NCBI RefSeq assembly: GCF_000223985.1 | Contig: NZ_AFWV01000010.1 | Coordinates: forward strand, 1-64,000 | Direction: 5' to 3' | Length of the DNA: 64,000 bases | From: Thiocapsa marina 5811 | Lineage (GTDB): Bacteria; Pseudomonadota; Gammaproteobacteria; Chromatiales; Chromatiaceae | Part shown: piece by piece, positions 1 through 64,000 of the stretch | How positions within the stretch are numbered: position 1 is the first letter of the stretch | Layout: each line of letters starts with the position of its first letter | Translations under genes and position numbers: made by a program | The notes under the pieces: model-generated | The model's input: only the letters and a program-made list of their open reading frames with translations | Told to the model about the DNA's origin: nothing | The model's database searches: none

Positions 1-197
1 AGACGGCTCTGCGCACCGTCGAGCAGACGCGCACACAAACGGGGTTGAGCGTGACCGCGCGGATCCTCGACGCGACCTACGAGATCGGCCGTACGTGTTC
101 CGACACCTTCCGCGACGTCAAGGATCGGTTCATTCGCCACGATTGCGTGAACGGACAATGGAACTACCTCGTCGATCCAAATGGGTTCGCTTGTTAA
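1..197 (+). CDS. C-terminal end of an ISAzo13-like transposase (cut by window edge)
   Basis: The frame is open from the window edge to a TAA at 195-197 and gives 64 residues. The pattern (T-T-GL-V...LD-TYE-G...SD...H...WNYLVDP) matches what I know of the C-terminal tail of ISAzo13/Rhodopirellula-type DDE transposases, which ends in WNY-x-I-x-P. No catalytic residues are visible because the rest lies outside the window. The family call rests on the tail pattern only. Whether the gene is intact upstream cannot be seen. It fits the mobile-element-rich surroundings. Confidence 0.5.
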   Translation, partial: TALRTVEQTRTQTGLSVTARILDATYEIGRTCSDTFRDVKDRFIRHDCVNGQWNYLVDPNGFAC

Positions 198-381
198 AAT
201 GTTTAACTAGTTTTTGAACCGTTACTTAGCGTGGGTAGGGCCTCGGACTTTTGTGGCAAAGCATCCGCTACCTTTCGACCCGCTCAATAGCCACGCTCCC
301 CGGCGCATCGACCTGGCATGACGACCACGCTTGGAGCCTGTGCTATGCTCCGCGCACACGTCACGGAGGAAATCGAGCACC

Positions 382-420
382 ATGGACTCGACGACGATAG
401 ACCAAGCCGAACTGCCTTGA
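382..420 (+). CDS. possible 12-residue leader peptide
   Basis: An ATG at 382 follows a GGAGG at 365-369, 12 nt upstream, and reads MDSTTIDQAELP before TGA. The last codons lie inside the left arm of the hairpin at 405-450. This layout resembles a translated leader before an attenuator or terminator. No structural gene follows directly, so it could equally be chance or a remnant. Confidence 0.2.
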   Translation: MDSTTIDQAELP

Positions 421-455
421 GCGATTGATGATCGTTCGAGGGGTTCGGCTTTTTT
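405..455 (+). terminator. long-stem rho-independent terminator
   Basis: The arm AGCCGAAC (405-412) pairs with GTTCGGCT (443-450). Inside it CCTTGAGCGAT pairs with ATCGTTCGAGG through G-U-tolerant pairs around a TGATG loop, so the stem is about 20 bp. TTTTT follows at 451-455. The T run makes it directional on the plus strand. No clear gene precedes it, so it may end a short RNA or the leader frame at 382-420. Confidence 0.6.
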
Positions 456-542
456 GTTGTCCGCTCTAGGCTGCACGCTTGGGTTCCCATTGAGGCCATA
501 AACTAATCTGTCTCCTTTTTCGATGAGCTTAGTGAGTATTCA

Positions 543-755
543 ATGAGGCAAGAAACATACTTTTACGCTGGCACAAAGAAAATCGGAAGTGTTCCGTTTT
601 TGCTGTCTTCCCTGTTCGTGGGAATGGCAGTAACGTTTCGCGGTGGAAGCATGGAGAAGACGTACGAAGTCACTGGCTGGCGTTATTTATTTTCCAGCTT
701 CGCGGAAGATGATCAGTGCCTATTGGTTTCTGTCAGTGAGACTAGTGTAAACTAG
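543..755 (+). CDS. small hypothetical protein (70 aa)
   Basis: An ATG-initiated frame of 70 residues in A/T-richer DNA than the neighbours. It has a hydrophobic stretch at residues 14-31 (GSVPFLLSSLFVGMAVTF) followed by a polar half with two Trp/Tyr-containing turns. There is no strong Shine-Dalgarno sequence. I do not recognise a family. It lies just upstream of the broken gene at 804 in the same orientation, so the two may be remnants of one small cassette. It could also be a chance frame. Confidence 0.3.
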   Translation: MRQETYFYAGTKKIGSVPFLLSSLFVGMAVTFRGGSMEKTYEVTGWRYLFSSFAEDDQCLLVSVSETSVN

Positions 756-803
756 CCAGCCTCACGAATAATTTTAGATAGAGAGGGCGCAGGAGACGGG
801 ACT

Positions 804-1022
804 ATGACGCCATAACAAAGTACCGGACAGTTTGAAGTCTCTATTGAAGGGGAGGTCTTCGCGGTTTGTACTGCAAAAGAAGGAAAGACCACGTGGTGTG
901 GTTATGGCGAGTTTAGAAATCGGCATATAACCGAAACCGGGCGATACGAGCCGGACGCTATAAGCAAATGGAAAGTTGAGGTAAAATATTCCGCCACCGA
1001 ATCATCGATGACAAGCACATGA
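804..1022 (+). pseudogene. small gene with a premature TAA at codon 4
   Basis: A clear AGGAGA (791-796) precedes ATG 804, which is followed by ACG CCA TAA. After the TAA (813-815) the same frame stays open to TGA at 1020-1022 and reads like a real protein (QSTGQFEVSIEGEVFAVC... then CTAKEGKTTWCGYGEF...), ending in a Lys/Glu-rich segment. No ATG, GTG or TTG is available shortly after the stop to restart translation. A single C-to-T change in a CAA codon would explain the stop. Family unknown; about 72 residues if repaired. Confidence 0.45.
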
Positions 1023-1194
1023 CCCATTAACCGCACAAGATGCAACTCCGTTGTCCGCAAAAGAGCTGGATCTCGGACCTATCGCTTCCGGGAGCGTCAC
1101 CCCGTCGCTCGCGAACCACGCTCTCAAGTATTTTTCTGCGTCCAGATACCGAGTACGCCGCATCAAAAACATCTTCGTACGAGTGCATTCATGA
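1012..1194 (+). other. open frame without a start codon
   Basis: After the stop of the broken gene, another plus frame is open from 1012 to TGA 1192-1194 (60 residues). Its protein-like composition ends in an Arg-rich tail (YRVRRIKNIFVRVHS). It has no ATG or GTG start, only an internal TTG. It may be a degraded second small gene. A 66-residue minus-strand frame covers the same bases and is no better supported. Confidence 0.2.
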
Positions 1195-1292
1195 ATAGGC
1201 ACGAGAACGGCGACTTCACTTTCCCGCGTTGTCTGTTTGAAATATGGTACCTGGAAAGTTTGCTGGCCTTGTTCATTATCCCGTCCACCCCG

Positions 1293-3017
1293 TCATGCCG
1301 CGACCGGCATCAGATAGGGTAATTTCGGCGGGCGTGGCCGTCGGCGTCGCGGTCGCGGCGGCAAGGGCACACGCAGGATGAGTTGCTCGAACAGCGCGGG
1401 GTGTGTCCGCCCGAAGAAGCGCTCTGCGGCGGTCGTACTGTCGGGGCGGCGGATGTGGAAGTTGTGCACGGCCGTGAGCGCAGCGAGCCTGCGATCGCTC
1501 AAGCGATGACGCCCGTGATGATGCAGCGACAATTGGCCGTTGCGTCCTTCCACGCAGGAACTGCTGCGTTGGAACAGATCGGCGCAAGCGCCGGCGACCT
1601 GTTCGACCCGCGCGCTGTTCGCGGGCGCGAGACGCTGCAGCGGATGATCGGCGCGCCGCAGCGCGTCGAGCAACGCGGTACTCACCGCCTGCACGCGGTG
1701 TCGGGTCTCGGCCGCGGTGCTGCGGGCGGCGACGCGCTCGAGATAGATGGCAGGGATGAGCTGCTCGAGGACTGCCGCTTCCAGCTCCGGGGACAGCGCG
1801 AGGGCCTCGACCCTGGCGCTCACGGTGGCGAAGAAGAACGCGAGCGTAGCGAGCCACTGCACGGTCAGGCGCTCGGCCTTCATGATGCGTTCGCGGGCGC
1901 GCTCGGGCAGGTCGGCGGCCTCGGCCAATCCCTTCAGCCGCGTCCAGACCGCGGTGAAGCGCGCCGCCACGCGCTCCACCGGCTGCGTCTGTCCATCCAC
2001 CGGATCATATGGGTGATACAGCACACCGAGCTCGCGGATCAATTCACGCGCCTCGCTCTGCCGCTCCCGTGCGCGGTCGCGTTCGGTCTCGCACGCGACC
2101 AGCGCGCTCAGGGCGGCGCCAATGCGGGTCTCGAAGGCGGGAGGACGCCCGGGCGGGCGCGGTACGCGCGCTTCGAACGCCTGCTGCGCCGCGCGCTCGG
2201 CCTCCCAGTGCGCCTGCGCGGCGGCGACGCCGGCTTCAGCCCGGCGCAGATCACGCGCCAACGCCAAGGCCGTGGCTTTGGAGACCTCGTGTTGGCCGTG
2301 AAAGAGGTCCGGGGAGTGGTGGGCACCGAGATCCGTCTCGGCATGCCGGCGCAACGCCTTGGCCTCGTCGGCGGTACTCTGGATCACCTCCACGGCGAGC
2401 CCCGTGCAGGCGTCCTCCAGCGCAGCGGTCCAGGTCGCCGCAGTGCGATCCGCGGCGTAGTGCTCCAGCAGGATGAAGTTCGACACCGGCTCGATGGCCA
2501 CCAAGCAGATCCCCGGATGAAAGGTTTCGTCCTCGCACACCGTCACCGCACGCGCCGGCATGCCCTCGGCGAGCGCCGTGCGCTGCTCCGCGGCCACCGC
2601 GACCACGGCCGTTTCCAGAGCGGCATTCAGTGCATGCTGCGCACCGTCGCTGATCCCGACGAAGGCCGACAGTCCGCTCAACTCCAGGAATTCACTCACC
2701 AGCCGGGTGCCGCCCGCCGCCCGCAACGTGATGCTGAAATGCGCCGCCAGCACCATGCGATGCAACCAAGCGACCCCGTCCGGGGTGCGTGCGAAGGCCG
2801 CCAAGCCCGCCGGCGGATCCCCGCACGGGACGTCCCGGCACCATCCCCGCAGGGTGCTGCGCGCGACACCCATATCCGCGGCCACGCCGCGTTGCGTCTC
2901 CCCTGTCGCCAGCCGTGTCTCGGCCGCCGCGATGGACTCGGCTTGTTCCAAGCGTGTGCGTCGCGTCACGACCCGATCCCACGGCAGAGTCTCGAATGGC
3001 CGGGTAGCGCAGCGCAC
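1293..3017 (-). CDS. DUF6399-type DDE transposase
   Basis: A 574-residue protein. Residues 20-60 form an N-terminal helix-turn-helix-like segment (GETQRGVAADMGVARSTLRG). An RNase H-like core has candidate acidic residues in VCEDETFH (about 160-167), HHSPDLFHGQHE (about 233-244) and SSSCVEGRNGQLSL (about 488-500). A long helical insertion separates the second and third. The last block is the conserved signature I associate with DUF6399 proteins, which are found as multicopy transposase-like genes in purple sulfur bacteria. The tail is Arg/Pro-rich. The large plus-strand frame opposite is a shadow. A partner inverted repeat lies just upstream at 3041-3117. It appears intact. Confidence 0.75.
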   Translation of the reverse strand: MRCATRPFETLPWDRVVTRRTRLEQAESIAAAETRLATGETQRGVAADMGVARSTLRGWCRDVPCGDPPAGLAAFARTPDGVAWLHRMVLAAHFSITLRAAGGTRLVSEFLELSGLSAFVGISDGAQHALNAALETAVVAVAAEQRTALAEGMPARAVTVCEDETFHPGICLVAIEPVSNFILLEHYAADRTAATWTAALEDACTGLAVEVIQSTADEAKALRRHAETDLGAHHSPDLFHGQHEVSKATALALARDLRRAEAGVAAAQAHWEAERAAQQAFEARVPRPPGRPPAFETRIGAALSALVACETERDRARERQSEARELIRELGVLYHPYDPVDGQTQPVERVAARFTAVWTRLKGLAEAADLPERARERIMKAERLTVQWLATLAFFFATVSARVEALALSPELEAAVLEQLIPAIYLERVAARSTAAETRHRVQAVSTALLDALRRADHPLQRLAPANSARVEQVAGACADLFQRSSSCVEGRNGQLSLHHHGRHRLSDRRLAALTAVHNFHIRRPDSTTAAERFFGRTHPALFEQLILRVPLPPRPRRRRPRPPKLPYLMPVAA

Positions 3018-3040
3018 GCGCTTGGTCTAAAGTCAATCTC

Positions 3041-3117
3041 GGCAGGATCTTCGAACATCTTTCCGACCCCTCGGTGAGTTTGCACTTCCAAGGGTAGGAA
3101 ATTTCGAGGATCCTGCC
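3041..3117. repeat. 15-bp inverted repeat upstream of the DUF6399 gene
   Basis: GGCAGGATCTTCGAA (3041-3055) is matched by TTCGAGGATCCTGCC (3103-3117) in inverse orientation with one mismatch and a 47-nt spacer. It sits 24 nt before the transposase start. It could be a subterminal transposase-binding site or an operator. I found no matching copy at the other side of the gene. Confidence 0.4.
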
Positions 3118-3216
3118 AAATCCCCGCACGTCTATCACCAAGCCCTGGGATCGGACTTGGCCGCGCTTATGAGCGAGGCCCCGTCTGGGTTGGAGAGGAT
3201 TGCGAGTTGCCGCGGA

Positions 3217-3354
3217 GGGTGCATCGATTTGGAAGTGAAGGGGTACATTGTGCCGGGGGAGAAAAGGTGGTCTGTCCCTTATTTTGCTGCGGTGGGGGTA
3301 TCGATTCGGAAGTGAAGGGGCTCAGTGTGCATGAGAAAAAAGTGGTCTGTCCCC
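3217..3354 (+). repeat. two-copy ~60-bp direct repeat
   Basis: Copy 1 (3217-3280) and copy 2 (3296-3354) share the order GG-T-TCGATT-GGAAGTGAAGGGG, then a short variable stretch, then AGAAAA-GTGGTCTGTCCC. Copies start 79 bp apart. The phrase GTGGTCTGTCCCC recurs in intergenic DNA of many environmental proteobacteria near mobile genes; this is from memory, not checked. No reading frame explains it. Confidence 0.5.
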
Positions 3355-3640
3355 GTTTCCACATGCTCCCGAGCCCCGTTGCCGCGCCTCCAGCGCGCCC
3401 CGGCTCGGACGCGGCAAACCTGGACACCTTCGTTAGCCAATCATCGCGGACGCGATGTGACGAAAAGGAGAGATGTCGATGAACGCATGCGGGAATTGGA
3501 AGCCGTTTGTGAGTGCGGTCAGCGATTTTGATGGTTTCGCGATCAAGTTGCGTGATGGGGGTCGGCGAAGCGCTCCCCCGGTCTCGCGCGGCCGGGGTGT
3601 GGGCCGGCGGCGCGAGGTGGATCCAGCGCGGTGGCGGGAC
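3355..3640. other. intergenic end region of the four-gene transposon
   Basis: I see no convincing gene here; plus-strand frames are shadows or chance. The left end of the transposon must lie in this stretch or just before it. TGATGGTTTC at 3529 weakly resembles TGATGTTTC read inward from 6956, but no target-site duplication is visible, so the boundary is not assigned. Confidence 0.3.
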
Positions 3641-3859
3641 TCAGAACAACAGGGGATCGTCGAAATCCGGTCCGTCGAACAGGTCCGGTTGGTGGTCGTG
3701 AGGCCGGTTTTCGTCGCGTTCGGCATCGCGAATTTGGGAGGCGTAGCGGGTCTCGAACTGATCGGTCAGTCGGAAGAGGACCTCCCGGATGGCGAGGACC
3801 GCGTCATCGGACAGGGGTGGCCAGAAGAATGGCTGCAGGGTGGTATAGGGCTGCGGCAT
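3641..3859 (-). CDS. small acidic protein of the transposon (72 aa)
   Basis: A 72-residue protein 18 bp downstream of the ATPase gene on the same strand. It starts with a Pro/aromatic segment (LQPFFWPPLSDDAV), has a predicted amphipathic helix (LAIREVLFRLTDQFETRYASQI) and ends very acidic (DLFDGPDFDDPLLF). No catalytic motif is visible. Its position suggests an accessory or target-related factor of the transposon, but I know of no assigned function. The acidic tail could mimic DNA or bind the ATPase; that is speculation. Confidence 0.6.
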   Translation of the reverse strand: MPQPYTTLQPFFWPPLSDDAVLAIREVLFRLTDQFETRYASQIRDAERDENRPHDHQPDLFDGPDFDDPLLF

Positions 3860-3877
3860 GGTGGTGCTCCGAGTGGG

Positions 3878-4723
3878 TTAACGTGGCAGGGCAGCCCGCC
3901 GCGGGGTGGCGGTGGCGGGCGGGGTGAAGACCTCGAGGAAGAGCGCCTCGTCGAGGTGGGGGCGCTCGGTTTGGGCGGCGACGGCGAGCAGCTCGGCGGC
4001 CAGGGTGGCGAGGATGCGGTAATTGCCGGCGGCGTGGTCGCAGAGGGTGTGCTGCAGGGGCTCGCTCATGAGGGCGGCGTTGCCGGCGCTGGCGCACAGG
4101 TGTTGCAGGCAGGCGAGCAGCTCCTCGCGGCGCGCATGCTCGGTGGCCAGACGGGTGCGGATGCGCGAGCCCAAGGGCAGCAGCTCCTCGCGGCGCAGGT
4201 GATCGGTGAGGCGGGTGTCCCCGGCGAGGACGACGCACAGCAGGGGTTGGGAATCGAAGCGGGCGCTGGCGAGCAGGCGCAGCTCGTTGAGCACGGCGGG
4301 ACTCATCTCCTGTGCCTCGTCCACCAGCAGCACGGCACGCCGACGCGTCGTCTCCAGATGGCCGAGCCAGGTGGCACGCAGCGCCTTGAAGCCGCCCCAG
4401 CGGTTGTGCGGACGCAGCGGGACGCTGAACAGCTCGCCGAGTTCGCGGTAGAAATCCCCGAGGCTGCTTTGGGGATGGTCGATGGCGCCGACGCTCAGAT
4501 CCGGGAGCCGGGCGAGGCGTTCGGCGAGCAGACGCAGCACCACGCTTTTGCCGGTGCCCGGTTCGCCGTGGATCATCGCAAACCCGCCCTCGCGGATCTG
4601 CGCCTGCTCGATGCGCCACAGGAACTGCTCCACGCGCGGGGGGATGTAGAGGGCCTCGATCGGCAGCTCCGAGGAGAAGGGATGCCATTTCAGCCCGTAG
4701 AGGGCGAGCAGTCGCGCATTCAT
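3878..4723 (-). CDS. transposon AAA ATPase (TniB/TnsC/ExeA-like)
   Basis: A 281-residue P-loop ATPase. Walker A GEPGTGKS lies at 53-60, Walker B VLLVDEAQEM at 131-140, a sensor-like LAGDTRL near 184 and an arginine-rich LGSRIRTRLA near 205. The N-terminus (LYGLKWHPFSSE) matches the ExeA/TniB type. In this family the ATPase selects the target and activates the DDE integrase. The start overlaps the integrase stop by 4 bp (ATGA), so translation is coupled. Length and motifs are complete. Confidence 0.85.
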   Translation of the reverse strand: MNARLLALYGLKWHPFSSELPIEALYIPPRVEQFLWRIEQAQIREGGFAMIHGEPGTGKSVVLRLLAERLARLPDLSVGAIDHPQSSLGDFYRELGELFSVPLRPHNRWGGFKALRATWLGHLETTRRRAVLLVDEAQEMSPAVLNELRLLASARFDSQPLLCVVLAGDTRLTDHLRREELLPLGSRIRTRLATEHARREELLACLQHLCASAGNAALMSEPLQHTLCDHAAGNYRILATLAAELLAVAAQTERPHLDEALFLEVFTPPATATPRRAALPR

Positions 4724-6165
4724 CGGATGTCCTCGGCGGTGTTCAGGGGCAGATAGGCCGGCGGCAGGCCGGTCGCGGCATGGGTCTCGAGGAGCTGGCG
4801 CAGCAGCGGCGCGATGCCGCCGGGCGCGCTCGGTTGCGGCAGCGGTGCGCCGGGCACCAGCGCACGGCGAGCCTCCCCGGCATTGGCGGCCTTATCCAGC
4901 GGACGCACGGGGCTCAAGATCGCACCGCTGTGCGGATCCACCAGATCGACATGGGCCAGATCCCAGCGCGCGTAGCGCAGATGCACCGTCTCCAGGGCGC
5001 GGTAGCGCGCGGGGATCTCCAGGCGGATGCCGGCCAGGCTGACGGTGCCGTCGGCCCGGCGCTGGCGTCGTGCGACCTCGATGCGAAAGGCCGCGCGCAG
5101 GGCAGCGGCGTCCGGGCAGGGGCGCGCCACGGTCGGGCCCTCCAGATAGCGCGCCAGCGGCGTGGTGGCCAATTCCGAATGGGTGCTGCGGTGATACTCC
5201 TGCTCGACCCAGGCTTGGGTGGCGCGGTTGAGGGTGTCCAAGGTCAGCCCCGGCTCGCCTTCGAGCATCGCCATCAGGCGGCCTTCCACGCGGCCCCAAA
5301 AGGCCTCCTGCTTGGCGTTCTGGTACGGTGAATAGGGCAGCGTGGTCTGGTGCAGGACGCCCAGTCGGGCCAATCCAGCGACGGTCTCCTCGGCCAGCAT
5401 CGCCGCGCCGTTGTCGGTCATCAGGGCACGCGGCAGGCCGCGCTTCATGAACGCCTGCGACAGTCCGTGCACCAGCACCTCGGCGGTCTCGTTGGTGTAC
5501 CACTGCAGGTGACAGACCAGGCGCGAGCGGTCGTCGATGACGCCGAACAGCAACGGCGTCAGCCAGGTTCCGGACGGCGTGAGCACCTTGCGCGAGCCGT
5601 GGTGGAAATCCAGGTGCCACAGCGCGGAGACGTATTCGACCTCGAAGCTGCGCACCTCGCGCTGCTCCAGGCGATCGCGTGCGGCCAACGCGCCGGCGGT
5701 GTCGCGCTTGGGGGTGGCGCGGCGAACCATCCCGTGGGCCTTCAAGTAGCGCCGCACGCTCGGATAGGACGGCACCGGGGTGGCGGTGCCGGCGAGGGTC
5801 GCGGCCAGGTTGTCGCGATGCAGCTGGGCGGTCCAGCCGGGATGATCGCGGTACTGCGCCTGCAGGGCCTCGCGGGCGGCGGGCAGCACACTCGGGAAGG
5901 CCCCGCGGTCGGCGCGCACGCGATTGCGCAGCACCGCCACCGGATCGGCGGCAGCGCGCGCGGCGTAGTACCAGCGCTCGAGGGTCGACACACCGAACCG
6001 AACATCCAGGCCGGTGACGGGATGGCGCCAGGTCTTGGCGGCCAGGGTGGCCAAGGCCGCCTGCAAGTCACCGTCCGGCGGCGGGGCGGCGAGTAGGGGG
6101 CCAATGATCGCAAAGCGCACGCGGGCCCACCGCTCGCGTTGCGGAACCTCGATGGGGATCGGCAT
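4720..6165 (-). CDS. DDE integrase/transposase (TnsB/TniA/Mu-like)
   Basis: A 481-residue protein with an N-terminal DNA-binding region, an rve-type catalytic core and a Mu-type C-terminal beta-barrel. The DDE triad is readable: D186 in WHLDFHHG, D251 in LMTDNGA and E287 in KQEAFWGRVEG, with 35 residues between the last two, the classic D35E spacing. It would cut and join the transposon ends. It appears catalytically intact and overlaps the ATPase gene. The start at 6165 leaves 96 bp to the zinc-ribbon gene stop. Confidence 0.88.
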   Translation of the reverse strand: MPIPIEVPQRERWARVRFAIIGPLLAAPPPDGDLQAALATLAAKTWRHPVTGLDVRFGVSTLERWYYAARAAADPVAVLRNRVRADRGAFPSVLPAAREALQAQYRDHPGWTAQLHRDNLAATLAGTATPVPSYPSVRRYLKAHGMVRRATPKRDTAGALAARDRLEQREVRSFEVEYVSALWHLDFHHGSRKVLTPSGTWLTPLLFGVIDDRSRLVCHLQWYTNETAEVLVHGLSQAFMKRGLPRALMTDNGAAMLAEETVAGLARLGVLHQTTLPYSPYQNAKQEAFWGRVEGRLMAMLEGEPGLTLDTLNRATQAWVEQEYHRSTHSELATTPLARYLEGPTVARPCPDAAALRAAFRIEVARRQRRADGTVSLAGIRLEIPARYRALETVHLRYARWDLAHVDLVDPHSGAILSPVRPLDKAANAGEARRALVPGAPLPQPSAPGGIAPLLRQLLETHAATGLPPAYLPLNTAEDIR

Positions 6166-6261
6166 AGGGGTCTCCCGGCGACAGTGCCGGGGTTTCCGAC
6201 ACCTTCGCGATCAGCCTAGCCGGGTGCCCGGACGCCTTCGAGCTGCATCCTCTGCGTGGCG

Positions 6262-6831
6262 TCAGCCGCCCTCGTGCAGCCTGCACGAACGACTCGTCAA
6301 GGGGCTTAAAAAGCGCAGCAACGCCACCACGGCGTCCGCGGCATCGCCGAGGAAGCGCACGAGCAGACTCCCCGGCGCCTGCTGCAGATCCACCGGCGGC
6401 ACAAAGCCCCCCTGCGCGCCGCACCACAGCGGGGTCTGCGGCAACTGCTCCCGCCACCACGTCTGCCAGCGCCGCAGGGTGCGGATCGGGACCGCCAGCG
6501 TCGCGGCCAAGGCGTCCGCTTGGGGGTGATGCCCGCTATGGCGCACGGAGGCCAGCACGACGATGAGGCCCAGATAGACCCGCCGGCCCAGGAACCGCAC
6601 CGAGCGCGGCGTCAGGCGCCGCCGACACTGCGCACAGCAGAAGCTGCGACGCGTCGCGAACGCCGCGCGCCATGGTTCCGGACAGCCTCGCGGCTTACGG
6701 GGGTAGTCGGCCTGATGCAGCACCCCGCCGCAGGCGGGACAACCCTCCCCTCGGGCGGCCTCGGCGAGGTCCTCGTCGATGTGCATCAACACGGCGAAAA
6801 ACGTGGGGCTTTCAAGGACGGCGTGGCACAC
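6262..6831 (-). CDS. zinc-ribbon protein of the transposon (189 aa)
   Basis: Two Cys pairs, CPAC at 31-34 and CCAQC at 65-69, frame a basic loop (YPRKPRG) and suggest a zinc ribbon. After it come a hydrophobic helix (YLGLIVVLASV) and a Trp-rich helix-turn-helix-like segment (VPIRTLRRWQTWWREQL). I chose GTG 6831 because the segment from there looks conserved. A longer frame begins at GTG 6894, and ATG 6786 (residue 16) is also possible. It probably binds transposon DNA, in a TniQ- or resolvase-like accessory role, but that is inferred from position only. A hairpin (GAGTCTCTT...AAGAGACTC) sits just upstream. Confidence 0.6.
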   Translation of the reverse strand: MCHAVLESPTFFAVLMHIDEDLAEAARGEGCPACGGVLHQADYPRKPRGCPEPWRAAFATRRSFCCAQCRRRLTPRSVRFLGRRVYLGLIVVLASVRHSGHHPQADALAATLAVPIRTLRRWQTWWREQLPQTPLWCGAQGGFVPPVDLQQAPGSLLVRFLGDAADAVVALLRFLSPLTSRSCRLHEGG

Positions 6832-6919
6832 TGATGGAGTCTCTTTGTCTTCGCAAACAAGAGACTCTCCCGACGGGTGCTGTTGTTCAAGCACCCCGAG
6901 GGAGGCACACCGCTCTCCC

Positions 6920-7681
6920 TCATGAAAGATGACGATTTAAGGGGGAAGAAACATCAGGGAAGGTGGCCGTACTCAATAGCGCTTCCAACGCCTCCTGCCC
7001 CAGCGTGTCGTGCAGACCGTCCGTGCAGATCAGAAAGGTCTCGTCCGGCGTCCAATCCCCCGGGCGCCAATGGATCGCAAAGTCATCCTCGGCCTCGTCG
7101 GCCCCGAGCATATGCTCCAGATCGTGATACAGCTGACCCACGTACTGGTCGGCGGCGCTCTCCCCACGCTCGACCATGGACTGAAAATAGGTGTGATCCC
7201 GCGACAACTGCTGCCAGCGACCCTCTCGGTCGATGCGATACACCCGCGAATCCCCGACGTTGAGCACGCTGAACCGCCCCGCGCGCCATTGCAGCAGGGC
7301 CAAGGTGCACGCCGAGCCGCGGGTGCGGCGATCCCCGGCAAGCGCTCGGCACAACGCCGGATGGACGTGCCGGCGAATCAGCCGCGGGCCGATCCAGCCG
7401 TCTTGCAGCAAATCGTCATGCTGCGGGCCGATTTCGCACAGGGCCTCAAGCACGGTGCGGCTTGCCCGCTGCGGGTAGGGGCTGATCGCGACGCCGTCGG
7501 CGACGGCGCAGAGTCCGTCCTGGCTCTCGGCGATGCCCAGGCGCGCGCGAAGATCGGGATATTGACTCACAGCGCCCGCGACCAAGAGCGCATCTTGCTG
7601 ATCGCGGGCGAGCAGGCCACGGTGTTGCGCAAACGCGAGCTCGATACCGTGCTTCACTTGCCGATCTCCCGTGGGCCGCAA
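6920..7681 (-). CDS. PP2C-family Ser/Thr phosphatase, 3' end lost
   Basis: A 253-residue PPM/PP2C protein. Metal and core motifs are visible: RDQQDALLV (26-34, usually N-x-D), VADGV (60-64), NVGDSRVYRI (141-150) and ICTDGLHDTL (218-227). The final D-N-x-T motif is absent; the frame runs out in an unrelated tail (PLNRHLS) beside the transposon. A metal-binding Asp is therefore missing and activity is doubtful. It lies 79 bp downstream of the HExxH gene on the same strand, probably one transcript. It would dephosphorylate Ser/Thr-phosphoproteins of an unidentified kinase. Confidence 0.75.
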   Translation of the reverse strand: MRPTGDRQVKHGIELAFAQHRGLLARDQQDALLVAGAVSQYPDLRARLGIAESQDGLCAVADGVAISPYPQRASRTVLEALCEIGPQHDDLLQDGWIGPRLIRRHVHPALCRALAGDRRTRGSACTLALLQWRAGRFSVLNVGDSRVYRIDREGRWQQLSRDHTYFQSMVERGESAADQYVGQLYHDLEHMLGADEAEDDFAIHWRPGDWTPDETFLICTDGLHDTLGQEALEALLSTATFPDVSSPLNRHLS

Positions 7682-7760
7682 CTGAGAGGCGACTTTTCAA
7701 GCAGGGTCACCCGCGCGATCGACCGGGATGACGCGGCAGCAACGATCCGCAGACCGATCG

Positions 7761-8515
7761 TCACGGCAAAATCCTTTCATCCCAGGCCCGATTCCCGTCA
7801 TCCGGAATATGCGCCAACGCCCAGGCCGCGAAATTGAACGACGTACCGGCGAAGGTCTGCGCCGCCGCGGGATAAAGATAGGCCGTCACCGCATCGTGGA
7901 AAGCGTTCAGCTCGGCATGGTTCGCCAATCCCGATACCCCGGCGAGCGCCGGTCGAACATCGCTTGAACGACACAACGTCGCAGGGTCGGGTGCATCATC
8001 CCGTAGAACACGTTCCAGCGGTCCTGAGACCTGAGCCACTGCCACTCCCAAGCCACCGCCAGCGCCTCCTCGTGCAAACGGTCGAAGGATCCGCCGACCA
8101 AGCGCCGAGAGAAGTCGCAAACGTAATGGAACCGTTCGTGCTGATAGACGGAGAGCACCAGTAATCGAAGCACCCGCTCGGCATCCTTCTCGGTGATGAA
8201 CGGAAAGCGACGCTGGGCATCGCGGATCAGACTCTTCCAAAATGCCTCGATATTTCCCCGGTAGAGACTGATGATGCCGGCACTACCCATCCACTGGTAG
8301 GTCCCGAGCAGGGCGATCGAGTCAGCACGATCGGGAAATTCCGGCCCGGTGTCGGGCACCCTTTCCCGGAACACCTCCAGCTCGGGCGCGTCGTCGAAAA
8401 GCCCGGCAGGAAGCACACCGTCGTCCGGTGGCTCATCCACGGCAAGTAGATGCTCCCTGCCGTGTATTGGCACGGCGCTGAGAATCTGTTTGATCAGGGT
8501 GTCGGCGACTGACAT
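7761..8515 (-). pseudogene. HExxH (gluzincin-like) protein gene, frameshifted
   Basis: The frame from 8515 reads to about 7925 and ends shortly after (7907). The protein-like continuation (NHAELNAFHDAVTAYLYPAA...) is in the frame one base earlier and runs to 7761. One missing base near 7925 explains this. The first part contains HERFH (126-130) followed by LHEEAL (148-153), fitting HExxH with a downstream Glu, the metal site of gluzincin peptidases. Total length would be about 250 residues. I do not recognise the family. It precedes the PP2C gene. Confidence 0.5.
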
Positions 8516-8806
8516 GGCGGGTCTCTGGTGAATCCTAAAAAGGGTTGAACGTGACCGGGCACGGCTTTTCCTTCAGAATCGTGATCACGTTTCCTATGTG
8601 TTGTGACGTGCCGAGAAAGCAGGCCCTTTTCATTAGGCAGATCACCCGAACCTTAGGGGCTCGTGACACCCGGTCTCGGGAGCAATGTCACGAGGGAGCC
8701 GGGACTTGGACGGTCGGTCAGGGTCAGCAAGGCCCCTTCAGCGTTTCAAGCAGCTATCCGGCGCAGCCCCGAAGTGCGCTTTCGCTACGGGGACGGCATG
8801 CTCTAC

Positions 8807-9219
8807 TCAGAGCGTCTCCGTTGGCCCAAACACCAACGCGAGGGTCAGATTCCCGTCGCGTGTGGCGAACGCGCTCAGATAGACCCAGCCGCCGGGCACC
8901 GCCATGCGGGCGGTGCGGTCGTTGTAGCCCATGGTGACGGCGCTGCCCAGACGCTCCCAGTGTGGTGTGGTTTGGTCTGCTCGGGCGACCACCGATGTTC
9001 CGGGTCCGGCACGAAGGTCAGGGCCTGGGTGCTCATGGCGGACTGCGAGCCGTCGTAGTGGTGAAAGCGGAACAGCCAGCCGCCCTCGACCGCGGCGATC
9101 TGCGTGGTGTCGCGTTTGGTGCACCAAATGTCGCTCGCGTCGCGCATTTGGATAAGGTGCCAGTCGAGACGCGGTTCGCTCGGGTTCTCGGTCGCTTCGC
9201 TCATGTCTGTCGGATGCAT
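8807..9219 (-). pseudogene. hypothetical protein gene, frameshifted
   Basis: The frame from ATG 9219 (or ATG 9204, MSEATENPSEPRLDW) encodes a Trp/His-rich protein to about 8988, then goes out of frame at EHRW. A good continuation (ADQTTPHWERLGSAVTMGY, then MAVPGGWVYLSAFATRDG) is in the frame one base earlier and ends at 8807. Repaired length is about 137 residues. No known domain is recognised; the beta-rich look suggests a small globular protein. The lesion type equals those at 7925 and 10982. Confidence 0.45.
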
Positions 9220-9309
9220 GTTGTCCGTCCATCTGGGCAATGTCCCGGCGCGATCCTCGGCCGCTCGCATCGGGTGCCGGGTCGTCCGGGGATGGTCTCC
9301 GCGGCGCCG

Positions 9310-10329
9310 TTACGCCGTTGTGATCTGCGGCGGTTGCGGCTGCGTGATGTGCTTGAGAATGGCCTTGCCGCTGTCGACATCGAGGCCGAACATGGTGCTC
9401 ATGAAGACGTGGTTGATGCCGGTGATCTGTTTGATCTCCTGCGCAGTCAATGGGGGCGAGACGGTTTGAAACCGGCGCAGTCTCATCGCGTATTCCTCGT
9501 CGGGATGTTCCGCGCGACCTTGGTAGGGCGATTTGATCAGCGTCCCGTCCGCCTCGCCGACGGCGACGATGCCGACCCCGGATTGATAGAGAAAGACCAT
9601 GTCGCCGCGTGCCAACCGCTCGATCTTGAACTTCCAGGGATCGAAATAGGCCGCGGCTTTCCGGCTCGACAGCATGTCGTTGTGGTCTTGCGGGCTGTTC
9701 TTGAAATTCGTGTTGAGGATGTAGTACCCCTCGGCGATATCCTCGTAAGGGTTGTCGCAGACCCTGAACGGCGACATCTCGAGCAACATCTCGTCCGGAA
9801 CACCGGCATAGACGCGATAGACCCATGGCCGGACATCCAATCCACCCGACCGCCAATACCGGACGGCCTCGCGGGTTCGATAATCCATGCCGTTGGTCAT
9901 GACGACAAAGACCTGCTTACGGTTGAAGGCCTCTTCCGGGAGCTCGACCTCGAATTTGGCCCGATGTGCCGTCTTGAGCGATTGGGATGGATCGGTGGAC
10001 TTCTTGAACCAGACATCCAGCTCGGGGTATCCCATGCTCCCGAAGAGCTGACCGTAACGGAGCACCTGCAGGAGGTTCGATGCCTGCGACTCCCACGCCT
10101 TCAGCTCGAAGATAAAGAGCCTGCCCTCGCGGTCGATGGCCATTAGATCCGGCTCTTCCTGCCATGCGCGGGACTGCATCAGCAGGAGCAGCTCGTCATC
10201 GGGAAAGAGGCGATCCAGCGAGCGAAAGAGGATCCCTTGCAGCGCCCGCTCGTCGAGCCCGAACGACTGCAGACGCAGGGTCCGCCGCTTGTCCGTCTCG
10301 CCGGTCTTGGGGTTGATGCTCAAGAGCAT
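9310..10329 (-). CDS. PD-(D/E)XK nuclease with EVE/PUA-like C-terminus
   Basis: A 339-residue protein. The N-terminal half has the nuclease core EPDLMAID (D61) and LFIFELK (E75, K77), followed by Q88 in LLQVLRYGQ, as in DUF91/NucS-related enzymes. Residues about 205-300 (YYILNTNF...WKFKIERLARGDMVFLYQSGVGIVAVGEADG) read like an EVE/PUA-type fold, a domain known to bind modified bases. Such fusions are typical of modification-dependent restriction enzymes; the role here is inferred. The first codons (MLLS) lie inside the long direct repeat at 10319-10511. No methyltransferase is adjacent. Confidence 0.65.
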   Translation of the reverse strand: MLLSINPKTGETDKRRTLRLQSFGLDERALQGILFRSLDRLFPDDELLLLMQSRAWQEEPDLMAIDREGRLFIFELKAWESQASNLLQVLRYGQLFGSMGYPELDVWFKKSTDPSQSLKTAHRAKFEVELPEEAFNRKQVFVVMTNGMDYRTREAVRYWRSGGLDVRPWVYRVYAGVPDEMLLEMSPFRVCDNPYEDIAEGYYILNTNFKNSPQDHNDMLSSRKAAAYFDPWKFKIERLARGDMVFLYQSGVGIVAVGEADGTLIKSPYQGRAEHPDEEYAMRLRRFQTVSPPLTAQEIKQITGINHVFMSTMFGLDVDSGKAILKHITQPQPPQITTA

Positions 10330-10511
10330 TGTCGTGAATCCTTATGATGCTGCCGACCGGCGTCGTAACCTTGCAGGACACCGGGGTCGGCGACGGATCT
10401 CGATACGTGTCCTGCGAGGTGCTGCAACGATATCCTTCGTATGCGACACTGCGCGTCGTACTCCTAACAAGTTCCTGGCGACCAACGGGTATCGCTATCC
10501 ATCGGCGAGAT
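10319..10511 (+). repeat. ~190-bp structured direct repeat, copy 1
   Basis: Matches copy 2 at 11448-11648 imperfectly along its length, with an exact 48-bp core (10394-10441 and 11526-11573). The DNA can fold: GCAGGACAC (10373-10381) pairs with GTGTCCTGC (10407-10415), enclosed by TTGCAG/CTGCAA. The left end overlaps the start of the nuclease gene on the other strand. The function is unknown; see findings. Confidence 0.65.
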
Positions 10512-10573
10512 CTGTTGACAAAGACCTGCTTTCATCAGCCCAATGGGGCATGATTTTCAGGGTGGGAGACATC

Positions 10574-10813
10574 ATGAGCTACCTTGCCCATTTCGGCGCC
10601 AAACCGGATATCTGCGGCGGTGAAACCGTGATTCGCGGAACACGCGTTACGCTTCGGACTCTGCTGGCAAGCCTGGCCGACGGTGACAGTATCGCCGAAG
10701 TCCTGGCCGCTTATCCGACGATATCGGAAGAGGATCTTCACGCTGTGATTGCATTTGCAGCGGCTTCGGCGGAGGAAGATCTGCCGATTCCGGCGATCCC
10801 GAAGGTTGCGTGA
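10574..10813 (+). CDS. DUF433 family antitoxin
   Basis: A 79-residue protein from ATG 10574 with a GGGAGA ribosome site at 10564-10569. Motifs typical of DUF433 are present: PDICGGETVIRGTRV, then TLLASLADGDSIAEVLAAYPTISEEDL and an alanine-rich C-terminal helix. DUF433 proteins bind DNA by a winged-helix-like fold and act as antitoxins to PIN-like DUF5615 toxins. The toxin gene follows with a 4-bp overlap (GTGA). The frame opens further upstream in unrelated sequence, so I take the ATG after the ribosome site. It likely autoregulates the pair. Confidence 0.8.
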   Translation: MSYLAHFGAKPDICGGETVIRGTRVTLRTLLASLADGDSIAEVLAAYPTISEEDLHAVIAFAAASAEEDLPIPAIPKVA

Positions 10814-11165
10814 AGATCAAGCTGGATGAAAACATCCCCTCCACTTTGATGGCGGACCTGTCAGCTTTGGGGCATGACATCGATTCCGTCGTTGATGAGG
10901 GTTTGATGGGCCATTCCGATCCGGATGTTTGGGCTGGCGCTCAGAGCGGCGGTCGTTTCCTGATCACTCAGGATCTCGATTTTCCGACCTGAGGCAGTTT
11001 AAGCCAGGCACTCATCATGGAATTCTGCTGATACGCATGAAGCAACCGGGACGCCGCGCCGTCATGAATCGAATCCTGTCGCTGTTCAATGGCCAGGATG
11101 TCGGTTCTTGGCGAGACTGTTTTGTTGTTGCCACTGAGGTCAAGGTGCGCGTTCATCGTCCGTGA
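10810..11165 (+). pseudogene. DUF5615 PIN-like toxin gene, frameshifted
   Basis: The GTG start at 10810 overlaps the DUF433 stop. The frame gives MKIKLDENIPSTLMADL... with the D-E of Mut7-C/PIN-like toxins and LITQDLDF, then stops at 10990-10992. The expected continuation (SDLRQFKPGTHHGILLI...) is in the frame one base earlier, to 11165. A missing base in the T run at 10981-10983 explains it. The repaired protein is 118 residues, normal for the family. As printed, the toxin loses its second half and should be inactive unless ribosomes slip. Confidence 0.65.
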
Positions 11166-11633
11166 CCAGTCGGTCGATTTGACGTTCCATGCACTGATCA
11201 AGGCGCCGGATCGAAGCGACGCAGACCGGCCTCGCTCGCAACTCAGGCCACGGTACGCCTGCAGAGGCGTCTTGTCAGTACAGTGAAGTCCGTACCGGGG
11301 CAAGCCATACCCCCGTAGCCAAAGGTTACTGCGTCGCCGCGAGGCGGGGTGGGGAGCGGCCGGAGGCAAACGATCAGCCCGTAGGATGACGAACCCGTTT
11401 CGGTGTTCGGTGGTGGTGAGTCTGCCGTGACATGGCGAAGCCTGAAACTGCTCAAGAGCATATCGTGACTCCTTAAGATGGTGCCGAACGCCGTCGTCAG
11501 ATTGCAGGCCACCGAGATCGCCGGCGGATCTCGATACGTGTCCTGCGAGGTGCTGCAACGATATCCTTCGTAGACGACGGTGTGTGTCGTACTCGGCACC
11601 TGGGCACCTGTTCAAGGCGACCAGCGGCTAACG
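11166..11633. other. non-coding stretch leading into repeat copy 2
   Basis: No supported reading frame. Several hairpins are readable, for example CGAAC/GTTCG around 11384 and a G/C-rich one around 11335 (GTCGCCGCGAGGCGGGG). The sequence runs without a break into repeat copy 2, so 11220-11648 may be one structured RNA or its remnant. A group II intron domain was considered, but no domain V was found. Confidence 0.3.
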
Positions 11634-11648
11634 CTACCCATCGGTGGG
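11448..11648 (+). repeat. ~190-bp structured direct repeat, copy 2
   Basis: Second copy of the element at 10319-10511, same orientation. It shares the exact 48-bp core at 11526-11573. The long hairpin is kept with one mismatch (GCAGGCCAC/GTGTCCTGC). The right end overlaps the stop codon of the HNH gene on the minus strand. Together the copies bracket the DUF433/DUF5615 locus. Confidence 0.65.
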
Positions 11649-12065
11649 ATGGGTCCAGAGCTTCGCGGCGATGAGCAACTGCCGTTCTTCGATGCGCTCG
11701 GGACGATTCAGTTGAAGGAGGCGTATGGTGGTGCGACCGGCGGGTGTGGTGCCTGAAAGTGTCCCGTCCGAGGCGAGATCGAAATGATCATCCCAGGTGT
11801 CTCGTCGGGGGTGGAACAGCGGAACGACGAGGTTGGTTTGCGGATCGATGGCCGTCAAGTCGCTGCCCTTGTATCGGTTGCAGAGGGTACAGCAGAGGGC
11901 GAGATTCTCGTGGTTTGTTGATCCCCCGTGCTTTTCGGCAATGATGTGATCGATCTGGTGGGGGGCGAAGCTGACTGTCTCCGGGATTCCACAGTATTCG
12001 CAGCGGCCGGCGGCTCGCTCGCGGATCAGTCGGCGCAGGCGCGCCGGGATAAATGTTCGGCTCAC
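11634..12065 (-). CDS. HNH endonuclease
   Basis: A 143-residue protein with a complete HNH/zinc layout: CEYCG (22-26), HQIDHIIAEKHGG (36-48), NLALCCTLCNRYKGSD (54-69). The DH pair and the later Asn are the catalytic residues of the family, and four Cys hold structural zinc. It would nick or cut DNA. It starts inside the stop of the upstream small gene (ATGA overlap), so the pair is translationally coupled. HNH proteins of this size occur in defence, phage and mobile contexts; the target is unknown. Confidence 0.8.
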   Translation of the reverse strand: MSRTFIPARLRRLIRERAAGRCEYCGIPETVSFAPHQIDHIIAEKHGGSTNHENLALCCTLCNRYKGSDLTAIDPQTNLVVPLFHPRRDTWDDHFDLASDGTLSGTTPAGRTTIRLLQLNRPERIEERQLLIAAKLWTHPTDG

Positions 12066-12415
12066 GCCTGCCGGAGTCGTTCTGCAGCTCGAATCTTGGA
12101 CTTACGAACCAGATGCTCGATGTACTGGTAGTGTCGCCATTGACGATCCTCTTCGTCCGATAGGTCGCCCTCGCGGCTGCGCTTAAGAAGGGCGTCGATT
12201 TGGGCCTGGAGCGCTTGGCTTGGGCGGAGTGCCATGATCTGCTCCGGTGTGGGCAGGCTGGCGAGAAACTCCATGACGTCCGCCAATCCAGAGAATCCGG
12301 CAGCGCCTTCGGCGTCGAGCTCGCGCAAACCAAGGCTCAGAATGCGCGGAAGACCCTCCTTGCGGGGCGTGAGCGCTGCCGCAAGGTCATCCGGTATTTG
12401 CAGGGTCAGTTGCAT
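12062..12415 (-). CDS. small protein coupled to HNH endonuclease (117 aa)
   Basis: A 117-residue protein. The N-terminus MQLTLQIPDDLAAALTP is the beta-strand plus helix start common in ribbon-helix-helix-like small proteins. The middle is helical, and the C-terminus is rich in Arg/Lys/Gln (RQWRHYQYIEHLVRKSKIRAAERLRQA). It overlaps the HNH gene by 4 bp. I know this two-gene order from other bacteria but not an assigned function. An antitoxin-like or regulatory role for the nuclease is plausible. Confidence 0.6.
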   Translation of the reverse strand: MQLTLQIPDDLAAALTPRKEGLPRILSLGLRELDAEGAAGFSGLADVMEFLASLPTPEQIMALRPSQALQAQIDALLKRSREGDLSDEEDRQWRHYQYIEHLVRKSKIRAAERLRQA

Positions 12416-12712
12416 GTCGCCGTACTCCGCTTAAAGAACAGGCTTTATCGAATGGCTGTCCGGAGTATTCGGGCCAGCCAAGGGGGACGTCAAGTTGTAG
12501 CGGCCTGTTTCGGAAGCATGGCCACCAATCGATCTCCGATTCGGTTGGTCCTTCATCGGCACGATCGAACCATCGACCTTCACAAATCGAGCCGGAATCG
12601 CGTAAGCGTATGGCCTCATAAGGCTGCTGCAAATCCTGGAATGACTTCGCCGAAGCGGATCCCGCGCAGTTCCGCCTCGGCGCCGATCGAAACGACGCTT
12701 TCCCCTCCGGGA
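12416..12712. other. gap with uncertain minus-strand frames
   Basis: It lies between the AAA+ ATPase stop and the small HNH-linked gene. Two overlapping minus frames of 109 and 62 codons exist. Neither has a ribosome site, third-codon-position GC is not decisive and I recognise neither product. The stretch may hold the promoter for the 12415 gene or gene remnants. Confidence 0.25.
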
Positions 12713-14941
12713 TCACGCCGCCCTGACCATCTCATCCCCCTTCAACCGACACTCCGCCATCAGCCGGCGCAGGAACTGCTCCGGTGTCGGGGTCTCGCCG
12801 AGCAGCTCGCGCTGGCGGCAGACGGTGGCGAAGTCGCCGGGCGTCAGGCTCTCCAGCGCCGTCAGATGCCGCGCGATCTTCGGTGGGACCGGAGCTGTAG
12901 CATCCCCGAGCGCCTCGCGGGCGAACAGGGCGAGGCGTTGGGCCGGCTTCAGTGCACGGAAGTGCAGCTTGAAGTCGAACCGCCGCAGCGCCGCGGCGTC
13001 GATGCCCGACATCAGGTTCGTTGCCGCGATGAAGATGCCGGGAAAGCCTTCCATCTGCTGCAACAGCTCGTTCACCTGCGTGCGCTCCCAGCCGTGCCGT
13101 GCCGATCGCCGGTCGGCGAGGAAGCTGTCGACCTCGTCCAGGAGCAGGACCGTGTGCGCCGGGTCGCACGCGCGAAACAGACGTGCCAGGTTCTGCTCGG
13201 TCTCCCCGACATAGGGCGAGACCAAGTCGGAGGCCTGCCGCGCCACCAGCTCGCGGTCGAGCGCCTCGGCCAGCACCTCGGCAAAGGCGGTCTTGCCGGT
13301 CCCCGGCGGACCATAGAAGCACAGGCTGCCGTGCCCCCGTTCGGCCAGCGCGCGGGCGATCGCGCCCGGCGTGATGTCGCCGGCCAGGTTCAGATAGGCG
13401 ACGTCGAACGCCGTACCCGTCCGACGTCGGCGCGGCCCCGGCGCCCCGTGCAGGAGGCTGCGCAGCGCCCCGATGCCGTCGCGCACCGTCTGCTCGGCCG
13501 GCGCCTCCGGGTGCAGGTCGAGCAGACGGCGGGCCGCGCCCAGCTGCGCCGGGGCCAGGGCGGTGTCCGCCGCCAGCTCGTCGAGCAGCGCCGGCGGCAG
13601 TGCCGCGTCCCCGAGATGGCACTCGGCCATCCGACGCCGGACCGAGCGGGGCGGGGTCGTGAAGGCGACCGGCAGCAGGAAGCGCCGCAGGAAGGCCGGA
13701 TCCATACCGTCGGTGCGGTTGGTGATCCAGATCGCCGGCACCGGGTTCTCCTCCAGAATGCGATTCATCCGGCCCTTCTGCCGGCCCGCGCTTTGTTGCC
13801 TGCCCAGCAACGCGAGCAGGCCGCCGCCCTCGTCGAACACGTCCTCGACCTCGTCGAAGATCAGCACCGCGCCGCCGCGTCGCCCGAGCAGGCGCTGCGC
13901 GACCAGATAGGCCGACAGACGCCCGTCGCGATTCAGCCCGTCCGCGTCCTCGTCGGCGCTGCGCACCTGATAGGCGTGCAGCCCGCACGCCTCGACCAGG
14001 GCACGCGCCAGCTCGGTCTTGCCAGTGCCGGGCGCGCCGTAGAAGAGCGCGTTGACGCCGACCGCCCCGGTGGCCGCGGCGCGGCCCAGGGTCGCGCTTA
14101 GCCGTGCGGTGTCGGCGGCCAGATGCGGGAAGGCATCCAGTCGCCAGGCACCGACGGGCGCCGGCTCGATCAGGAGCGCAAGCAGCGCCTCGCTGTCCCG
14201 CGGGGCGGCATCGAGCACGTCGCGCAGGAGGCTTTGCGGGGCTAGGTAGTCCTCCAGGTCGGACTCGTGACGGTGCTGTCGGTCGAGGAGCCCGAGACTG
14301 TTCAGCGGGCCGCGCTTGGCCAATGCCTCGCGCATGGCACTCCGATCGAGACCCAGAACCCCGGCCAAGCGCTCCAGATTGGTCCGCCCGGTGCCTCGGC
14401 TGCCCGCGCGCAAGACCGTGCGCAGCGCCTCGGACTGCTCGCGCTGCTCCAGGAAATCGAGCACGCAGAGACTGGTCTCGTCGAGTCCGAGGACCTCGCC
14501 GAGCAGGGCGACGGTCGACGAGATCGGCGCCCGCCCGTCGGCTTTGGCCAGACGCTTCAAGACAGCGCGCGGCAGCGTTTGGAAAAAGCCGTGGACGTGA
14601 CGCTTCTGGCGGTGATCCAGCGCCTGATCCTCGTCGCCCGGCCAGTCGTTGTGGAGACGCTTCGCGAGCTGGCGTTCCAGGTCCGATTCGTAGCGGACGT
14701 CGGCGTCTTCGTCCGGCGACCCTGCGTGAACCGGCGGCAGCCAGCCCCCCACGGACTCGGGATCAAGCAGCGGAAGGGTTAACCGCCAGATCGACACGAG
14801 TGTGTCGTCGCTTCTCAACGTGACGCGCGCGGCCGGGAAGCTGTCGAGCCACTGCAGGGCAAAACGGGCGAGACGGCGCTCGGCGGCCGGGACAACGTCG
14901 AAGTCACGACGCCACAGGGTGCGATGCGGGTGCTGGCTCAT
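12713..14941 (-). CDS. double AAA+ ATPase of unknown role
   Basis: A 742-residue protein with an uncharacterised helical N-terminus (1-290) and two AAA+ modules. Module 1 has Walker A GAPGTGKT (302-309), Walker B VLIFDEVED (359-367) and arginine-containing FLRRF. Module 2 has GPPGTGKT (544-551), LLLDEVDSF (599-607) and ALRRFDFK. The two-ring layout resembles Cdc48/spastin-type remodelers, but the N-domain differs from known adaptors. It stands alone between a gap and the HNH pair. Both ATP sites look intact. It could be a core remodelling factor or part of an uncharacterised defence or stress module. Confidence 0.75.
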   Translation of the reverse strand: MSQHPHRTLWRRDFDVVPAAERRLARFALQWLDSFPAARVTLRSDDTLVSIWRLTLPLLDPESVGGWLPPVHAGSPDEDADVRYESDLERQLAKRLHNDWPGDEDQALDHRQKRHVHGFFQTLPRAVLKRLAKADGRAPISSTVALLGEVLGLDETSLCVLDFLEQREQSEALRTVLRAGSRGTGRTNLERLAGVLGLDRSAMREALAKRGPLNSLGLLDRQHRHESDLEDYLAPQSLLRDVLDAAPRDSEALLALLIEPAPVGAWRLDAFPHLAADTARLSATLGRAAATGAVGVNALFYGAPGTGKTELARALVEACGLHAYQVRSADEDADGLNRDGRLSAYLVAQRLLGRRGGAVLIFDEVEDVFDEGGGLLALLGRQQSAGRQKGRMNRILEENPVPAIWITNRTDGMDPAFLRRFLLPVAFTTPPRSVRRRMAECHLGDAALPPALLDELAADTALAPAQLGAARRLLDLHPEAPAEQTVRDGIGALRSLLHGAPGPRRRRTGTAFDVAYLNLAGDITPGAIARALAERGHGSLCFYGPPGTGKTAFAEVLAEALDRELVARQASDLVSPYVGETEQNLARLFRACDPAHTVLLLDEVDSFLADRRSARHGWERTQVNELLQQMEGFPGIFIAATNLMSGIDAAALRRFDFKLHFRALKPAQRLALFAREALGDATAPVPPKIARHLTALESLTPGDFATVCRQRELLGETPTPEQFLRRLMAECRLKGDEMVRAA

Positions 14942-15405
14942 ATTTTCGTTGCTCTCTCTGCCAAGGTTGAAAACGTCGACCGTCGTCGGGCCTGTGCCGG
15001 ATCCCGCGATGACTCTGCGGCGGGTCCGCAGCTCGATGGTCTTCGGGTCTCGGGCATCCGGTGACCGGCGGCTCTCGATCGGTCAAACGATGAACCCCGT
15101 TTCGCGTGTTTTCCGGCGAGCTTTTTTCGAGCGGATTGGATCTGGGTGAAGGGCGTATTGGACCATTCGGATGCGACACGACATGTCGGACAGGACGCGT
15201 GACGGACCGATCGCCTTGGGGTACGGGTCTTGCGGGGTCACGCGGCGCGGGGTTTTCGGCTCAGCCGATTCGATGTGCGGGCGAAGGTTCTCCGCAACCT
15301 TGGCGGCATCGGAGGAACCATCACCCGCGGGCACCGACAGGAGCAATCGCGTCGTCTTTCCGCAGGGTTACTGCAGAAAGGACGTTTATTTGAAGCTCGC
15401 CCGGA
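14942..15405. other. gap without supported gene
   Basis: It lies between the divergent end of the AAA+ gene and the stop of the mscS-like gene. Frames on both strands exist (for example 87 codons on minus, 15083-15346) but lack ribosome sites and recognisable motifs. I see no tRNA, terminator with T run or repeat here. Confidence 0.3.
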
Positions 15406-17319
15406 TCAGCGATCGAGCCCGCCGTCGTCGGACTTGGCTCCGGTCTCAGGCGCCGGCGCCGGCGCCGGCGCCGCCATCAGCCCCGGCAGCTTGTCGCCGC
15501 CGTTGGCGATGTACAGATGCACATCGCGCTGCGGGAACGGGATACCGATGTCGGCGGCATCGAAGCGCATCTTCACCTCCCGCGTGATGTCCCAGAAGAC
15601 CGTCCAGTAGTCGGCGGTCTTGGTCCAGGGTCGCACGATGAAGTTGACCGACGAGTCCGCCAGTGCACTCATGCGGATGGTCGGCGAAGGCTCCTGCAAT
15701 ACCTGCGGATGGGCGTTGACGATCTCTTCCAGAATCGCCTGGGCCTGGTCGATGTCGTCGTCGTAACCGATGCCGAATTCCATGTCCACACGCCGCTCGG
15801 TGACGCCGCTGGCATTGGTGATGACGTCTCCCCAAACGCGATTGTTCGGCACCACCATCTTCTTGTTGTCGAAGGTCTTGATGGTGGTCGAGACCAGGTT
15901 CACCGATTCCACCGAGCCGGAGACACCGCCCGCGTCGACCACGTCGCCGACGTCGAACGGCTTGAAGAACAGGATCATGAGGCCGCTGGCGAAATTGCTC
16001 AGGGAGTCCTGCAACGCGAAGGCGACGACGAAGCCGGCGGCGCCGAGCATGGCCAGCAGCGGACCGATACTCACCTCCAGCGACGCCAGCGCCATAATCA
16101 AACCGATGGCCAGAACGACCCATCGCACCGCCTTGACAACAAAGTCCTCCAGCAGTTTCGATGCACCCGGCACGCGACGCACGGCACGGTGAATCAGGCC
16201 GCTGGCGATGCCGGCGATGATCCAGGCAACCAGCAGGATGCCGATGAAGCTCGCCAGATTGACGGCCCAGCGCGTACCACCCTCGTCCGACATGGCCCAA
16301 CCCTTGATGGCGAGCCAGGCGGACGTGGTGTCTTTGACATCGAGCTCGATGCCTTTCACGGCGGAGGCATAGAGCTTGTAATCCGCGATCTTGGCCAGCG
16401 TGTCGGCGTCGCCCTCGTCGGTCTTGGCCTCCAAAGCGGTGAGCACGGACTTGAACTGATCCAGCAGCAGCGTGCGCTGCTCACGCAAGTCCGCGACCGC
16501 TTCCAACAGGGCCACCTTCTCGTCTTTCTTCGACTCCGCGGCCTGCTCGCCGACGGCAGCGGCTGCGCCGGCGTCGAGCGCGTCGGCCGCCTCCATCGTC
16601 TGTGCCGAGTCCCTCTCGGCGTTCGCAACATCCGCGGCCCTTTCCGCCACGACATCGGTGGCCTCTTCGGCCTGTCCCGTCGCATCACGCACCTCTTGCG
16701 CCGCGGTGAGCAACACCTCTCCGGTCTTGCCCTTGGCCTCGTCGACCACCTCCGTCAAGTCGTCGACGGCAGCGCCGGCCGCCTGCGCGGCGTCCTCGGT
16801 CGCTTCGAGCTTGGCCTTGACCTCCTCGGAGAGCTCGTCGCGTATCGCTGCGCTGCGCTCCGCCGCACCGGCTGCCTCCTCGACGCGCTGTTTCACGATG
16901 TCCATCTGCTCGCGTGCGTCGGCAGCGGCGGCGTCCGCCTTCGCGATGGCATCCTCGTCACCGCTTGCGCGGGCCTCGGTCGCCTGCTTGCCGACCTCTT
17001 CGAGCTGCTGCTTGGCCTTGGCGGCCGCTTCCTCGATTGCTTGCGCCTTGTCGATCTCCTGGTTCTGACGCTTCACGGCGATCTCGGCTCTGGAGATCTC
17101 CTCGGCCTTACTCTGCACCAAACCTTGCCAGGCTTCCGCTTCGATCAGCAATTGCGCCTTGGTCAGCGGTTTGAGCAACAGGCCCAATTCATCGACCGGG
17201 ATCGACGGGTCCGCGGTTGTCACCGGCTCGGGTGCGGCCGCCTTCTCCTCGGCCATCGCCGCGACGCAGAGCAACGACAGGGCCATTGCCAAAAGAAAGG
17301 GTAAGCGCATCATTTGCAT
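15406..17319 (-). CDS. MscS-family mechanosensitive channel with coiled-coil domain
   Basis: I chose ATG 17319, which has GAGGAG 5 nt upstream, giving 637 residues. It opens with a signal peptide (LPFLLAMALSLLCVAAMAEE). About 300 residues of Ala/Glu/Lys-rich coiled coil follow, then two or more membrane segments near 370-430. The MscS pore helix comes next (LLAMLGAAGFVVAFALQDSL), then a beta domain (KPFDVGDVVDAGG..GSVE.V....T.IKTFDNKKMVVPN) and the cytoplasmic vestibule. It ends in an Ala-Pro repeat. It would open under membrane tension to release solutes. The long periplasmic part recalls MscK/YbdG-type relatives and may sense the cell wall. Confidence 0.85.
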   Translation of the reverse strand: MQMMRLPFLLAMALSLLCVAAMAEEKAAAPEPVTTADPSIPVDELGLLLKPLTKAQLLIEAEAWQGLVQSKAEEISRAEIAVKRQNQEIDKAQAIEEAAAKAKQQLEEVGKQATEARASGDEDAIAKADAAAADAREQMDIVKQRVEEAAGAAERSAAIRDELSEEVKAKLEATEDAAQAAGAAVDDLTEVVDEAKGKTGEVLLTAAQEVRDATGQAEEATDVVAERAADVANAERDSAQTMEAADALDAGAAAAVGEQAAESKKDEKVALLEAVADLREQRTLLLDQFKSVLTALEAKTDEGDADTLAKIADYKLYASAVKGIELDVKDTTSAWLAIKGWAMSDEGGTRWAVNLASFIGILLVAWIIAGIASGLIHRAVRRVPGASKLLEDFVVKAVRWVVLAIGLIMALASLEVSIGPLLAMLGAAGFVVAFALQDSLSNFASGLMILFFKPFDVGDVVDAGGVSGSVESVNLVSTTIKTFDNKKMVVPNNRVWGDVITNASGVTERRVDMEFGIGYDDDIDQAQAILEEIVNAHPQVLQEPSPTIRMSALADSSVNFIVRPWTKTADYWTVFWDITREVKMRFDAADIGIPFPQRDVHLYIANGGDKLPGLMAAPAPAPAPETGAKSDDGGLDR

Positions 17320-17873
17320 GAATGACTCCTCTACGAGTTGGTGGCTGGAATGGACTGGCGAGCAGTGTGGTGTGAACGGCAATCGATGTTGAGCGGCGGC
17401 CCGGAGGGCCTAGAGCGCCAGCATGCCCGAGAGCATTGGTTACCGAGACGGAGCGGTGATCAGGCCTTGTCCTCGGAGGGCAGCACCTTGGATACCGCTC
17501 ACACGGGAGACACGATGTCTTTAACCGCACGCCTCCTCGATGCGCGCGGGTTGTGCTTCGAACGAACGAATCCCTCGACACAGAGTAAGATCGAGGGACA
17601 CGTTATGCATGAGTCTAACGCAGCAACGCCTCTAGCCGGGAGGGTTGCTGCCTTGTAGCCGATAGATCAAAGGGGCCTTGAAAGCTTTCGCCCGGCAGAT
17701 CCACGCCGATGCGGTCGAGCCGGCCGAGCCGGCTCCCGCAAGCCAGAACCTAAAGCACGGCGCGACTGACGGTGAGGGGGCGTCACCGGTTGAAGTACGA
17801 AAGCCACGTTTTTTGCCCAGCATTCCGGGATTTCATGGACCCTACCCTGCCGCCGACGAGCCGGATACGGACA

Positions 17874-17903
17874 CAAAAAAACCGGGCGCCTTGCGGCGCC
17901 CGG
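17874..17903 (-). terminator. rho-independent terminator (minus strand)
   Basis: A perfect 9-bp stem, CCGGGCGCC (17882-17890) with GGCGCCCGG (17895-17903), loop of 4. On the minus strand it is followed by seven T (A run at 17875-17881 on plus). No protein gene on the minus strand ends here. Confidence 0.8.
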
Positions 17904-17937
17904 CCAATATCGAGCCAACTCGGGGCACTCGGCCCGG
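17874..17937 (-). ncRNA. candidate small RNA (promoter-to-terminator unit)
   Basis: A predicted start about 7 nt after the -10 box and the terminator ending near 17874 define a ~64-nt transcript with no reading frame of use. Half of it is the terminator hairpin; the rest is a G/C-rich 5' segment. The existence of the RNA is inferred from the signals only. Confidence 0.4.
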
Positions 17938-17943
17938 TCAGCT

Positions 17944-17972
17944 TCATTATTCGAACAGTTTGCTCTTGTCAA
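17944..17972 (-). promoter_or_regulatory. sigma-70-like promoter for the small RNA
   Basis: On the minus strand, a consensus TTGACA (17972-17967) is followed after 17 nt by TAATGA (17949-17944), or after 16 nt by ATAATG. A perfect -35 box with correct spacing is rare in this GC-rich DNA. It points at the terminator at 17874-17903. Confidence 0.5.
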
Positions 17973-18281
17973 CCGCGCCGGCGCTGAACGCGCTTGACGC
18001 TGGTCCAGGTCTTTGTCTCTATTATCGTGGACCGCGTTGACGAAGCATTTTCAGTTCTCCTCGTCTACAAAATTGTCATCAATCCGAACATCCCGCCGCG
18101 ATCGCTTTGCCCGGAACAGACATTCTCCGGACACAGCGCTTTTCGTTGTCTCGGTCTATCGCTAAGCTGGTGCGAGGGTAGAGACTGCCCCGATCGCGGT
18201 CAAAACAGAATTTTGGCCTGCTTTCATAAATCTGCTTTATTAGGTATTTCTGATGACTCCGGGACCGGCAGAGGAAAGCGG

Positions 18282-18698
18282 ATGAGTCGAGCACGAATTT
18301 GGTTAACGACCGGCGCGACCTGCGGGTTCGTCACGGTCGCGCTGGGAGCCTTCGGGGCACACGGTTTACGAGAGATCGTGAGCCCAGAGCGGCTCGCGAA
18401 CTGGGCGACCGCGACGGACTACTTGGGTTTGCACGCGCTTGCGATCCTGGCCTGCGGGCTGTGGCTGCTGCAGCGACCCGCCGATGGTCTCGTCCATCGG
18501 GCGGCCGGGGCATTTTTGGCCGGCATTGTGCTTTTCAGCGGCAGTCTCTTTGCGCTCGTGCTGACGGGTCAGCGTGCGATCGGGATGATCACCCCGGTTG
18601 GCGGTTTGCTCCTGCTTGCGGGCTGGGCGCTGCTTGTCGCCGGTGCCCGAGGTCTCCGGGAGGGCGCCCATACGGACTCCCGGCCCGGAGCGGATTGA
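18282..18698 (+). CDS. DUF423 family membrane protein
   Basis: 138 residues from ATG 18282, with GAGGAAA 5-11 nt upstream. It has four predicted membrane helices. The family signature is near the N-terminus (GATCGFVTVALGAFGAHGL) and later GGLLLLAGW. DUF423/YgdD proteins are small inner-membrane proteins of unknown function. Typical length is 120-135, so this is complete. rsmE follows 10 bp later and is probably cotranscribed. The frame opens much further upstream but without family similarity. Confidence 0.85.
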   Translation: MSRARIWLTTGATCGFVTVALGAFGAHGLREIVSPERLANWATATDYLGLHALAILACGLWLLQRPADGLVHRAAGAFLAGIVLFSGSLFALVLTGQRAIGMITPVGGLLLLAGWALLVAGARGLREGAHTDSRPGAD

Positions 18699-18708
18699 CG
18701 TCTCGCCG

Positions 18709-19440
18709 ATGCGAATCCCGCGCGTCTATGTCGACCTGCCTCTGGAGCCCGGCACGGCCCTCGAGCTGCCGTCGGCTCAAGCCCGCCACCTCACCCAAGT
18801 CCTGCGCCTACCGACCGAGACGCCCCTGGTGTTGTTCAACGGCGACGGCTATGACTATCCCGCGCACCTGATCCGCGTCGAGCGGAGCGGGACAGCAGCG
18901 CTGATCGGCACGCCCGGGGCCCCGGAGCGAGTCCCGCCGTTGAACATCCACCTCGCGCTCGGCGTTTCCAAAGGCGAGCGGATGGACTACGCGCTGCAGA
19001 AGTCCGTCGAGCTCGGGGTCGGCCGCGTCACGCCCCTCTTCACAGAGCGTAGCCAGGTTCACCTGAGTGGCCCGAGACTCGAACGGAGGCTCGAACATTG
19101 GCGTGGCGTCCTCATCGGGGCCTGCGAGCAATCGGGGCGGCGAAGGCTGCCGTATCTCGCCGCTGCGGCGACCTACTCGGATTGGCTGAGCAAGCATGCG
19201 GACGGCGGACTGCTGCTCGACCCGGAGGCCGATCGGCCATTGACCGCCCTATCCGCCCCGGTCGCGACCATCACCCTGTTGATCGGCCCGGAAGGCGGAC
19301 TCAGCCCGCGCGAACGCACCGGGGCTCGCACGCGAGGCTTCGAGGGCGTGCGCCTGGGGCCTCGGATCCTACGCACCGAGACGGCCCCACTCGCCGCTAT
19401 CGCCGTTATCCAAGCGCTCTGGGGGGATCTCGGCGACTAG
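18709..19440 (+). CDS. rsmE: 16S rRNA m3U1498 methyltransferase RsmE
   Basis: 243 residues from ATG 18709, matching E. coli RsmE in length. It has an N-terminal PUA-like domain (MRIPRVYVDLPLEPG...ARHLTQVLRL) and a C-terminal SPOUT knot (LLIGPEGGLSPRE, then LGPRILRTETAPLAAIAVIQALWGD). It methylates N3 of U1498 in 16S rRNA using SAM. The linker motif SKGERMDYALQKSVELGV is the family signature. It is likely in one unit with the DUF423 gene. Confidence 0.93.
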   Translation: MRIPRVYVDLPLEPGTALELPSAQARHLTQVLRLPTETPLVLFNGDGYDYPAHLIRVERSGTAALIGTPGAPERVPPLNIHLALGVSKGERMDYALQKSVELGVGRVTPLFTERSQVHLSGPRLERRLEHWRGVLIGACEQSGRRRLPYLAAAATYSDWLSKHADGGLLLDPEADRPLTALSAPVATITLLIGPEGGLSPRERTGARTRGFEGVRLGPRILRTETAPLAAIAVIQALWGDLGD

Positions 19441-19454
19441 AGGCAGCGCGATCG

Positions 19455-21914
19455 TCATTCCACCCCATCCAAACGCAACTTGACCAAGGCGTCCAGGACG
19501 GCTTGAAGGAGTTTCGCTTGTCGTGCTCGCGGCTCGTCCGACGCCTGTCGATCGACGATCAATCCGCGCCTCACGCTCTCCAAATCATCGAGGATCTCCC
19601 CCAAGCGACCGCAGAGCTCGCGCTGCACGAGACCCTCGCCCATGGCGTCCGCGGATTCGCCCGGCGGCCTCCCGTTCGGGTGTGGATTGCTCTGGAGACG
19701 ATCGACAAGATCCCGTAGACGTGCCAGACCAAGGTCGAGTGCATCCAAGCCCGAGATCAGTCGCGCATGGGTGATGTCCAACGCTGCGCGACAGCGCGTA
19801 ATCTCGGCAATCTGCTCCGCGAGCGAGACGGCCGCCGGGACCGGATCCGCGCCCGGTATCGGCAAGGCCGAAGGAGCCGGCGCCGACTGAGTCACGGGAC
19901 CATCCAAAGGCTCCGTCCCCGGGTCGGTCAGGGTAGAGAGCGCCTGCTCGAGCTCCTCGGCGAGGGCCTGTTCCGAGCGTTCGAGTGCGCCGCCGGAAGC
20001 GGAGCACGCATCCGCTGCCTCGCTATCGGGTAGCTCATCCACATCCGGCAGCACCCATTCGCCCGGCGTCTCCGGGGCGGCCTCGAAGGTATCGAGCAGG
20101 TCCTCGATGGGGATCTGCGGAACATCGTCCAACCGCGCCGAACCATCCAGCGGGACGAGTGCCGACAAGCCGTCGACATCGAGGTCCGTATCCGCATCCG
20201 TCGCCGCTTCGGCGATCTGCCCGGCGCGCGCGACCAGCGCCTTGACGACGGAGGCGCCCCCCTCGGCCGCTCCGTGCACCAACGCCGGAAGCTGATCCAG
20301 CACCTCGGCGATGAAGCTCGTCGCCGCAGGATCGCGTGTCGGCTGCGCCGCCACACGGACTAGAAGCTCCTCGACCGACGCGGCAACCTCCGCAACCCGT
20401 CGGGCCCCGACGAGCAGACCGCTGCCCTTGATGACGGAGAAATGACGCTTCAACCCGGTCACGACCGAGGCGTCCCGTGGATCGAGCGACCACCGGGCAA
20501 GCCGCTCCCGCGCGGAGGCCATCTCCTCGTCGATCTCTTCGAGAAAGATCTCCATGAGCTCCGGAGCAATCCTCTCCTCCGCGGGCGTCGGGATCAGCGG
20601 GGGGGGCGACCCTTCCGAGGGCACGCCCCTCGGCGCTCCGAGCGGCATGGCCGGAGCCCCGCGCTGCGCGCTCGCGCGCGCGAGCGCGGACAACGCCGCC
20701 TCGGCACACCCCGTCGGGGACGGCATTGCAAGCCCTGCGGCCAGGCATGCGTCGATCTCTCGTCCCAAACAGCCCAGCGCCTGTGCCAACGGCGCAGGCC
20801 CGTCATCGACCGACGGCGCGCCACGACCGGTGTCGTGTCGACGCACCCAGTCTCCGCAGGCCGCAGCGAGATCCGCAGCTTCGGTCAGCCCGAGCAGGCG
20901 CAGAACGCCGGCAAGTCGGGCAAGCATCGCCGTGACCTCATCCGCGCGTCGGGAGATATCCGGAACGCGGCCATCACCGAACAGCAACGCGATGCCCCCC
21001 CGAAGCGCATGATCGAGCTCACCCAAAGCGGCACGCGTCAGCTCGGCCGGCGCCATCCCGGGACCGGGCGACGGCGCTTGCACGGCGACACCTTCCTCCA
21101 CCCAGGTTTGCACGATCGATTCCAAGGCCAGCAGATCGGCGACCAAGGACTCCAGACGTGTCGACTGCTCGGAGGAGTCGGCCGACACCAGCGCCTTCGC
21201 CTGGTCGGCGATCGCCCCCAGACGCGGCGCAAGCCGACAGGCATCGGTCGGATCGAGGACACCGACGACTTCGTGGAGTGCCGCATAGGCGGCATCAAGC
21301 GCTGCCGGATCGACGAATGCGCCGCGGTCGATCAGCTCCAGCAGCTCCTCGAGAGCAACGAATTCGGCAAGTCTGCCGGCCGTGCGATCGAGATCATCGT
21401 CTCGGGCGGGCGATATTCGATCGCGACGCGCACTCGGCGCGGACCCGACCGTCTCGGACGAGCGGTACACGGCAGCCAGATCCATCACCCGGCGGTCTCC
21501 CGGCTCCAAGCCTCCCAGCACATCCAAAAGCCGATCGATCAGCGCTCGAGCCTCGTCCTCCGGCCAAACGGGCGGCTGCCGAGCAAGTGGCTTCAAGACC
21601 CGATCGAGCTGCCCCATCAAGGCGCGCGCACCCGCATCGCCGCCCAATCGTCCGTCATGCAGCGCGACGGCAAAGATCTCCGCCAGAGCGAAGAGGTCGG
21701 CCAGCATCCCGCCGCCCAGACCGGCGCTCACCTTTCGAAACAAGGTCTCGAGGCGCATCAGCCCCCGCGGATCCGCTGCGTCTCGATACCAGGCGACCAG
21801 ACCGCGATGAAACTTCGGACGCACCCGCCGCATCACCTCGGAGAGCGTCTGAAGAGTCGTTGTCGAACGCGACATCTCGGCGTCGATCTCGACAGACAGG
21901 CGCGGATCAGCCAT
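19455..21914 (-). CDS. FimL/ChpA-N-like protein with degenerate Hpt
   Basis: 819 residues from ATG 21914, which overlaps the pilG-like stop (ATGGCTGA). It is helical throughout and resembles the N-terminal part of ChpA and FimL of type IV pilus signalling. An Hpt-like block at about 488-500 reads LKRHFSVIKGSG. In active Hpt domains the equivalent is R-x-F-H-T-L-K-G-S, so the phospho-His is Ser here and phosphotransfer is not expected. No CheA kinase or receiver domain follows. It may be a scaffold for PilG, as FimL is in Pseudomonas. The C-terminal 300 residues are acidic and Pro-rich, then a coiled coil. Confidence 0.7.
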   Translation of the reverse strand: MADPRLSVEIDAEMSRSTTTLQTLSEVMRRVRPKFHRGLVAWYRDAADPRGLMRLETLFRKVSAGLGGGMLADLFALAEIFAVALHDGRLGGDAGARALMGQLDRVLKPLARQPPVWPEDEARALIDRLLDVLGGLEPGDRRVMDLAAVYRSSETVGSAPSARRDRISPARDDDLDRTAGRLAEFVALEELLELIDRGAFVDPAALDAAYAALHEVVGVLDPTDACRLAPRLGAIADQAKALVSADSSEQSTRLESLVADLLALESIVQTWVEEGVAVQAPSPGPGMAPAELTRAALGELDHALRGGIALLFGDGRVPDISRRADEVTAMLARLAGVLRLLGLTEAADLAAACGDWVRRHDTGRGAPSVDDGPAPLAQALGCLGREIDACLAAGLAMPSPTGCAEAALSALARASAQRGAPAMPLGAPRGVPSEGSPPPLIPTPAEERIAPELMEIFLEEIDEEMASARERLARWSLDPRDASVVTGLKRHFSVIKGSGLLVGARRVAEVAASVEELLVRVAAQPTRDPAATSFIAEVLDQLPALVHGAAEGGASVVKALVARAGQIAEAATDADTDLDVDGLSALVPLDGSARLDDVPQIPIEDLLDTFEAAPETPGEWVLPDVDELPDSEAADACSASGGALERSEQALAEELEQALSTLTDPGTEPLDGPVTQSAPAPSALPIPGADPVPAAVSLAEQIAEITRCRAALDITHARLISGLDALDLGLARLRDLVDRLQSNPHPNGRPPGESADAMGEGLVQRELCGRLGEILDDLESVRRGLIVDRQASDEPRARQAKLLQAVLDALVKLRLDGVE

Positions 21915-22359
21915 CGGAGAGTGCCCCGGCAACGGCATTCAACAGCTCATCGGCGGTGAAAGGCTTCGCAAGACAAGACCGCGCCCCGGCCAAATGGGCC
22001 CGAACGCGGTCATATAGCCCTCCGCAATCCGAGAGGATCACCACTGGCAGGTCAGCAAGCCCGGGGGCTCGTTTGACGAGTGCGCAGGCCTGGAACCCGT
22101 CCAGCCGCGGCATCCGACTATCGAGAAGCAGAAGATCGGGCTTCACATCAAGCAACATCCCGAGCGCATCGAGGCCGTCGAGCGCAACCTCGACACGGTA
22201 ACCGCGATCGCTCAGAAGCTTGGCGGCGAAGCGGCGAGCCACCGGACTGTCGTCCGCCAGCAGGATCCCGGCATCGCCTCGCGCAAGAGGCGCCGGCAGC
22301 GATCGAGCGGGCAGCCGATCCGACGCAGGCGAATCGGACGGAGCCGGAACCTTCGTCAT
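21907..22359 (-). CDS. pilG: PilG-like single-domain response regulator
   Basis: 150 residues from ATG 22359: a flexible N-terminal tail of ~30 residues, then one receiver domain. Key residues are D36/D37 (ILLADDSP), phospho-acceptor D80 (LLLLDSRMPRLDG), S110 (VVILSD) and K132 (AKPF). No output domain follows. Its place divergent from gshB equals pilG in Pseudomonas aeruginosa, where PilG controls pilus extension and cAMP. The longer open frame upstream is the shadow of gshB. It is transcribed with the fimL-like gene. Confidence 0.75.
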   Translation of the reverse strand: MTKVPAPSDSPASDRLPARSLPAPLARGDAGILLADDSPVARRFAAKLLSDRGYRVEVALDGLDALGMLLDVKPDLLLLDSRMPRLDGFQACALVKRAPGLADLPVVILSDCGGLYDRVRAHLAGARSCLAKPFTADELLNAVAGALSDG

Positions 22360-22401
22360 CGTCACTGACAAGCCCCCGACCACTGAAGTACACTCGCGCG
22401 C

Positions 22402-23358
22402 ATGCCTATCGATCTCGGCGTCGTGATGGATCCGATCGGATCCATCAACATCAAGAAGGACAGTACCTTCGCCATGCTGTTGGCCGCGCAGAGGCGCGGC
22501 TGGCCCTTGTGGTACATGGAGGTCGCGGATCTGTCGTTGCGCGACGGTCGCACCCTCGCGCGGATGCGCCCGCTCGAGGTCGTCGACGATCCGGCGGGTT
22601 GGTATCGCCTCGGGCCAGAGATCGAGCGCCCGCTCGATGCGCTGGGAGCGGTCTTGATGCGCAAGGATCCGCCGTTCGACATCGAATATATCTTCACGAC
22701 CTATCTCCTCGAGCAGGCCCACGCGGCCGGCTGCTTGGTCGTCAATCACCCGCGCAGTCTGCGCGACGCCAACGAAAAGGTCTTTACCGCGGCCTTTCCG
22801 AAGTGTACACCGCCCACCCTGATCACGCGCCGCTCCGGAGCGATTCGGGACTTCCATCGTGAGCACGGCGACATCATCCTCAAGCCGCTCGACGGTATGG
22901 GCGGCGCCTCTGTATTTCGCGTGCGCACGGACGACCCGAACCTGAGCGTCATCATCGAGGCCCTCACGCTGCACGGTCGACGTTTCTGCATGGCCCAGCG
23001 CTTCATCCCCGAGATCCGCGACGGCGACAAGCGCATCCTGATGGTCGACGGAGAGCCGGCACCTTACTGTCTTGCGCGTATCCCGGCACCGGGCGAGACG
23101 CGCGGCAACCTCGCTGCAGGAGCATCTTCCGAGGCGCGGCCCTTGACCGAGCGGGATCGCTGGATCGCCGCACAGGTCGGCCCGCAGCTGCGCGCCCGCG
23201 AGATCCTCTTCGCCGGTCTGGACGTGATCGGGGACTATCTGACCGAGGTCAACGTGACCAGCCCGACCTGTATCCGCGAGATCGATGCCGCATACGGCAC
23301 CGACATCGCGGGGGATCTGATGGACGCGATTCAGGCCCGAGTCATGCGTCGCACCTGA
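22402..23358 (+). CDS. gshB: glutathione synthetase
   Basis: 318 residues, the normal length. The N-terminus MPIDLGVVMDPIGSINIKKDSTFAML is the GshB signature. The ATP-grasp domain shows KPLDGMGGASVFR and the metal-binding end YLTEVNVTSPTCIREID. It joins gamma-glutamylcysteine and glycine using ATP to make glutathione. It diverges from pilG with only 42 bp between, so promoters must overlap. It is followed closely by apbE. Confidence 0.95.
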   Translation: MPIDLGVVMDPIGSINIKKDSTFAMLLAAQRRGWPLWYMEVADLSLRDGRTLARMRPLEVVDDPAGWYRLGPEIERPLDALGAVLMRKDPPFDIEYIFTTYLLEQAHAAGCLVVNHPRSLRDANEKVFTAAFPKCTPPTLITRRSGAIRDFHREHGDIILKPLDGMGGASVFRVRTDDPNLSVIIEALTLHGRRFCMAQRFIPEIRDGDKRILMVDGEPAPYCLARIPAPGETRGNLAAGASSEARPLTERDRWIAAQVGPQLRAREILFAGLDVIGDYLTEVNVTSPTCIREIDAAYGTDIAGDLMDAIQARVMRRT

Positions 23359-23434
23359 GACCTTGCCCACCGGTCACGCGACCCGCTCGGCCTTGCGAGC
23401 GAGCGCGACCGGCAACCCATTCCCGGAGGTGTCC

Positions 23435-24532
23435 GTGCTGTATTCACCCTCCCACCCCGACCGGATTCGGCGCTCGCCTCTATTGTGCGCACTCGCCGCT
23501 GCCCTCTTCGGACTCGCCGGCTGCGGACAGGAGACCCCGGTCACCACCATCCGTTTCGACGCCTTCGGAGGTCAGGTGGACCTGAGCCTGGTCAGCGTGA
23601 ACCGGCAACAGGCACAAGAGGCGGCATCCCTCGTCCAACAGGACTTCGCCTTCCTGCAGGACGCATGGCATTCCTGGGAGCCCGGCCCGATGGGGCGGGT
23701 CAATCAGCTGCTGCTAACCGAGGAGCCCTTCGTGGCCCCGCCGTCCACGATGCCGCTGGTGCGTCTGAGCAAGGACTTCGAGGAGAAAAGCGGCGGACTC
23801 TTTAATCCTGCAATCGGCTATCTGATGGACCTCTGGGGGTTCCATGCCGGCGCAGTGCGCAGCCGCCCGCCGCCGCCCGAACAACAAATCAAGCGTTTGG
23901 TCGCGGCAACACCCAGCATGCGCCAGATCGACATCGAGGGGCTCGAGCTGCACGGCCACAATCCGGCCATCAAGCTGGATTTCGACAGCATCGCCAAGAG
24001 CCATGCGCTGGACCTCGCCATCGAGCACCTGCGCGAACTGGGGATCAAGAGCGCGCTGGTACAGGCCGGCGGCGAGGTCCGCGTGATCGGAGATCGTAGC
24101 GGCCAGCCTTGGCGGATCACGATTCGTCGACCCAGCGGCGCGGGGGTGCTTGCCATCGTGCCGATGCGCGGCGACGAGAGCCTCGTCACCAAGGCAGACT
24201 ACGACCGGAACTTCGTGTTCAAGGGCGAGATCTATCACGCAATCATCGATCCGCGAACCGGCTCGCCCGCGCGCGGCACCCGCTCGGTGACCGTCCTGCA
24301 TCGGGATGCGACCACCGCGGCGGCAGCCGCCACGGCCATGTTCGTGGCGGGACCGAGCGATTGGGAGGCGGTGGCGCGCGCGATGGACATCGCCTATGTC
24401 CTTCTCGTCGATGCCGAAGGCACCCTGCACATGAACCAAGCGATGGCGGACCGGATCGAGCTGGTCGACACAAGTGCACCGATCGCGCCGAGGCAGCAGT
24501 CGAACGAGCTGCCCGAAGCGACAGGCCCTTGA
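23435..24532 (+). CDS. apbE: ApbE-like FAD:protein FMN transferase, lipoprotein
   Basis: I chose GTG 23435 because GGAGG (23425-23429) lies 5 nt upstream and because it gives a clean lipoprotein signal, LLCALAAALFGLAGC. It encodes 365 residues. The ApbE core is readable: FNPAIGYLMDLWGFH, LDFDSIAKSHALDLA, LVQAGGEVRVIG and YHAIIDPRTGSPARG. The family moves FMN from FAD onto Thr of Rnf/Nqr-type subunits outside the cytoplasm, using Mg2+. A longer frame to 23363 is less likely. Confidence 0.88.
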   Translation: MLYSPSHPDRIRRSPLLCALAAALFGLAGCGQETPVTTIRFDAFGGQVDLSLVSVNRQQAQEAASLVQQDFAFLQDAWHSWEPGPMGRVNQLLLTEEPFVAPPSTMPLVRLSKDFEEKSGGLFNPAIGYLMDLWGFHAGAVRSRPPPPEQQIKRLVAATPSMRQIDIEGLELHGHNPAIKLDFDSIAKSHALDLAIEHLRELGIKSALVQAGGEVRVIGDRSGQPWRITIRRPSGAGVLAIVPMRGDESLVTKADYDRNFVFKGEIYHAIIDPRTGSPARGTRSVTVLHRDATTAAAAATAMFVAGPSDWEAVARAMDIAYVLLVDAEGTLHMNQAMADRIELVDTSAPIAPRQQSNELPEATGP

Positions 24533-24585
24533 TCCCCGACCAGCCCCGCGGAAGAGTTGATTTCGACGACAGGACTTACCGACTT

Positions 24586-24669
24586 TAAACCGCGCATCCA
24601 CCAAGGGCGGGACGTTCCCAAGGCCGAAGTCAACATGAAAATCACGCATGTCGCTCTGGACGCGGTTTA
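24586..24669. repeat. stem-bounded intergenic element (copy a, type B)
   Basis: Ends TAAACCGCG (24586-24594) and CGCGGTTTA (24661-24669) are perfect inverted copies; length 84 bp. The interior end (TCGCTCTGGACGCGGTTTA) matches copies at 38274 and 41476. The right end is 5 bp before the TonB-family start codon. Confidence 0.8.
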
Positions 24670-24674
24670 GATCC

Positions 24675-25811
24675 ATGCCCATCCGCTCGTCCGATCCGCA
24701 GATTCCACGAGCGCTCGTCGCGACGCCCCGTCACGACTCATCGGGTCTCGTCTTCACGATGGCCCTACTGGCCGCAACGCTGCTCCATCTCGGTGTAATC
24801 ACCCTCGTCTCATTCGGGCCACCCCGACCCGAGGCGAGCGGCATTGCGGAGTCGGCGTTGGAGATCCTGATCCTGCGCGACGCCGGCCGGGGTGCGGCAG
24901 CCCCGGACGCGGCCCCCTCTCGAATCGATCGGTCGGGCGCATCCTCGAGCGGCAACGCCGTCTACGACGACGAGATCGCGACCATCTCGGACGACATCGA
25001 GGCGCCAGAGCCTCCGATGCCCATCCTCGATACCCGGACGGAAGCCCTCGAGGAGTCGCCTGCCGAGGCGAGTGCAGGTGCAGCGCCCGAGACCGACACA
25101 TCGGCCGATCGAGAGGCGACCTTAGCGGAGTCATCCCCGAGTCCACTTGACGCAGGCACAGTCGAACCGTCTCGCGAGCCGGTCGATGCCGAGGCCATGT
25201 CGCCGGCCTCGACAGAGTCAGTCGAGCCGTCTCCTCGGGACCTCGCGACTGTCGCACGATTGGAGCCTCCGCCCGAACCCGTACCCGATGCCGAACCCGA
25301 GCCGCTCCCGCCTCCCGACCCGATGGCCGCTCGGGACATGTCCGCTCGGGAAGCACCGGTCGACGCAGCCGCGATCCTCGCCAGCCGCGGCGAGGAAATC
25401 AATCGGCTCACCGCCAACCTCCAGGCCAAGACCGCCGCCTATGCGAGCCGGGTCCGGCGCAAGTCGGTGAGCGCGAGTACGCGGGAGTTTCGCTACGCCA
25501 GCTATCTCGGCGCCTGGGCACGCAAGGTCGAGCGCATCGGCAACCTCAATTATCCGCAAGCGGCCCGGGATCAACGCATGTTCGGCAGCCTGATCCTGCA
25601 TGTCGCCGTGCGCTCCGACGGAAGCGTGGAGCAGATTCGGGTCGTGCGCTCGTCCGGCTACGACCTGCTCGACGAGGCGGCCGTGCGGATCGTGGAGCTG
25701 GCGGCCCCTTACGCGCCCTTCCCGCCCGACATCGCCGCGGAAACGGACGTGCTCGATATCGTGCGGACCTGGCAGTTTTTGCGCGGCGGAGGGTTGGGTT
25801 GGGAGCAATAA
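24675..25811 (+). CDS. TonB-family energy transducer (TonB3-like)
   Basis: 378 residues from ATG 24675, directly after the repeat element. It has an N-terminal membrane anchor (FTMALLAATLLHLGVITLVSF), a long acidic Pro-rich periplasmic linker (about 60-230), a helical stretch and the TonB C-terminal domain. That domain includes YLGAWARKVERIGNLNYPQAARDQRMFGSL and DGSVEQIRVVRSSGYDLLDEAAVRIV. Its neighbours equal those of tonB3 in Pseudomonas aeruginosa, which is needed for twitching motility rather than iron uptake. No ExbBD is nearby. A start at 24648 inside the repeat is unlikely. Confidence 0.8.
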   Translation: MPIRSSDPQIPRALVATPRHDSSGLVFTMALLAATLLHLGVITLVSFGPPRPEASGIAESALEILILRDAGRGAAAPDAAPSRIDRSGASSSGNAVYDDEIATISDDIEAPEPPMPILDTRTEALEESPAEASAGAAPETDTSADREATLAESSPSPLDAGTVEPSREPVDAEAMSPASTESVEPSPRDLATVARLEPPPEPVPDAEPEPLPPPDPMAARDMSAREAPVDAAAILASRGEEINRLTANLQAKTAAYASRVRRKSVSASTREFRYASYLGAWARKVERIGNLNYPQAARDQRMFGSLILHVAVRSDGSVEQIRVVRSSGYDLLDEAAVRIVELAAPYAPFPPDIAAETDVLDIVRTWQFLRGGGLGWEQ

Positions 25812-25865
25812 GCAGGACAGTCGAGGCGGGGATCAGACACTGCGATAAAACGCCGCCCCTCGATG

Positions 25866-26282
25866 TCAGAGCAGCTTGCCTGCGGCGATGATCAACGCGG
25901 CGATGGTGGTGATAAAGCCAATCAACCACAGAAAATGGCGATCGTTGCGTTTGATCAGCTCGTCGAATCGACGGTCGAATTGCTCGAAGCGCTTGTCCAC
26001 CTGCTCGAAGCGTTTGTCGACCTGCTCGAAGCGCTTGTCCACCTGCTCGAAACGTTTGTCGACCTGCTCGAAACGCTTGTCGACCTGCTCGAAACGTCTT
26101 TCGACCTGCTCGAACCCTTGGCGCATCAGCTCGCGCTGATGCTTGAGCTCCTCCTCGACCCGCACCATTCGCTCGCGCAGCTCGATCTCGTAAACAGCGG
26201 GCGGCTTGCCGAGCGACACCTCGGCAAGCCACTCGCCGAGATGCTCCTTGATGAACGCGATATCTTCTTTGGCTAAGGCCAT
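25866..26282 (-). CDS. membrane-anchored coiled-coil protein with heptad tandem repeats
   Basis: 138 residues from ATG 26282, with GGGGAGG about 10 nt upstream. A short N-domain (MALAKEDIAFIKEHLGEWLAEV) is followed by a coiled coil built from seven-residue repeats (FEQVDKR) and a C-terminal membrane helix (HFLWLIGFITTIAALIIAAGKLL). It resembles DUF1640-type tail-anchored proteins. It interrupts the otherwise collinear gshB-pyrC' gene order on the opposite strand. Function unknown. Confidence 0.7.
   Translation of the reverse strand: MALAKEDIAFIKEHLGEWLAEVSLGKPPAVYEIELRERMVRVEEELKHQRELMRQGFEQVERRFEQVDKRFEQVDKRFEQVDKRFEQVDKRFEQVDKRFEQFDRRFDELIKRNDRHFLWLIGFITTIAALIIAAGKLL
25981..26106. repeat. 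21-bp tandem repeat inside coding sequence
   Basis: Six consecutive 21-bp units (unit type TGCTCGAAGCGCTTGTCCAC plus one base) that keep the reading frame and encode FEQVDKR heptads. Units differ mainly at wobble positions. Unit number can change by slippage without frameshift, shortening or lengthening the coiled coil. Confidence 0.85.
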
Positions 26283-26488
26283 CAGTCGAACCTCCCCGAG
26301 GCTTGGCTCCCGCACCGGCCGCATCGCAGATGCATTGAAGCCAACAGGAGAACGCCGACATCCCCTGTGGCTCGCGGACCCTCGAGCCCCTAAACACGAA
26401 TTGTTGCACAACCCTCACCGAGACATCCAGTAGCCTTAAGCCCATGCTCGGGCTTGCTTGAGATCTCCCCGACCGGGATACTAACACC

Positions 26489-27052
26489 ATGTCCTTCAGC
26501 ACCTCGCTCACCAACCACTTCCTGATCGCGATGCCGGGTCTTCAGGATCCGAATTTCTCGCGAACGGTGACCTATGTCTGCGAGCACACGGATCAGGGCG
26601 CCATGGGCATCGTGATCAACCGTCCGCTCGATGTGAGGCTCGGCGAGCTGTTGGAGCAGCTCGAGATCGTCGCACTGCGCCCGAGCGCGACGCAGATCCC
26701 GGTCTATCAGGGTGGACCGGTCCAGACCGACCGGGGCTTCGTGCTGCACACCGCCGGCCCGACCTTCGACTCGACGTTGAGCATCACGTCGGATATCAGC
26801 GTCACCACCTCGCGCGACGTGCTCGAGGCCATCGCCTCCGGCGAGGGTCCGGATCAGACCCTGGTCGCGCTGGGCTACGCCGGCTGGGGCAGCGGCCAGT
26901 TGGAGCAAGAAATGAGTGCAAATGCCTGGCTGAGCGGTCCGGCCAGTCAAGAGATCATCTTTCGGATGGACCCGAGTGCGCGCTGGCTCGCAGCGGCCCA
27001 GCTGCTGGGGGTCGACCTCAACCTGCTCAGCGGCGAGGCCGGACACGCCTAA
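26489..27052 (+). CDS. yqgE: YqgE/AlgH family protein
   Basis: 187 residues, the usual length. Signature blocks are SLTNHFLIAMPGLQDPNFSRTVTYVCEHT, GAMGIVINRPLD, VYQGGPVQTDRGFVLH and LVALGYAGWGSGQLEQE. It is conserved next to ruvX in many proteobacteria. The biochemical role is not settled; in Pseudomonas AlgH has been linked to alginate regulation. The ruvX frame begins 3 bp later, so the two are likely cotranscribed. Confidence 0.93.
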   Translation: MSFSTSLTNHFLIAMPGLQDPNFSRTVTYVCEHTDQGAMGIVINRPLDVRLGELLEQLEIVALRPSATQIPVYQGGPVQTDRGFVLHTAGPTFDSTLSITSDISVTTSRDVLEAIASGEGPDQTLVALGYAGWGSGQLEQEMSANAWLSGPASQEIIFRMDPSARWLAAAQLLGVDLNLLSGEAGHA

Positions 27053-27100
27053 GCCGTGTCTTCACGGGCACTCATCGGATCGATCTCGTTCGAGAATCGC

Positions 27101-27535
27101 ATGACCACCCTACTGGGTTTCGACTTCGGTCCGCGCAAGATCGGTATCGCCGTCGGTCAGACCATCACCCGCTCGGCCACACCCTTGGTCACGCTGCGCA
27201 GCCGCAACGACAAACCGGATTGGATCGGTATCGCCGCATTGGTGCGGGAGTGGCAGCCCGAGGCATTCGTCTTGGGACTGCCCTTCACCATGGATGACAA
27301 GGAGGTCGATTGGTCTGCGCAGATCCATCGGTTCGCGCGTCAGCTCGAAGGACGCTTCCGCCTCGCGGTTCATCTCATCGACGAGCGCCTGACCTCGATC
27401 GAGGCGCGGCGGCAGCTCGCGGAGACGCCGGGCGGACGCTCCGCCGACCGGGACGCTGTCGATGCGGTTGCCGCCGCCCTGATTCTGGAAACCTGGCTGT
27501 GCGAGCATGGCGCTGCGTCAAGCGACGAGCGGTGA
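27101..27535 (+). CDS. ruvX: RuvX/YqgF Holliday-junction-type nuclease
   Basis: 144 residues from ATG 27101; a GTG at 27056 would add 15 residues not seen in the family. RNase H fold motifs: LLGFDFGPRKIGIAVG (first Asp), VLGLPFTMDD, IDERLTS (Glu) and DRDAVDAVAAALILETWL (last Asp). It processes 16S rRNA 5' ends in E. coli, or acts as a junction resolvase. It follows yqgE as in most proteobacteria and precedes pyrR by 164 bp. Confidence 0.92.
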   Translation: MTTLLGFDFGPRKIGIAVGQTITRSATPLVTLRSRNDKPDWIGIAALVREWQPEAFVLGLPFTMDDKEVDWSAQIHRFARQLEGRFRLAVHLIDERLTSIEARRQLAETPGGRSADRDAVDAVAAALILETWLCEHGAASSDER

Positions 27536-27699
27536 GCGCGTTGACTCGTAAGCGGCTTGGAACGATTCGTAACCGACCGAAACACGATGGGTAGAAGGCA
27601 ACGAGACCCCTACAGCACGCTGAAACGTCACTCTGCCCAACCGGCCACTGACCACTTGAGCATCCCGACCATCAAGCACCCAACTCCGAGCATTCGTCA

Positions 27700-28299
27700 G
27701 TGATCAATTCCGATATCTGGAAAGACAGCGCCGAGATCGACGGCATCATTGGCCGGATGGCCGACGAGCTGCGCTCCCTCGTCGCAGAGCGTGCAATCGA
27801 GTCCCCGCTGATGATCGGCATCCATACCGGCGGGGTCTGGGTTGCGGATCGGCTGCACGAGGTGCTGGAGCTGACCGAGCCGCTCGGTCACCTGGACATC
27901 TCCTTCTACCGCGACGACTTCACCCGCATCGGGATGCATCCGCAGGTGCGCCCATCGTATCTGCCGGTCGGGATCGACGACCGCCATCTGATCCTGGTGG
28001 ACGATGTCCTGCAGAGCGGTCGTACCATCCGTGCCGCACTGAATGTCCTGTTCGACTACGGACGACCGGCCTCGGTGATCCTGGTCACCCTCTCCGAGCG
28101 TGACGGGCGCGAGCTGCCGATCGAGCCGAACGTCGTCGGCTTGCATGCCAAGCTGGAGCCGGGCGAGCAGATCAAGCTCAGCGGACCGCACCCGCTCGTT
28201 CTGCTGCGCGGGCAAAGCGCAAAGAAATCGGCGGCCAAGACCGACAAGGCGTCGGTCGGCTCGCCCGACAAGAGCGCCAAGGGCGAGGCCCGTCGATGA
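27700..28299 (+). CDS. pyrR: PyrR, pyr operon regulator/uracil phosphoribosyltransferase
   Basis: 199 residues from GTG 27700. The phosphoribosyltransferase core has the PRPP loop [19 protein letters not shown] and the [10 protein letters not shown] block. Compared with ~180-residue relatives it has a Lys/Ala-rich tail ([19 protein letters not shown]). In Bacillus PyrR binds pyr mRNA; in Pseudomonas it acts on pyrimidine genes by other means. I see no PyrR-type anti-antiterminator in the 164-bp leader. It overlaps pyrB by 4 bp. Confidence 0.9.
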
Positions 28300-29303
28300 A
28301 GACAGGCCATCAGCAGCTCGACGGCAAAGGCAACCTCAAACACTTTCTGACGATCGAAGGGCTGAGCCGAGGGCTCTTGGTCGAAATCCTGGACCGCGCC
28401 GAAGGCTTTCTCGGGGTCACGCAACAGGCCGTCAAGAAGGTCCCGCTGTGCCGCGGCAAGGTCATCGCGAACCTCTTCTTCGAGACCAGCACCCGCACCC
28501 GCACCACCTTCGAGCTGGCCGCCAAGCGGCTCTCCGCGGATGTGCTCAACCTCAACATCTCCACCTCCGCGACCGCCAAGGGCGAGACCTTGCTCGATAC
28601 CTTGCGCAACCTCGAGGCGATGCAGGTCGATATGTTCGTGGTGCGCCACGCTTCGAGCGGTGCGGCACATTTCATCGCCGCGCATGCGGCACCGCACGTG
28701 AGCGTCATCAATGCCGGGGACGGGCGCTATTCCCATCCCACCCAGGGCATGTTGGACATGTTCACCATCCGCCGTCATAAAGGGGGGTTCGCGGACCTCC
28801 GGGTGGCCATCGTCGGCGATATCCTGCACTCGCGTGTGGCACGCTCGCAGATCCTGGCACTCAATACGCTGGGTGCGGCCGAGGTGCGGGTCATCGGCCC
28901 GCGCACCCTGATTCCGGCCTTCGCCGAGGAGGCCCTCGGCGTGCGGGTTTTTCACGACCTGCTCGAGGGGATCCGGGATGTCGACGTCGTCATCATGCTG
29001 CGCCTGCAACGCGAGCGCATGACCAACGCACTCCTGCCGAGCGAGCACGAGTACTTCCAGTTGTACGGTCTGACCGAAGAGCGCCTCGGCGTGGCCCATC
29101 CCGAGGCCATCGTCATGCATCCAGGCCCCATCAATCGCGGGGTCGAGATCGAATCGCAGGTCGCCGACGGACCCCGCTCCGTCATCCTCGAGCAGGTCAC
29201 CAACGGGATCGCGATCCGCATGGCGGTGATGTCCATGTGCATCGGCACCCAGAACATTGCCTTGCAGGCGGACGGGAAAACGGATGGTGAGGCCAATGGC
29301 TGA
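28296..29303 (+). CDS. pyrB: aspartate carbamoyltransferase catalytic chain
   Basis: 335 residues. Carbamoyl-phosphate site [19 protein letters not shown], then [15 protein letters not shown], and the aspartate-binding MLRLQRERM and [11 protein letters not shown]. It makes carbamoyl-aspartate, the first committed pyrimidine step. The N-terminal extension and overlap with pyrC' are typical of class A ATCases, which form dodecamers with an inactive dihydroorotase partner. Start ATGA overlaps pyrR. Confidence 0.94.
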
Positions 29304-30594
29304 GGTCGAGCGAATCAGCATCCGGGGCGGGCGCCTGATCGACCCGGCCAATCGGCTCGACCGAGAGGTCGACCTGCATCTTGCCGACGGGCGGGTACTC
29401 GCGATCGGCGAGGCGCCACCCGGATTTCAACCGGAGCGCGTCCTCGATGCGCGAGGACTGATCGTCTGCCCGGGCTTCGTCGACCTCAGCGCCCGGCTGC
29501 GCGAGCCCGGTCTGGAGCAGAAAGCGACGATCGCGAGCGAGACTCGGGCGGCGGCGGCATCGGGGATCACGACGCTGTGTTGCCCGCCCGACACCTCGCC
29601 CGTCATCGATACCCCGGCCGTCGCACAGCTGATTCAGCAGACCGCACAGCGACAGGGCTTCGCGCGCGTCGTCCCGGCCGGTGCCATGACCCGAGACCTC
29701 GACGGCAAACAGATCACCGAGATGGCAGCGCTCAAGCTCGCCGGCTGCCCGGTACTGAGCCAGGCCGATCGGCCGATCCGCAGCGCCCAGGTGCAACGCC
29801 GTGCGATGGAGTACGCCGCCACCTTCGGATTAACACTCTTCCTGCATCCGCAAGACCCGGACCTAACCAGCGGCGGGTGCGCGCATGAAGGCCGCGTGAG
29901 CGCCCGATTGGGCCTGCCCGGCATCCCGGAGGCCGCCGAGACGGTCGCCGTCGCCCGCGACCTCGCGTTGGCCGGCCAGACCGGCGCGCGCATCCATTTC
30001 CGCGGTCTATCGACCGCACGGGCGACCGTTATGCTGGCAGCCGCCCGCGGCCGCGGCGTGAAGGCGAGCGGCGACGTCGCGGTCCACCAACTCTTCCTGA
30101 CCGAAGACGACCTGGACGGCTTCGACGCCAACTGTCACCTGGTGCCGCCGCTGCGCACCCGAGCGGACCGCGATGCCCTGCGCCATGCGCTCGCGGCCGG
30201 CGAGATCGGCGCCATCTGCTCGGATCACCAGCCGCACGATGCCGATGCCAAACTGCTCCCCTTCCCGGAGACGGCACCCGGCATCTCGGGGCTCGAGACC
30301 CTGCTGCCGCTCGCGCTGCGTTTGGTCAGCGAAGGCGTGCTCGACCTGGCGGGCGTCGTCGCCCGACTCACCGTCGGTCCCGCGGAGATCTTGGGTCTCG
30401 ACCTCGGACACCTCTCGTCCGGGGCGACGGCCGATGTCTGTCTCTTCGATCCGAATGACTGCTGGATACCGACGCCCGACACACTTCTGAGCCACGGCGA
30501 GAACAGTCCCTTTCTCCACACGCCGATGCACGGGCGCGTCATGGCCACGGTGCTGGATGGACGCATCGTTTTCAAGCGGGTGAAGGATTGCTGA
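29296..30594 (+). CDS. pyrC': inactive dihydroorotase homologue PyrC' (ATCase partner)
   Basis: 432 residues from ATG 29296, overlapping the pyrB stop (ATGGCTGA), with GGTGAGG upstream. The fold is class I dihydroorotase. Where active enzymes have H-x-H-x-R, the sequence reads [12 protein letters not shown]: Ser65 and Arg67 replace both zinc-binding histidines. ICSDHQPHD near residue 310 is kept. In Pseudomonas pyrC' is likewise inactive but needed to assemble ATCase. I therefore expect no dihydroorotase activity; an active PyrC must be encoded elsewhere. Confidence 0.85.
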
Positions 30595-30622
30595 TCAGGT
30601 CAGGGCGCGTTCCTAAGCGCCA

Positions 30623-31234
30623 TCAAGCGCCGGCCCGGAGTGCCTCCGGGTTCAAGACCTGCATGGTCTCCTCGCCCATACCCATCACCAACACGCCCCG
30701 GCGCGTGGCACGACGAACGACACTCGCATCCGGATAGAGGCTCGCCAGGATGCCGACAGGACGACGATCGGCATACTCCGGGAAGACTCGCGGGATCTCG
30801 GCGAGCCGTTCAAGAATGCCCTCGACATGCCCATCTGTCAGACGTGACTTGGTCTCGTTGACCAAGACCACCTCGGGGCAGACCAGAAGCGCATCGTACT
30901 CGCGGGTCTCCCCGCCGAAGCGGCGCACGACGCGCACCCCGAACAGATCCGCCACGGGACAGGAGAAGAGTTCTGCCGCGACCCGCGGAAGATTGGGCGC
31001 CACGATGTCCTCGACCAGCGTGCCGAGGCGATTGGCGAGATCGCCCCATTGCTTGTTCATGCTCCGACGCTCGCGCTGGCTCTCTTCCTTGAACGCAAGC
31101 ATCTCGTCCTTGAACTCGCGCATCTCCTCGGACAAACGGGCCAGCGACATCTCGGTGCGCATCGCCTGGTAGCTCAGCTCTTTCATGTACTCCCGAAGCG
31201 TGTCCACCTCTTGCTTGAGTGCAGCTTGTCCCAT
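30623..31234 (-). CDS. coiled-coil PD-(D/E)XK-like protein
   Basis: 203 residues. The N-terminal half is a coiled coil (EVDTLREYMKELSYQAMRTE through RSMNKQWGDLANRL). The C-terminal half has a nuclease-like core: TREYDALLVCPEVVLVNETK (candidate Asp, Glu and Lys), then LASLYPDASVVRRATRRGVLVMGMG. It resembles DUF3782-type proteins common in Chromatiaceae and cyanobacteria. It is a single gene between pyrC' and hldE. Whether it cuts DNA is unknown. Confidence 0.65.
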   Translation of the reverse strand: MGQAALKQEVDTLREYMKELSYQAMRTEMSLARLSEEMREFKDEMLAFKEESQRERRSMNKQWGDLANRLGTLVEDIVAPNLPRVAAELFSCPVADLFGVRVVRRFGGETREYDALLVCPEVVLVNETKSRLTDGHVEGILERLAEIPRVFPEYADRRPVGILASLYPDASVVRRATRRGVLVMGMGEETMQVLNPEALRAGA

Positions 31235-31418
31235 GACGATGACCCTCCGACGCAGTCCGGTTGTCCTCGTGAAAGCATAAACCCAAAAGGGGGAGTGAGG
31301 AGTGAGTGGTGAGTAGTTTGATTGTCGAGGGAAAGAACTCGCCGCCTACTCGCTTCTCGCCTCGAAAACTCGGTGCCTTCCGGCTAGACTCGTCGCATCC
31401 TCTCGCCTGGAGCCCGTC

Positions 31419-32861
31419 TTGCCCCCGATCTCGACTCATCCTTTCCCGGATTTTTCCCGCACCCGTATCCTGGTGGCCGGCGACCTGATGCTCGACCGCT
31501 ATTGGAGCGGTGCAACCCGTCGGATCTCGCCCGAGGCCCCGGTCCCGGTGGTGCACGTCGCGCGGGTGGAAGACCGCCCGGGCGGCGCGGCGAACGTAGC
31601 GCTGAACCTGGCCGCGTTGGGCTGTCATGTCACCTTGACGGGCGTGACGGGCAACGACGACGCGGCCGATGTGCTGGCCGCACGACTCGACACGCACCGC
31701 ATCAGCACCCGCCTGCACCGACGCGCGGATGTGCCCACCATCACCAAGCTGCGGGTCTTGAGCCAACATCAACAGCTGATCCGGTTGGATTTCGAGGCGT
31801 CCCTGACGCCCCTCGGCGACGACCCGCTGCCGGCGCTGGTCTCCGGGGCGCTCGATGCCTGCGACCTCCTGCTGCTGTCGGACTACGCCAAAGGGACGCT
31901 CGCCGACCCGCAGCCGATCATCAGGCTCGCACTGGCGTCCGGTAAACCGGTACTCGTAGACCCCAAGGGACTCGATTTCACGCGCTACCGCGGCGCCACG
32001 CTTCTGACCCCGAACCGGTCCGAGCTGGAAGCGATCGTCGGTGTCTGTGCCGACGATGTCGCGCTGATCGAGCGTGGCCAGCGGCTGCGTGCCGAGCTCG
32101 ACCTGCGGGCCATGCTGGTCACGCTCGGCGAGCGTGGCATGCTGCTGCTGCGACCCGACAGCGAGGCACTGCACCTGCCGACACGGGCCCACGAGGTCTT
32201 CGACGTGACCGGAGCCGGCGATACCGTGATCGCGACCTTGGCCGCCGCGCTGGGCGCGGGTGTCGCGCTCGACGAGGCCTGCGCCCTGGCCAACTGCGCG
32301 GCGGGTATCGCGGTCGGTAAATTGGGCACCGCGACGGTCGGCGCACGCGAGCTGGAGCGCGCCTATCAGGGCAGCGAATGGCATACGGTGCTGGACCAAG
32401 AGGCGCTGCTCGACGCGATCGAGGCCGCACGCGCTGCCGGCGAGCGGATCGTGATGACCAACGGCTGCTTCGACATCCTCCACGAGGGCCACGTCGCCTA
32501 TCTTCAACAGGCCAAACGGCTCGGCGATCGATTGGTCGTCGCGGTCAACGACGATGCCTCGGTGAGCCGACTGAAGGGCCCGGAGCGACCGATCAACGGT
32601 ATCGAGCAACGCATGGCCGTGCTCGCCGGTCTCGCCTCGGTCGACTGGGTCTGCGCCTTCTGCGAGGACACGCCCGAGGCACTCATCTGCCGGGTCAAAC
32701 CGGACCTGCTGGTCAAGGGCGGAGATTACCGACTGGAGGAGATCGCCGGGGCGGACTGCGTCCGCGCCAACGGAGGCGATGTGCGCCTCCTCGACCTGCT
32801 GCCCGGGCGCTCCACCACGCGGATTCTCGGCGCGATTCGAGCGGATACGCCGCAGAACTGA
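31419..32861 (+). CDS. hldE: bifunctional heptose kinase/adenylyltransferase HldE
   Basis: 480 residues from TTG 31419, with GGAG 7 nt upstream. The N-terminal PfkB-type kinase has RILVAGDLMLDRYWSG, RPGGAANVALNLAALG and VFDVTGAGDTVIATLAA. The C-terminal nucleotidyltransferase has VMTNGCFDILHEGHVAYL with the HxGH motif. It makes ADP-glycero-manno-heptose for the LPS inner core by phosphorylating at C1 and then adding AMP. waaA follows 54 bp later, consistent with an LPS core cluster. Confidence 0.93.
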   Translation: MPPISTHPFPDFSRTRILVAGDLMLDRYWSGATRRISPEAPVPVVHVARVEDRPGGAANVALNLAALGCHVTLTGVTGNDDAADVLAARLDTHRISTRLHRRADVPTITKLRVLSQHQQLIRLDFEASLTPLGDDPLPALVSGALDACDLLLLSDYAKGTLADPQPIIRLALASGKPVLVDPKGLDFTRYRGATLLTPNRSELEAIVGVCADDVALIERGQRLRAELDLRAMLVTLGERGMLLLRPDSEALHLPTRAHEVFDVTGAGDTVIATLAAALGAGVALDEACALANCAAGIAVGKLGTATVGARELERAYQGSEWHTVLDQEALLDAIEAARAAGERIVMTNGCFDILHEGHVAYLQQAKRLGDRLVVAVNDDASVSRLKGPERPINGIEQRMAVLAGLASVDWVCAFCEDTPEALICRVKPDLLVKGGDYRLEEIAGADCVRANGGDVRLLDLLPGRSTTRILGAIRADTPQN

Positions 32862-32915
32862 GCCCGTGCAGACTCGCCGACCCGTACCGCCGCATACCGA
32901 GACAACCCCTCGCAG

Positions 32916-34190
32916 ATGACCCGACGCCTCTATACGCTCCTGCTGCGCCTGCTGCTGCCGCTCGCGCTTCTTCGCCTCTATTGGCGCAGCCTCAAGTCCC
33001 CCGCCTATCGGCGACGGGTGCCGGAGCGACTTGCGCTCGGCCCCGCAGCTCCTGCAACGCAGATCTGGATCCATGCCGTCTCGGTCGGCGAGGTTCAGGC
33101 TGCCGAGCCTTTGATCCGGCGCATGATCGATCGCGACCCAGCCCTGTCCGTGCTAGTGACGACCACCACACCGACAGGCGCCGAGCGGCTGCGCGAGCGC
33201 TTCGGCGGCGGCGTGGCGCACCGCTACACCCCTTACGATCTTCCCGGAATCCTCGACCGCTTCCTGGACCGAACAACCCCGGCGCTGTTGATCGTCATGG
33301 AGACCGAGATCTGGCCCAACACCCTGGCGGCCTGCGCAACGCGCGGCATCCCGGTGATCCTGGCGAACGCCCGGCTCTCGGAACGCTCCGCAGGAGGCTA
33401 TCGACGGTTCGCGCGCCTCACCCGCGAGGCGCTGAGAGGCTTCGACCTCATCGCCGCCCAAGCGAAGGCGGACGCCGAGCGTTTCGTCTCATTAGGGGCG
33501 GATCCAGATCGGGTCCAGGTCACCGGCAGCATCAAGTTCGATCTCCGGCAACCGGCGAGCCTGGTCGATCGGGCCGAAGCCATGCGGCGCGCTTGGGGGG
33601 GGCAGCGTTCGGTCTGGGTCGCGGCCAGTACCCATGAGGGGGAAGACGGGCCTATCCTCACGGCCCACCAACAGATTCGAACGGTCGTGCCCGATGCCTT
33701 GCTGGTGCTGGTGCCGCGCCATCCCGAGCGGTTCGAACGCGTTGCCGAGCTGGTGACACGACAGGGTTTGACGCTCGCACGCCGCAGCCGACAGGAGCCC
33801 TGCACCCGGAGCACGTCGGTCTTTCTCGGCGACACCATGGGGGAGCTTCCGATCTTCCTCGCCGCGGCCGACGCGGCCTTCATGGGCGGCAGCCTGGTGC
33901 CGACCGGCGGTCACAACCTCCTGGAGGCGGCTGCAGCTGGCGTCCCCGTCGCGATCGGCCCGCACCACTTCAATTTTGCGGCCATTACGGAGCTGCTGTG
34001 CGCGGAAGAGGGCGCGATCGAGATCGCCGACGCCCAAGCACTGGCACGACTCATGATCTCCTGGCTGAGCGACGCCACCGAGCGTGCACGCATCGGCGAG
34101 AACGGCCGTCGCGTCGTCGAGTCGAATCGCGGGGCACTCGATCGGCTCGTGACGTTGATCGAAGCCCGCTTGCCGAAGACGCGAGACTAA
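32916..34190 (+). CDS. waaA: Kdo transferase WaaA
   Basis: 424 residues. An N-terminal membrane anchor (LLLRLLLPLALLRLYW) is followed by GT30 motifs: IWIHAVSVGEVQAAEPLI, VMETEIWPN, SIKFD, LVPRHPERF and MGGSLVPTGGHNLLEAAA. It adds Kdo to lipid A at the inner membrane. Complete. The stop TAA is the first base triplet of the repeat element at 34188. Confidence 0.93.
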   Translation: MTRRLYTLLLRLLLPLALLRLYWRSLKSPAYRRRVPERLALGPAAPATQIWIHAVSVGEVQAAEPLIRRMIDRDPALSVLVTTTTPTGAERLRERFGGGVAHRYTPYDLPGILDRFLDRTTPALLIVMETEIWPNTLAACATRGIPVILANARLSERSAGGYRRFARLTREALRGFDLIAAQAKADAERFVSLGADPDRVQVTGSIKFDLRQPASLVDRAEAMRRAWGGQRSVWVAASTHEGEDGPILTAHQQIRTVVPDALLVLVPRHPERFERVAELVTRQGLTLARRSRQEPCTRSTSVFLGDTMGELPIFLAAADAAFMGGSLVPTGGHNLLEAAAAGVPVAIGPHHFNFAAITELLCAEEGAIEIADAQALARLMISWLSDATERARIGENGRRVVESNRGALDRLVTLIEARLPKTRD

Positions 34191-34272
34191 ACCGCGCCGG
34201 CTCCGACAATCGTCGAGCCTGCCGAGGCCGATCCCATCCAATAACATCACAGACCGCGCAGGGCGCGGTTTA
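34188..34272. repeat. stem-bounded intergenic element (copy b, inverted type A)
   Basis: TAAACCGCGCC (34188-34198) and GGCGCGGTTTA (34262-34272) are perfect 11-bp inverted ends; length 85 bp. The element begins exactly on the waaA stop codon. The interior is the reverse complement of the 38166/41367 type (GGCCGATCCCATCCAATAACATC). Confidence 0.8.
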
Positions 34273-34341
34273 ATGTCGATCAACCGAGGGCGAGCGATGA
34301 TCGGGCCGCGGGAATGATCCGTGATCGACCGCCCCGGTGCA

Positions 34342-34929
34342 TCAATCCGCTGCCTTGAACATCGACCAAACCTCGCGGAACTGGGTATCGGTGGAGTCAC
34401 CGACCCACTCGAAGCCGACCGACTCGGTGCAGACGACTTGAGTCCCGGCGTGCCGCATGCGATCCAGCACGTTCTGTTTGAACGCGGCCCTGCGCGAGAT
34501 GATGGCATCGGCCGGAACAAACACCTGATACCCCCAACGCTGGAGCCCGGAGACGGTCTGGACGATGCAGATGTGCGCCTCCATCCCGACGACGATCAAC
34601 TGACGCCGGTCAGGATGGGCCGAGATGTTGCGCTCGAAACCGGGCGCGGTGCAGCAGGAAAAGGCGGTCTTCTCGGTCGGCTCCGCGCCTTCGGGCATAT
34701 TCTCGCGAATGCTCGCCAGGACCGGACCGAGCCCTTTGGAATTGTGCTGTGTCGCGATGACCGGGATCCCGAGGATCTTCGCGGCCGACACCAGCCGATT
34801 GATGTTCCCGACGACCAAATCCAGCTCGTCGGCAGGCATGGCATGCGCCAGACGTTCCTGGGCATCGATGATCAGGAGCTGGGAAAAGGCCCTCTGACAA
34901 AGCGGCATTTGCGCTTGATGGGTACTCAT
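34342..34929 (-). CDS. isochorismatase-family hydrolase (YcaC-like)
   Basis: 195 residues from ATG 34929, with GAGG 9 nt upstream. The cysteine-hydrolase triad is visible: Asp in LLIIDAQERL, Lys in EPTEKTAFSCC and Cys in VVGMEAHICIVQT. This fits the YcaC group, whose natural substrate is not firmly known. It is a single gene, converging toward waaA with a repeat element between. It appears intact. Confidence 0.85.
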   Translation of the reverse strand: MSTHQAQMPLCQRAFSQLLIIDAQERLAHAMPADELDLVVGNINRLVSAAKILGIPVIATQHNSKGLGPVLASIRENMPEGAEPTEKTAFSCCTAPGFERNISAHPDRRQLIVVGMEAHICIVQTVSGLQRWGYQVFVPADAIISRRAAFKQNVLDRMRHAGTQVVCTESVGFEWVGDSTDTQFREVWSMFKAAD

Positions 34930-35073
34930 GGCGTGTCCTCGCAACATTGTTATTTGGATCGCCGCTGGCCGAAATCAGCCGTGGCTCAGGGCAGTGTGCG
35001 TCAGTTTCCCGACGGGAATCAAGGAAAAAGCGGCATCGCATGCAGCCGCAATCGGGTCGAGACCCGCGCGAGA

Positions 35074-35409
35074 TCAGTAGACCGGCATCGCGGGATCCAG
35101 ATCACGCGCCCAGGCTGCAACACCGCCGTCGAGATTGACCGTGCGCGTAAAACCCTGCTGCTCCAGGAAGCGCGCGACCTGAAAACTGCGAATGCCGTGA
35201 TGACAGATCACGACGATCTCGCGACTCGGATCCAGCCGTGCCAATGCCCCCGGGATCTGCCCCATCGGGATGGAGACGGATCCCTCGATCCGACAGATCT
35301 CAAACTCCCACGGCTCTCGGACATCGAGCAAGACCGGCGGCTCGCCGTCCGCCGCCAACAACTGCGCAACCTCTCCAGGACCCATTCGACGCATCACCAG
35401 CCCTCGCAT
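35074..35409 (-). CDS. single-domain rhodanese-like sulfurtransferase
   Basis: 111 residues. Rhodanese blocks: VLLDVREPWEFEICRIEGSV, IPMGQIP, IVVICHHGIRS with the active-site Cys, and VNLDGGVAAWA. The GlpE-like loop CHHGIRS suggests a small thiosulfate or protein-persulfide transferase. Such genes are plentiful in sulfur oxidisers. A start at the second Met (MRRMGPGE) is also possible. Complete, cytoplasmic. Confidence 0.9.
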   Translation of the reverse strand: MRGLVMRRMGPGEVAQLLAADGEPPVLLDVREPWEFEICRIEGSVSIPMGQIPGALARLDPSREIVVICHHGIRSFQVARFLEQQGFTRTVNLDGGVAAWARDLDPAMPVY

Positions 35410-35521
35410 TCAGCCACGCCCGACGTGCATGCGTTTCCGAGGTCGACCGACCAAACCTCGACGAAAGCAGCAAGCCCCCGGCAAACGCACCACAATGGTT
35501 GATCCTTATCGTTCCGGTCTC

Positions 35522-35608
35522 CTGAACCGCGTCCACTGCAGCGCCTGTTGATTCAAAAGACATCGAGCCCTTACGCAAGCCCCGCATCACACACCGGACG
35601 CGGTTCAG
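35522..35608. repeat. stem-bounded intergenic element (copy c)
   Basis: CTGAACCGCGTCC (35522-35534) and GGACGCGGTTCAG (35596-35608) form a perfect 13-bp inverted pair; length 87 bp. An extra CGCGGTTCA (35609-35617) follows and ends on the pcm stop codon (minus strand), as if the end had been duplicated. Confidence 0.8.
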
Positions 35609-35614
35609 CGCGGT

Positions 35615-36280
35615 TCAGAACTCGAACTCGTTCGCCTCGGCGGCATTCTTCAAAGCAAGCGTCGAGGTCTCGAACAGCCCCTCTCGGCGAAAATCACGCT
35701 CGCCGACACGGGTCACGAGCGCGGCCTCCATCACCGGCTCCACCCCGAGGATGCAGAACAGACGTCCGCCCGGGGCCAATTGACCCTGAAGCAGCGGCAC
35801 AGCAGCCTCGGTGGGCATCGATCCGGTCACGGCGATGACATCGAAAGGTCCACCGTCGACAGGCTCGCTCAGCGCATCACCCGGGCGGATCTCGATCGAC
35901 CCGAGCCCCAGTTCGGCCAAGCGCACCCGCGCCTCGTCGGCCAGGTCGGTATCGATCTCCACCGCGATCACGCGCCCGCCCAGGCGGTCGAGACAGGCGC
36001 TGATGTAACCGGTCCCCGCGCCGATCTGCAGGACCCGCTCGCCGGGCTTCACGTCCAGTGCCTGGAGCATGCGCCCCACGACCTTCGGCGCCAGCATGCA
36101 GGAGTCCGCGCCGATCGGGATCTCGATATCGGCGTAGGCCAGGCCCTGGTAGGCGTCGGGCACGAACGCCTCGCGCCGAATCTCAGCCATCGCCTCGAGA
36201 ACCCGGTCGTCCAAGACGTCCCACGGGCGAATCTGCTGTTGGATCATGTTGAAACGCGCACGTTCGGCGGTGATTTCCAT
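35615..36280 (-). CDS. pcm: protein-L-isoaspartate O-methyltransferase
   Basis: 221 residues. Signature blocks: FNMIQQQIRPWDVLD, FVPDAYQGLAYADIEIPIG, the SAM motif VLQIGAGTGYISACLDRLGG and DVIAVTGSMPTEA. Pcm repairs isoaspartyl residues using SAM. The N-terminus (RPWDVLD) is the short proteobacterial variant. It sits between a repeat element and the antiporter gene, as a single gene. Confidence 0.9.
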   Translation of the reverse strand: MEITAERARFNMIQQQIRPWDVLDDRVLEAMAEIRREAFVPDAYQGLAYADIEIPIGADSCMLAPKVVGRMLQALDVKPGERVLQIGAGTGYISACLDRLGGRVIAVEIDTDLADEARVRLAELGLGSIEIRPGDALSEPVDGGPFDVIAVTGSMPTEAAVPLLQGQLAPGGRLFCILGVEPVMEAALVTRVGERDFRREGLFETSTLALKNAAEANEFEF

Positions 36281-36388
36281 CGGATGTCGAGTCCTCGTCT
36301 TCTTGTTCTGGGCGGCCGGAAAGCCTACTGAGTTTGGGCGGATCGGGCAACTTGGGATGGTGGTAAGCGGTGAGTGACACCCGCGGGT

Positions 36389-38089
36389 TTACTCGACCAC
36401 CTGCGCATAGCCCTCGCTGCGCACGCCCTGGAGCAGGGAGTCGACCTCGCCGGTGGAGATGCCGAGCATCTGCAGCGCTTCCGCCCCCAGGCGCAGGCTG
36501 CTCTCGATCGCCTCGGGGTAGGCCAGCGTCGCCCCGGCGCGAATAAGACTGCCGCAGGCCTCCAGGTCCCGTGCGCGGGCGATCACCGGCACCTTCGGGT
36601 AGGCGGTGCGGATATGCGAAACCGCCCGCAAGGCGGTCGGCCCGTGATCGATGGTCAGGATCACCAGGGCCGCCTTGTCCACTTGCGCGGCCTCCAGGAG
36701 CTCCACGTCGCCGATATCGCCGAAATAGACCGCGCGACCGTCCTGCTCGCCGCGCTCGACGTGGGCCGGGTTGGTGTCGAAGGCAATGAAGGGGATGTCG
36801 TTGGCCTCCAGGAGGGTCGCGACCGTATGACCGACCCGCCCGTAACCCGCAATGACAACCCGTTTCGTCGGACCATCCCCGGTGTCCGGATACTCGAAGG
36901 TCGGCGGGGCCGACGTTCGGTGCTCGAGTCGCCGCGCCGCAACATCGCCGATCCGCACCAGCAAGGGCGTCAGCAACATACTGACCGAGATCACGCTCAC
37001 CGCGATGACGAAGGTCGCGTCGTCGATGACACCGAGCACCTTGGCCGAGCCGAAGAGGACAAAGCCGAACTCCCCGCTCTGGGCCAGCATGAAGGCAACC
37101 CGTGTCGCCGTGCCGCGCGGCAGGCCGAACGCCACGCCGATCAACAAGAGCACGACCAGCTTGATGGCGAGGATCACGCCGACATGCTGAGCGAGCAACA
37201 GCGGCTGAGCCGCGATCGCCTCGAGGTCGATCGACATCCCGACGGCAACAAAAAAGAGGCTCATCAGCAACCCCTTGAAGGGCTCGATCTGGGCCTGGAT
37301 CTGGAAGCTGAAGCGCGAGGTCGAGAGCAGCATGCCCATCATGAAGCCGCCGAGCGCCATCGACAGGCCGGCCTCGTGCATTGCACCTGCCGCCAGAAAG
37401 ACCGCCAGCAGGGCGACGAGGGTAAATGCCTCGCGGTTGTGCTGGCGCAGCAAATATCTCAGCGCGATCGGGACCAGGTAACGCCCGAAGCCGACGACCA
37501 ATCCCACCATACCGGCGACGACGAGGATCTGCTGCCAGAAGGGGACATCCGAGGACAAGGTGCCGACATCGGAGAGGATCGGCACGATCGCAAGCAGCGG
37601 TACCACCGCCAAGTCCTGCATCAAGAGAACGGCAAAGGCGGCTGTCCCGTGGCGGGTCGCGATGTCGGCGCGCTCATGAAGGGTTTGCATCACCAAGGCC
37701 GTCGAGGAGAGCGCCAGGGTCAGCCCCATCAAGAGCGACGCCCGCCACGAATACTCGTAGAGCGAGATGTAGCCCGCCACCAGAAGGCCGGAGATCAGGA
37801 TCTGGGCCGAGCCCATCCCGAAGACCTCGCGACGGAGCGACCAGAGCCGCCGGGGCTTCATCTCCAGGCCGATCAAAAAGAGCAGCATGACCACGCCCAG
37901 CTCGGTGAAGTTGCGCACATCCTCGACTTGCGCCGTCACCGACGGGCCGGGCGAATGCGGCCCGACCACGATCCCCGCCACCAGCAGCCCCAGGATCGAA
38001 CCCAGCCCCAGATGCTTGAACAAGGCGACCGCGAGCGCCGCCACGGTGAGCAGCGCGATCGCCGAAAGGACAAAGCTGTTGAGCTCCAT
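36389..38089 (-). CDS. CPA2 cation:proton antiporter with RCK domain (KefB/C-like)
   Basis: 566 residues. Twelve or so membrane helices cover residues 1-385, with the CPA2 motifs LGLLVAGIVVGPHSPGP, LLFLIGLEMKPRRLW, TLALSSTALVMQTLHE and LAQSGEFGFVLFG. A cytosolic RCK_N/NAD-binding domain starts near 415 (RVVIAGYGRVGHTVATLLEA). It exchanges K+ or Na+ for H+, gated by nucleotide or glutathione adducts in Kef relatives. Encoded alone. The upstream region holds a dimer of the repeat element. Confidence 0.88.
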   Translation of the reverse strand: MELNSFVLSAIALLTVAALAVALFKHLGLGSILGLLVAGIVVGPHSPGPSVTAQVEDVRNFTELGVVMLLFLIGLEMKPRRLWSLRREVFGMGSAQILISGLLVAGYISLYEYSWRASLLMGLTLALSSTALVMQTLHERADIATRHGTAAFAVLLMQDLAVVPLLAIVPILSDVGTLSSDVPFWQQILVVAGMVGLVVGFGRYLVPIALRYLLRQHNREAFTLVALLAVFLAAGAMHEAGLSMALGGFMMGMLLSTSRFSFQIQAQIEPFKGLLMSLFFVAVGMSIDLEAIAAQPLLLAQHVGVILAIKLVVLLLIGVAFGLPRGTATRVAFMLAQSGEFGFVLFGSAKVLGVIDDATFVIAVSVISVSMLLTPLLVRIGDVAARRLEHRTSAPPTFEYPDTGDGPTKRVVIAGYGRVGHTVATLLEANDIPFIAFDTNPAHVERGEQDGRAVYFGDIGDVELLEAAQVDKAALVILTIDHGPTALRAVSHIRTAYPKVPVIARARDLEACGSLIRAGATLAYPEAIESSLRLGAEALQMLGISTGEVDSLLQGVRSEGYAQVVE

Positions 38090-38165
38090 GCCGCGACTCT
38101 ACCAAATTCCAAAGGGGTTGCATGCGAAGCCGGACATTCGCCCGACGCGGTATATCCTATTGCCT

Positions 38166-38252
38166 TAAAACCGCGCCTCGTGTGGTATGCGATGTTTTCG
38201 GACGGGATCGGCCCCGGTATTTTTGACGACCGCTGGAGCCAATGCGGTTTAA
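38166..38252. repeat. stem-bounded intergenic element (copy d1, type A)
   Basis: The ends TTAAAACCGCG and TGCGGTTTAA are inverted with one extra A and one mismatch. The interior GGGATCGGCCCCGG and GACGACCGC matches copy e1 at 41367. It forms a dimer with the next copy across a 21-bp A/T-rich linker (38253-38273). Confidence 0.75.
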
Positions 38253-38273
38253 GATATTAAAGAATTTATTATT

Positions 38274-38359
38274 CTAAACCGCGTTTCCGCTAAGGGCCGC
38301 GGATGCACCAAACGTCAAGCTCACTCGAAAGTGCGCATCTCGCTCTGGACGCGGTTTAG
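38274..38359. repeat. stem-bounded intergenic element (copy d2, type B)
   Basis: CTAAACCGCGT (38274-38284) and ACGCGGTTTAG (38349-38359), a perfect 11-bp inverted pair; length 86 bp. The interior CACTCGAAAGTGCGCATCTC is identical in copy e2. Confidence 0.8.
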
Positions 38360-38389
38360 GTCGGGACATCTCTCGAGAGACAGGACGCC

Positions 38390-39817
38390 ATGCCATCCAC
38401 TCAATCCGGGCGACCGAGGGTCGCCGTCGCCGGCGCAAGCGGCTTTATCGGCACCGCGGTCTGTCGCGCACTGACGGACGCCTTTTCGGTTCGCGCACTC
38501 ACCCGATCGCCCGCCCGGGCACAGACGCCCGACCCGGATCGGCGCATCTCCTGGCGCCATTGCGATCTCTTCTGTGCGCCCGATCTCGCCGCAGGACTCG
38601 CGGACTGCGATTACGCCATCTATCTGGTGCATTCGCTGGCGCCATCGTCGCGCCTGACGCAGGCCAATCCGCGCGATATGGACCTCATACTGGCCGACAA
38701 CTTCGCGCAGGCCGCGGCTGCCAACGGGGTCAAGCAGATCATCGTCGTCGGCGGCCTGATCCCGGACAGCTTCCGGATCTCGCCGCTCTTGTGGAGCCGG
38801 CGCGAGGTCGAGCTGGTGCTGGCCTCGCGCGGGACACCGGTCACGGCGCTGCGTGCCGGACTGGTCGTCGGCCCCGGCGGCTCGGCCCCGCGGCTGCTGG
38901 TCGATCTGGTCCGGCGCCTGCCGCTGCTCTTGCTGCCGCCGAGCGCCCGCTCGATGACGCGGCCCATCGCGCTTGACGATCTTGTACGGGCGGTACGCCA
39001 CTGCTTGGGACAACCCGAGACCTGTCGGGGCGCATACGACATCGGCGGTCCTGAGTGCTTGAGCTACGAAGAGATGCTGCGTCAAACCGCCGAGGTGCTC
39101 GGGCTTCGCAGACGCATCCTGACCCTGCCTTGGATGCCGCTCTGGCTGGCCTCGGCGACCGCGCGGTTTTTCAGCGGTGCGCCTTCGGCCGTGGTCGGTC
39201 CGGCGCTGGAGAGTCTGCCCCAAGACACGGTGATTCGCGACAATCCGGTGCAGCGCGCAATCGACCCGTCAGCGATCCCTTTCAGCGAGGCGCTGCGCGC
39301 CGCGCTCGACCGGACCGGCCGACACCTGCTGCCGAGCCCGCGTCAGCCCATCGAGGGTCAGAGCCGCGAGCTGATGCGGCGTGCGCGGCTGGTGCGTTCC
39401 ATCCAGCGGGTGATTCTGCCCCCCGGTCAGGATGCAGCCTGGGTCGCCGGCAACTATTTTCGCTGGCTCGGCGCCTGCTGTTGGCCCATGGTCTGCACGC
39501 ACATCGACGAAACGGGTCGATGCAGCGTCTACACGCGTTTCCCGCGCCTGCACCTGTTGACGCTCCAATGGCAAGCCGAGGAGAGCGGCCCGCAACGCCA
39601 GGTCTACGCCATCGTCGGCGGTCTTCTGAGTCGAGCGGACGGGCCCGGGCGCGCCCGCTTCGAGTTTCAGACCCTTCTGGATGATCGCTACACCATGGCG
39701 GCGATCCACGACTTCGCACCCGCCCTGCCCTGGTACGTCTATCTCTGGACTCAGGCGGTCGCACATCTCCTGGTCATGCGGCGTTATCAGCGGCGGCTCG
39801 CACGGTTGGCGCGGTGA
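38390..39817 (+). CDS. NAD(P)-binding SDR-type protein with DUF2867 C-terminus
   Basis: 475 residues. The N-terminal atypical SDR/NmrA-like Rossmann fold has VAVAGASGFIGTAVCRAL and a VVGG strand, with AIYLVHSL in place of the usual catalytic segment. Residues about 320-475 (YFRWLGACCWPMVCTHIDETGRCSVY...) match DUF2867. Such fusions occur in proteobacteria and their substrate is unknown. It starts 30 bp after the repeat dimer. It could act on a lipid or quinone-like molecule; no evidence here. Confidence 0.75.
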   Translation: MPSTQSGRPRVAVAGASGFIGTAVCRALTDAFSVRALTRSPARAQTPDPDRRISWRHCDLFCAPDLAAGLADCDYAIYLVHSLAPSSRLTQANPRDMDLILADNFAQAAAANGVKQIIVVGGLIPDSFRISPLLWSRREVELVLASRGTPVTALRAGLVVGPGGSAPRLLVDLVRRLPLLLLPPSARSMTRPIALDDLVRAVRHCLGQPETCRGAYDIGGPECLSYEEMLRQTAEVLGLRRRILTLPWMPLWLASATARFFSGAPSAVVGPALESLPQDTVIRDNPVQRAIDPSAIPFSEALRAALDRTGRHLLPSPRQPIEGQSRELMRRARLVRSIQRVILPPGQDAAWVAGNYFRWLGACCWPMVCTHIDETGRCSVYTRFPRLHLLTLQWQAEESGPQRQVYAIVGGLLSRADGPGRARFEFQTLLDDRYTMAAIHDFAPALPWYVYLWTQAVAHLLVMRRYQRRLARLAR

Positions 39818-39832
39818 GGCTCCTGCCTCTTA

Positions 39833-39918
39833 GCCGCCTGCCGCCTGCCGCCTGCCTCCTGCCTTTAGGCTCGAAACCGAAGCCGGGGGCTGGTGGCTGG
39901 TGGCTGGTGGCTGGTGGC
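39833..39918. repeat. two runs of 7-bp tandem repeats
   Basis: GCCGCCT occurs about three and a half times (39833-39860) and GGCTGGT four times (39888-39915), 27 bp apart, in the gap between two convergent genes. No T run follows, so they are not a classic terminator. They are prone to slippage. Confidence 0.7.
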
Positions 39919-39931
39919 CGAAGGCCGAAGG

Positions 39932-41266
39932 CTACCCCGGCAGATACGGCGTCAGCATCCCCCCGAGATCCACCCGTGCGCGCAGACGCCGGCACAACAT
40001 GAATGCACCCATTAACTTGCGGTGCAGGAACATGGTCTCGGGCGCAGGTACGGTGCTGAAGGCGCCCGAGTAAAACATCTCGCGACCGCGCGCATAGACA
40101 CGCTCGAAGAGGTCCGAGACACCGAAGTCGTAGTGGCCGGGGCTGCGCAGTGGCTCGCTGGACATGCGCAAGAGGTCGATGAGCGCGTTCACCTGCTCGC
40201 TCGGGTCGTTCGCGCCGACATACCCGAGATCGATCGAGGCGGCGCGCATCGCGCCGCGATCGTCGGCGAGCGCGGCACGGGCGAGACGCCGGTAACGTTC
40301 GATCAGATCGGACGAGACGGGGAGCGCCGCGCCGAAATCGAGCAGGACGATCCGCCGAGCCGCCGCATCATAGAGATAATTGCCGAAGTTCGGGTCCGAC
40401 TGGACGAGACCGAACTCGAAGAGCTCGCGCATGGACAGACGCGTCAATGCCGTCGCGGCGTGGTCGCGCTCTTCGCAGCTGAAGTCGCTGTCGGCCAAGC
40501 GGTCGACCGGGACACCCTCGGCGAAATCCATCGCCAAGACGCGTGTCGTGGAGAGGTCGCGATGCACGCGCGGGACGAAAAAGTCCGGATCTGCGCCGAC
40601 TCCTGCCCCGTACGCCTCGAGCGAATCCGCCTCCGCGCCATAGTCGGCCTCCCGGTGGAGCTGCCGGCGTGCGCCTTCCAGATAAGGCGTCAGATCCACG
40701 CCCGCCGGAGCCATCCCGAGGGTGCGCGCCAAAAAGGCAAGGTTGTCGATGTCGCTGTCGATGCTCTCGCGAACACCCGGAAACTGGATCTTGAGCGCAA
40801 GCCGACGCCCGTCGCGCGTCTCGGCCCGGTGCACCTGCCCGATCGAGGCGGAGGCTACGGGCGTGAACTCGAACCGCTTGAACCTCGCGTTCCAGCCCGG
40901 CCCGTATTCGCGCTCCAAGACACCGACGAGCTGGCTCATCGGCATGGGCTCGGCGCGCTCGCGCAAGGCGCTCATGATCTCTGCTGCCTCGGGCGTGAAG
41001 ATGTCCGAGCCATCCATGGACATGAGCTGCCCCATCTTCATGACGGCGCCGCGCATGCGCGCGAGCCGGTCGGTGAACCGGCGGGTGTGCTCGGGCGAAA
41101 GCCGGATCCGCGAGGGCTCGGCGCTGCGACGCGTCCGGGCAAGCTCCATCAGACCCTTCACGCCGATCCCGGCGGCGAGATCCCCGGTGGCACGCCCCAG
41201 GTGCCAAAGGCGACTCAGACGCGTGCTCGGGACGGCCATGCCGGGTCGGGTCGGTGTGCTGGACAT
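39932..41266 (-). CDS. AarF/ABC1/UbiB-family kinase-like protein
   Basis: 444 residues. Family marks: the K-x-G-Q motif in GAVMKMGQLMSMDG, the Ala-rich loop ASASIGQVHRAETRDG, KIQFPGVRESIDSDIDNL, catalytic QSDPNFGNYLYD and LLDFGAA. UbiB relatives act in ubiquinone biosynthesis as atypical kinases or ATPases. Bacterial paralogues of this shorter type without C-terminal membrane helices have no fixed function. Intact. The upstream region holds repeat dimer e. Confidence 0.85.
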   Translation of the reverse strand: MSSTPTRPGMAVPSTRLSRLWHLGRATGDLAAGIGVKGLMELARTRRSAEPSRIRLSPEHTRRFTDRLARMRGAVMKMGQLMSMDGSDIFTPEAAEIMSALRERAEPMPMSQLVGVLEREYGPGWNARFKRFEFTPVASASIGQVHRAETRDGRRLALKIQFPGVRESIDSDIDNLAFLARTLGMAPAGVDLTPYLEGARRQLHREADYGAEADSLEAYGAGVGADPDFFVPRVHRDLSTTRVLAMDFAEGVPVDRLADSDFSCEERDHAATALTRLSMRELFEFGLVQSDPNFGNYLYDAAARRIVLLDFGAALPVSSDLIERYRRLARAALADDRGAMRAASIDLGYVGANDPSEQVNALIDLLRMSSEPLRSPGHYDFGVSDLFERVYARGREMFYSGAFSTVPAPETMFLHRKLMGAFMLCRRLRARVDLGGMLTPYLPG

Positions 41267-41366
41267 TGGGTTTCCTCGTAAGAGAATCGGTGACGTCCGG
41301 ATCCTGTCCAGACCAAAGATTGGACATGGTATCGGGTTATCCGCACTGCAACGATGCGGAATCGCA

Positions 41367-41453
41367 TTAAACCGCGCCCATCGCGGTCTGCACTGTTTTT
41401 GGATGGGACCGGCCCCGGAAGACTTGACGACCGCCGGAGTCAGCGCGGTTTAA
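41367..41453. repeat. stem-bounded intergenic element (copy e1, type A)
   Basis: TTAAACCGCGC (41367-41377) and GCGCGGTTTAA (41443-41453) form a perfect 11-bp inverted pair; length 87 bp. The interior matches d1 including GACCGGCCCCGG and TTGACGACCGC. Followed by the same linker start GATATTAAA. Confidence 0.8.
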
Positions 41454-41475
41454 GATATTAAAAAATCGACTATTT

Positions 41476-41560
41476 TAAACCACGCATCCTCTCTAAAGCC
41501 GTGAATACATCAAACCTCGAAGTCACTCGAAAGTGCGCATCTCGCTCTCGACGCGGTTTT
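41476..41560. repeat. stem-bounded intergenic element (copy e2, type B, degenerate)
   Basis: The left end TAAACCACG and right end CGCGGTTTT no longer pair perfectly. The interior AGTCACTCGAAAGTGCGCATCTCGC equals d2 almost entirely. It is the weakest pairing of the set and may be decaying. Confidence 0.65.
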
Positions 41561-41650
41561 GCGTAGCCGGAACCACTTGGCTGGGACCGTTGCGCATGCC
41601 GACCGCCGTTGCTAGCATTTTGCTTGCACTCCTGTTCAGCGAGAGCGCCG

Positions 41651-41914
41651 ATGCACACGCTGGTCCTGCGCAACGTCCCCGACGAGATCTACCGACAACT
41701 AAAGGATTCCGCGGCGATCCACCGCCGCTCCATGACGCAGGAAGCCATTCTCTCCCTTCAAGCCGAACTGGAAGGCCACAACGCCTTTCCGGGGCGAGCA
41801 TCGCCCGAAGAGACCCTGGAGTGGTTGAGACGCGAGGTCTGGCCGCTGCCCGTGCTCGACCGGCGCACGGACGAGGAGATCCTCGGCTACAATCCCGATG
41901 GTCATTTCGCCTGA
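41651..41914 (+). CDS. FitA/VapB-type ribbon-helix-helix antitoxin
   Basis: 87 residues from ATG 41651. The N-terminus MHTLVLRNVPDEIYRQLKDSAAIHRRSMTQEA is the typical FitA-like DNA-binding fold (strand then two helices). The C-terminal part is the toxin-neutralising tail. It would repress its own promoter and bind a PIN toxin. The toxin gene begins 4 bp after its stop but carries two stop codons, so the antitoxin is orphaned here. Confidence 0.8.
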   Translation: MHTLVLRNVPDEIYRQLKDSAAIHRRSMTQEAILSLQAELEGHNAFPGRASPEETLEWLRREVWPLPVLDRRTDEEILGYNPDGHFA

Positions 41915-41918
41915 TCCT

Positions 41919-42362
41919 GTGCCCGACCCGGCGCTTCACGTGGCGATCGACCTTGCAGTCGATACCAGCGCGCTCACTGCGATCCTGCTCGGCGAGCCGG
42001 AAACCGAAGAGTTCCTGTACCGGTAGAGCTCAGCAACCCGCCCCGGACTCTGTGCACCCAATCGCACCGAGCTTCTCTTGGTGATCTAAACGCGCCTCGG
42101 CGATCCCGGGGTCGAGCGCGCCAAGCAATTTCTGCGCATGCAGCGAATCCGTACGATCCCGCTGGATGAAGCGGTGGCCGATGCGGCAGCCGACGCGTAC
42201 CGCCGATTCGGTAAGGGTCGACACCCCGCAGGACTCAATTACGGCGACTGCTTTTCCTACGCCCTGGCGATCCGCGCGCCGGCCCCGCTTCTGTATCAAT
42301 GCGATGATTTCGCGCAGACAGACGTGCAGTCCGCAGGACACCGAGCCGCGAATCAAACTTGA
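41919..42362 (+). pseudogene. VapC/FitB PIN-domain toxin gene with two stop codons
   Basis: One continuous frame from GTG 41919 to 42362 contains every PIN landmark: AVDTSALTAILLGEPE (first Asp), RTELLLVI (Glu), RFGKGRHPAGLNYGDCFSYALA (Asp) and PLLYQCDDFAQTDV. It is interrupted by TAG at 42024-42026 and TAA at 42087-42089. No frameshift is needed; two point changes kill it. The toxin RNase is therefore absent. The downstream ATG at 42138 gives only the C-terminal third. Confidence 0.8.
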
Positions 42363-42464
42363 TCCAGCTGCAAGCCGCGCAGATAATACCCTGTTACTTT
42401 GCGAATCCCCCAGGATGGTCCGCCGGACTTCCCGCCGGACGCGCCATTCTTTCGAGGCCCCACG

Positions 42465-44336
42465 ATGGACACCCCCGACACGAGTCTCGGCTTCGGCCAG
42501 CTCGGCCTAGCCCCCGCCGTTGCAAAAGCGGTCGAGGACCTCGGTTACGAGACCCCGACGCCTGTTCAAAGCCAATGCATCCCGCATCTGCTCGCCGGAC
42601 GTGACCTGCTCGGTCAGGCCCAGACCGGCACCGGCAAGACGGCGGCCTTTGCCCTGCCCTTGCTCAGCCGCGTCGATCCGACGCAGCGCGGCCCTCAGAT
42701 CCTGGTTCTGACCCCGACACGCGAGCTTGCGCTGCAGGTCGCCGAGGCATTCCAAGGCTATGCCCAGCATCTGAAGGGCTTTCTCGTGCTGCCTATCTAC
42801 GGCGGACAGGGTTACGGCCTACAGCTCAGCCAACTGCGCCGCAACCCGCAGGTCGTCGTCGGCACGCCCGGGCGCGTCATGGACCATCTCAAGCGCGGCA
42901 CGCTCGCACTCGACGTGCTCAAAACGCTCGTCCTGGACGAGGCCGACGAGATGCTCAACATGGGCTTCGCGGAGGATATCGACTGGATCTTCGAGCAGAC
43001 CCCGCCCGGACGCCAGGTCGCGCTCTTCTCCGCCACCATGCCCGCGGGGATCCGCCGGGTCGCCCAGACGCGGCTGTCGGATCCGGTCGAGATCCGCGTC
43101 AAGGCGGACTCCGAGACGGTCGACACCATCGACCAGCACCACTGCGTCGTCACCCGGTTCCACAAGCTCGATGTGCTGACCCGCATCCTGGAGCTCGAGC
43201 CCTTCGACGGCATGCTCGTCTTCGTGCGCACCAAGCATGCAACCGTGGAGCTCGCCGACAAGCTGAAGGCACACGGTTTCGCCGCCGAGCCGCTGAACGG
43301 CGACATGAGCCAGGAGATGCGCGAGCGTACCGTCGAGCGCCTCAAGCAGGGACATCTGGACATCTTGGTTGCGACCGACGTGGCCGCGCGCGGACTGGAT
43401 GTGGAACGGCTCAGCCATGTCGTGAACTACGACATCCCGACCGACCCCTCGGCCTATGTTCACCGGATCGGGCGGACCGGACGCGCCGGTCGCGCCGGTC
43501 GCGCGATCCTGCTGGTGGAGCCGCGCGAGCGCGGACTGCTGCGTGCGATCGAGCGCACCATCCGACGCAGCGTTCCGGCGATGGAGCCGCCCTCGGCCTC
43601 GCAGTTGAGCGAGTCGCGGATCGACCGCTTCACGGCGGAGCTGCGCAAGACCCTCACCGAGCAGGATCTGGACTTCTTCTACCGCTTGGTGGCGCGGCTC
43701 GCCACCGAGCAAGAGCTGGAGATGATGGACATCGCCGCGGCGCTGGCCTATCTGACCCAGCGCGAGCGTCCGCTCGATGTCCAAGCCGATCTGCCGCGCC
43801 CGGCGGCGACGCGGCCCGAGCGCCCGGAGCGCAGTCCGCGGAGCGAAGGTCGCGACGAAAGACGTCCTCGCGCCCCCCGCGACGGCGAGCGCGGCACGGC
43901 GCCCCGGCGCGAAGGGGCCCGCGAAGACAGTCGCGACCGCCCGCGTGCCCAGGGGCGAGGATCCGAGGGCCTCACCAGCTATCGGATCGAGGTCGGCCAC
44001 CAACACGGCGCCACCCCGCGTGAAATCGTCGGCGCCATCGCCAACGAGTCCGGACTGGAAGGCCGCTATATCGGCCGGATCGACATCCGAGACGATCACT
44101 CGCTGGTCGATCTGCCGGAAGGCATGCCCCGCGAGATCTTCAATCATCTGAAGCGCGTCTACGTCCGCGGCCAGGCGTTGCGGATCTCGCTTGCGGACCC
44201 GGCGGCGGGCGGCACGCGGCGCGGCGGCGCGGAAAACGCCGGCGGCGCTCGCCCCGATCAACCGACCTACGAGCGTAAGCCTCGGGAGGCCGGATTCCAT
44301 CAGGAGCGTCGGCGCAAACGAACGGACCCCAGCTGA
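42465..44336 (+). CDS. deaD: DEAD-box RNA helicase DeaD/CsdA
   Basis: 623 residues from ATG 42465, with GAGG 9 nt upstream. Helicase motifs: Q motif, AQTGTGKTAAF, PTRELALQVAE, GTPGRVMDH, DEADEML, SATMP, TDVAARGLDVE and HRIGRTGRAGR. An Arg/Glu-rich linker leads to a DbpA/CsdA-type RNA-binding domain (YRIEVGHQHGATPREIVGAI...) and a basic tail. It unwinds structured RNA in ribosome assembly and at low temperature. The stop codon TGA lies within the left arm of the repeat element at 44333. Confidence 0.93.
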   Translation: MDTPDTSLGFGQLGLAPAVAKAVEDLGYETPTPVQSQCIPHLLAGRDLLGQAQTGTGKTAAFALPLLSRVDPTQRGPQILVLTPTRELALQVAEAFQGYAQHLKGFLVLPIYGGQGYGLQLSQLRRNPQVVVGTPGRVMDHLKRGTLALDVLKTLVLDEADEMLNMGFAEDIDWIFEQTPPGRQVALFSATMPAGIRRVAQTRLSDPVEIRVKADSETVDTIDQHHCVVTRFHKLDVLTRILELEPFDGMLVFVRTKHATVELADKLKAHGFAAEPLNGDMSQEMRERTVERLKQGHLDILVATDVAARGLDVERLSHVVNYDIPTDPSAYVHRIGRTGRAGRAGRAILLVEPRERGLLRAIERTIRRSVPAMEPPSASQLSESRIDRFTAELRKTLTEQDLDFFYRLVARLATEQELEMMDIAAALAYLTQRERPLDVQADLPRPAATRPERPERSPRSEGRDERRPRAPRDGERGTAPRREGAREDSRDRPRAQGRGSEGLTSYRIEVGHQHGATPREIVGAIANESGLEGRYIGRIDIRDDHSLVDLPEGMPREIFNHLKRVYVRGQALRISLADPAAGGTRRGGAENAGGARPDQPTYERKPREAGFHQERRRKRTDPS

Positions 44337-44420
44337 ACCGCGTCCCGGGCCGGGCTCGAGGCTTGAGTCCGGTGCGGACATTCGAGTATCGACTCGGACT
44401 TTGAGTCGACGCGGGTTCAG
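44333..44420. repeat. stem-bounded intergenic element (copy f)
   Basis: CTGAACCGCGTC (44333-44344) pairs with GACGCGGGTTCAG (44408-44420) with one bulged G; length 88 bp. TGA of deaD lies at 44334-44336 within the left arm. The interior is unlike the A and B types. Confidence 0.75.
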
Positions 44421-44607
44421 AGATTAAAGGGAAAAGGTCAAAGGCGAAAGGGATTGGATTGTCGGGAAGGGAACACGGGGGCGGAGGATCGGGGACATTC
44501 GGGGTGCCGCACCGCCCCCTTCGGCCCGTGATCGTGGGATTTGATTGGTGGCGTTATTCTTGCTGAGCCACTCAATGTTCTTCCTCGGTCGCAATAGGTC
44601 CCCCAAG

Positions 44608-45483
44608 ATGCTTCAACGACTCGCAGCCGCGCTCACGCGTGGCGATCTGATTCCCTATCTCGGTCCCGGCGCGCTCGCCGGCGTGGTGGACACCGCCAGC
44701 GGCGAGCCCATACCGGCCGACAGCGACAGCCTCATCCTCGCCATGAACGGCGGCAAGCCTATGTCACCACGCCTCATGTGGGAATTTCCACGTGCGGCCA
44801 TGGATGTGGAGCTCAAGCGCGGTCGCAGCGCAGTCAATCGCTTTCTGGACACCACCTACGGCCAGCGCACCTGGACGCGCGCGCCTCTGCACGACTGGCT
44901 GAAGGCGCTGCATCCGCGCTACGTCATCGATGTCAATCGCGATACCCAGCTGCAGGACTCCTACGCGGGCGTCCCGCACACCCTGGTGCGCGGTATCGCG
45001 CGCATCGCCGGCACCGACTATCGCTTTCGGCTCGACCACTACGACGGGGCACACTACCGACAGGTCGAGCTCGAAGAGGTCGACCAGCGGCTTCCCGTGC
45101 TCTTCAAGCCGATGGGCAGCCCGCGGCCGGACGCGACCTACATCGCCTCGGATGCGGATTTCGTCGACTACCTGACCGAGCTGATGGGCGGATTCGGGAT
45201 CCCTGCGTTTCTCAAGACCTATCGGCAGGAACGGCAGTACCTCTTTCTGGGGCTGCGCCTGCTGCGCGACACCGAGCGCATGGTGATGTCGGATTTGATC
45301 TACGGGGCTGGAACACCGGCCGGTTGGGCGCTGATCCCGGATCCGACGGACAAGGAGCGGCGGTTTTGCGAGAGCAAGGGGGTAGAGGTGATCGAGGCGG
45401 ATATTCCGGATCTCCTTGCCGCGGGCGGGCTCTGCGATGCGGTCGGGGAGTTGATTCCGGCCACGCACGAGATCGGTTGCTGA
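44608..45483 (+). CDS. SIR2-like domain protein
   Basis: 291 residues from ATG 44608; a longer frame reaches 44545. The N-terminus MLQRLAAALTRGDLIPYLGPGAL resembles the nucleotide loop of SIR2-like proteins, where G-A-G is usual. YVIDVNRDTQLQDSY stands where T-T-N-x-D is found. SIR2-like domains bind NAD; some act as NADases in defence, others are deacylases. No zinc Cys cluster is seen. The partner is unknown. It lies between two repeat elements; its stop TGA abuts the next one. Confidence 0.55.
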   Translation: MLQRLAAALTRGDLIPYLGPGALAGVVDTASGEPIPADSDSLILAMNGGKPMSPRLMWEFPRAAMDVELKRGRSAVNRFLDTTYGQRTWTRAPLHDWLKALHPRYVIDVNRDTQLQDSYAGVPHTLVRGIARIAGTDYRFRLDHYDGAHYRQVELEEVDQRLPVLFKPMGSPRPDATYIASDADFVDYLTELMGGFGIPAFLKTYRQERQYLFLGLRLLRDTERMVMSDLIYGAGTPAGWALIPDPTDKERRFCESKGVEVIEADIPDLLAAGGLCDAVGELIPATHEIGC

Positions 45484-45486
45484 ACC

Positions 45487-45569
45487 GAACCGCGTCTGAC
45501 GAACCACGCGCCGTCTTCGGGCTGGATCGAGAGGGTCCGGGTCAACCGACGTCGGCGGTGACGCGGTTC
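45487..45569. repeat. stem-bounded intergenic element (copy g)
   Basis: GAACCGCGTC (45487-45496) and GACGCGGTTC (45560-45569), a perfect 10-bp inverted pair; length 83 bp. TGAACC (45481-45486), starting on the upstream stop codon, repeats the first bases, like the duplicated end at copy c. Confidence 0.75.
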
Positions 45570-45657
45570 AGGATGGGAAAAACGGGAATGAGGGAAAGAC
45601 GCGGGAAAACCCTTCCGCGCAATCACCTCGGCTCGTCATGCGCCGGGGTACGGCAGG

Positions 45658-46353
45658 TCAGGTGTCGGCGTCGGGATCGATGCCCAGGGCACGTAGTCGT
45701 GCGGCGAGACGCTCCGCGCGTTCGTGCTCCTGCTGCGCCAGGGTTGCTTGCTCTTGCGCCCGAGCGGTCGCGTGATCGGCGCGCCGCGCCAATTCGATCG
45801 AGGTTAGAAAGGAACGACCGTTCGGACCAAAGATCTCCAGTGTCTCGGGCGTGAGCGCAAAGCGGATTCCGAGCCGCGGGCTGACCCAGCCGTTGATGTG
45901 GCTGATCGGGCGGAGCCGCTCGCCTTGACGGATCCACAACTCGAGACGGTTGGTGCCGGGGTCGTAGAGGTAATACTCCTCGACGCCGTAGAGCTCGTAG
46001 TAGGCCAGTTTATCGGCCATCTCCTTGAGGCTGTTGGCGGGCGACAGGATCTCGAAGGCGACCTGCGGCGCCACCCCGCCCTCTTCCCATTGCTTGTAGC
46101 AGCCGCGTCGGCCCTTGGGCCGCCCGAAGACAACCATGACATCCGGTGCGACGGGGCCGGAGACGCGGCGATCCGCAACCGGATACCAAAGCAGATCGCC
46201 GGCGACAAAGACGTCCGGCCGATCGGCGAAGAGGATCTCCAGGTTTTCCTTGATCTTGACGATCCAGTCGAACTGCTCCGTGTTCTCCGCCATCGGCTGT
46301 CCATCGCTCTCGGGGTAGGGATCGTCCGGATCGAAATAGGCGAGCGGGTTCAC
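45658..46353 (-). CDS. Uma2-family (DUF820) PD-(D/E)XK protein
   Basis: 231 residues. Uma2 core: [61 protein letters not shown] and [20 protein letters not shown]-terminal coiled coil rich in Gln/Ala/Glu follows. Catalytic Asp/Glu residues of the nuclease fold are kept (PDVMVV, FEILS). Such genes are multicopy in cyanobacteria and some Chromatiaceae, with unknown biology. Its ATG overlaps the purE stop by 4 bp, an unusual partner for purine genes. Confidence 0.8.
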
Positions 46354-46877
46354 GTGGATTGCTCCATCGCCGCGACCTTGGCCATCACCATGGCTTCGAG
46401 ATCCTGTTTGAAGCGCACGATCCGCTCGCGCACCTGCGCGTCCGAGGCGCCGATGATCTGGGCGGCGAGGATCCCGGCATTCTTCGCGCCGTTGATGGCG
46501 ACCGTGGCCACCGGCACGCCGGCCGGCATTTGAACGATCGAGAGCAAGGAGTCCTGCCCGGAGAGGCTCGATGTCTTCACCGGCACGCCGATGACCGGCA
46601 GCGGCGTGATGGCCGCCGCCATGCCGGGCAGGTGCGCAGCACCCCCGGCGCCCGCGATGATCACGCGCAGGCCGCGCTCGACCGCGCTCTCGGCATAGTC
46701 GTAGAGCCGCTTGGGCGTGCGGTGCGCCGAGACGATGGTCATCTCGTAAGGGATGCCGAGCTCGCCGAGCACGGCGGCGGCATCCTGCATCACCGGCAGG
46801 TCGGAATCGCTGCCCATGATGATGCCGACTCGGGCCGGTTGACTTGCCGATGGCTGGGATGGTGTGGCTACGGTCAT
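46350..46877 (-). CDS. purE: N5-carboxyaminoimidazole ribonucleotide mutase
   Basis: 175 residues. The signature [19 protein letters not shown], then [63 protein letters not shown]. It converts N5-CAIR to CAIR in purine synthesis, working after PurK. Overlaps purK upstream and the Uma2 gene downstream by 4 bp each, so the three are one translationally coupled unit. Confidence 0.95.
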
Positions 46878-48040
46878 GGGTGGTCCTCTCCCGAGATCTC
46901 GATCAATCGACGAACCCGCTCGGCCTTGATGCGGGCCTGCTCGATGTCCCGATCCAGGACCGTGACATGGCCCATCTTGCGATAGGGCGAGGTCGCCGCC
47001 TTACCGTACAGGTGCAGGCAGACGCCCGGAATCGCCAAGGCCTCCGCCATGCCCTTGATCACGGGGCGCCCCCGGTGACCGGGCGCCCCCAACAGGTTGA
47101 TCATGGCCGCGGGGCAGAGCTGCTCGGTGGACCCGAGCGGCAGACCGACGACTGCGCGCAGATGCTGCTCGAACTGGTCGGTCATGTTCGCTTCGATGGT
47201 GTGATGACCCGAGTTGTGGGTGCGCGGCGCAACCTCGTTCACCAACAGGTTGCCCGCCTCGGTCAGAAACATCTCGACCCCGAAGATGCCCACCCCGCCC
47301 AAGGCATCGACAGTGCGCACGGCGAGCTGCTCCGCGGCGGCGGCGGTCTCGGCCGGGATCTGCGCCGGGGCAAGCAGCATCTCGAGCACATTCTCGCCCG
47401 GTCGAAAACGCATCTCGACCGCGGGATAGCACCGATGGTCGCCGTCGAGACCGCGCGCAACCAGTACGGCCAGCTCTTTGGTCGCCGGGATGAAGCGCTC
47501 GACCAGAGAGGGCACCGGAAGATGTGCGTCGAAGTCGTCGGGGCCGTCCAGGATGGAGACACCGCGACCGTCGTAGCCGCCGCGGCAGGCCTTCTGCACC
47601 AGCGGATACCCGAAGGCTGCGAAGGCGTCGGCCGAGGGCTCGGGCATCGGCTCGAACGGCGCGGTCGGGATGCCGGCCGCGCTCAGCGCCCGTTTTTGCG
47701 TGAGCTTGTCTTGGATCAAGGCCAGTACGGTCGGAGGGGGCTGAATATTATGCCCCTCGCGCCCGAGCTGGATGAGTGTCGCGGCATCGATATCCTCGAT
47801 GTCGAAGGTCACGACATCGCAGGCCTCGGCCAGCTCGCGGAGCTTGGCGGGGTCGTGATAGGCACCCACGATCTGGTGTCCCGCGACCTGCCCGGCAGGC
47901 GAGCCCGGTGTCGGGTCCAGCACGACACAGGTGCAGCCGATCCGTTTCGCAGCCTTGGCCATCATGCGTCCGAGCTGACCGCCGCCGATGATGCCGATAC
48001 GCGCAATTGGGAGAGGGAAGACGTCCATGCGGTGAATCAT
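46874..48040 (-). CDS. purK: N5-carboxyaminoimidazole ribonucleotide synthase
   Basis: 388 residues. N-terminal [24 protein letters not shown]-grasp [17 protein letters not shown] and [20 protein letters not shown]. It carboxylates AIR with ATP and bicarbonate. First gene of the purK-purE-uma2 unit. Divergent from the diguanylate cyclase gene, 284 bp apart. Confidence 0.95.
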
Positions 48041-48324
48041 CGGCGCTCTGAAGGAAATTGGAAAGCCCCAATGGCGCGGCGCCCTCCTCGACGAGCACGG
48101 CCGAACGAACGCGATCGCATCTGCGCGTGAAACGGTCTATTCTTGAGTACACGGATAAACCGATTTTCAGTGCGACGCGCCGAACCCATCGGGCCGCTCC
48201 GATCGACCGCCTTCGTCTCGACAAGATCCCGGACCCGCACGGCAGGCCGTCCGGCGAGGCGAAACGATCCTTCGCGCACGATCGCATCCGACACGAAAGC
48301 GCGACTTGAGATCGCCGGAACAGC

Positions 48325-51300
48325 ATGCGCGATCGCGACACACCGACGATCACCTCATCTTGGAGAATCGCACTCGCGACCCTCTTTGGTGCCCTTGTGT
48401 TTTCGGCCGGCGTGGTTATCCACACCGAGCAGGAGCATGTACAGCTCATGCGCGCGGATACGGCCGTCCTCGCGCGGGAGTACGCGAATTCGATCGCGAG
48501 CACCATCGATCGCGCCTTGTCGGCGACCCATACCTTGGCCGCTCTCGTGCACCAAGGCCAAGGCCGGATCTCTGATTTCCAAGAGATCGGCAAGGCGATG
48601 CTCCACCATTATCCAGGGGTCGACGGCCTGTTTTTGGCGCCCGACGGCGTCATTCGGGACGGGGTTCCGCTGGCCGAAGGCGAGCGGGTGATCGGCCTCG
48701 ATGTTCTGAACGATCCCGTGCGCGGCCCGGATGCCAGGTTGGCTCTGGAGACCAAACGCCTGACACTGTCCAGCCCCTCTACGATGGTGCAAGGCGGGAC
48801 CGGCATCATTGGACGTCTGCCCGTCTTCATCGACGATGCACAGGGCAACCCCGCCTTCTGGGGATTTACCATCGTCCGCCTACCGTTCCCCGATGTCCTC
48901 GCAACCAGCCGCCTGTCGCAGCTCGTGGAGCGCGGCATGGCCTATAGCCTGTGGACCCGGGAACCGGCAACCGGCGAAGTCCGAATCATCGAGGCATCGA
49001 CGGTCGAGCCGGTCGCCCCGGTGCAGGCCCAGCTCGAGGTGCCGAATGCCACCTGGACCCTGAGTATCAGCCCGATCGACGGATGGAGCGATCCGCTCGC
49101 GCTCGGCGTGCGGATTGGGCTGGGCCTGCTCTTCAGCGTCCTGTTGGCGACGCTGGCAAAACTGCTGGCCGACGCACGCTCTCAAAAGGCGCGACTGGCC
49201 ATGAAGGTTGCCGAACGCACGGCCGAGCTCCGTGCGCGTGAGGCGGAGTTGGAGCGTGCGGAGCAGATCGCGCAGGTCGGGAGCTGGGATTTCGATCTCC
49301 AGTCGAACCGGTCGACCAATTCGGCCGTCGCAAGCCGCATCACCGGCGTGCCGCCCGATAGCCCCGTCAGCCTCGAGCACTTTCTGGAGACGATTCATCC
49401 ACTCGACCGCGAAGCGGTCGCGACCGCCTGGCAGGCGGCGCTTCGGGGCGAGCCCTACGATGTGGAGCACCGCACCCTGATCAACGGCAGGCTGCAGTGG
49501 CTGCGTCAAAGGGCGGTGCTCGAATTCGATACCGACGGTCGAGCGCTGCGCGCCGCCGGCACCGTCGAAGACATCACCGAGCGCAAGACGGCCGAGCAGG
49601 CACTGTCCGACAGCGAGGCGAACCTGCGACGGATCGTGGAAACGGCGCGCGAAGGGATCTGGATGATCGACGCGGAAAACCGCACGACCTTCGTCAACCC
49701 GCGCATGGCCGAGTTGCTGGGATGCCCGACGGAACAGATGATCGGTCGGCCGCCCTTCGATTTCATGGATCCCGAGATGCGTCGGCTCGTCGAGCGCAAG
49801 CTCGTCGAGCGTCGGGAGGGCAACACGGACCAATACGAGCTGCGGCTCACGCGGCTCGACGGCTCGCAGCTCTGGACACTCCTTTCCACCAACCCGCTGA
49901 AGGATGCCGCAGGCCGGTATATCGGCACGCTCGGCATGCTGACCGACATCTCGGCGCGTAAACAAGCCGAGGCTGAGCTGCGCATCGCGGCGATCGCCTT
50001 CGAGGCGCAGGAGGGGATGCTCGTCACCGATGCCGAGGAGCGGATCCTGCGGGTCAACGAGGCATTCACCCGGATCACCGGATACACGGCCGAGGAGGCC
50101 GTCGGGCAGACCCCGAGGTTACTGCACTCGGGTCGACACGACACCCACTTCTTCGCGCAGATGTGGGCACACATCGAACGGAATGGATACTGGGAAGGCG
50201 AGATCTGGAATCGGCGCAAGAACGGCGAGGTCTTTCCGGAGTGGCTGGCCATCACCGCGGTGCGTGACGACCTCGGGTACGTCAGCCACTATGTCGGCAC
50301 CCTGAACGACATCAGCCAACGCAAGGAGGACGAGGCGGCGATTCGCCGGCTCGCCTTTTACGACCCTTTGACCGGACTCGCGAATCGCCGGCTGCTGCTC
50401 GACCGGCTGAATCAGACGCTGGCCGCTGCGGCACGCACGGGTCAGGACGGCGCCCTGATCTTCATCGATCTGGACAACTTCAAGCTGCTCAACGACACAC
50501 GCGGACACCAAGTCGGCGATCTGCTGCTGGAGGAGGTCGCACAGCGGCTGACCGAGACGGTGCGCAAGAGCGACAGTGTCGCGCGCCTCGGCGGCGACGA
50601 GTTCGTTGTCCTGCTGCAGGATCTGGGCGAGGATCCGGCGCAGGCCGCGGCGATGGCCGAAGGGGTGAGCGAGAAGATCATCGCCGTCCTGGGGATGCCC
50701 TACAGGCTCGCGGGCGAGGAGCACACCAGCACCCCCAGTCTCGGGATCGCGATGTTCAACCGCGAGCCGCATACCGCCGAGGAGATCCTGAAACACGCCG
50801 ACCTGGCCATGTACCAAGCCAAGGCCGCCGGACGCAACCGGCTGCGGTTCTACGATCCCAAGATGCAGGCGAGCGTCAACCAGCGCGCAGCGCTCGAGCG
50901 GGAGCTGCGTCATGCCATCGGAGAGGGTCAGCTCGTCCTCCACTACCAATCGCAGGTCGACGGACAAGGGCGCGTCAGCGGGGCCGAAGCACTGCTGCGC
51001 TGGCGCCACCCGGAGCGCGGTCTGATCCCGCCCGCGCAGTTCATCGGGCTCGCCGAGTCGCTCGGACTGGCCCTGCCGTTGGGCCGTTGGGTCCTCGCAA
51101 GCGCCTGCGCACAGCTTGCCGAGTGGGCAAGGCGACCCGAAACCGCGGGGCTCACCCTGGCGGTCAACACCAGCGGCGCGCATTTTCGCCGTCCCGAGCT
51201 CGTGGAGGATATCCGCCGGGCGCTCGCCGAGAGCGGGGCCAATCCGAAGCGATTGCGCCTGGAGTTGGCCGAGGCGACCTTGCTCGACGACCCCGATGAC

Positions 51301-51684
51301 TCGCTCGGGAAGATGATCGCGTTGAAGGAGACGGGCGTTGGCTTTACTCTTGACAACTTCGGGTCGGGCTATTGCTCCTTGTCGTATCTCAAACGCCTGC
51401 CGCTGGATCAGCTGAAGATCGCCCCGGCGTTCGTGCGCGAGGTCCTCGAGGATTGCGAAGACGACGCGACCGCCGACAGTTTCGTCGCACTTGCCGAGAG
51501 CCTTGGACTGGCGCTCATGGCCGAGGGCGTCGAGACCGAGGCCCAGCGCGACTACCTAGCCCATCATGGCTGCCAAATCTTTCAGGGCTTCCTCTTCGGA
51601 CTTCCGGGTCCGCCCGACGCGCTTTTACCGGCAGGAGCACAGCCGCCGAAGCGTAGGGAAGGCGAGGCCGGAGAGACGTCCTGA
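48325..51684 (+). CDS. CHASE-PAS3-GGDEF-EAL protein, EAL degenerate
   Basis: 1119 residues. TM helix (13-33), periplasmic CHASE sensor (about 40-255), TM (about 258-280), coiled coil, three PAS domains (about 307-421, 429-548, 550-668), GGDEF (about 672-845) and EAL (about 852-1105). RLGGDEFVVLL is intact and preceded by RKSD, a fitting I-site. In the EAL domain AEALLRW and ELAEA remain, but DDFGTG is DNFGSG (about 1008-1013) and KID is KIA. Loss of a metal-binding Asp suggests no phosphodiesterase activity. It probably makes c-di-GMP. Paralogue of the next gene. Confidence 0.88.
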   Translation: MRDRDTPTITSSWRIALATLFGALVFSAGVVIHTEQEHVQLMRADTAVLAREYANSIASTIDRALSATHTLAALVHQGQGRISDFQEIGKAMLHHYPGVDGLFLAPDGVIRDGVPLAEGERVIGLDVLNDPVRGPDARLALETKRLTLSSPSTMVQGGTGIIGRLPVFIDDAQGNPAFWGFTIVRLPFPDVLATSRLSQLVERGMAYSLWTREPATGEVRIIEASTVEPVAPVQAQLEVPNATWTLSISPIDGWSDPLALGVRIGLGLLFSVLLATLAKLLADARSQKARLAMKVAERTAELRAREAELERAEQIAQVGSWDFDLQSNRSTNSAVASRITGVPPDSPVSLEHFLETIHPLDREAVATAWQAALRGEPYDVEHRTLINGRLQWLRQRAVLEFDTDGRALRAAGTVEDITERKTAEQALSDSEANLRRIVETAREGIWMIDAENRTTFVNPRMAELLGCPTEQMIGRPPFDFMDPEMRRLVERKLVERREGNTDQYELRLTRLDGSQLWTLLSTNPLKDAAGRYIGTLGMLTDISARKQAEAELRIAAIAFEAQEGMLVTDAEERILRVNEAFTRITGYTAEEAVGQTPRLLHSGRHDTHFFAQMWAHIERNGYWEGEIWNRRKNGEVFPEWLAITAVRDDLGYVSHYVGTLNDISQRKEDEAAIRRLAFYDPLTGLANRRLLLDRLNQTLAAAARTGQDGALIFIDLDNFKLLNDTRGHQVGDLLLEEVAQRLTETVRKSDSVARLGGDEFVVLLQDLGEDPAQAAAMAEGVSEKIIAVLGMPYRLAGEEHTSTPSLGIAMFNREPHTAEEILKHADLAMYQAKAAGRNRLRFYDPKMQASVNQRAALERELRHAIGEGQLVLHYQSQVDGQGRVSGAEALLRWRHPERGLIPPAQFIGLAESLGLALPLGRWVLASACAQLAEWARRPETAGLTLAVNTSGAHFRRPELVEDIRRALAESGANPKRLRLELAEATLLDDPDDSLGKMIALKETGVGFTLDNFGSGYCSLSYLKRLPLDQLKIAPAFVREVLEDCEDDATADSFVALAESLGLALMAEGVETEAQRDYLAHHGCQIFQGFLFGLPGPPDALLPAGAQPPKRREGEAGETS

Positions 51685-51953
51685 AGAGGGAGTGTCTCAC
51701 CCGAGATCCGCCGCCGGAGAAGTCGATCGAATCCGTGCATTCCGCGACAAACGGGGGGACGGAGTTGTGCCGGGTACGGTGCAACATCGGCGTTTCCGGC
51801 AAGCACGATAAAAACGAAAGACATCGCACAGTCGAACCGAAACCCACAGACTCGCGCTCACGGGTCTATTTCGCAGCCGGCTGCGTCGCCTCCACGCCGA
51901 CGCAGCCGACAACGCCTTAGAAGCGGAGGCGGCAGACATGGAGCTCGACCGCG

Positions 51954-54938
51954 ATGACCCATTCCAGCCTTCGAGCCGCCGCCCGACCCGGGGTGGTCGC
52001 GGCCGTAGTCTTCCTGACGGCCGCGATCCTTGGCGCAGCGGCGATCGCCTACTTCGAACAACAACGGCTAGCGCTCGCCCGGGCGGATGCGGCGGCGCTG
52101 GCCGACGATTTCGCGGACATCCTCGAGATCCAAATCGATCGCGCCCTATCGGTGACCTACGCCTTGGCTGCACTGGTCCATCAGGGGGAAGGACGAATCG
52201 ATGGATTCGAGACGACGGCCCGTGCGCTTCTGCCCTTTTACGAGAACGTCCAGGCCCTCTATCTGGCACCTGAAGGCATCGTCCGGCAGGTTTCTCCCCT
52301 GGAAACCAACGAGGCGGTGCTCGGCCTGAATCTGCTCGAGGACCCGGATCAACGCACCGAGGCGCGCCTTGCGCGCGACACGGGCCGGCTCACCCTGGCA
52401 GGGCCGTTCGCGCTGGTGCAGGGCGGCGAGGGTCTCGTGGGACGACTGCCGGTCTTCTTGGAGGATGCGCAGGGCAACCCGCTGTTTTGGGGCTTTACCA
52501 TGGCGATGTTGCGCACCCCCTCGGCACTCGCACCCGCCGGGCTGTCGCAGTTGCACGAACGCGGTTTCGAGTTCGCACTCTGGCGCACCGACCCGAGCAG
52601 CGGCGCGGTGCAGATCATCGAGCGATCCTCCCCGGCGACACTTGCGGATCCGGTGAATCAACCGGTGCCGCTGCCGAACGCGACCTGGACGTTGAGCGTC
52701 AGCCCGATACGGGGCTGGTCCGATCCGGCAGGGCTCGCCTTCAAAGGCGCATCGGCGGTGTCGCTTGCGCTCCTGCTGGCCGCCCTCGCCGGCCTGCTCG
52801 TGAAATCCAAGGGCGACCGTGAGCGACTCGAGGATCTGGTGCGCGAACGCACCACGCAGATCCGCGCTCGCGAGTCGGAGCTCACGCGCGCCCAAGCGGT
52901 CGCCAAGGTCGGCAGTTGGACGATGGACCCGGCAAGCGGTCGCGTGCAACGTTCCGCCGAAACGGAGCGAATCCTCGGGCCTCACGAAGGCCAACCCTGC
53001 ACGACGCAGGCACTGTTCGGCCCCGTTCACCCGGATGATCGGGAGATCACGGAGCAGGCTTGGCAGGCGGCGCGCGCGGGCGAGCCATTCGATATCTGCT
53101 ACCGCACCCTGAACGGCGAAAGGCTCTCTTGGCTTCGCGCCCGTCTCGAGCCCGCGCCCACAGCATCGAACGGGCGAGGCTGTAGTGTCGGAACGCTGCA
53201 GGACATCACGGAGCATCGGGCTGCGGATGCAGCATTGCGCGAGAGCGAGGCCTTTCTCAACTCCGTCATGGAGATCCTCCCCGTCGGGATCTGGTTCCTG
53301 AACGCGGACGGCGAGATCCGATTCATCAACGAGGCCGGAAAACGCATTTGGGGCGGCACTCGCTATGTCGGATTCGAGCGGTTCAGCGAGTACAAGGCCT
53401 GGTGGCTCGACAGCGGTAAACCGATCGAGCCCGCGGACTGGGCGGCAACACGCGCCATTTCCCGAGGCGAGACATCGCTGGGGGAGCAAATCGAGATCGA
53501 GTGCTTCGACGGCACACGCAAGATCGTCTTGAACTCGGCCGTTCCCCTGCGCGGAACCGACGGGGCCGTCACGGGGGTCGTCGTCGTCAACCAAGATATC
53601 ACCCGGGATAAGGCTGCGGAGGAGGAGATCCGTCGTCTCGCCTTCTTCGACCCCTTGACGCGCTTGCCCAATCGTCGGCTCCTGCTCGAGCATCTCGCCC
53701 ACGCCCAAGCCAAGAGCGCCCGCAGCCTGCAGGAAGGCGCTCTGCTCTTCATCGATCTGGACAATTTCAAGACGCTCAACGACACCTATGGCCACGAGAC
53801 GGGCGATCTGCTGCTTCGGCAGGTCGCGGAGCGCCTGAATGGCTGCGTGCGCGAGGGCGACACCGTGGCCCGTCTCGGGGGCGACGAATTCGTCGTCATG
53901 CTCGAGGATCTGAGCACGGATCCGAAAGAGGCCGCGGCCCATGCCGAGCGCACGGCCGAGAAGATCCTCGCCCAGCTCAATCCGCCGTATCGCATCGCGG
54001 AGCAGTCGCACCACAGCACCCCGAGCATCGGGATCACACTCTTCTGCGGCCATCGCGAGAGTCTCGAAGAGGTGCTCAAACGCGCCGACCTGGCCATGTA
54101 TCAGGCCAAGGGTGCGGGCCGCAACACCTTACGCTTCTTCAATCCGGAGATGCATTCGGTCTTGGCGAGACGCGCAACGCTCGAGGTCGACTTGCGCCAG
54201 GGCCTACTCGACGGGCAGTTCTTTCTCCAATATCAGCCCCAGGTGGACGACAACGACAAGGTGACGGGCGCCGAAGCGCTGCTGCGTTGGCGCCACCCGC
54301 AACGTGGCCTGGTCTCGCCGGGAGAGTTCATCCCGGTCGCCGAATCCTCGGGCCTGATCCTACCGCTCGGACAATGGGTTCTCGAGGCCGCCGCGCGTCA
54401 GCTCGCCGTCTGGGCGAGGCATTCCGAAACCAGCCACCTGTCCTTGGCCGTGAACATCAGTGCGCGTCAGTTCCGCGATCCGCACTTCGTCGAACAGGTC
54501 CTGCGGATCATCGGACAGACCGGGGCGAATCCTCAGCGACTCAAGCTCGAGATTACCGAGAGTCTGCTGCTCGACGACATCGGCGACGCCGTGGCGACGA
54601 TGACGGCGCTCAAATCCCACGGCGTCGGCTTCTCGCTCGACGACTTCGGAACCGGCTACTCGTCGCTGTCCTATCTGAAGCGGCTGCCGCTCGATCAATT
54701 GAAGATCGACCAGTCGTTCGTCCGCGATGTGCTGACGGATCCGAACGACGCCGCGATTGCGCGCACCATCGTCGCCCTTGCACAAACACTCGGACTCGGC
54801 GTCATCGCGGAGGGTGTCGAGACGCAGGCTCAGCGAAGCTTTCTCGCCGAGCACGGATGCCACGCCTTTCAAGGGTATCTGTTCGGACGACCCGGCGGCG
54901 CCGAGGATCTGCTTGCGCAGTCCCAATCGATGGCTTGA
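51954..54938 (+). CDS. CHASE-PAS2-GGDEF-EAL protein
   Basis: 994 residues with the same plan as its neighbour but two PAS domains. TM, CHASE (ALAALVHQGEGRIDGFE..., VQGGEGLVGRLPVFLEDAQG), TM, PAS, PAS, GGDEF with RLGGDEFVVML (about 638-648) and I-site REGD, and EAL with AEALLRW, EITES, SLDDFGTGYSSLSYLK and KIDQSF all canonical. It should both make and break c-di-GMP, set by the periplasmic signal. The 269-bp gap before it holds no gene. Tandem duplication of the upstream gene followed by divergence is likely. Confidence 0.9.
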   Translation: MTHSSLRAAARPGVVAAVVFLTAAILGAAAIAYFEQQRLALARADAAALADDFADILEIQIDRALSVTYALAALVHQGEGRIDGFETTARALLPFYENVQALYLAPEGIVRQVSPLETNEAVLGLNLLEDPDQRTEARLARDTGRLTLAGPFALVQGGEGLVGRLPVFLEDAQGNPLFWGFTMAMLRTPSALAPAGLSQLHERGFEFALWRTDPSSGAVQIIERSSPATLADPVNQPVPLPNATWTLSVSPIRGWSDPAGLAFKGASAVSLALLLAALAGLLVKSKGDRERLEDLVRERTTQIRARESELTRAQAVAKVGSWTMDPASGRVQRSAETERILGPHEGQPCTTQALFGPVHPDDREITEQAWQAARAGEPFDICYRTLNGERLSWLRARLEPAPTASNGRGCSVGTLQDITEHRAADAALRESEAFLNSVMEILPVGIWFLNADGEIRFINEAGKRIWGGTRYVGFERFSEYKAWWLDSGKPIEPADWAATRAISRGETSLGEQIEIECFDGTRKIVLNSAVPLRGTDGAVTGVVVVNQDITRDKAAEEEIRRLAFFDPLTRLPNRRLLLEHLAHAQAKSARSLQEGALLFIDLDNFKTLNDTYGHETGDLLLRQVAERLNGCVREGDTVARLGGDEFVVMLEDLSTDPKEAAAHAERTAEKILAQLNPPYRIAEQSHHSTPSIGITLFCGHRESLEEVLKRADLAMYQAKGAGRNTLRFFNPEMHSVLARRATLEVDLRQGLLDGQFFLQYQPQVDDNDKVTGAEALLRWRHPQRGLVSPGEFIPVAESSGLILPLGQWVLEAAARQLAVWARHSETSHLSLAVNISARQFRDPHFVEQVLRIIGQTGANPQRLKLEITESLLLDDIGDAVATMTALKSHGVGFSLDDFGTGYSSLSYLKRLPLDQLKIDQSFVRDVLTDPNDAAIARTIVALAQTLGLGVIAEGVETQAQRSFLAEHGCHAFQGYLFGRPGGAEDLLAQSQSMA

Positions 54939-55034
54939 CCCGTTCGGGCGAGTCCAGCCGGCCACGCCTAACCGCGGACGGTGGTATCCTTGCGGGGAGC
55001 GAGTCACCGTCCTTCCGTTCAGGCAGTCGCGCGC

Positions 55035-57851
55035 ATGAATCTTCTCTTCGTCGTTCTCATTCCCTTCATCGGGGCCGGCTTGGCCGCCCGGGTGTCGCGC
55101 TTCGGCCGACTGCAATCGGCCTGGATGGCCGGAGGCGTCACCCTCGCATCCATGGCAGCGCTGGCGCCGAGCGTGACCGCCCCGTTTCTGGGCGAGACCC
55201 TGGTACAACGCATCCCCTGGATACCCGCGCTGGGACTCGACCTGACATTCCGGCTCGACGGTCTGGGTCTGCTGTTCGCGCTGATGATCCTCGGGATCGG
55301 ACTGCTGGTCATCCTGTATGCGCGCTACTATCTCGCAGAGCGCGACTGCATGGGTCGGTTCTACGGCTATCTGCTGCTCTTCATGGGATCGATGCTCGGG
55401 ATTGTCCTCTCCGAGAATCTGATCCTGCTCTTGATGTTCTGGGAGCTGACGAGCCTCTCGTCCTTCCTCCTGATCAGTTATTGGCAGCATCGCGAGGATG
55501 CCCGCACGGGCGCGCGCATGGCGCTTGCCGTCACGGGGTTGGGCGGGCTCGCAATGCTCGGCGGCTTCGTGCTGCTGGGCGAGATGGTCGGAAGCTACGA
55601 TCTCTCGGTCGTCCTCGCCAACGGCGATCTGATCCGGTCCGACCCGCTCTATACGCCGATGCTGGTCTTGATCCTGCTCGGCGCCTTTACCAAATCGGCG
55701 CAGTTCCCGTTCCATTTTTGGCTACCGCACGCCATGGCGGCACCCACCCCCGTGTCGGCCTATCTGCACTCGGCGACCCTGGTCAAAGCGGGCGTCTTCC
55801 TGCTGGCACGCCTGTTCCCGGCGCTTTCCGGGACAACCGAGTGGTCGGTCCTGGTGATGGGTGCGGGCCTCTCGACACTGTTGATCGGCGCCTATTTCGC
55901 CCTCTTCAAGCACGATCTGAAGGGTCTGCTCGCCTACTCGACCATCAGCCATCTGGGCCTCATCACCCTGCTGTTCGGCATCGGCACACCGCTCGCCGCC
56001 GTCGCCGGGGTCTTCCACATCATCAACCACGCGACCTTCAAGGCATCACTCTTTATGGCGGCCGGGATCATCGACCACGAATGCGGGACGCGCGACATGC
56101 GCCGCATCAACGGTCTCTGGCGCTACATGCCCTACACGGGGACGCTGGCGATGGTGGCCGCGGCGGCGATGGCCGGTGTCCCGCTCTTCAACGGCTTCCT
56201 CTCCAAAGAAATGTTCTTCGGCGAGACGGTCAGCTTCTCGGCCGACCATACCTGGGATTGGCTCCTGCCCAGTGCCGTCGTGGTCGCCGGCATCTTTGCC
56301 GTGGCCTATTCGCTGCGTTTCATCCACGACGTCTTCTTCAACGGCGATCCAGTCGATCTGCCCAAGACCCCGCACGAGCCACCGCGCTGGATGAAGGTAC
56401 CGGTGGAGATCCTGGTCGCGGTCTGTCTACTGGTCGGGATCCTGCCGGCCTTTACCGTGGCACCGCTGCTCTCCGTGGCGGCGGCGGGCGTGCTCCAGAG
56501 CGCACCCCCCGACTACGACCTGGCCATCTGGCACGGCGTCAACGCCGCGCTGATCATGAGCGTCGTCGCCTTGGTCGGAGGCATCCTCATCTACGCCGGG
56601 CGCAGACCGCTGTTCAACCTCGCGACCCGGCTCGAAGGACTCCTCGATGCCAAGGCCGTCTTCGATTGGCTACTGAGGAGACTCCTCGCCCTGGCCTGTG
56701 CCGTCACGGGCTCCCTGGATACCGGCTCGCTGCAGCGCATGCTGCTCGTCTTCATCGTCTCGGCGCTGAGCCTGGGGACGATCGGTTTCCTCGGCGGCGA
56801 CGCCGCTCTGACCGGCGATCGCGACCTTTTGCCGGCCGATGCGGTCAGTCTGCTCGTCACGATCGCCCTGATCACCGTCGCACTTTGGACGGTTGTCCTG
56901 CACCGTCGTCGCCTGACCGCACTCATCGTGATGGGGGCCTTGGGCCTGCTCGTCTCGCTCATCTTCGTGAAATTTTCGGCTCCGGACCTCGCCTTGACCC
57001 AGCTCTCGGTGGAGGTGGTGACCATCGTCCTGTTGCTGTTGGCGCTCTATTTCCTGCCGCAGCACAGCCCGAGCGAATCGAGCCGGGCCCGGCGGATCCG
57101 CGATATCGGGGTCGCCGGCTTGGCCGGCGGCGGTGCGGCGGCACTCACCTGGTCGGTACTGACCCGGCCTTACGAGAGCATCGCGGACTACTTTCTGGAA
57201 AACAGCGTACCCGGAGGGGGAGGCGGCAACGTCGTGAACGTCATCCTGGTCGATTTCCGAGGTTTCGACACCTTGGGCGAGATCTCCGTCCTGGCGCTGG
57301 CGGGCTTGGGGATCTATGCGATGCTCAAGGATCTGCGCCTGCCCGGACCGGCCTGCGACGCACGCGGTCGGCCCTGGAACTGGGACATGCACCCGACCAT
57401 CATGGCGGCGCTGACGCGGCTCCTGCTGCCCCTCGCACTGCTGGTCTCGGTCTTCGTCTTCCTGCGCGGACACAACCTGCCGGGCGGCGGTTTCATCGCA
57501 GGGCTCATCACCGCAATCGCCTTGATCATGCAGTATTTGGCGAACGGCGTGGAATGGACGCACAGCCGCATGACATCGAATCTGCATCCGGTCATCGGCG
57601 CCGGGTTACTGATCGGATTGCTCACCGGGCTCGCGAGCCTGGTCTTCGGCTATCCCTTCCTGACCTCCACCTTCACCCATGTGCACTGGCCGGTAATCGG
57701 TGACTTCGAGCTCGCCTCGGCGATCGCCTTCGATCTCGGGGTCTATCTCGTGGTGGTCGGAGCGACGCTCCTGATCCTGGTGCATCTCGGTCTGATGCAC
57801 AACGCCAGTCATCCGGACGATCAGGAAAGGGCGGAGCCGAACCATGCTTGA
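55035..57851 (+). CDS. mrpA: Na+/H+ antiporter subunit MrpA with fused MrpB
   Basis: 938 residues from ATG 55035. The NuoL-like antiporter core includes MFWELTSLSSFLLISYW, FPFHFWLPHAMAAPTPVSAYLHSATLVKAGVFLL and KHDLKGLLAYSTISHLGLIT. The C-terminal MrpA extension follows. The last ~150 residues (LPLALLVSVFVFLRGHNLPGGGFIAGLI) are an MrpB domain. This fusion is typical of group-2 operons. It exports Na+ or K+ in exchange for H+ as one complex with MrpC-G. First gene of the operon. Confidence 0.93.
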   Translation: MNLLFVVLIPFIGAGLAARVSRFGRLQSAWMAGGVTLASMAALAPSVTAPFLGETLVQRIPWIPALGLDLTFRLDGLGLLFALMILGIGLLVILYARYYLAERDCMGRFYGYLLLFMGSMLGIVLSENLILLLMFWELTSLSSFLLISYWQHREDARTGARMALAVTGLGGLAMLGGFVLLGEMVGSYDLSVVLANGDLIRSDPLYTPMLVLILLGAFTKSAQFPFHFWLPHAMAAPTPVSAYLHSATLVKAGVFLLARLFPALSGTTEWSVLVMGAGLSTLLIGAYFALFKHDLKGLLAYSTISHLGLITLLFGIGTPLAAVAGVFHIINHATFKASLFMAAGIIDHECGTRDMRRINGLWRYMPYTGTLAMVAAAAMAGVPLFNGFLSKEMFFGETVSFSADHTWDWLLPSAVVVAGIFAVAYSLRFIHDVFFNGDPVDLPKTPHEPPRWMKVPVEILVAVCLLVGILPAFTVAPLLSVAAAGVLQSAPPDYDLAIWHGVNAALIMSVVALVGGILIYAGRRPLFNLATRLEGLLDAKAVFDWLLRRLLALACAVTGSLDTGSLQRMLLVFIVSALSLGTIGFLGGDAALTGDRDLLPADAVSLLVTIALITVALWTVVLHRRRLTALIVMGALGLLVSLIFVKFSAPDLALTQLSVEVVTIVLLLLALYFLPQHSPSESSRARRIRDIGVAGLAGGGAAALTWSVLTRPYESIADYFLENSVPGGGGGNVVNVILVDFRGFDTLGEISVLALAGLGIYAMLKDLRLPGPACDARGRPWNWDMHPTIMAALTRLLLPLALLVSVFVFLRGHNLPGGGFIAGLITAIALIMQYLANGVEWTHSRMTSNLHPVIGAGLLIGLLTGLASLVFGYPFLTSTFTHVHWPVIGDFELASAIAFDLGVYLVVVGATLLILVHLGLMHNASHPDDQERAEPNHA

Positions 57852-58230
57852 GGAGCCGTCGTCGATGGAAGCCCTGATCGCCGTGATCATCGGTGTCTTG
57901 ACCGCCTGCGGGGTCTACCTTGCACTGCGGGCGCGCACCTTTCCCGTGGTGATCGGACTGACCCTGCTGTCCTACGCCGTGAATCTCTTCCTTTTCGTCA
58001 CCGGACGCCTGACCATCGGTCAACCCGCGGTGATCTCGGATCAGGCCGTCGGCTATGCGGATCCGCTTCCGCAGGCGCTGGTGCTGACCGCCATCGTCAT
58101 CAGCTTCGCCATGACCGCCTTCATCATCATGCTGGCGCTCAAGGCGCGTGCCGAGCTGGGAACCGATCACGTGGACGGCCGCCTCGAGGCCGGCGACGGC
58201 GGCGGCATCCAGGGGGGAGAGCGCGGATGA
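57844..58230 (+). CDS. mrpC: Na+/H+ antiporter subunit MrpC
   Basis: 128 residues, NuoK-like with three membrane helices (ALIAVIIGVLTACGVYLALRA, VVIGLTLLSYAVNLFLFVTG, ALVLTAIVISFAMTAFIIMLAL). Motif DPLPQALVLTAIVI is the family mark. Overlaps mrpA by 8 bp and mrpD by 4 bp. The hydrophilic C-terminus is Gly/Asp-rich. Confidence 0.93.
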   Translation: MLEEPSSMEALIAVIIGVLTACGVYLALRARTFPVVIGLTLLSYAVNLFLFVTGRLTIGQPAVISDQAVGYADPLPQALVLTAIVISFAMTAFIIMLALKARAELGTDHVDGRLEAGDGGGIQGGERG

Positions 58231-59759
58231 ACCATCTGGTCATCGCCCCGATCCTCTTCCCGCTGTTTGCGGCGACCCTGTTGCTGCTGGTTCGGCGCGC
58301 CATCCCCTTGCGCGTGCGCCGCCGACTGAATCTCGTCGCACTCATCGTGCAGATCCTGCTGGTGTCGCTGCTGGTTCAGCGTGTCGCCGGGGGCGAGATC
58401 CTGGTGTATGCGCTGGGCAACTGGCCGGCACCCTACGGGATCGTCATGGTCGCGGATCGCCTGAGCGTCTGGATGCTGCTCATTACGAGTCTGCTTGCCT
58501 TCTTCGCCATGCTCTATGCCGTGCGCGGCACGGATGCCGGAAGCAGGCACTTCCATCCACTGTTTCAGCTCCAGATGTTCGGTCTGAGCGGGGCCTTTCT
58601 CACCGGCGATCTGTTCAACCTCTTCGTCTTCTTCGAGATCCTGCTGCTCGCCTCCTACGGGCTGCTGCTGCATCGCGGCGGGGCGAGTCGGGTTCGCGCG
58701 GGCCTGCACTTCGTCGCGCTGAATCTGGCGGGGTCGACGCTCTTTCTGTTCGCGGTCGGCACGCTCTACGCCATCCTCGGGACGCTCAACATGGCGGACC
58801 TTGCGGTGAAGGCGGCGGCCACACCCCCGGAGAACCTCGGCGTGGTGCGCGCCGCAGGGCTCCTGTTGTTCACGGTCTTCGCGCTCAAGGCGGCGTTGAT
58901 CCCGCTCTATCTCTGGCTGCCCGCGGCCTATTCATCGACATCGGCACCGGTGGCCGCGCTCTTTGCCATCATGACCAAGGTCGGCGCCTACAGCATCCTG
59001 CGGGTCTATACCCTGATCTTCGGCGCCGAGGCCGGCCCGGTCGCGGATCTGATCGGACCCTGGCTGTTGCCGCTCGCGCTCGCAACCATGGCGGTCGGCA
59101 CCTTGGGCGTGCTGGCCGCGCACGAGCTGCGCCGGCAGGTCGCCTATCTGGTGGTGGTCTCCGTGGGATTCCTGCTGACGGCCTTTGGACTGGGGACCGA
59201 GGCCAGCATCGGCGCGGGCCTCTACTACTTGGCGCACAGCACCTTCGCCGCGGCCGCGTTCTTCCTCCTGGCGGACATCATTGCCATGGGACGCGGCACG
59301 CTTGCCGATCGCCTGGATCCGGGGCCGATCATCGCCAACGCCAACCTGGTCGGTGCGCTCTTCTTCGTCACCGCCATCCTGGTCGCCGGACTGCCGCCGC
59401 TCTCTGGGTTCTTAGGCAAATACATGGTCTTGAACGCCGCGGTAGACCTGCCGAGCATGCCTTGGGTCTTCGGTGTGATTCTGACCGCCGGACTCTTCGG
59501 CGTGATTGCGCTCGCGCGCAGCGGCAGCCTGTTGTTCTACCGCGCCGAGGGCGTCATCGAACGCACCGGTGCGGCCGGCCGCTCCGCCGTCGGTCCGAAC
59601 TGGGGCCGCCTCCTGCCGGTCATCGGCCTTCTGCTGCTGTGTGTCACGCTGGTCGTCTGGGCCGGCCCCTTGTCCGACTACACCCGTGCGATCGCCGAGC
59701 AGCTCTTGAAGCCGAACGTCTATATTCGAGCCGTGCTGGGCGACCCCCTAAACGCATGA
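58227..59759 (+). CDS. mrpD: Na+/H+ antiporter subunit MrpD
   Basis: 510 residues, NuoM/N-like with about 14 membrane helices. Key blocks: LFVFFEILLLASYGLLLHRGG with the conserved Glu, FALKAALIPLYLWLPAAYSSTSAPVAALFAIMTKVG with the Lys residues, and LPPLSGFLGKYMVL. Part of the proton path of the Mrp complex. Overlaps mrpC. Confidence 0.93.
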   Translation: MNHLVIAPILFPLFAATLLLLVRRAIPLRVRRRLNLVALIVQILLVSLLVQRVAGGEILVYALGNWPAPYGIVMVADRLSVWMLLITSLLAFFAMLYAVRGTDAGSRHFHPLFQLQMFGLSGAFLTGDLFNLFVFFEILLLASYGLLLHRGGASRVRAGLHFVALNLAGSTLFLFAVGTLYAILGTLNMADLAVKAAATPPENLGVVRAAGLLLFTVFALKAALIPLYLWLPAAYSSTSAPVAALFAIMTKVGAYSILRVYTLIFGAEAGPVADLIGPWLLPLALATMAVGTLGVLAAHELRRQVAYLVVVSVGFLLTAFGLGTEASIGAGLYYLAHSTFAAAAFFLLADIIAMGRGTLADRLDPGPIIANANLVGALFFVTAILVAGLPPLSGFLGKYMVLNAAVDLPSMPWVFGVILTAGLFGVIALARSGSLLFYRAEGVIERTGAAGRSAVGPNWGRLLPVIGLLLLCVTLVVWAGPLSDYTRAIAEQLLKPNVYIRAVLGDPLNA

Positions 59760-59775
59760 GCGGAGTGCACAAGCG

Positions 59776-60270
59776 ATGAAGCTCAGGCTGCTGCCCCACC
59801 CCATTCTCACTCCGGTCTTGACCCTGATCTGGCTTCTGCTGGTCAACAGCCTGTCGCCGGGGCAAATCCTCTTGGGTCTTCTCCTGGGATGGGCGATTCC
59901 GGTCTTTACGCTGCGCTTCTGGCCGGAGCGGGTCAGGATCCACAAGCCACTGACCTTGATGCGATTCTTTGCGCTCGTCATGTACGACATCCTGATCGCC
60001 AACCTCACCGTCGCCGCACTGATCCTGGGCGGTCCGAAGCATGTCAAGCCCGCCTTCGTGCGCGTGCCGCTCGCCTTGCGCACGGATCTCGGGATCAGCC
60101 TGCTCGCCAATACGGTCTCGTTGACCCCGGGCACCGTCTCGGCCTGGCTCAGCCCGGATCGCAGCCATCTGGTCGTGCATGGTTTGAAGGTCGGCGATCC
60201 CGACGCCCTGATCGCGGAGATCAAGCGCCGCTACGAGGCCCCGATCAAAGAGGTCTTCGAACCATGTTGA
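59776..60270 (+). CDS. mrpE: Na+/H+ antiporter subunit MrpE
   Basis: 164 residues from ATG 59776, with GGAG 10-13 nt upstream. Two N-terminal membrane helices (LTLIWLLLVNSLSPGQILLG, LLLGWAIPVFTLRF), then MRFFALVMYDILIANL and LLANTVSLTPGTVSAWLS, the MrpE signature, and a small cytosolic domain. Its stop overlaps the mrpF start by 7 bp. Confidence 0.92.
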   Translation: MKLRLLPHPILTPVLTLIWLLLVNSLSPGQILLGLLLGWAIPVFTLRFWPERVRIHKPLTLMRFFALVMYDILIANLTVAALILGGPKHVKPAFVRVPLALRTDLGISLLANTVSLTPGTVSAWLSPDRSHLVVHGLKVGDPDALIAEIKRRYEAPIKEVFEPC

Positions 60271-60533
60271 ACATCGCCGTCGCCATCGCGTTCGCACTGG
60301 TCTCCGGGGCGCTTTTCCTGAGCCTGTGGCGTCTGCTCAGAGGGCCGGACAAGCCCGACCGCATCCTGGCGCTCGACACCCTCTACATCAATACGATCGC
60401 TTTGCTGGTCCTGCTGGGGATCCACTTAAGCAGCTCGCTGTACTTCGAGGCTGCACTGCTGATCGCCATGATGGGTTTTGTCGGCACCGTGGCACTCTGC
60501 AAGTATCTCCTGCGCGGCGATATCATCGAGTGA
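60264..60533 (+). CDS. mrpF: Na+/H+ antiporter subunit MrpF
   Basis: 89 residues from ATG 60264. Three membrane helices and the family core RLLRGPDKPDRILALDTLYINTIALLVLLGI. Normal length. Its stop codon is the left edge of the repeat dimer that separates it from mrpG, whereas all other genes of this operon overlap or nearly touch. Confidence 0.92.
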   Translation: MLNIAVAIAFALVSGALFLSLWRLLRGPDKPDRILALDTLYINTIALLVLLGIHLSSSLYFEAALLIAMMGFVGTVALCKYLLRGDIIE

Positions 60534-60624
60534 TGAAAGCGCGTCTTTTGGTGGACTTTTGTAATATTCGAGGGTTTGCGAGCGTCGTGGGCATCTGCGG
60601 ATGTCGGAGCCGACGCGCTTTCAT
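60533..60624. repeat. stem-bounded intergenic element (copy h1)
   Basis: ATGAAAGCGCGTC (60533-60545) and GACGCGCTTTCAT (60612-60624), a perfect 13-bp inverted pair; length 92 bp. The outer stem differs from the CCGCG copies by a compensated change (C-G to G-C). Starts on the last base of the mrpF stop. Confidence 0.85.
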
Positions 60625-60646
60625 GATTTTAAATTTTTGTTATTTC

Positions 60647-60734
60647 TTCAATCGCGTCGACTCCGGACCTTATGGAATCCACGTGGATATGATTCGGCAC
60701 ACCCTCTACTGATCACTGCGAGGACGCGATTGAA
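60647..60734. repeat. stem-bounded intergenic element (copy h2)
   Basis: TTCAATCGCGTC (60647-60658) and GACGCGATTGAA (60723-60734), a perfect 12-bp inverted pair; length 88 bp. The variable pair is T-A here. The last base is the A of the mrpG start codon, so the right arm covers the ribosome-binding region. Confidence 0.85.
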
Positions 60735-61087
60735 TGCTTGAGATGATGTTGTCGGTTCTGATCGTCGTCGGTGCGCTCTTCACCTTCATCGGGTCGCTGG
60801 GACTCGCCCGGCTCGGCGATTTCTACACGCGCCTGCATGGCCCGACCAAGGCGACGACACTCGGCGTGGGCGCGTTGCTGATCGCCTCCGTGCTCTATTT
60901 CAGCACCCGCGGCGAGGGGCTCAGCCTGCATGAGGTTCTGGTGACGCTTTTCCTCTTCATTACGGCCCCGGTCAGTGCGCACCTTCTCGCGAAAGCCGCA
61001 CTCCATCTGCGTGTGCGCTCGATTGCGCCGCCTCCGCCCGAGGCCGAGGATCCCTTGGCCGACACCCGCGCCCGGGCCGGCGACTAG
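60734..61087 (+). CDS. mrpG: Na+/H+ antiporter subunit MrpG
   Basis: 117 residues, last gene of the operon. Three membrane helices and the core VVGALFTFIGSLGLARLGDFYTRLHGPTKATTLGVG, which is the PhaG/MnhG signature. The ribosome site (GAGGACGCG, 60720-60728) lies within the right arm of the h2 element, so hairpin formation could hide it and lower MrpG output. Confidence 0.92.
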   Translation: MLEMMLSVLIVVGALFTFIGSLGLARLGDFYTRLHGPTKATTLGVGALLIASVLYFSTRGEGLSLHEVLVTLFLFITAPVSAHLLAKAALHLRVRSIAPPPPEAEDPLADTRARAGD

Positions 61088-61150
61088 ACCCGACCGGGTC
61101 CCTTCGGCCTTTCCGATCCAAGCGACTCTCGAGCACGGCACTGATCCGCC

Positions 61151-63124
61151 ATGATCATCGTGGGCATCGATACCGGAGGGACCTTCACCGACCTGGTGCT
61201 CTGGCGCGACGGCTCGATACGGACGCATAAGGTCCTCTCGACACCCGCAGCGCCCGAGCAGGCGATCCTGCACGGGATCGCCGAGCTGGGTCTGGATCCG
61301 GTCGGGTTGAACGTCATCCACGGGAGCACGGTAGCGACCAATGCGGTTCTTGAGGGCAAGGGCGTCCGTACTCTCTATGTCGCCAATCGCGGGCTCGGCG
61401 ATCTCTTGACCATCGGCCGCCAGGCGCGACCGGATCTGTACGATCTCCAGCCACCTGCACGGCTCCCGCCGGTGCCGTCCGAGCTCTGCGTCGAGACCGG
61501 CGGGCGCCTCGGCGCCGACGGCCGCTGGGTCGAGCCATTGACCGCGGCCGACCTGGACGCGCTGAAGGCAACGCTCGCGCGGCTCGCCCCGAAGTCGGTC
61601 GCCATCAACCTGCTCTTCTCCTATCTGGACGACAGTGCCGAGCGGGCCCTGGAGGACGCGATGCCCGAGGGGCTGTTCGTGGCACGCTCCTCCGAGGTCC
61701 TGCCGCTCGTCGGCGAATACGAGCGCGGGATCGCCACCTGGATCAACGCCCGGATCGGACCCATCGTCGCACGCTACATCGGGCGCCTTGCCGACGGTCT
61801 GTCGGGGGCGCGGGTCTCGGTCATGCAAAGCAGCGGAGAGGCGGTTACGGCGAATCAGGCCGCCCGGCATACCGCGCGCTTGCTGCTCTCGGGTCCGGCC
61901 GGCGGGCTCGCCGGGGCGGCATTTGCCGCGGCGCAGACCGGCTGTCCGCGGTTGCTGACCTTCGACATGGGCGGGACATCCACCGACGTCGCCGTAGTCG
62001 ACGGCGAGCCCCGGCTCACCACCGACGGGCACATCGCAGGCTTCCCGGTCGCACTGCCGATGGTCGATATGCACACCATCGGGGCGGGCGGCGGATCGAT
62101 CGCACGACTGGATGCCGGCGGCATGCTCCTGGTTGGACCCGAGTCCGCCGGAGCCGACCCGGGACCGGCCTGTTATGACCGCGGCGGACGCGAGGCGACC
62201 GTGACCGACGCCAACCTGGTGCTCGGACGGCTCGACCCGAACGGCTTTCTCGGCGGGCGCATGCGGTTGAACCCGGACGCCGCGCATGCCGCGCTTGAGC
62301 GCCTCGGGCGGGCGCTGGGACTCTCGGCCGAAGAGGCCGCGCTGGGCGTGATCCGTCTGGCCGACGAGCATATGGCCCGTGCCCTGCGGGTCATCTCTGT
62401 GCAGCGCGGGCTGGATCCGCGCGATTTCATCCTGACCTCCTTCGGCGGTGCCGGCGCTCTGCATGTCTGCGCCTTGGCCGAGGCGTTGGGCATGACCCGC
62501 GCCCTGGTCCCGGTGCATGCCGGCGTCCTATCCGCTCTCGGGATGCTGGTAACCCCGGCCGGACGGACCCTGACCCGAACGCGACTCGGACTGCTCGCCG
62601 AGGCCGGCGATGCCGAAATCGAGGCGGCGCTTGTCGCGCTCGCCGAGTCCGGGATCGCCGAGCTGGGGCAGGAAGGTGTGGCCCGCGCCGCCCTGCGTGT
62701 CGAGCGCTCGCTCGATCTGCGCTATCGCGGCCAATCCCATACGCTCAACCTTCACTGGGCTGGGGTCGAGGACACCGCCGCCGCCTTTCACGCGCAGCAC
62801 CGGGATCGCTACGGCCATCGGCTCGATCTGCCGGTCGAGCTGGTCAATCTGCGGGTGCGCGTACGCGGCCCGATCCCGGATCTTGCGCTGCCGTCGATCG
62901 GCGCGTCCGGCCGAGGGGGTCCGACGGGAAGCTCCACTGCCTACGGATGTCCGACGCCGGTCGCCTGCTGGACACGCGAGGATCTCGGACAGGGGCATGA
63001 GCTGGTCGGCCCGGCGATCATCGCAGACGCACTGGCGACGACATGGCTCGCCCCCGGCTGGCGGGCCGATCTGGACGCGGTCGGGAACCTGATGCTACAA
63101 AGAGCGGTCGGAAGAAAACCCTAG
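61151..63124 (+). CDS. hyuA: hydantoinase A/5-oxoprolinase-family protein
   Basis: 657 residues. N-terminal ASKHA-type fold: IIVGIDTGGTFTDLVLW, INVI-like segment VIHGSTVATNAVLEGKG, then MQSSGEAVTANQAA, LLSGPAGGLAGAAFAA, LTFDMGGTSTDVAVV, IGAGGGSIARLDAGG and VGPESAGADPGPACYDRGG. It hydrolyses cyclic amides such as hydantoins or oxoproline with ATP. The usual partner HyuB is not in the window. Starts 63 bp after mrpG; may be a separate unit. Confidence 0.88.
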   Translation: MIIVGIDTGGTFTDLVLWRDGSIRTHKVLSTPAAPEQAILHGIAELGLDPVGLNVIHGSTVATNAVLEGKGVRTLYVANRGLGDLLTIGRQARPDLYDLQPPARLPPVPSELCVETGGRLGADGRWVEPLTAADLDALKATLARLAPKSVAINLLFSYLDDSAERALEDAMPEGLFVARSSEVLPLVGEYERGIATWINARIGPIVARYIGRLADGLSGARVSVMQSSGEAVTANQAARHTARLLLSGPAGGLAGAAFAAAQTGCPRLLTFDMGGTSTDVAVVDGEPRLTTDGHIAGFPVALPMVDMHTIGAGGGSIARLDAGGMLLVGPESAGADPGPACYDRGGREATVTDANLVLGRLDPNGFLGGRMRLNPDAAHAALERLGRALGLSAEEAALGVIRLADEHMARALRVISVQRGLDPRDFILTSFGGAGALHVCALAEALGMTRALVPVHAGVLSALGMLVTPAGRTLTRTRLGLLAEAGDAEIEAALVALAESGIAELGQEGVARAALRVERSLDLRYRGQSHTLNLHWAGVEDTAAAFHAQHRDRYGHRLDLPVELVNLRVRVRGPIPDLALPSIGASGRGGPTGSSTAYGCPTPVACWTREDLGQGHELVGPAIIADALATTWLAPGWRADLDAVGNLMLQRAVGRKP

Positions 63125-63201
63125 CCGGACAACGGCAAAGGGCCAGATCGCCACCGGCCACGACCGGATCGGCACGCCACCACCACTCCTTCAGGACATC
63201 C

Positions 63202-64000
63202 ATGACGCTTTACGGATTGCTCGACGTCGACATCCTGTCCGCCGTGCTCATCACGCTCGGCATGACCCATATCACCATCGTCGCCGTGACGGTTTATCTG
63301 CACCGCGCACAAGCACATCGGGCACTGGATCTGCATCCGGCGGTCTCGCACTTCTTTCGATTCTGGCTCTGGCTCACGACCGGCATGCTCACCAAAGAGT
63401 GGGTCGGCGTTCATCGGCGTCATCATGCCAAGTGCGAGACCGCCGAGGACCCGCACAGCCCGCAGGTCTTGGGCCTGCGCAAGGTCTTGGGCGAAGGCGC
63501 CGAGCTCTACGCACAAGCCGCGAGCGATCGTGCCGCCGTCGAGCGCTATGGCCAAGGCACCCCGGACGACTGGCTGGAGCGTCGACTCTACAGCCGCTTC
63601 TCCTGGCAAGGGGTGGCGCTCATGCTGATCCTGGATGTCGTCCTGTTCGGCGTCTACGGCATCGTGATCTGGGCCGTTCAGATGCTCTGGATCCCCATCT
63701 TCGCCGCCGGCGTCATCAACGGCGTCGGGCACTATTTCGGCTATCGCAACTTCGAGCCGCCGGATGCCTCCACCAACATCGTCCCCTGGGGCATCCTGAT
63801 CGGCGGCGAAGAGCTGCACAACAATCACCATGCCTTCCCCAGCTCGGCGCGGCTCTCGTCGAAATGGTGGGAATTCGATATCGGCTGGATGTATATCCGC
63901 ATCCTCCAAGCACTGCGGCTTGCGAAGGTCCGCCGGGTCGCACCCAACCCGCAGGTCGTCCCGGGCAAGTCGCAACTGGATCTCGAGACCCTGCGTGCCG
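63202..64000 (+). CDS. acyl-CoA/fatty acid desaturase, 3' end outside window
   Basis: ATG 63202 opens a frame to the window edge (266 residues seen). It has the three histidine boxes of the membrane di-iron desaturases: HRAQAH (34-39), HRRHH (71-75) and EELHNNHH (203-210). Membrane helices lie before and after the second box. FDIGWMYIRILQALRLAKVRR near 235 is typical of the delta-9/DesC-like group. It inserts a double bond into acyl chains using O2. Notable in a bacterium expected to live mostly without oxygen, though Chromatiaceae encode such enzymes. Confidence 0.9.
   Translation, partial: MTLYGLLDVDILSAVLITLGMTHITIVAVTVYLHRAQAHRALDLHPAVSHFFRFWLWLTTGMLTKEWVGVHRRHHAKCETAEDPHSPQVLGLRKVLGEGAELYAQAASDRAAVERYGQGTPDDWLERRLYSRFSWQGVALMLILDVVLFGVYGIVIWAVQMLWIPIFAAGVINGVGHYFGYRNFEPPDASTNIVPWGILIGGEELHNNHHAFPSSARLSSKWWEFDIGWMYIRILQALRLAKVRRVAPNPQVVPGKSQLDLETLRA

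Follow-up and report, generated by a model that had tools for sequence, protein, structure and literature searches.

The 64,000-nucleotide stretch of the Thiocapsa marina 5811 genome analysed here (the window) carries a family of short repeats which, on balance, are probably REPIN-like non-autonomous mobile elements whose older copies have been kept at gene ends via the pairing of their own ends. The units are mobile, often dock on stop codons and form inverted pairs, the two ends of each unit are kept complementary by compensated changes, and their length is nearly constant. We recovered all eleven elements of the initial annotation at the places it had given, with bounds refined by best alignment. 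The search area comprised the window and 20 other stretches of the T. marina genome (452 kb in total) and yielded 174 candidates, of which a score and length filter (80–92 bp) kept 118, including 8 of the 11 window elements, and dropped 56. The basic unit of about 87 bp consists of two 12-bp ends, with the consensus YTRAACCGCGYC, around a variable interior of near-fixed length; the lengths of the 452-kb candidates peak at 86–87 bp. Perfect inverted 10-mer pairs with an outer length of 80–89 occur 266 times in the 452 kb, compared with 44 and 42 in the flanking bins, an excess well above what chance would give. The strict pattern AACCGCGYC-N52..72-GRCGCGGTT is present 350 times in the T. marina genome (0 for the reversed control) and is matched by only 3 of the 11 window elements. 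The family extends through Thiocapsa and some other Chromatiaceae with a patchy distribution, and the genome G116 contains 375 strict matches. Units are plentiful in G111, G117 and G109 but scarce in G110, G115 and G118.

Neighbouring units are inverted, with their heads outward, in 38 of 40 cases, and in 36 of 40 they are separated by a gap of 19–22 bp; the linker is AT-rich, and an inverted pair with its linker measures about 195 bp. This two-unit arrangement had been overlooked in the initial annotation, and single copies can be what remains of a pair after the loss of one half. We sought a family-wide interior fold and found none in common, the interior folds differing between sites.

One inverted pair of the window consists of an imperfect A unit at 38166–38252 (plus strand), a 21-bp AT-rich linker (38253–38273) and a B unit at 38274–38359 (minus strand); it is missing from G109, G112 and G116. 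Another, formed by an A unit at 41367–41453 (plus strand), a 21-bp AT-rich linker (41454–41474) and a B unit with an imperfect stem at 41475–41561 (minus strand), is also present in G109 and is represented in G111 by a fused single unit. Variant ends are found in the pair formed by the units at 60534–60623 (plus strand, GAAAGCGCGTC/GACGCGCTTTC) and 60647–60734 (minus strand, CAATCGCGTC/GACGCGATTG), joined by a 23-bp AT-rich linker (60624–60646). The former lies immediately 3′ of the stop codon (60531–60533) of the gene ending at 60533, and the predicted gene 60734–61087 starts on the final base of the latter. The single units include a B-type copy with a partly decayed stem at 24585–24670 (minus strand) and an A-type copy at 34187–34273 (minus strand), which gives the TAA stop (34188–34190) to the gene ending at 34190. 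Three further single copies are old: that at 35522–35608 (minus strand) is present in all eight crown species and is separated by 6 bases from the stop codon at which the minus-strand gene 35615–36280 ends; that at 44333–44420 (plus strand), whose right end has one extra base in T. marina, gives the TGA stop (44334–44336) to the gene ending at 44336; and that at 45485–45571 (plus strand) begins 1 base past the stop of the gene 44545–45483, its ends being preserved in six species with an interior mean identity of only 66%. The units at 38166, 41475 and 44333 had been described as imperfect, and they are.

Precise empty sites demonstrate that the units are mobile, a point missed earlier. Site 34187 is empty in G109, G112, G113 and G116, holds a B-A pair in G111 and a B unit in G117; the single units of T. 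marina (G000) and G117 are different ones. Site L015:9677 is empty in G112 and G113, holds a pair in four species and has just one unit in two others. In these by-eye readings of a few sites, the form missing is mostly the inverted pair. A duplication of the dinucleotide TA fits the two sites 34187 and L015:9677, which suggests that TA may be duplicated upon insertion; the empty version of 38166 reads GTTCG, with no TA, and among the four empty versions of 34187 that of G109 has TCA in place of TAA. TA is also the target of ERIC and Correia elements, two kinds of MITE, and is the probable target of the Thiocapsa units. The initial annotation had opposed selection on a folded molecule to a MITE; given the mobility and the patchy distribution, this was a false choice.

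The units also dock on stop codons, another feature that had been overlooked. Using gene calls from a home-made codon-usage caller, we found that, of 86 gene 3′ ends that face a repeat, 33 extend exactly 4 bases into it (position -4), which indicates that the repeat end supplies the stop codon; 218 of the 236 end triplets of the units are stop codons. Of 78 blocks, 57 have a facing gene 3′ end no more than 60 bases away. The claim that all copies lie between genes thus holds insofar as only 2 of the 107 units with context share more than 20 bases with a predicted gene, but it has to be amended for the many that overlap a stop by exactly 4 bases.

The ends vary between copies and yet remain complementary, as had been proposed, and both the 118-unit alignment and the orthologous sites agree on this. 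C-G, G-C and T-A had been reported at one position; stem position 6 shows these and A-T besides (C-G 102, T-A 7, A-T 2, G-C 1, the remainder unpaired). Position 11 is paired in 110 of 118 units against 59.8 expected; at position 12 the values are 101 and 96.9, indicating little covariation there, and at position 13 they are 20 and 23.6, so that pairing drops sharply after position 12. Summed over 39 unit pairs, the ends within a unit show 27 and 30 mismatches, whereas the outer ends of the inverted pairs accumulate 81, with position 11 mismatched in 33 of 39.

The compensatory change was then examined at 14 orthologous sites with 5 to 8 species each (rows from up to eight species; five recovered at 7110, six at 45485 and 7146). 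The 336 end columns contain 61 changes and the 884 interior columns 611, an end rate 0.26 times that of the interior; where every one of the eight species was recovered (six sites), the counts are 16/144 and 255/377 (ratio 0.16). Compensated double changes occur in nine end pairs, compared with 2.8 ± 1.4 under the null, and unpaired cells number 55 against 92 ± 9 simulated; neither value was reached in 1000 tree simulations, which used simple assumptions, independent columns and 70 or 75% transitions. The end pairing is under constraint, given that compensatory change survives the orthologous-site test. That complementarity is maintained through paired mutations suggests that the ability to fold matters. 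At the 35522 site, position 12 reads C-G, C.A and T-A across species, an intermediate mismatch state, and the rare end variant TTGAATTGCGTC at L016:12522 is kept by every one of the eight species, in six without a mismatch.

These rates have to be read with the sampling in mind. The orthologous sets were picked from units intact in T. marina, and units decayed beyond recognition were not recovered, which biases the comparison towards conserved ends. The test left out site 34187 entirely, G109 at 2249 and G111 at 7146 (another unit had been picked up), and all outgroup rows, including the G118 orthologue of L015:14813, which has three mismatched end pairs; the G117 row at 44333, where the unit is interrupted by an insertion, was not recovered. 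Six further sites were fetched, two of which (17158 and 18723) are decayed, deleted or unrecovered in most species and were left out; retention is thus not universal.

Several other explanations of the paired ends were weighed. The repeats could be RNA elements, that is, 3′ UTR hairpins maintained by selection at transcript level, be it on stability, on processing or on termination, independently of mobility, a possible but doubtful reading. Their closeness to facing gene 3′ ends fits it, as does the unit L019:2249, which has interior hairpins and end mismatches all of the G.U type. In transcript sense, the distinct mismatch states at orthologous sites comprise 16 G.U and 7 A.C, and the T. marina units in pairs give 15 and 4 at positions 2–12; however, 9 of the 16 G.U states stem from two sites, four orthologous sites added later yielded 1 G.U and 2 A.C, and single T. 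marina units are even (7 and 7). Nor is there a G.U excess in element sense (24 against 27 A.C at positions 2–12; 27 against 45 when position 1 is added). A strand-specific structure, sought through G.U versus A.C, was accordingly set aside: it is unsupported in element sense, and the transcript-sense hint did not replicate. In addition, the interior fold is not shared, Rfam covariance models gave no match in the window at gathering scores, and a plain hairpin loop would not be expected to combine a near-fixed length with a free interior. Of the earlier proposal of selection on a folded RNA or DNA, the constraint on end pairing stands, but G.U is not clearly above A.C and a common fold is lacking. 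A double-stranded site, with its two ends spaced by some seven helical turns and bound by a DNA-looping protein, would agree with the near-fixed length, the drifting interior and the mismatches without strand preference at positions 2–12. We consider it quite unlikely, as independent binding of two variants predicts no covariation, in conflict with position 11, and no comparable second length peak is seen one turn away.

An ordinary MITE with terminal inverted repeats, moved by a DDE transposase at a TA target (IS630/Tc1-mariner-like), would explain the covariation as end subfamilies. Mobility, patchiness, high copy number and the two sites compatible with TA duplication are consistent with it, and in G107 an IS630-type transposase gene at a contig end is followed, 33 bases on, by a unit. 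Nevertheless, this origin is unlikely: in 33 of 39 inserted pairs the outer ends disagree at position 11, whereas the ends within a unit match, and compensated changes occur at orthologous sites common to several species. Moreover, no locus among the 30 examined, out of 43 IS630-type (DDE_3) matches, was seen bounded by element ends, and the element-rich G116 has zero DDE_3 matches. It is very improbable that pairing is under no selection at all, one end being copied onto the other by template switching or converted from other copies. Many copies do exist, and template switching is well established as a source of mutations that correct imperfect inverted repeats, but such copying does not account for the abrupt end of pairing past position 12, the intermediate mismatches at 35522, the roughly four-fold conservation of the end sequence over the interior, or the rare end at L016:12522, which persists without being overwritten.

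Y1 (RAYT) transposases were also considered as mobiliser. Y1 matches number 168 and occur in 18 of 20 genomes; none of the 37 loci examined, among them all 8 genes of T. marina, has units on both sides. Six of the 37 hold a unit; the nearest follows a split Y1 gene of G107 at a distance of about 160 bases, in a region with 17 units in 60 kb. This candidate was rejected, no link being seen in the examined loci. Among the 37 Y1 and 30 DDE_3 loci we found no autonomous transposon with the same ends, and partial hits and unit distances in the loci surveyed for this purpose revealed no evident long composites with a gene between two units.

In the reading we prefer, that of REPIN-like mobile elements, the ends of a unit would have to be able to pair and the interior would drift freely at near-fixed length. 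The mobile form would mostly be the inverted pair with its 19–22 bp linker, and loss of one half would leave a single copy. Insertion would favour, or survive best at, stop codons, probably via TA duplication, after which the end would read Y-TAA-ACC, supplying a stop codon and leaving the protein unharmed. A mobiliser or processing step probably recognises the hairpin that each unit forms when its DNA is single-stranded. At gene 3′ ends, some of the older single copies have been retained with paired ends throughout the divergence of the crown clade, which suggests that the hairpin may serve the host there, most simply as 3′-end mRNA structure; this putative benefit is deduced from conservation.

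Integron attC sites are likewise short, with a variable interior, and are recognised as folded single strands; the Thiocapsa ends do not resemble the usual attC core sites, and the units are not arrayed as gene cassettes. The MIRU of mycobacteria are short repeats that overlap the stop codons of flanking genes, as the Thiocapsa units do; in contrast to these, they are tandem and direct, contain small frames and are not known to have a compensated end stem. ERIC and Correia MITEs, as described in PMC10969869, are short, non-coding and intergenic, with terminal inverted repeats and up to hundreds of copies, like the present family. The present family differs in that no parent transposon was seen among the examined Y1 and DDE_3 loci, the outer ends of the mobile Thiocapsa pair are similar but mismatched at position 11, and the end variation is compensated.

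The closest known kind are the REPINs, or REP dimers (BIMEs), with their RAYT transposases (PMC3116915, PMC3733652). REPINs have conserved inverted ends and a spacer whose critical features are its length and hairpin capacity, and compensatory changes are common in them (PMC3116915); all of this is found here, so that the earlier statement that no family with this pattern is described was too strong. Both are also high-copy, mobile and intergenic, form inverted dimers with single units as remnants, and lie at gene 3′ ends with termini that give stop codons, as published for GTAG REPs. A REP is defined in Table 1 of PMC3733652 by a GTAG-tagged short palindrome at each end, or by a CGTC tag there with an 8–9 bp stem and a 4–5 base loop. 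The Thiocapsa units have neither a 20–40 bp end palindrome nor a GTAG tag; CGTC is present in B-type ends without such a stem and loop, and by eye the ends of the 118 aligned units form only a 2–3 bp hairpin near one end. They also differ in being unlinked to Y1 genes among the 37 loci, although CGTC REPs likewise are without Y1 association (PMC3733652), and in that the inverted pair is built from two halves of about 87 bp, both of them units with paired ends. Among the matches listed in a search of open-licence PMC papers, no title concerned this repeat family.

A bolder reading, which we regard as rather doubtful, is that of a mobile element of a new class, with hairpins at two levels: either half would be a paired-end unit, the enzyme would recognise folded DNA, and docking on stop codons would spare the proteins, many copies now being host-maintained, lineage-specific gene-end structures. 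If true, this would be a lineage-specific gene-end system derived from a selfish element. Stop-codon docking would account for hundreds of insertions at little cost. The family is an unusually clean case in which shared copies keep paired ends by compensation and the interior drifts, which makes the question of selfish relic versus host function of REP-like repeats testable site by site.

Some minor observations concern the surroundings and the history of the units. With Rfam E-values up to 1, the region 34000–46000 gave only two microRNA models, below gathering scores, at 39831–39913, a repetitive stretch outside the elements. A terminator was rejected as an identity for the units, since a 12-bp stem closing about 62 bases of loop does not make one; a terminator consensus scan of 34000–46000 gave 5 weak matches against 7.0 in shuffles, no excess, and one of them (35565–35582, minus strand) sits within the 35522 unit. 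Finally, at sites 2143 and 2166 the interior haplotypes seem, by eye, to depart from the species tree, which makes recombination between species likely.

The eleven elements singled out in the window by the initial annotation are real and well chosen. In a 452-kb sample of the same genome, consisting of the window and 20 further stretches mostly picked around pattern matches, perfect inverted 10-mer pairs number 266 at an outer length of 80–89 bp, as compared to 44 and 42 in the adjacent bins. A consensus scan yielded 174 candidates, of which 118 were left after filtering by score and length. The strict end pattern finds 350 matches in the 5.59-Mb genome and none with the reversed control; since it fits 69 of the 118 sample units, the total can be fairly guessed at about 600, an estimate rather than a count.

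A strict match was found in 38 of 210 genomes of the order, and dozens or hundreds of matches only in some Thiocapsa and a few other genera. Seven Thiocapsa relatives carry 246, 647, 318, 161, 221, 375 and 521 matches, and three others 1, 0 and 0. Among the matches listed in an all-species scan (80 of 108 stretches), several per organism occur only in Thiocapsa, Thiobaca and one Chromatiaceae metagenome record, while Lamprocystis and many unrelated taxa have single matches, of scattered lengths in the unrelated taxa. In viral contigs the pattern appears once per contig among the matches listed (80 of 102 stretches), often with a total length of 86 or 89–90 bp versus the 79–81 typical of the Thiocapsa repeat; these are probably unrelated to it.

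The units share 12-bp ends (YTRAACCGCGYC) and, aligned in one orientation, a weak interior consensus; the two main types are A (ends GCC/GGC) and B (GTC/GAC). Neighbouring units are inverted in 38 of 40 pairs, with a gap of 19–22 bp in 36 of 40. Across 39 unit pairs, end mismatches within the units number 27 and 30, against 81 between the outer ends, so that the pairing entity is the 87-bp element and not the composite. End pairing falls off past position 12. Interior folds are not shared between sites; an exception is L019:2249–2334 (a site in another stretch of the genome), where the unit and its orthologues have extra interior hairpins in which both strands of the stem differ among species.

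Among the 118 units, the position 3 pair is A-T in 85, G-C in 20 and A.C or G.T in 10, and the position 11 pair is T-A in 64, C-G in 46 and mismatched in 8. Because such one-genome counts could mirror subfamilies, orthologous sites were tested, using either ten sites and the species tree or fourteen sites and per-site trees built from the interiors only. In both tests the ends change at about one quarter of the interior rate; complementary double changes affect 6 pairs versus 1.5 expected (ten sites) and 9 versus 2.8 (fourteen sites), counts reached in 0 of 1000 simulations each. For instance, the ends at L015:10720 are TTAAATCGCG/CGCGATTTAA in Thiocapsa marina 5811 (G000), G112 and G114, the same with one mismatch in G109, and TTGAACCGCG/CGCGGTTCAA in G111 and G117. 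At L008:2166, G000 and G112 have CTGAACCGCGTC at both ends, and G111, G113 and G117 have CTAAACCGCGTT. The same tendency appears when units are collected with a sequence profile and no pairing filter: 17 of 348 cells are mismatched in other genera (29 units; shuffled 35.6 +/- 3.0) and 39 of 804 in relatives (67 units; shuffled 105.8 +/- 5.3), where the shuffles ignore relatedness and the profile was trained on units partly selected for pairing. Separately, interior haplotypes at L008:2166 and L019:2143 in relatives seem at odds with the species tree, which suggests recombination among Thiocapsa species at these loci.

The 78 unit blocks have 86 sides facing a gene 3′ end, which in 33 cases lies at exactly -4, making repeat positions 2–4 the stop codon. 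Genes were called with a home-made caller, the single sharp -4 peak being independent of its fine calibration. Positions 2–4 read TAA in 166, TGA in 48 and TAG in 4 of 236 ends. Stop-codon supply is not unique to this repeat, since a published passage on GTAG REPs describes termini that also provide stop codons (PMC3733652).

Mobility was followed in three regions compared with relatives. The pair at 38166 is cleanly absent from G109, G112 and G116, the empty site being without TA; a pair is present at another place in this gap in G111 and, in interrupted form, in G117. At 34187, G109, G112, G113 and G116 have no unit, G111 has a B-A pair, and G000 and G117 each have one unit, of a type that differs between the two; these states fit a pair losing one of its halves between ends that form direct repeats. 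Four species have a pair at L015:9677 and two have a lone A unit; in G112 and G113 the site is empty. The junctions at 34187 and 9677 fit a duplication of TA within a TAA stop codon; G109 has TCA at the TAA position of 34187.

Each of four rival explanations accounts for part of these data and fails on another part: a MITE of the ordinary kind, an element acting purely as RNA, replacement of one end by a copy of the other, and a DNA site looped by a protein. We infer that an enzyme requiring end pairing of each unit would move an inverted pair of hairpin-forming units, that insertions at stop codons would survive best, and that the pairs would then lose halves. Some single units are afterwards retained with paired ends for as long as eight species have been diverging, a persistence that speaks for host use; other units, at 17158 and 18723, decay. 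A putative function at the transcript level is plausible from position. Of the 16 G.U states counted in transcript sense, however, 9 stem from two sites, and no G.U excess was present at sites added afterwards. The covarying ends reported in the initial annotation are a solid observation, while their reading as selection on a folded RNA or cruciform is right only in part, and the supposed lack of precedent does not hold: the repeat is a well-delimited new form within the REPIN/MITE kind.

The repeat is not a canonical REP: it has neither an inner palindrome nor a GTAG tag, and at the loci examined it is not associated with a Y1 (RAYT-type transposase) gene. The true REP/RAYT system of this genome, separate from the 87-bp family, is probably found at L032 (contig C62, 146073–149354), where several GTAGGGTGG inverted repeats flank a Y1/RAYT-like gene; related GTAGGATGGGTAGAGCG palindromes adjoin elements in G117. 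Between two genes at 39831–39913, a repetitive palindromic stretch (GCCGCCTGCC / GGCTGGTGGCTGG) weakly matches microRNA models, probably by chance. In G107, an IS630-type transposase gene (L108, 1–620, start of contig C9) is followed, 33 bases downstream of its end, by an element; the far side of the locus is lost at the contig end, which leaves it a possible lead for the mobiliser. Finally, larger insertions with TTCCCGGAAA-type ends, possibly another mobile family, lie inside old elements in G117 (L042, orthologues of 38166 and 44333), and similar stretches adjoin old elements in G111, G112 and G114.
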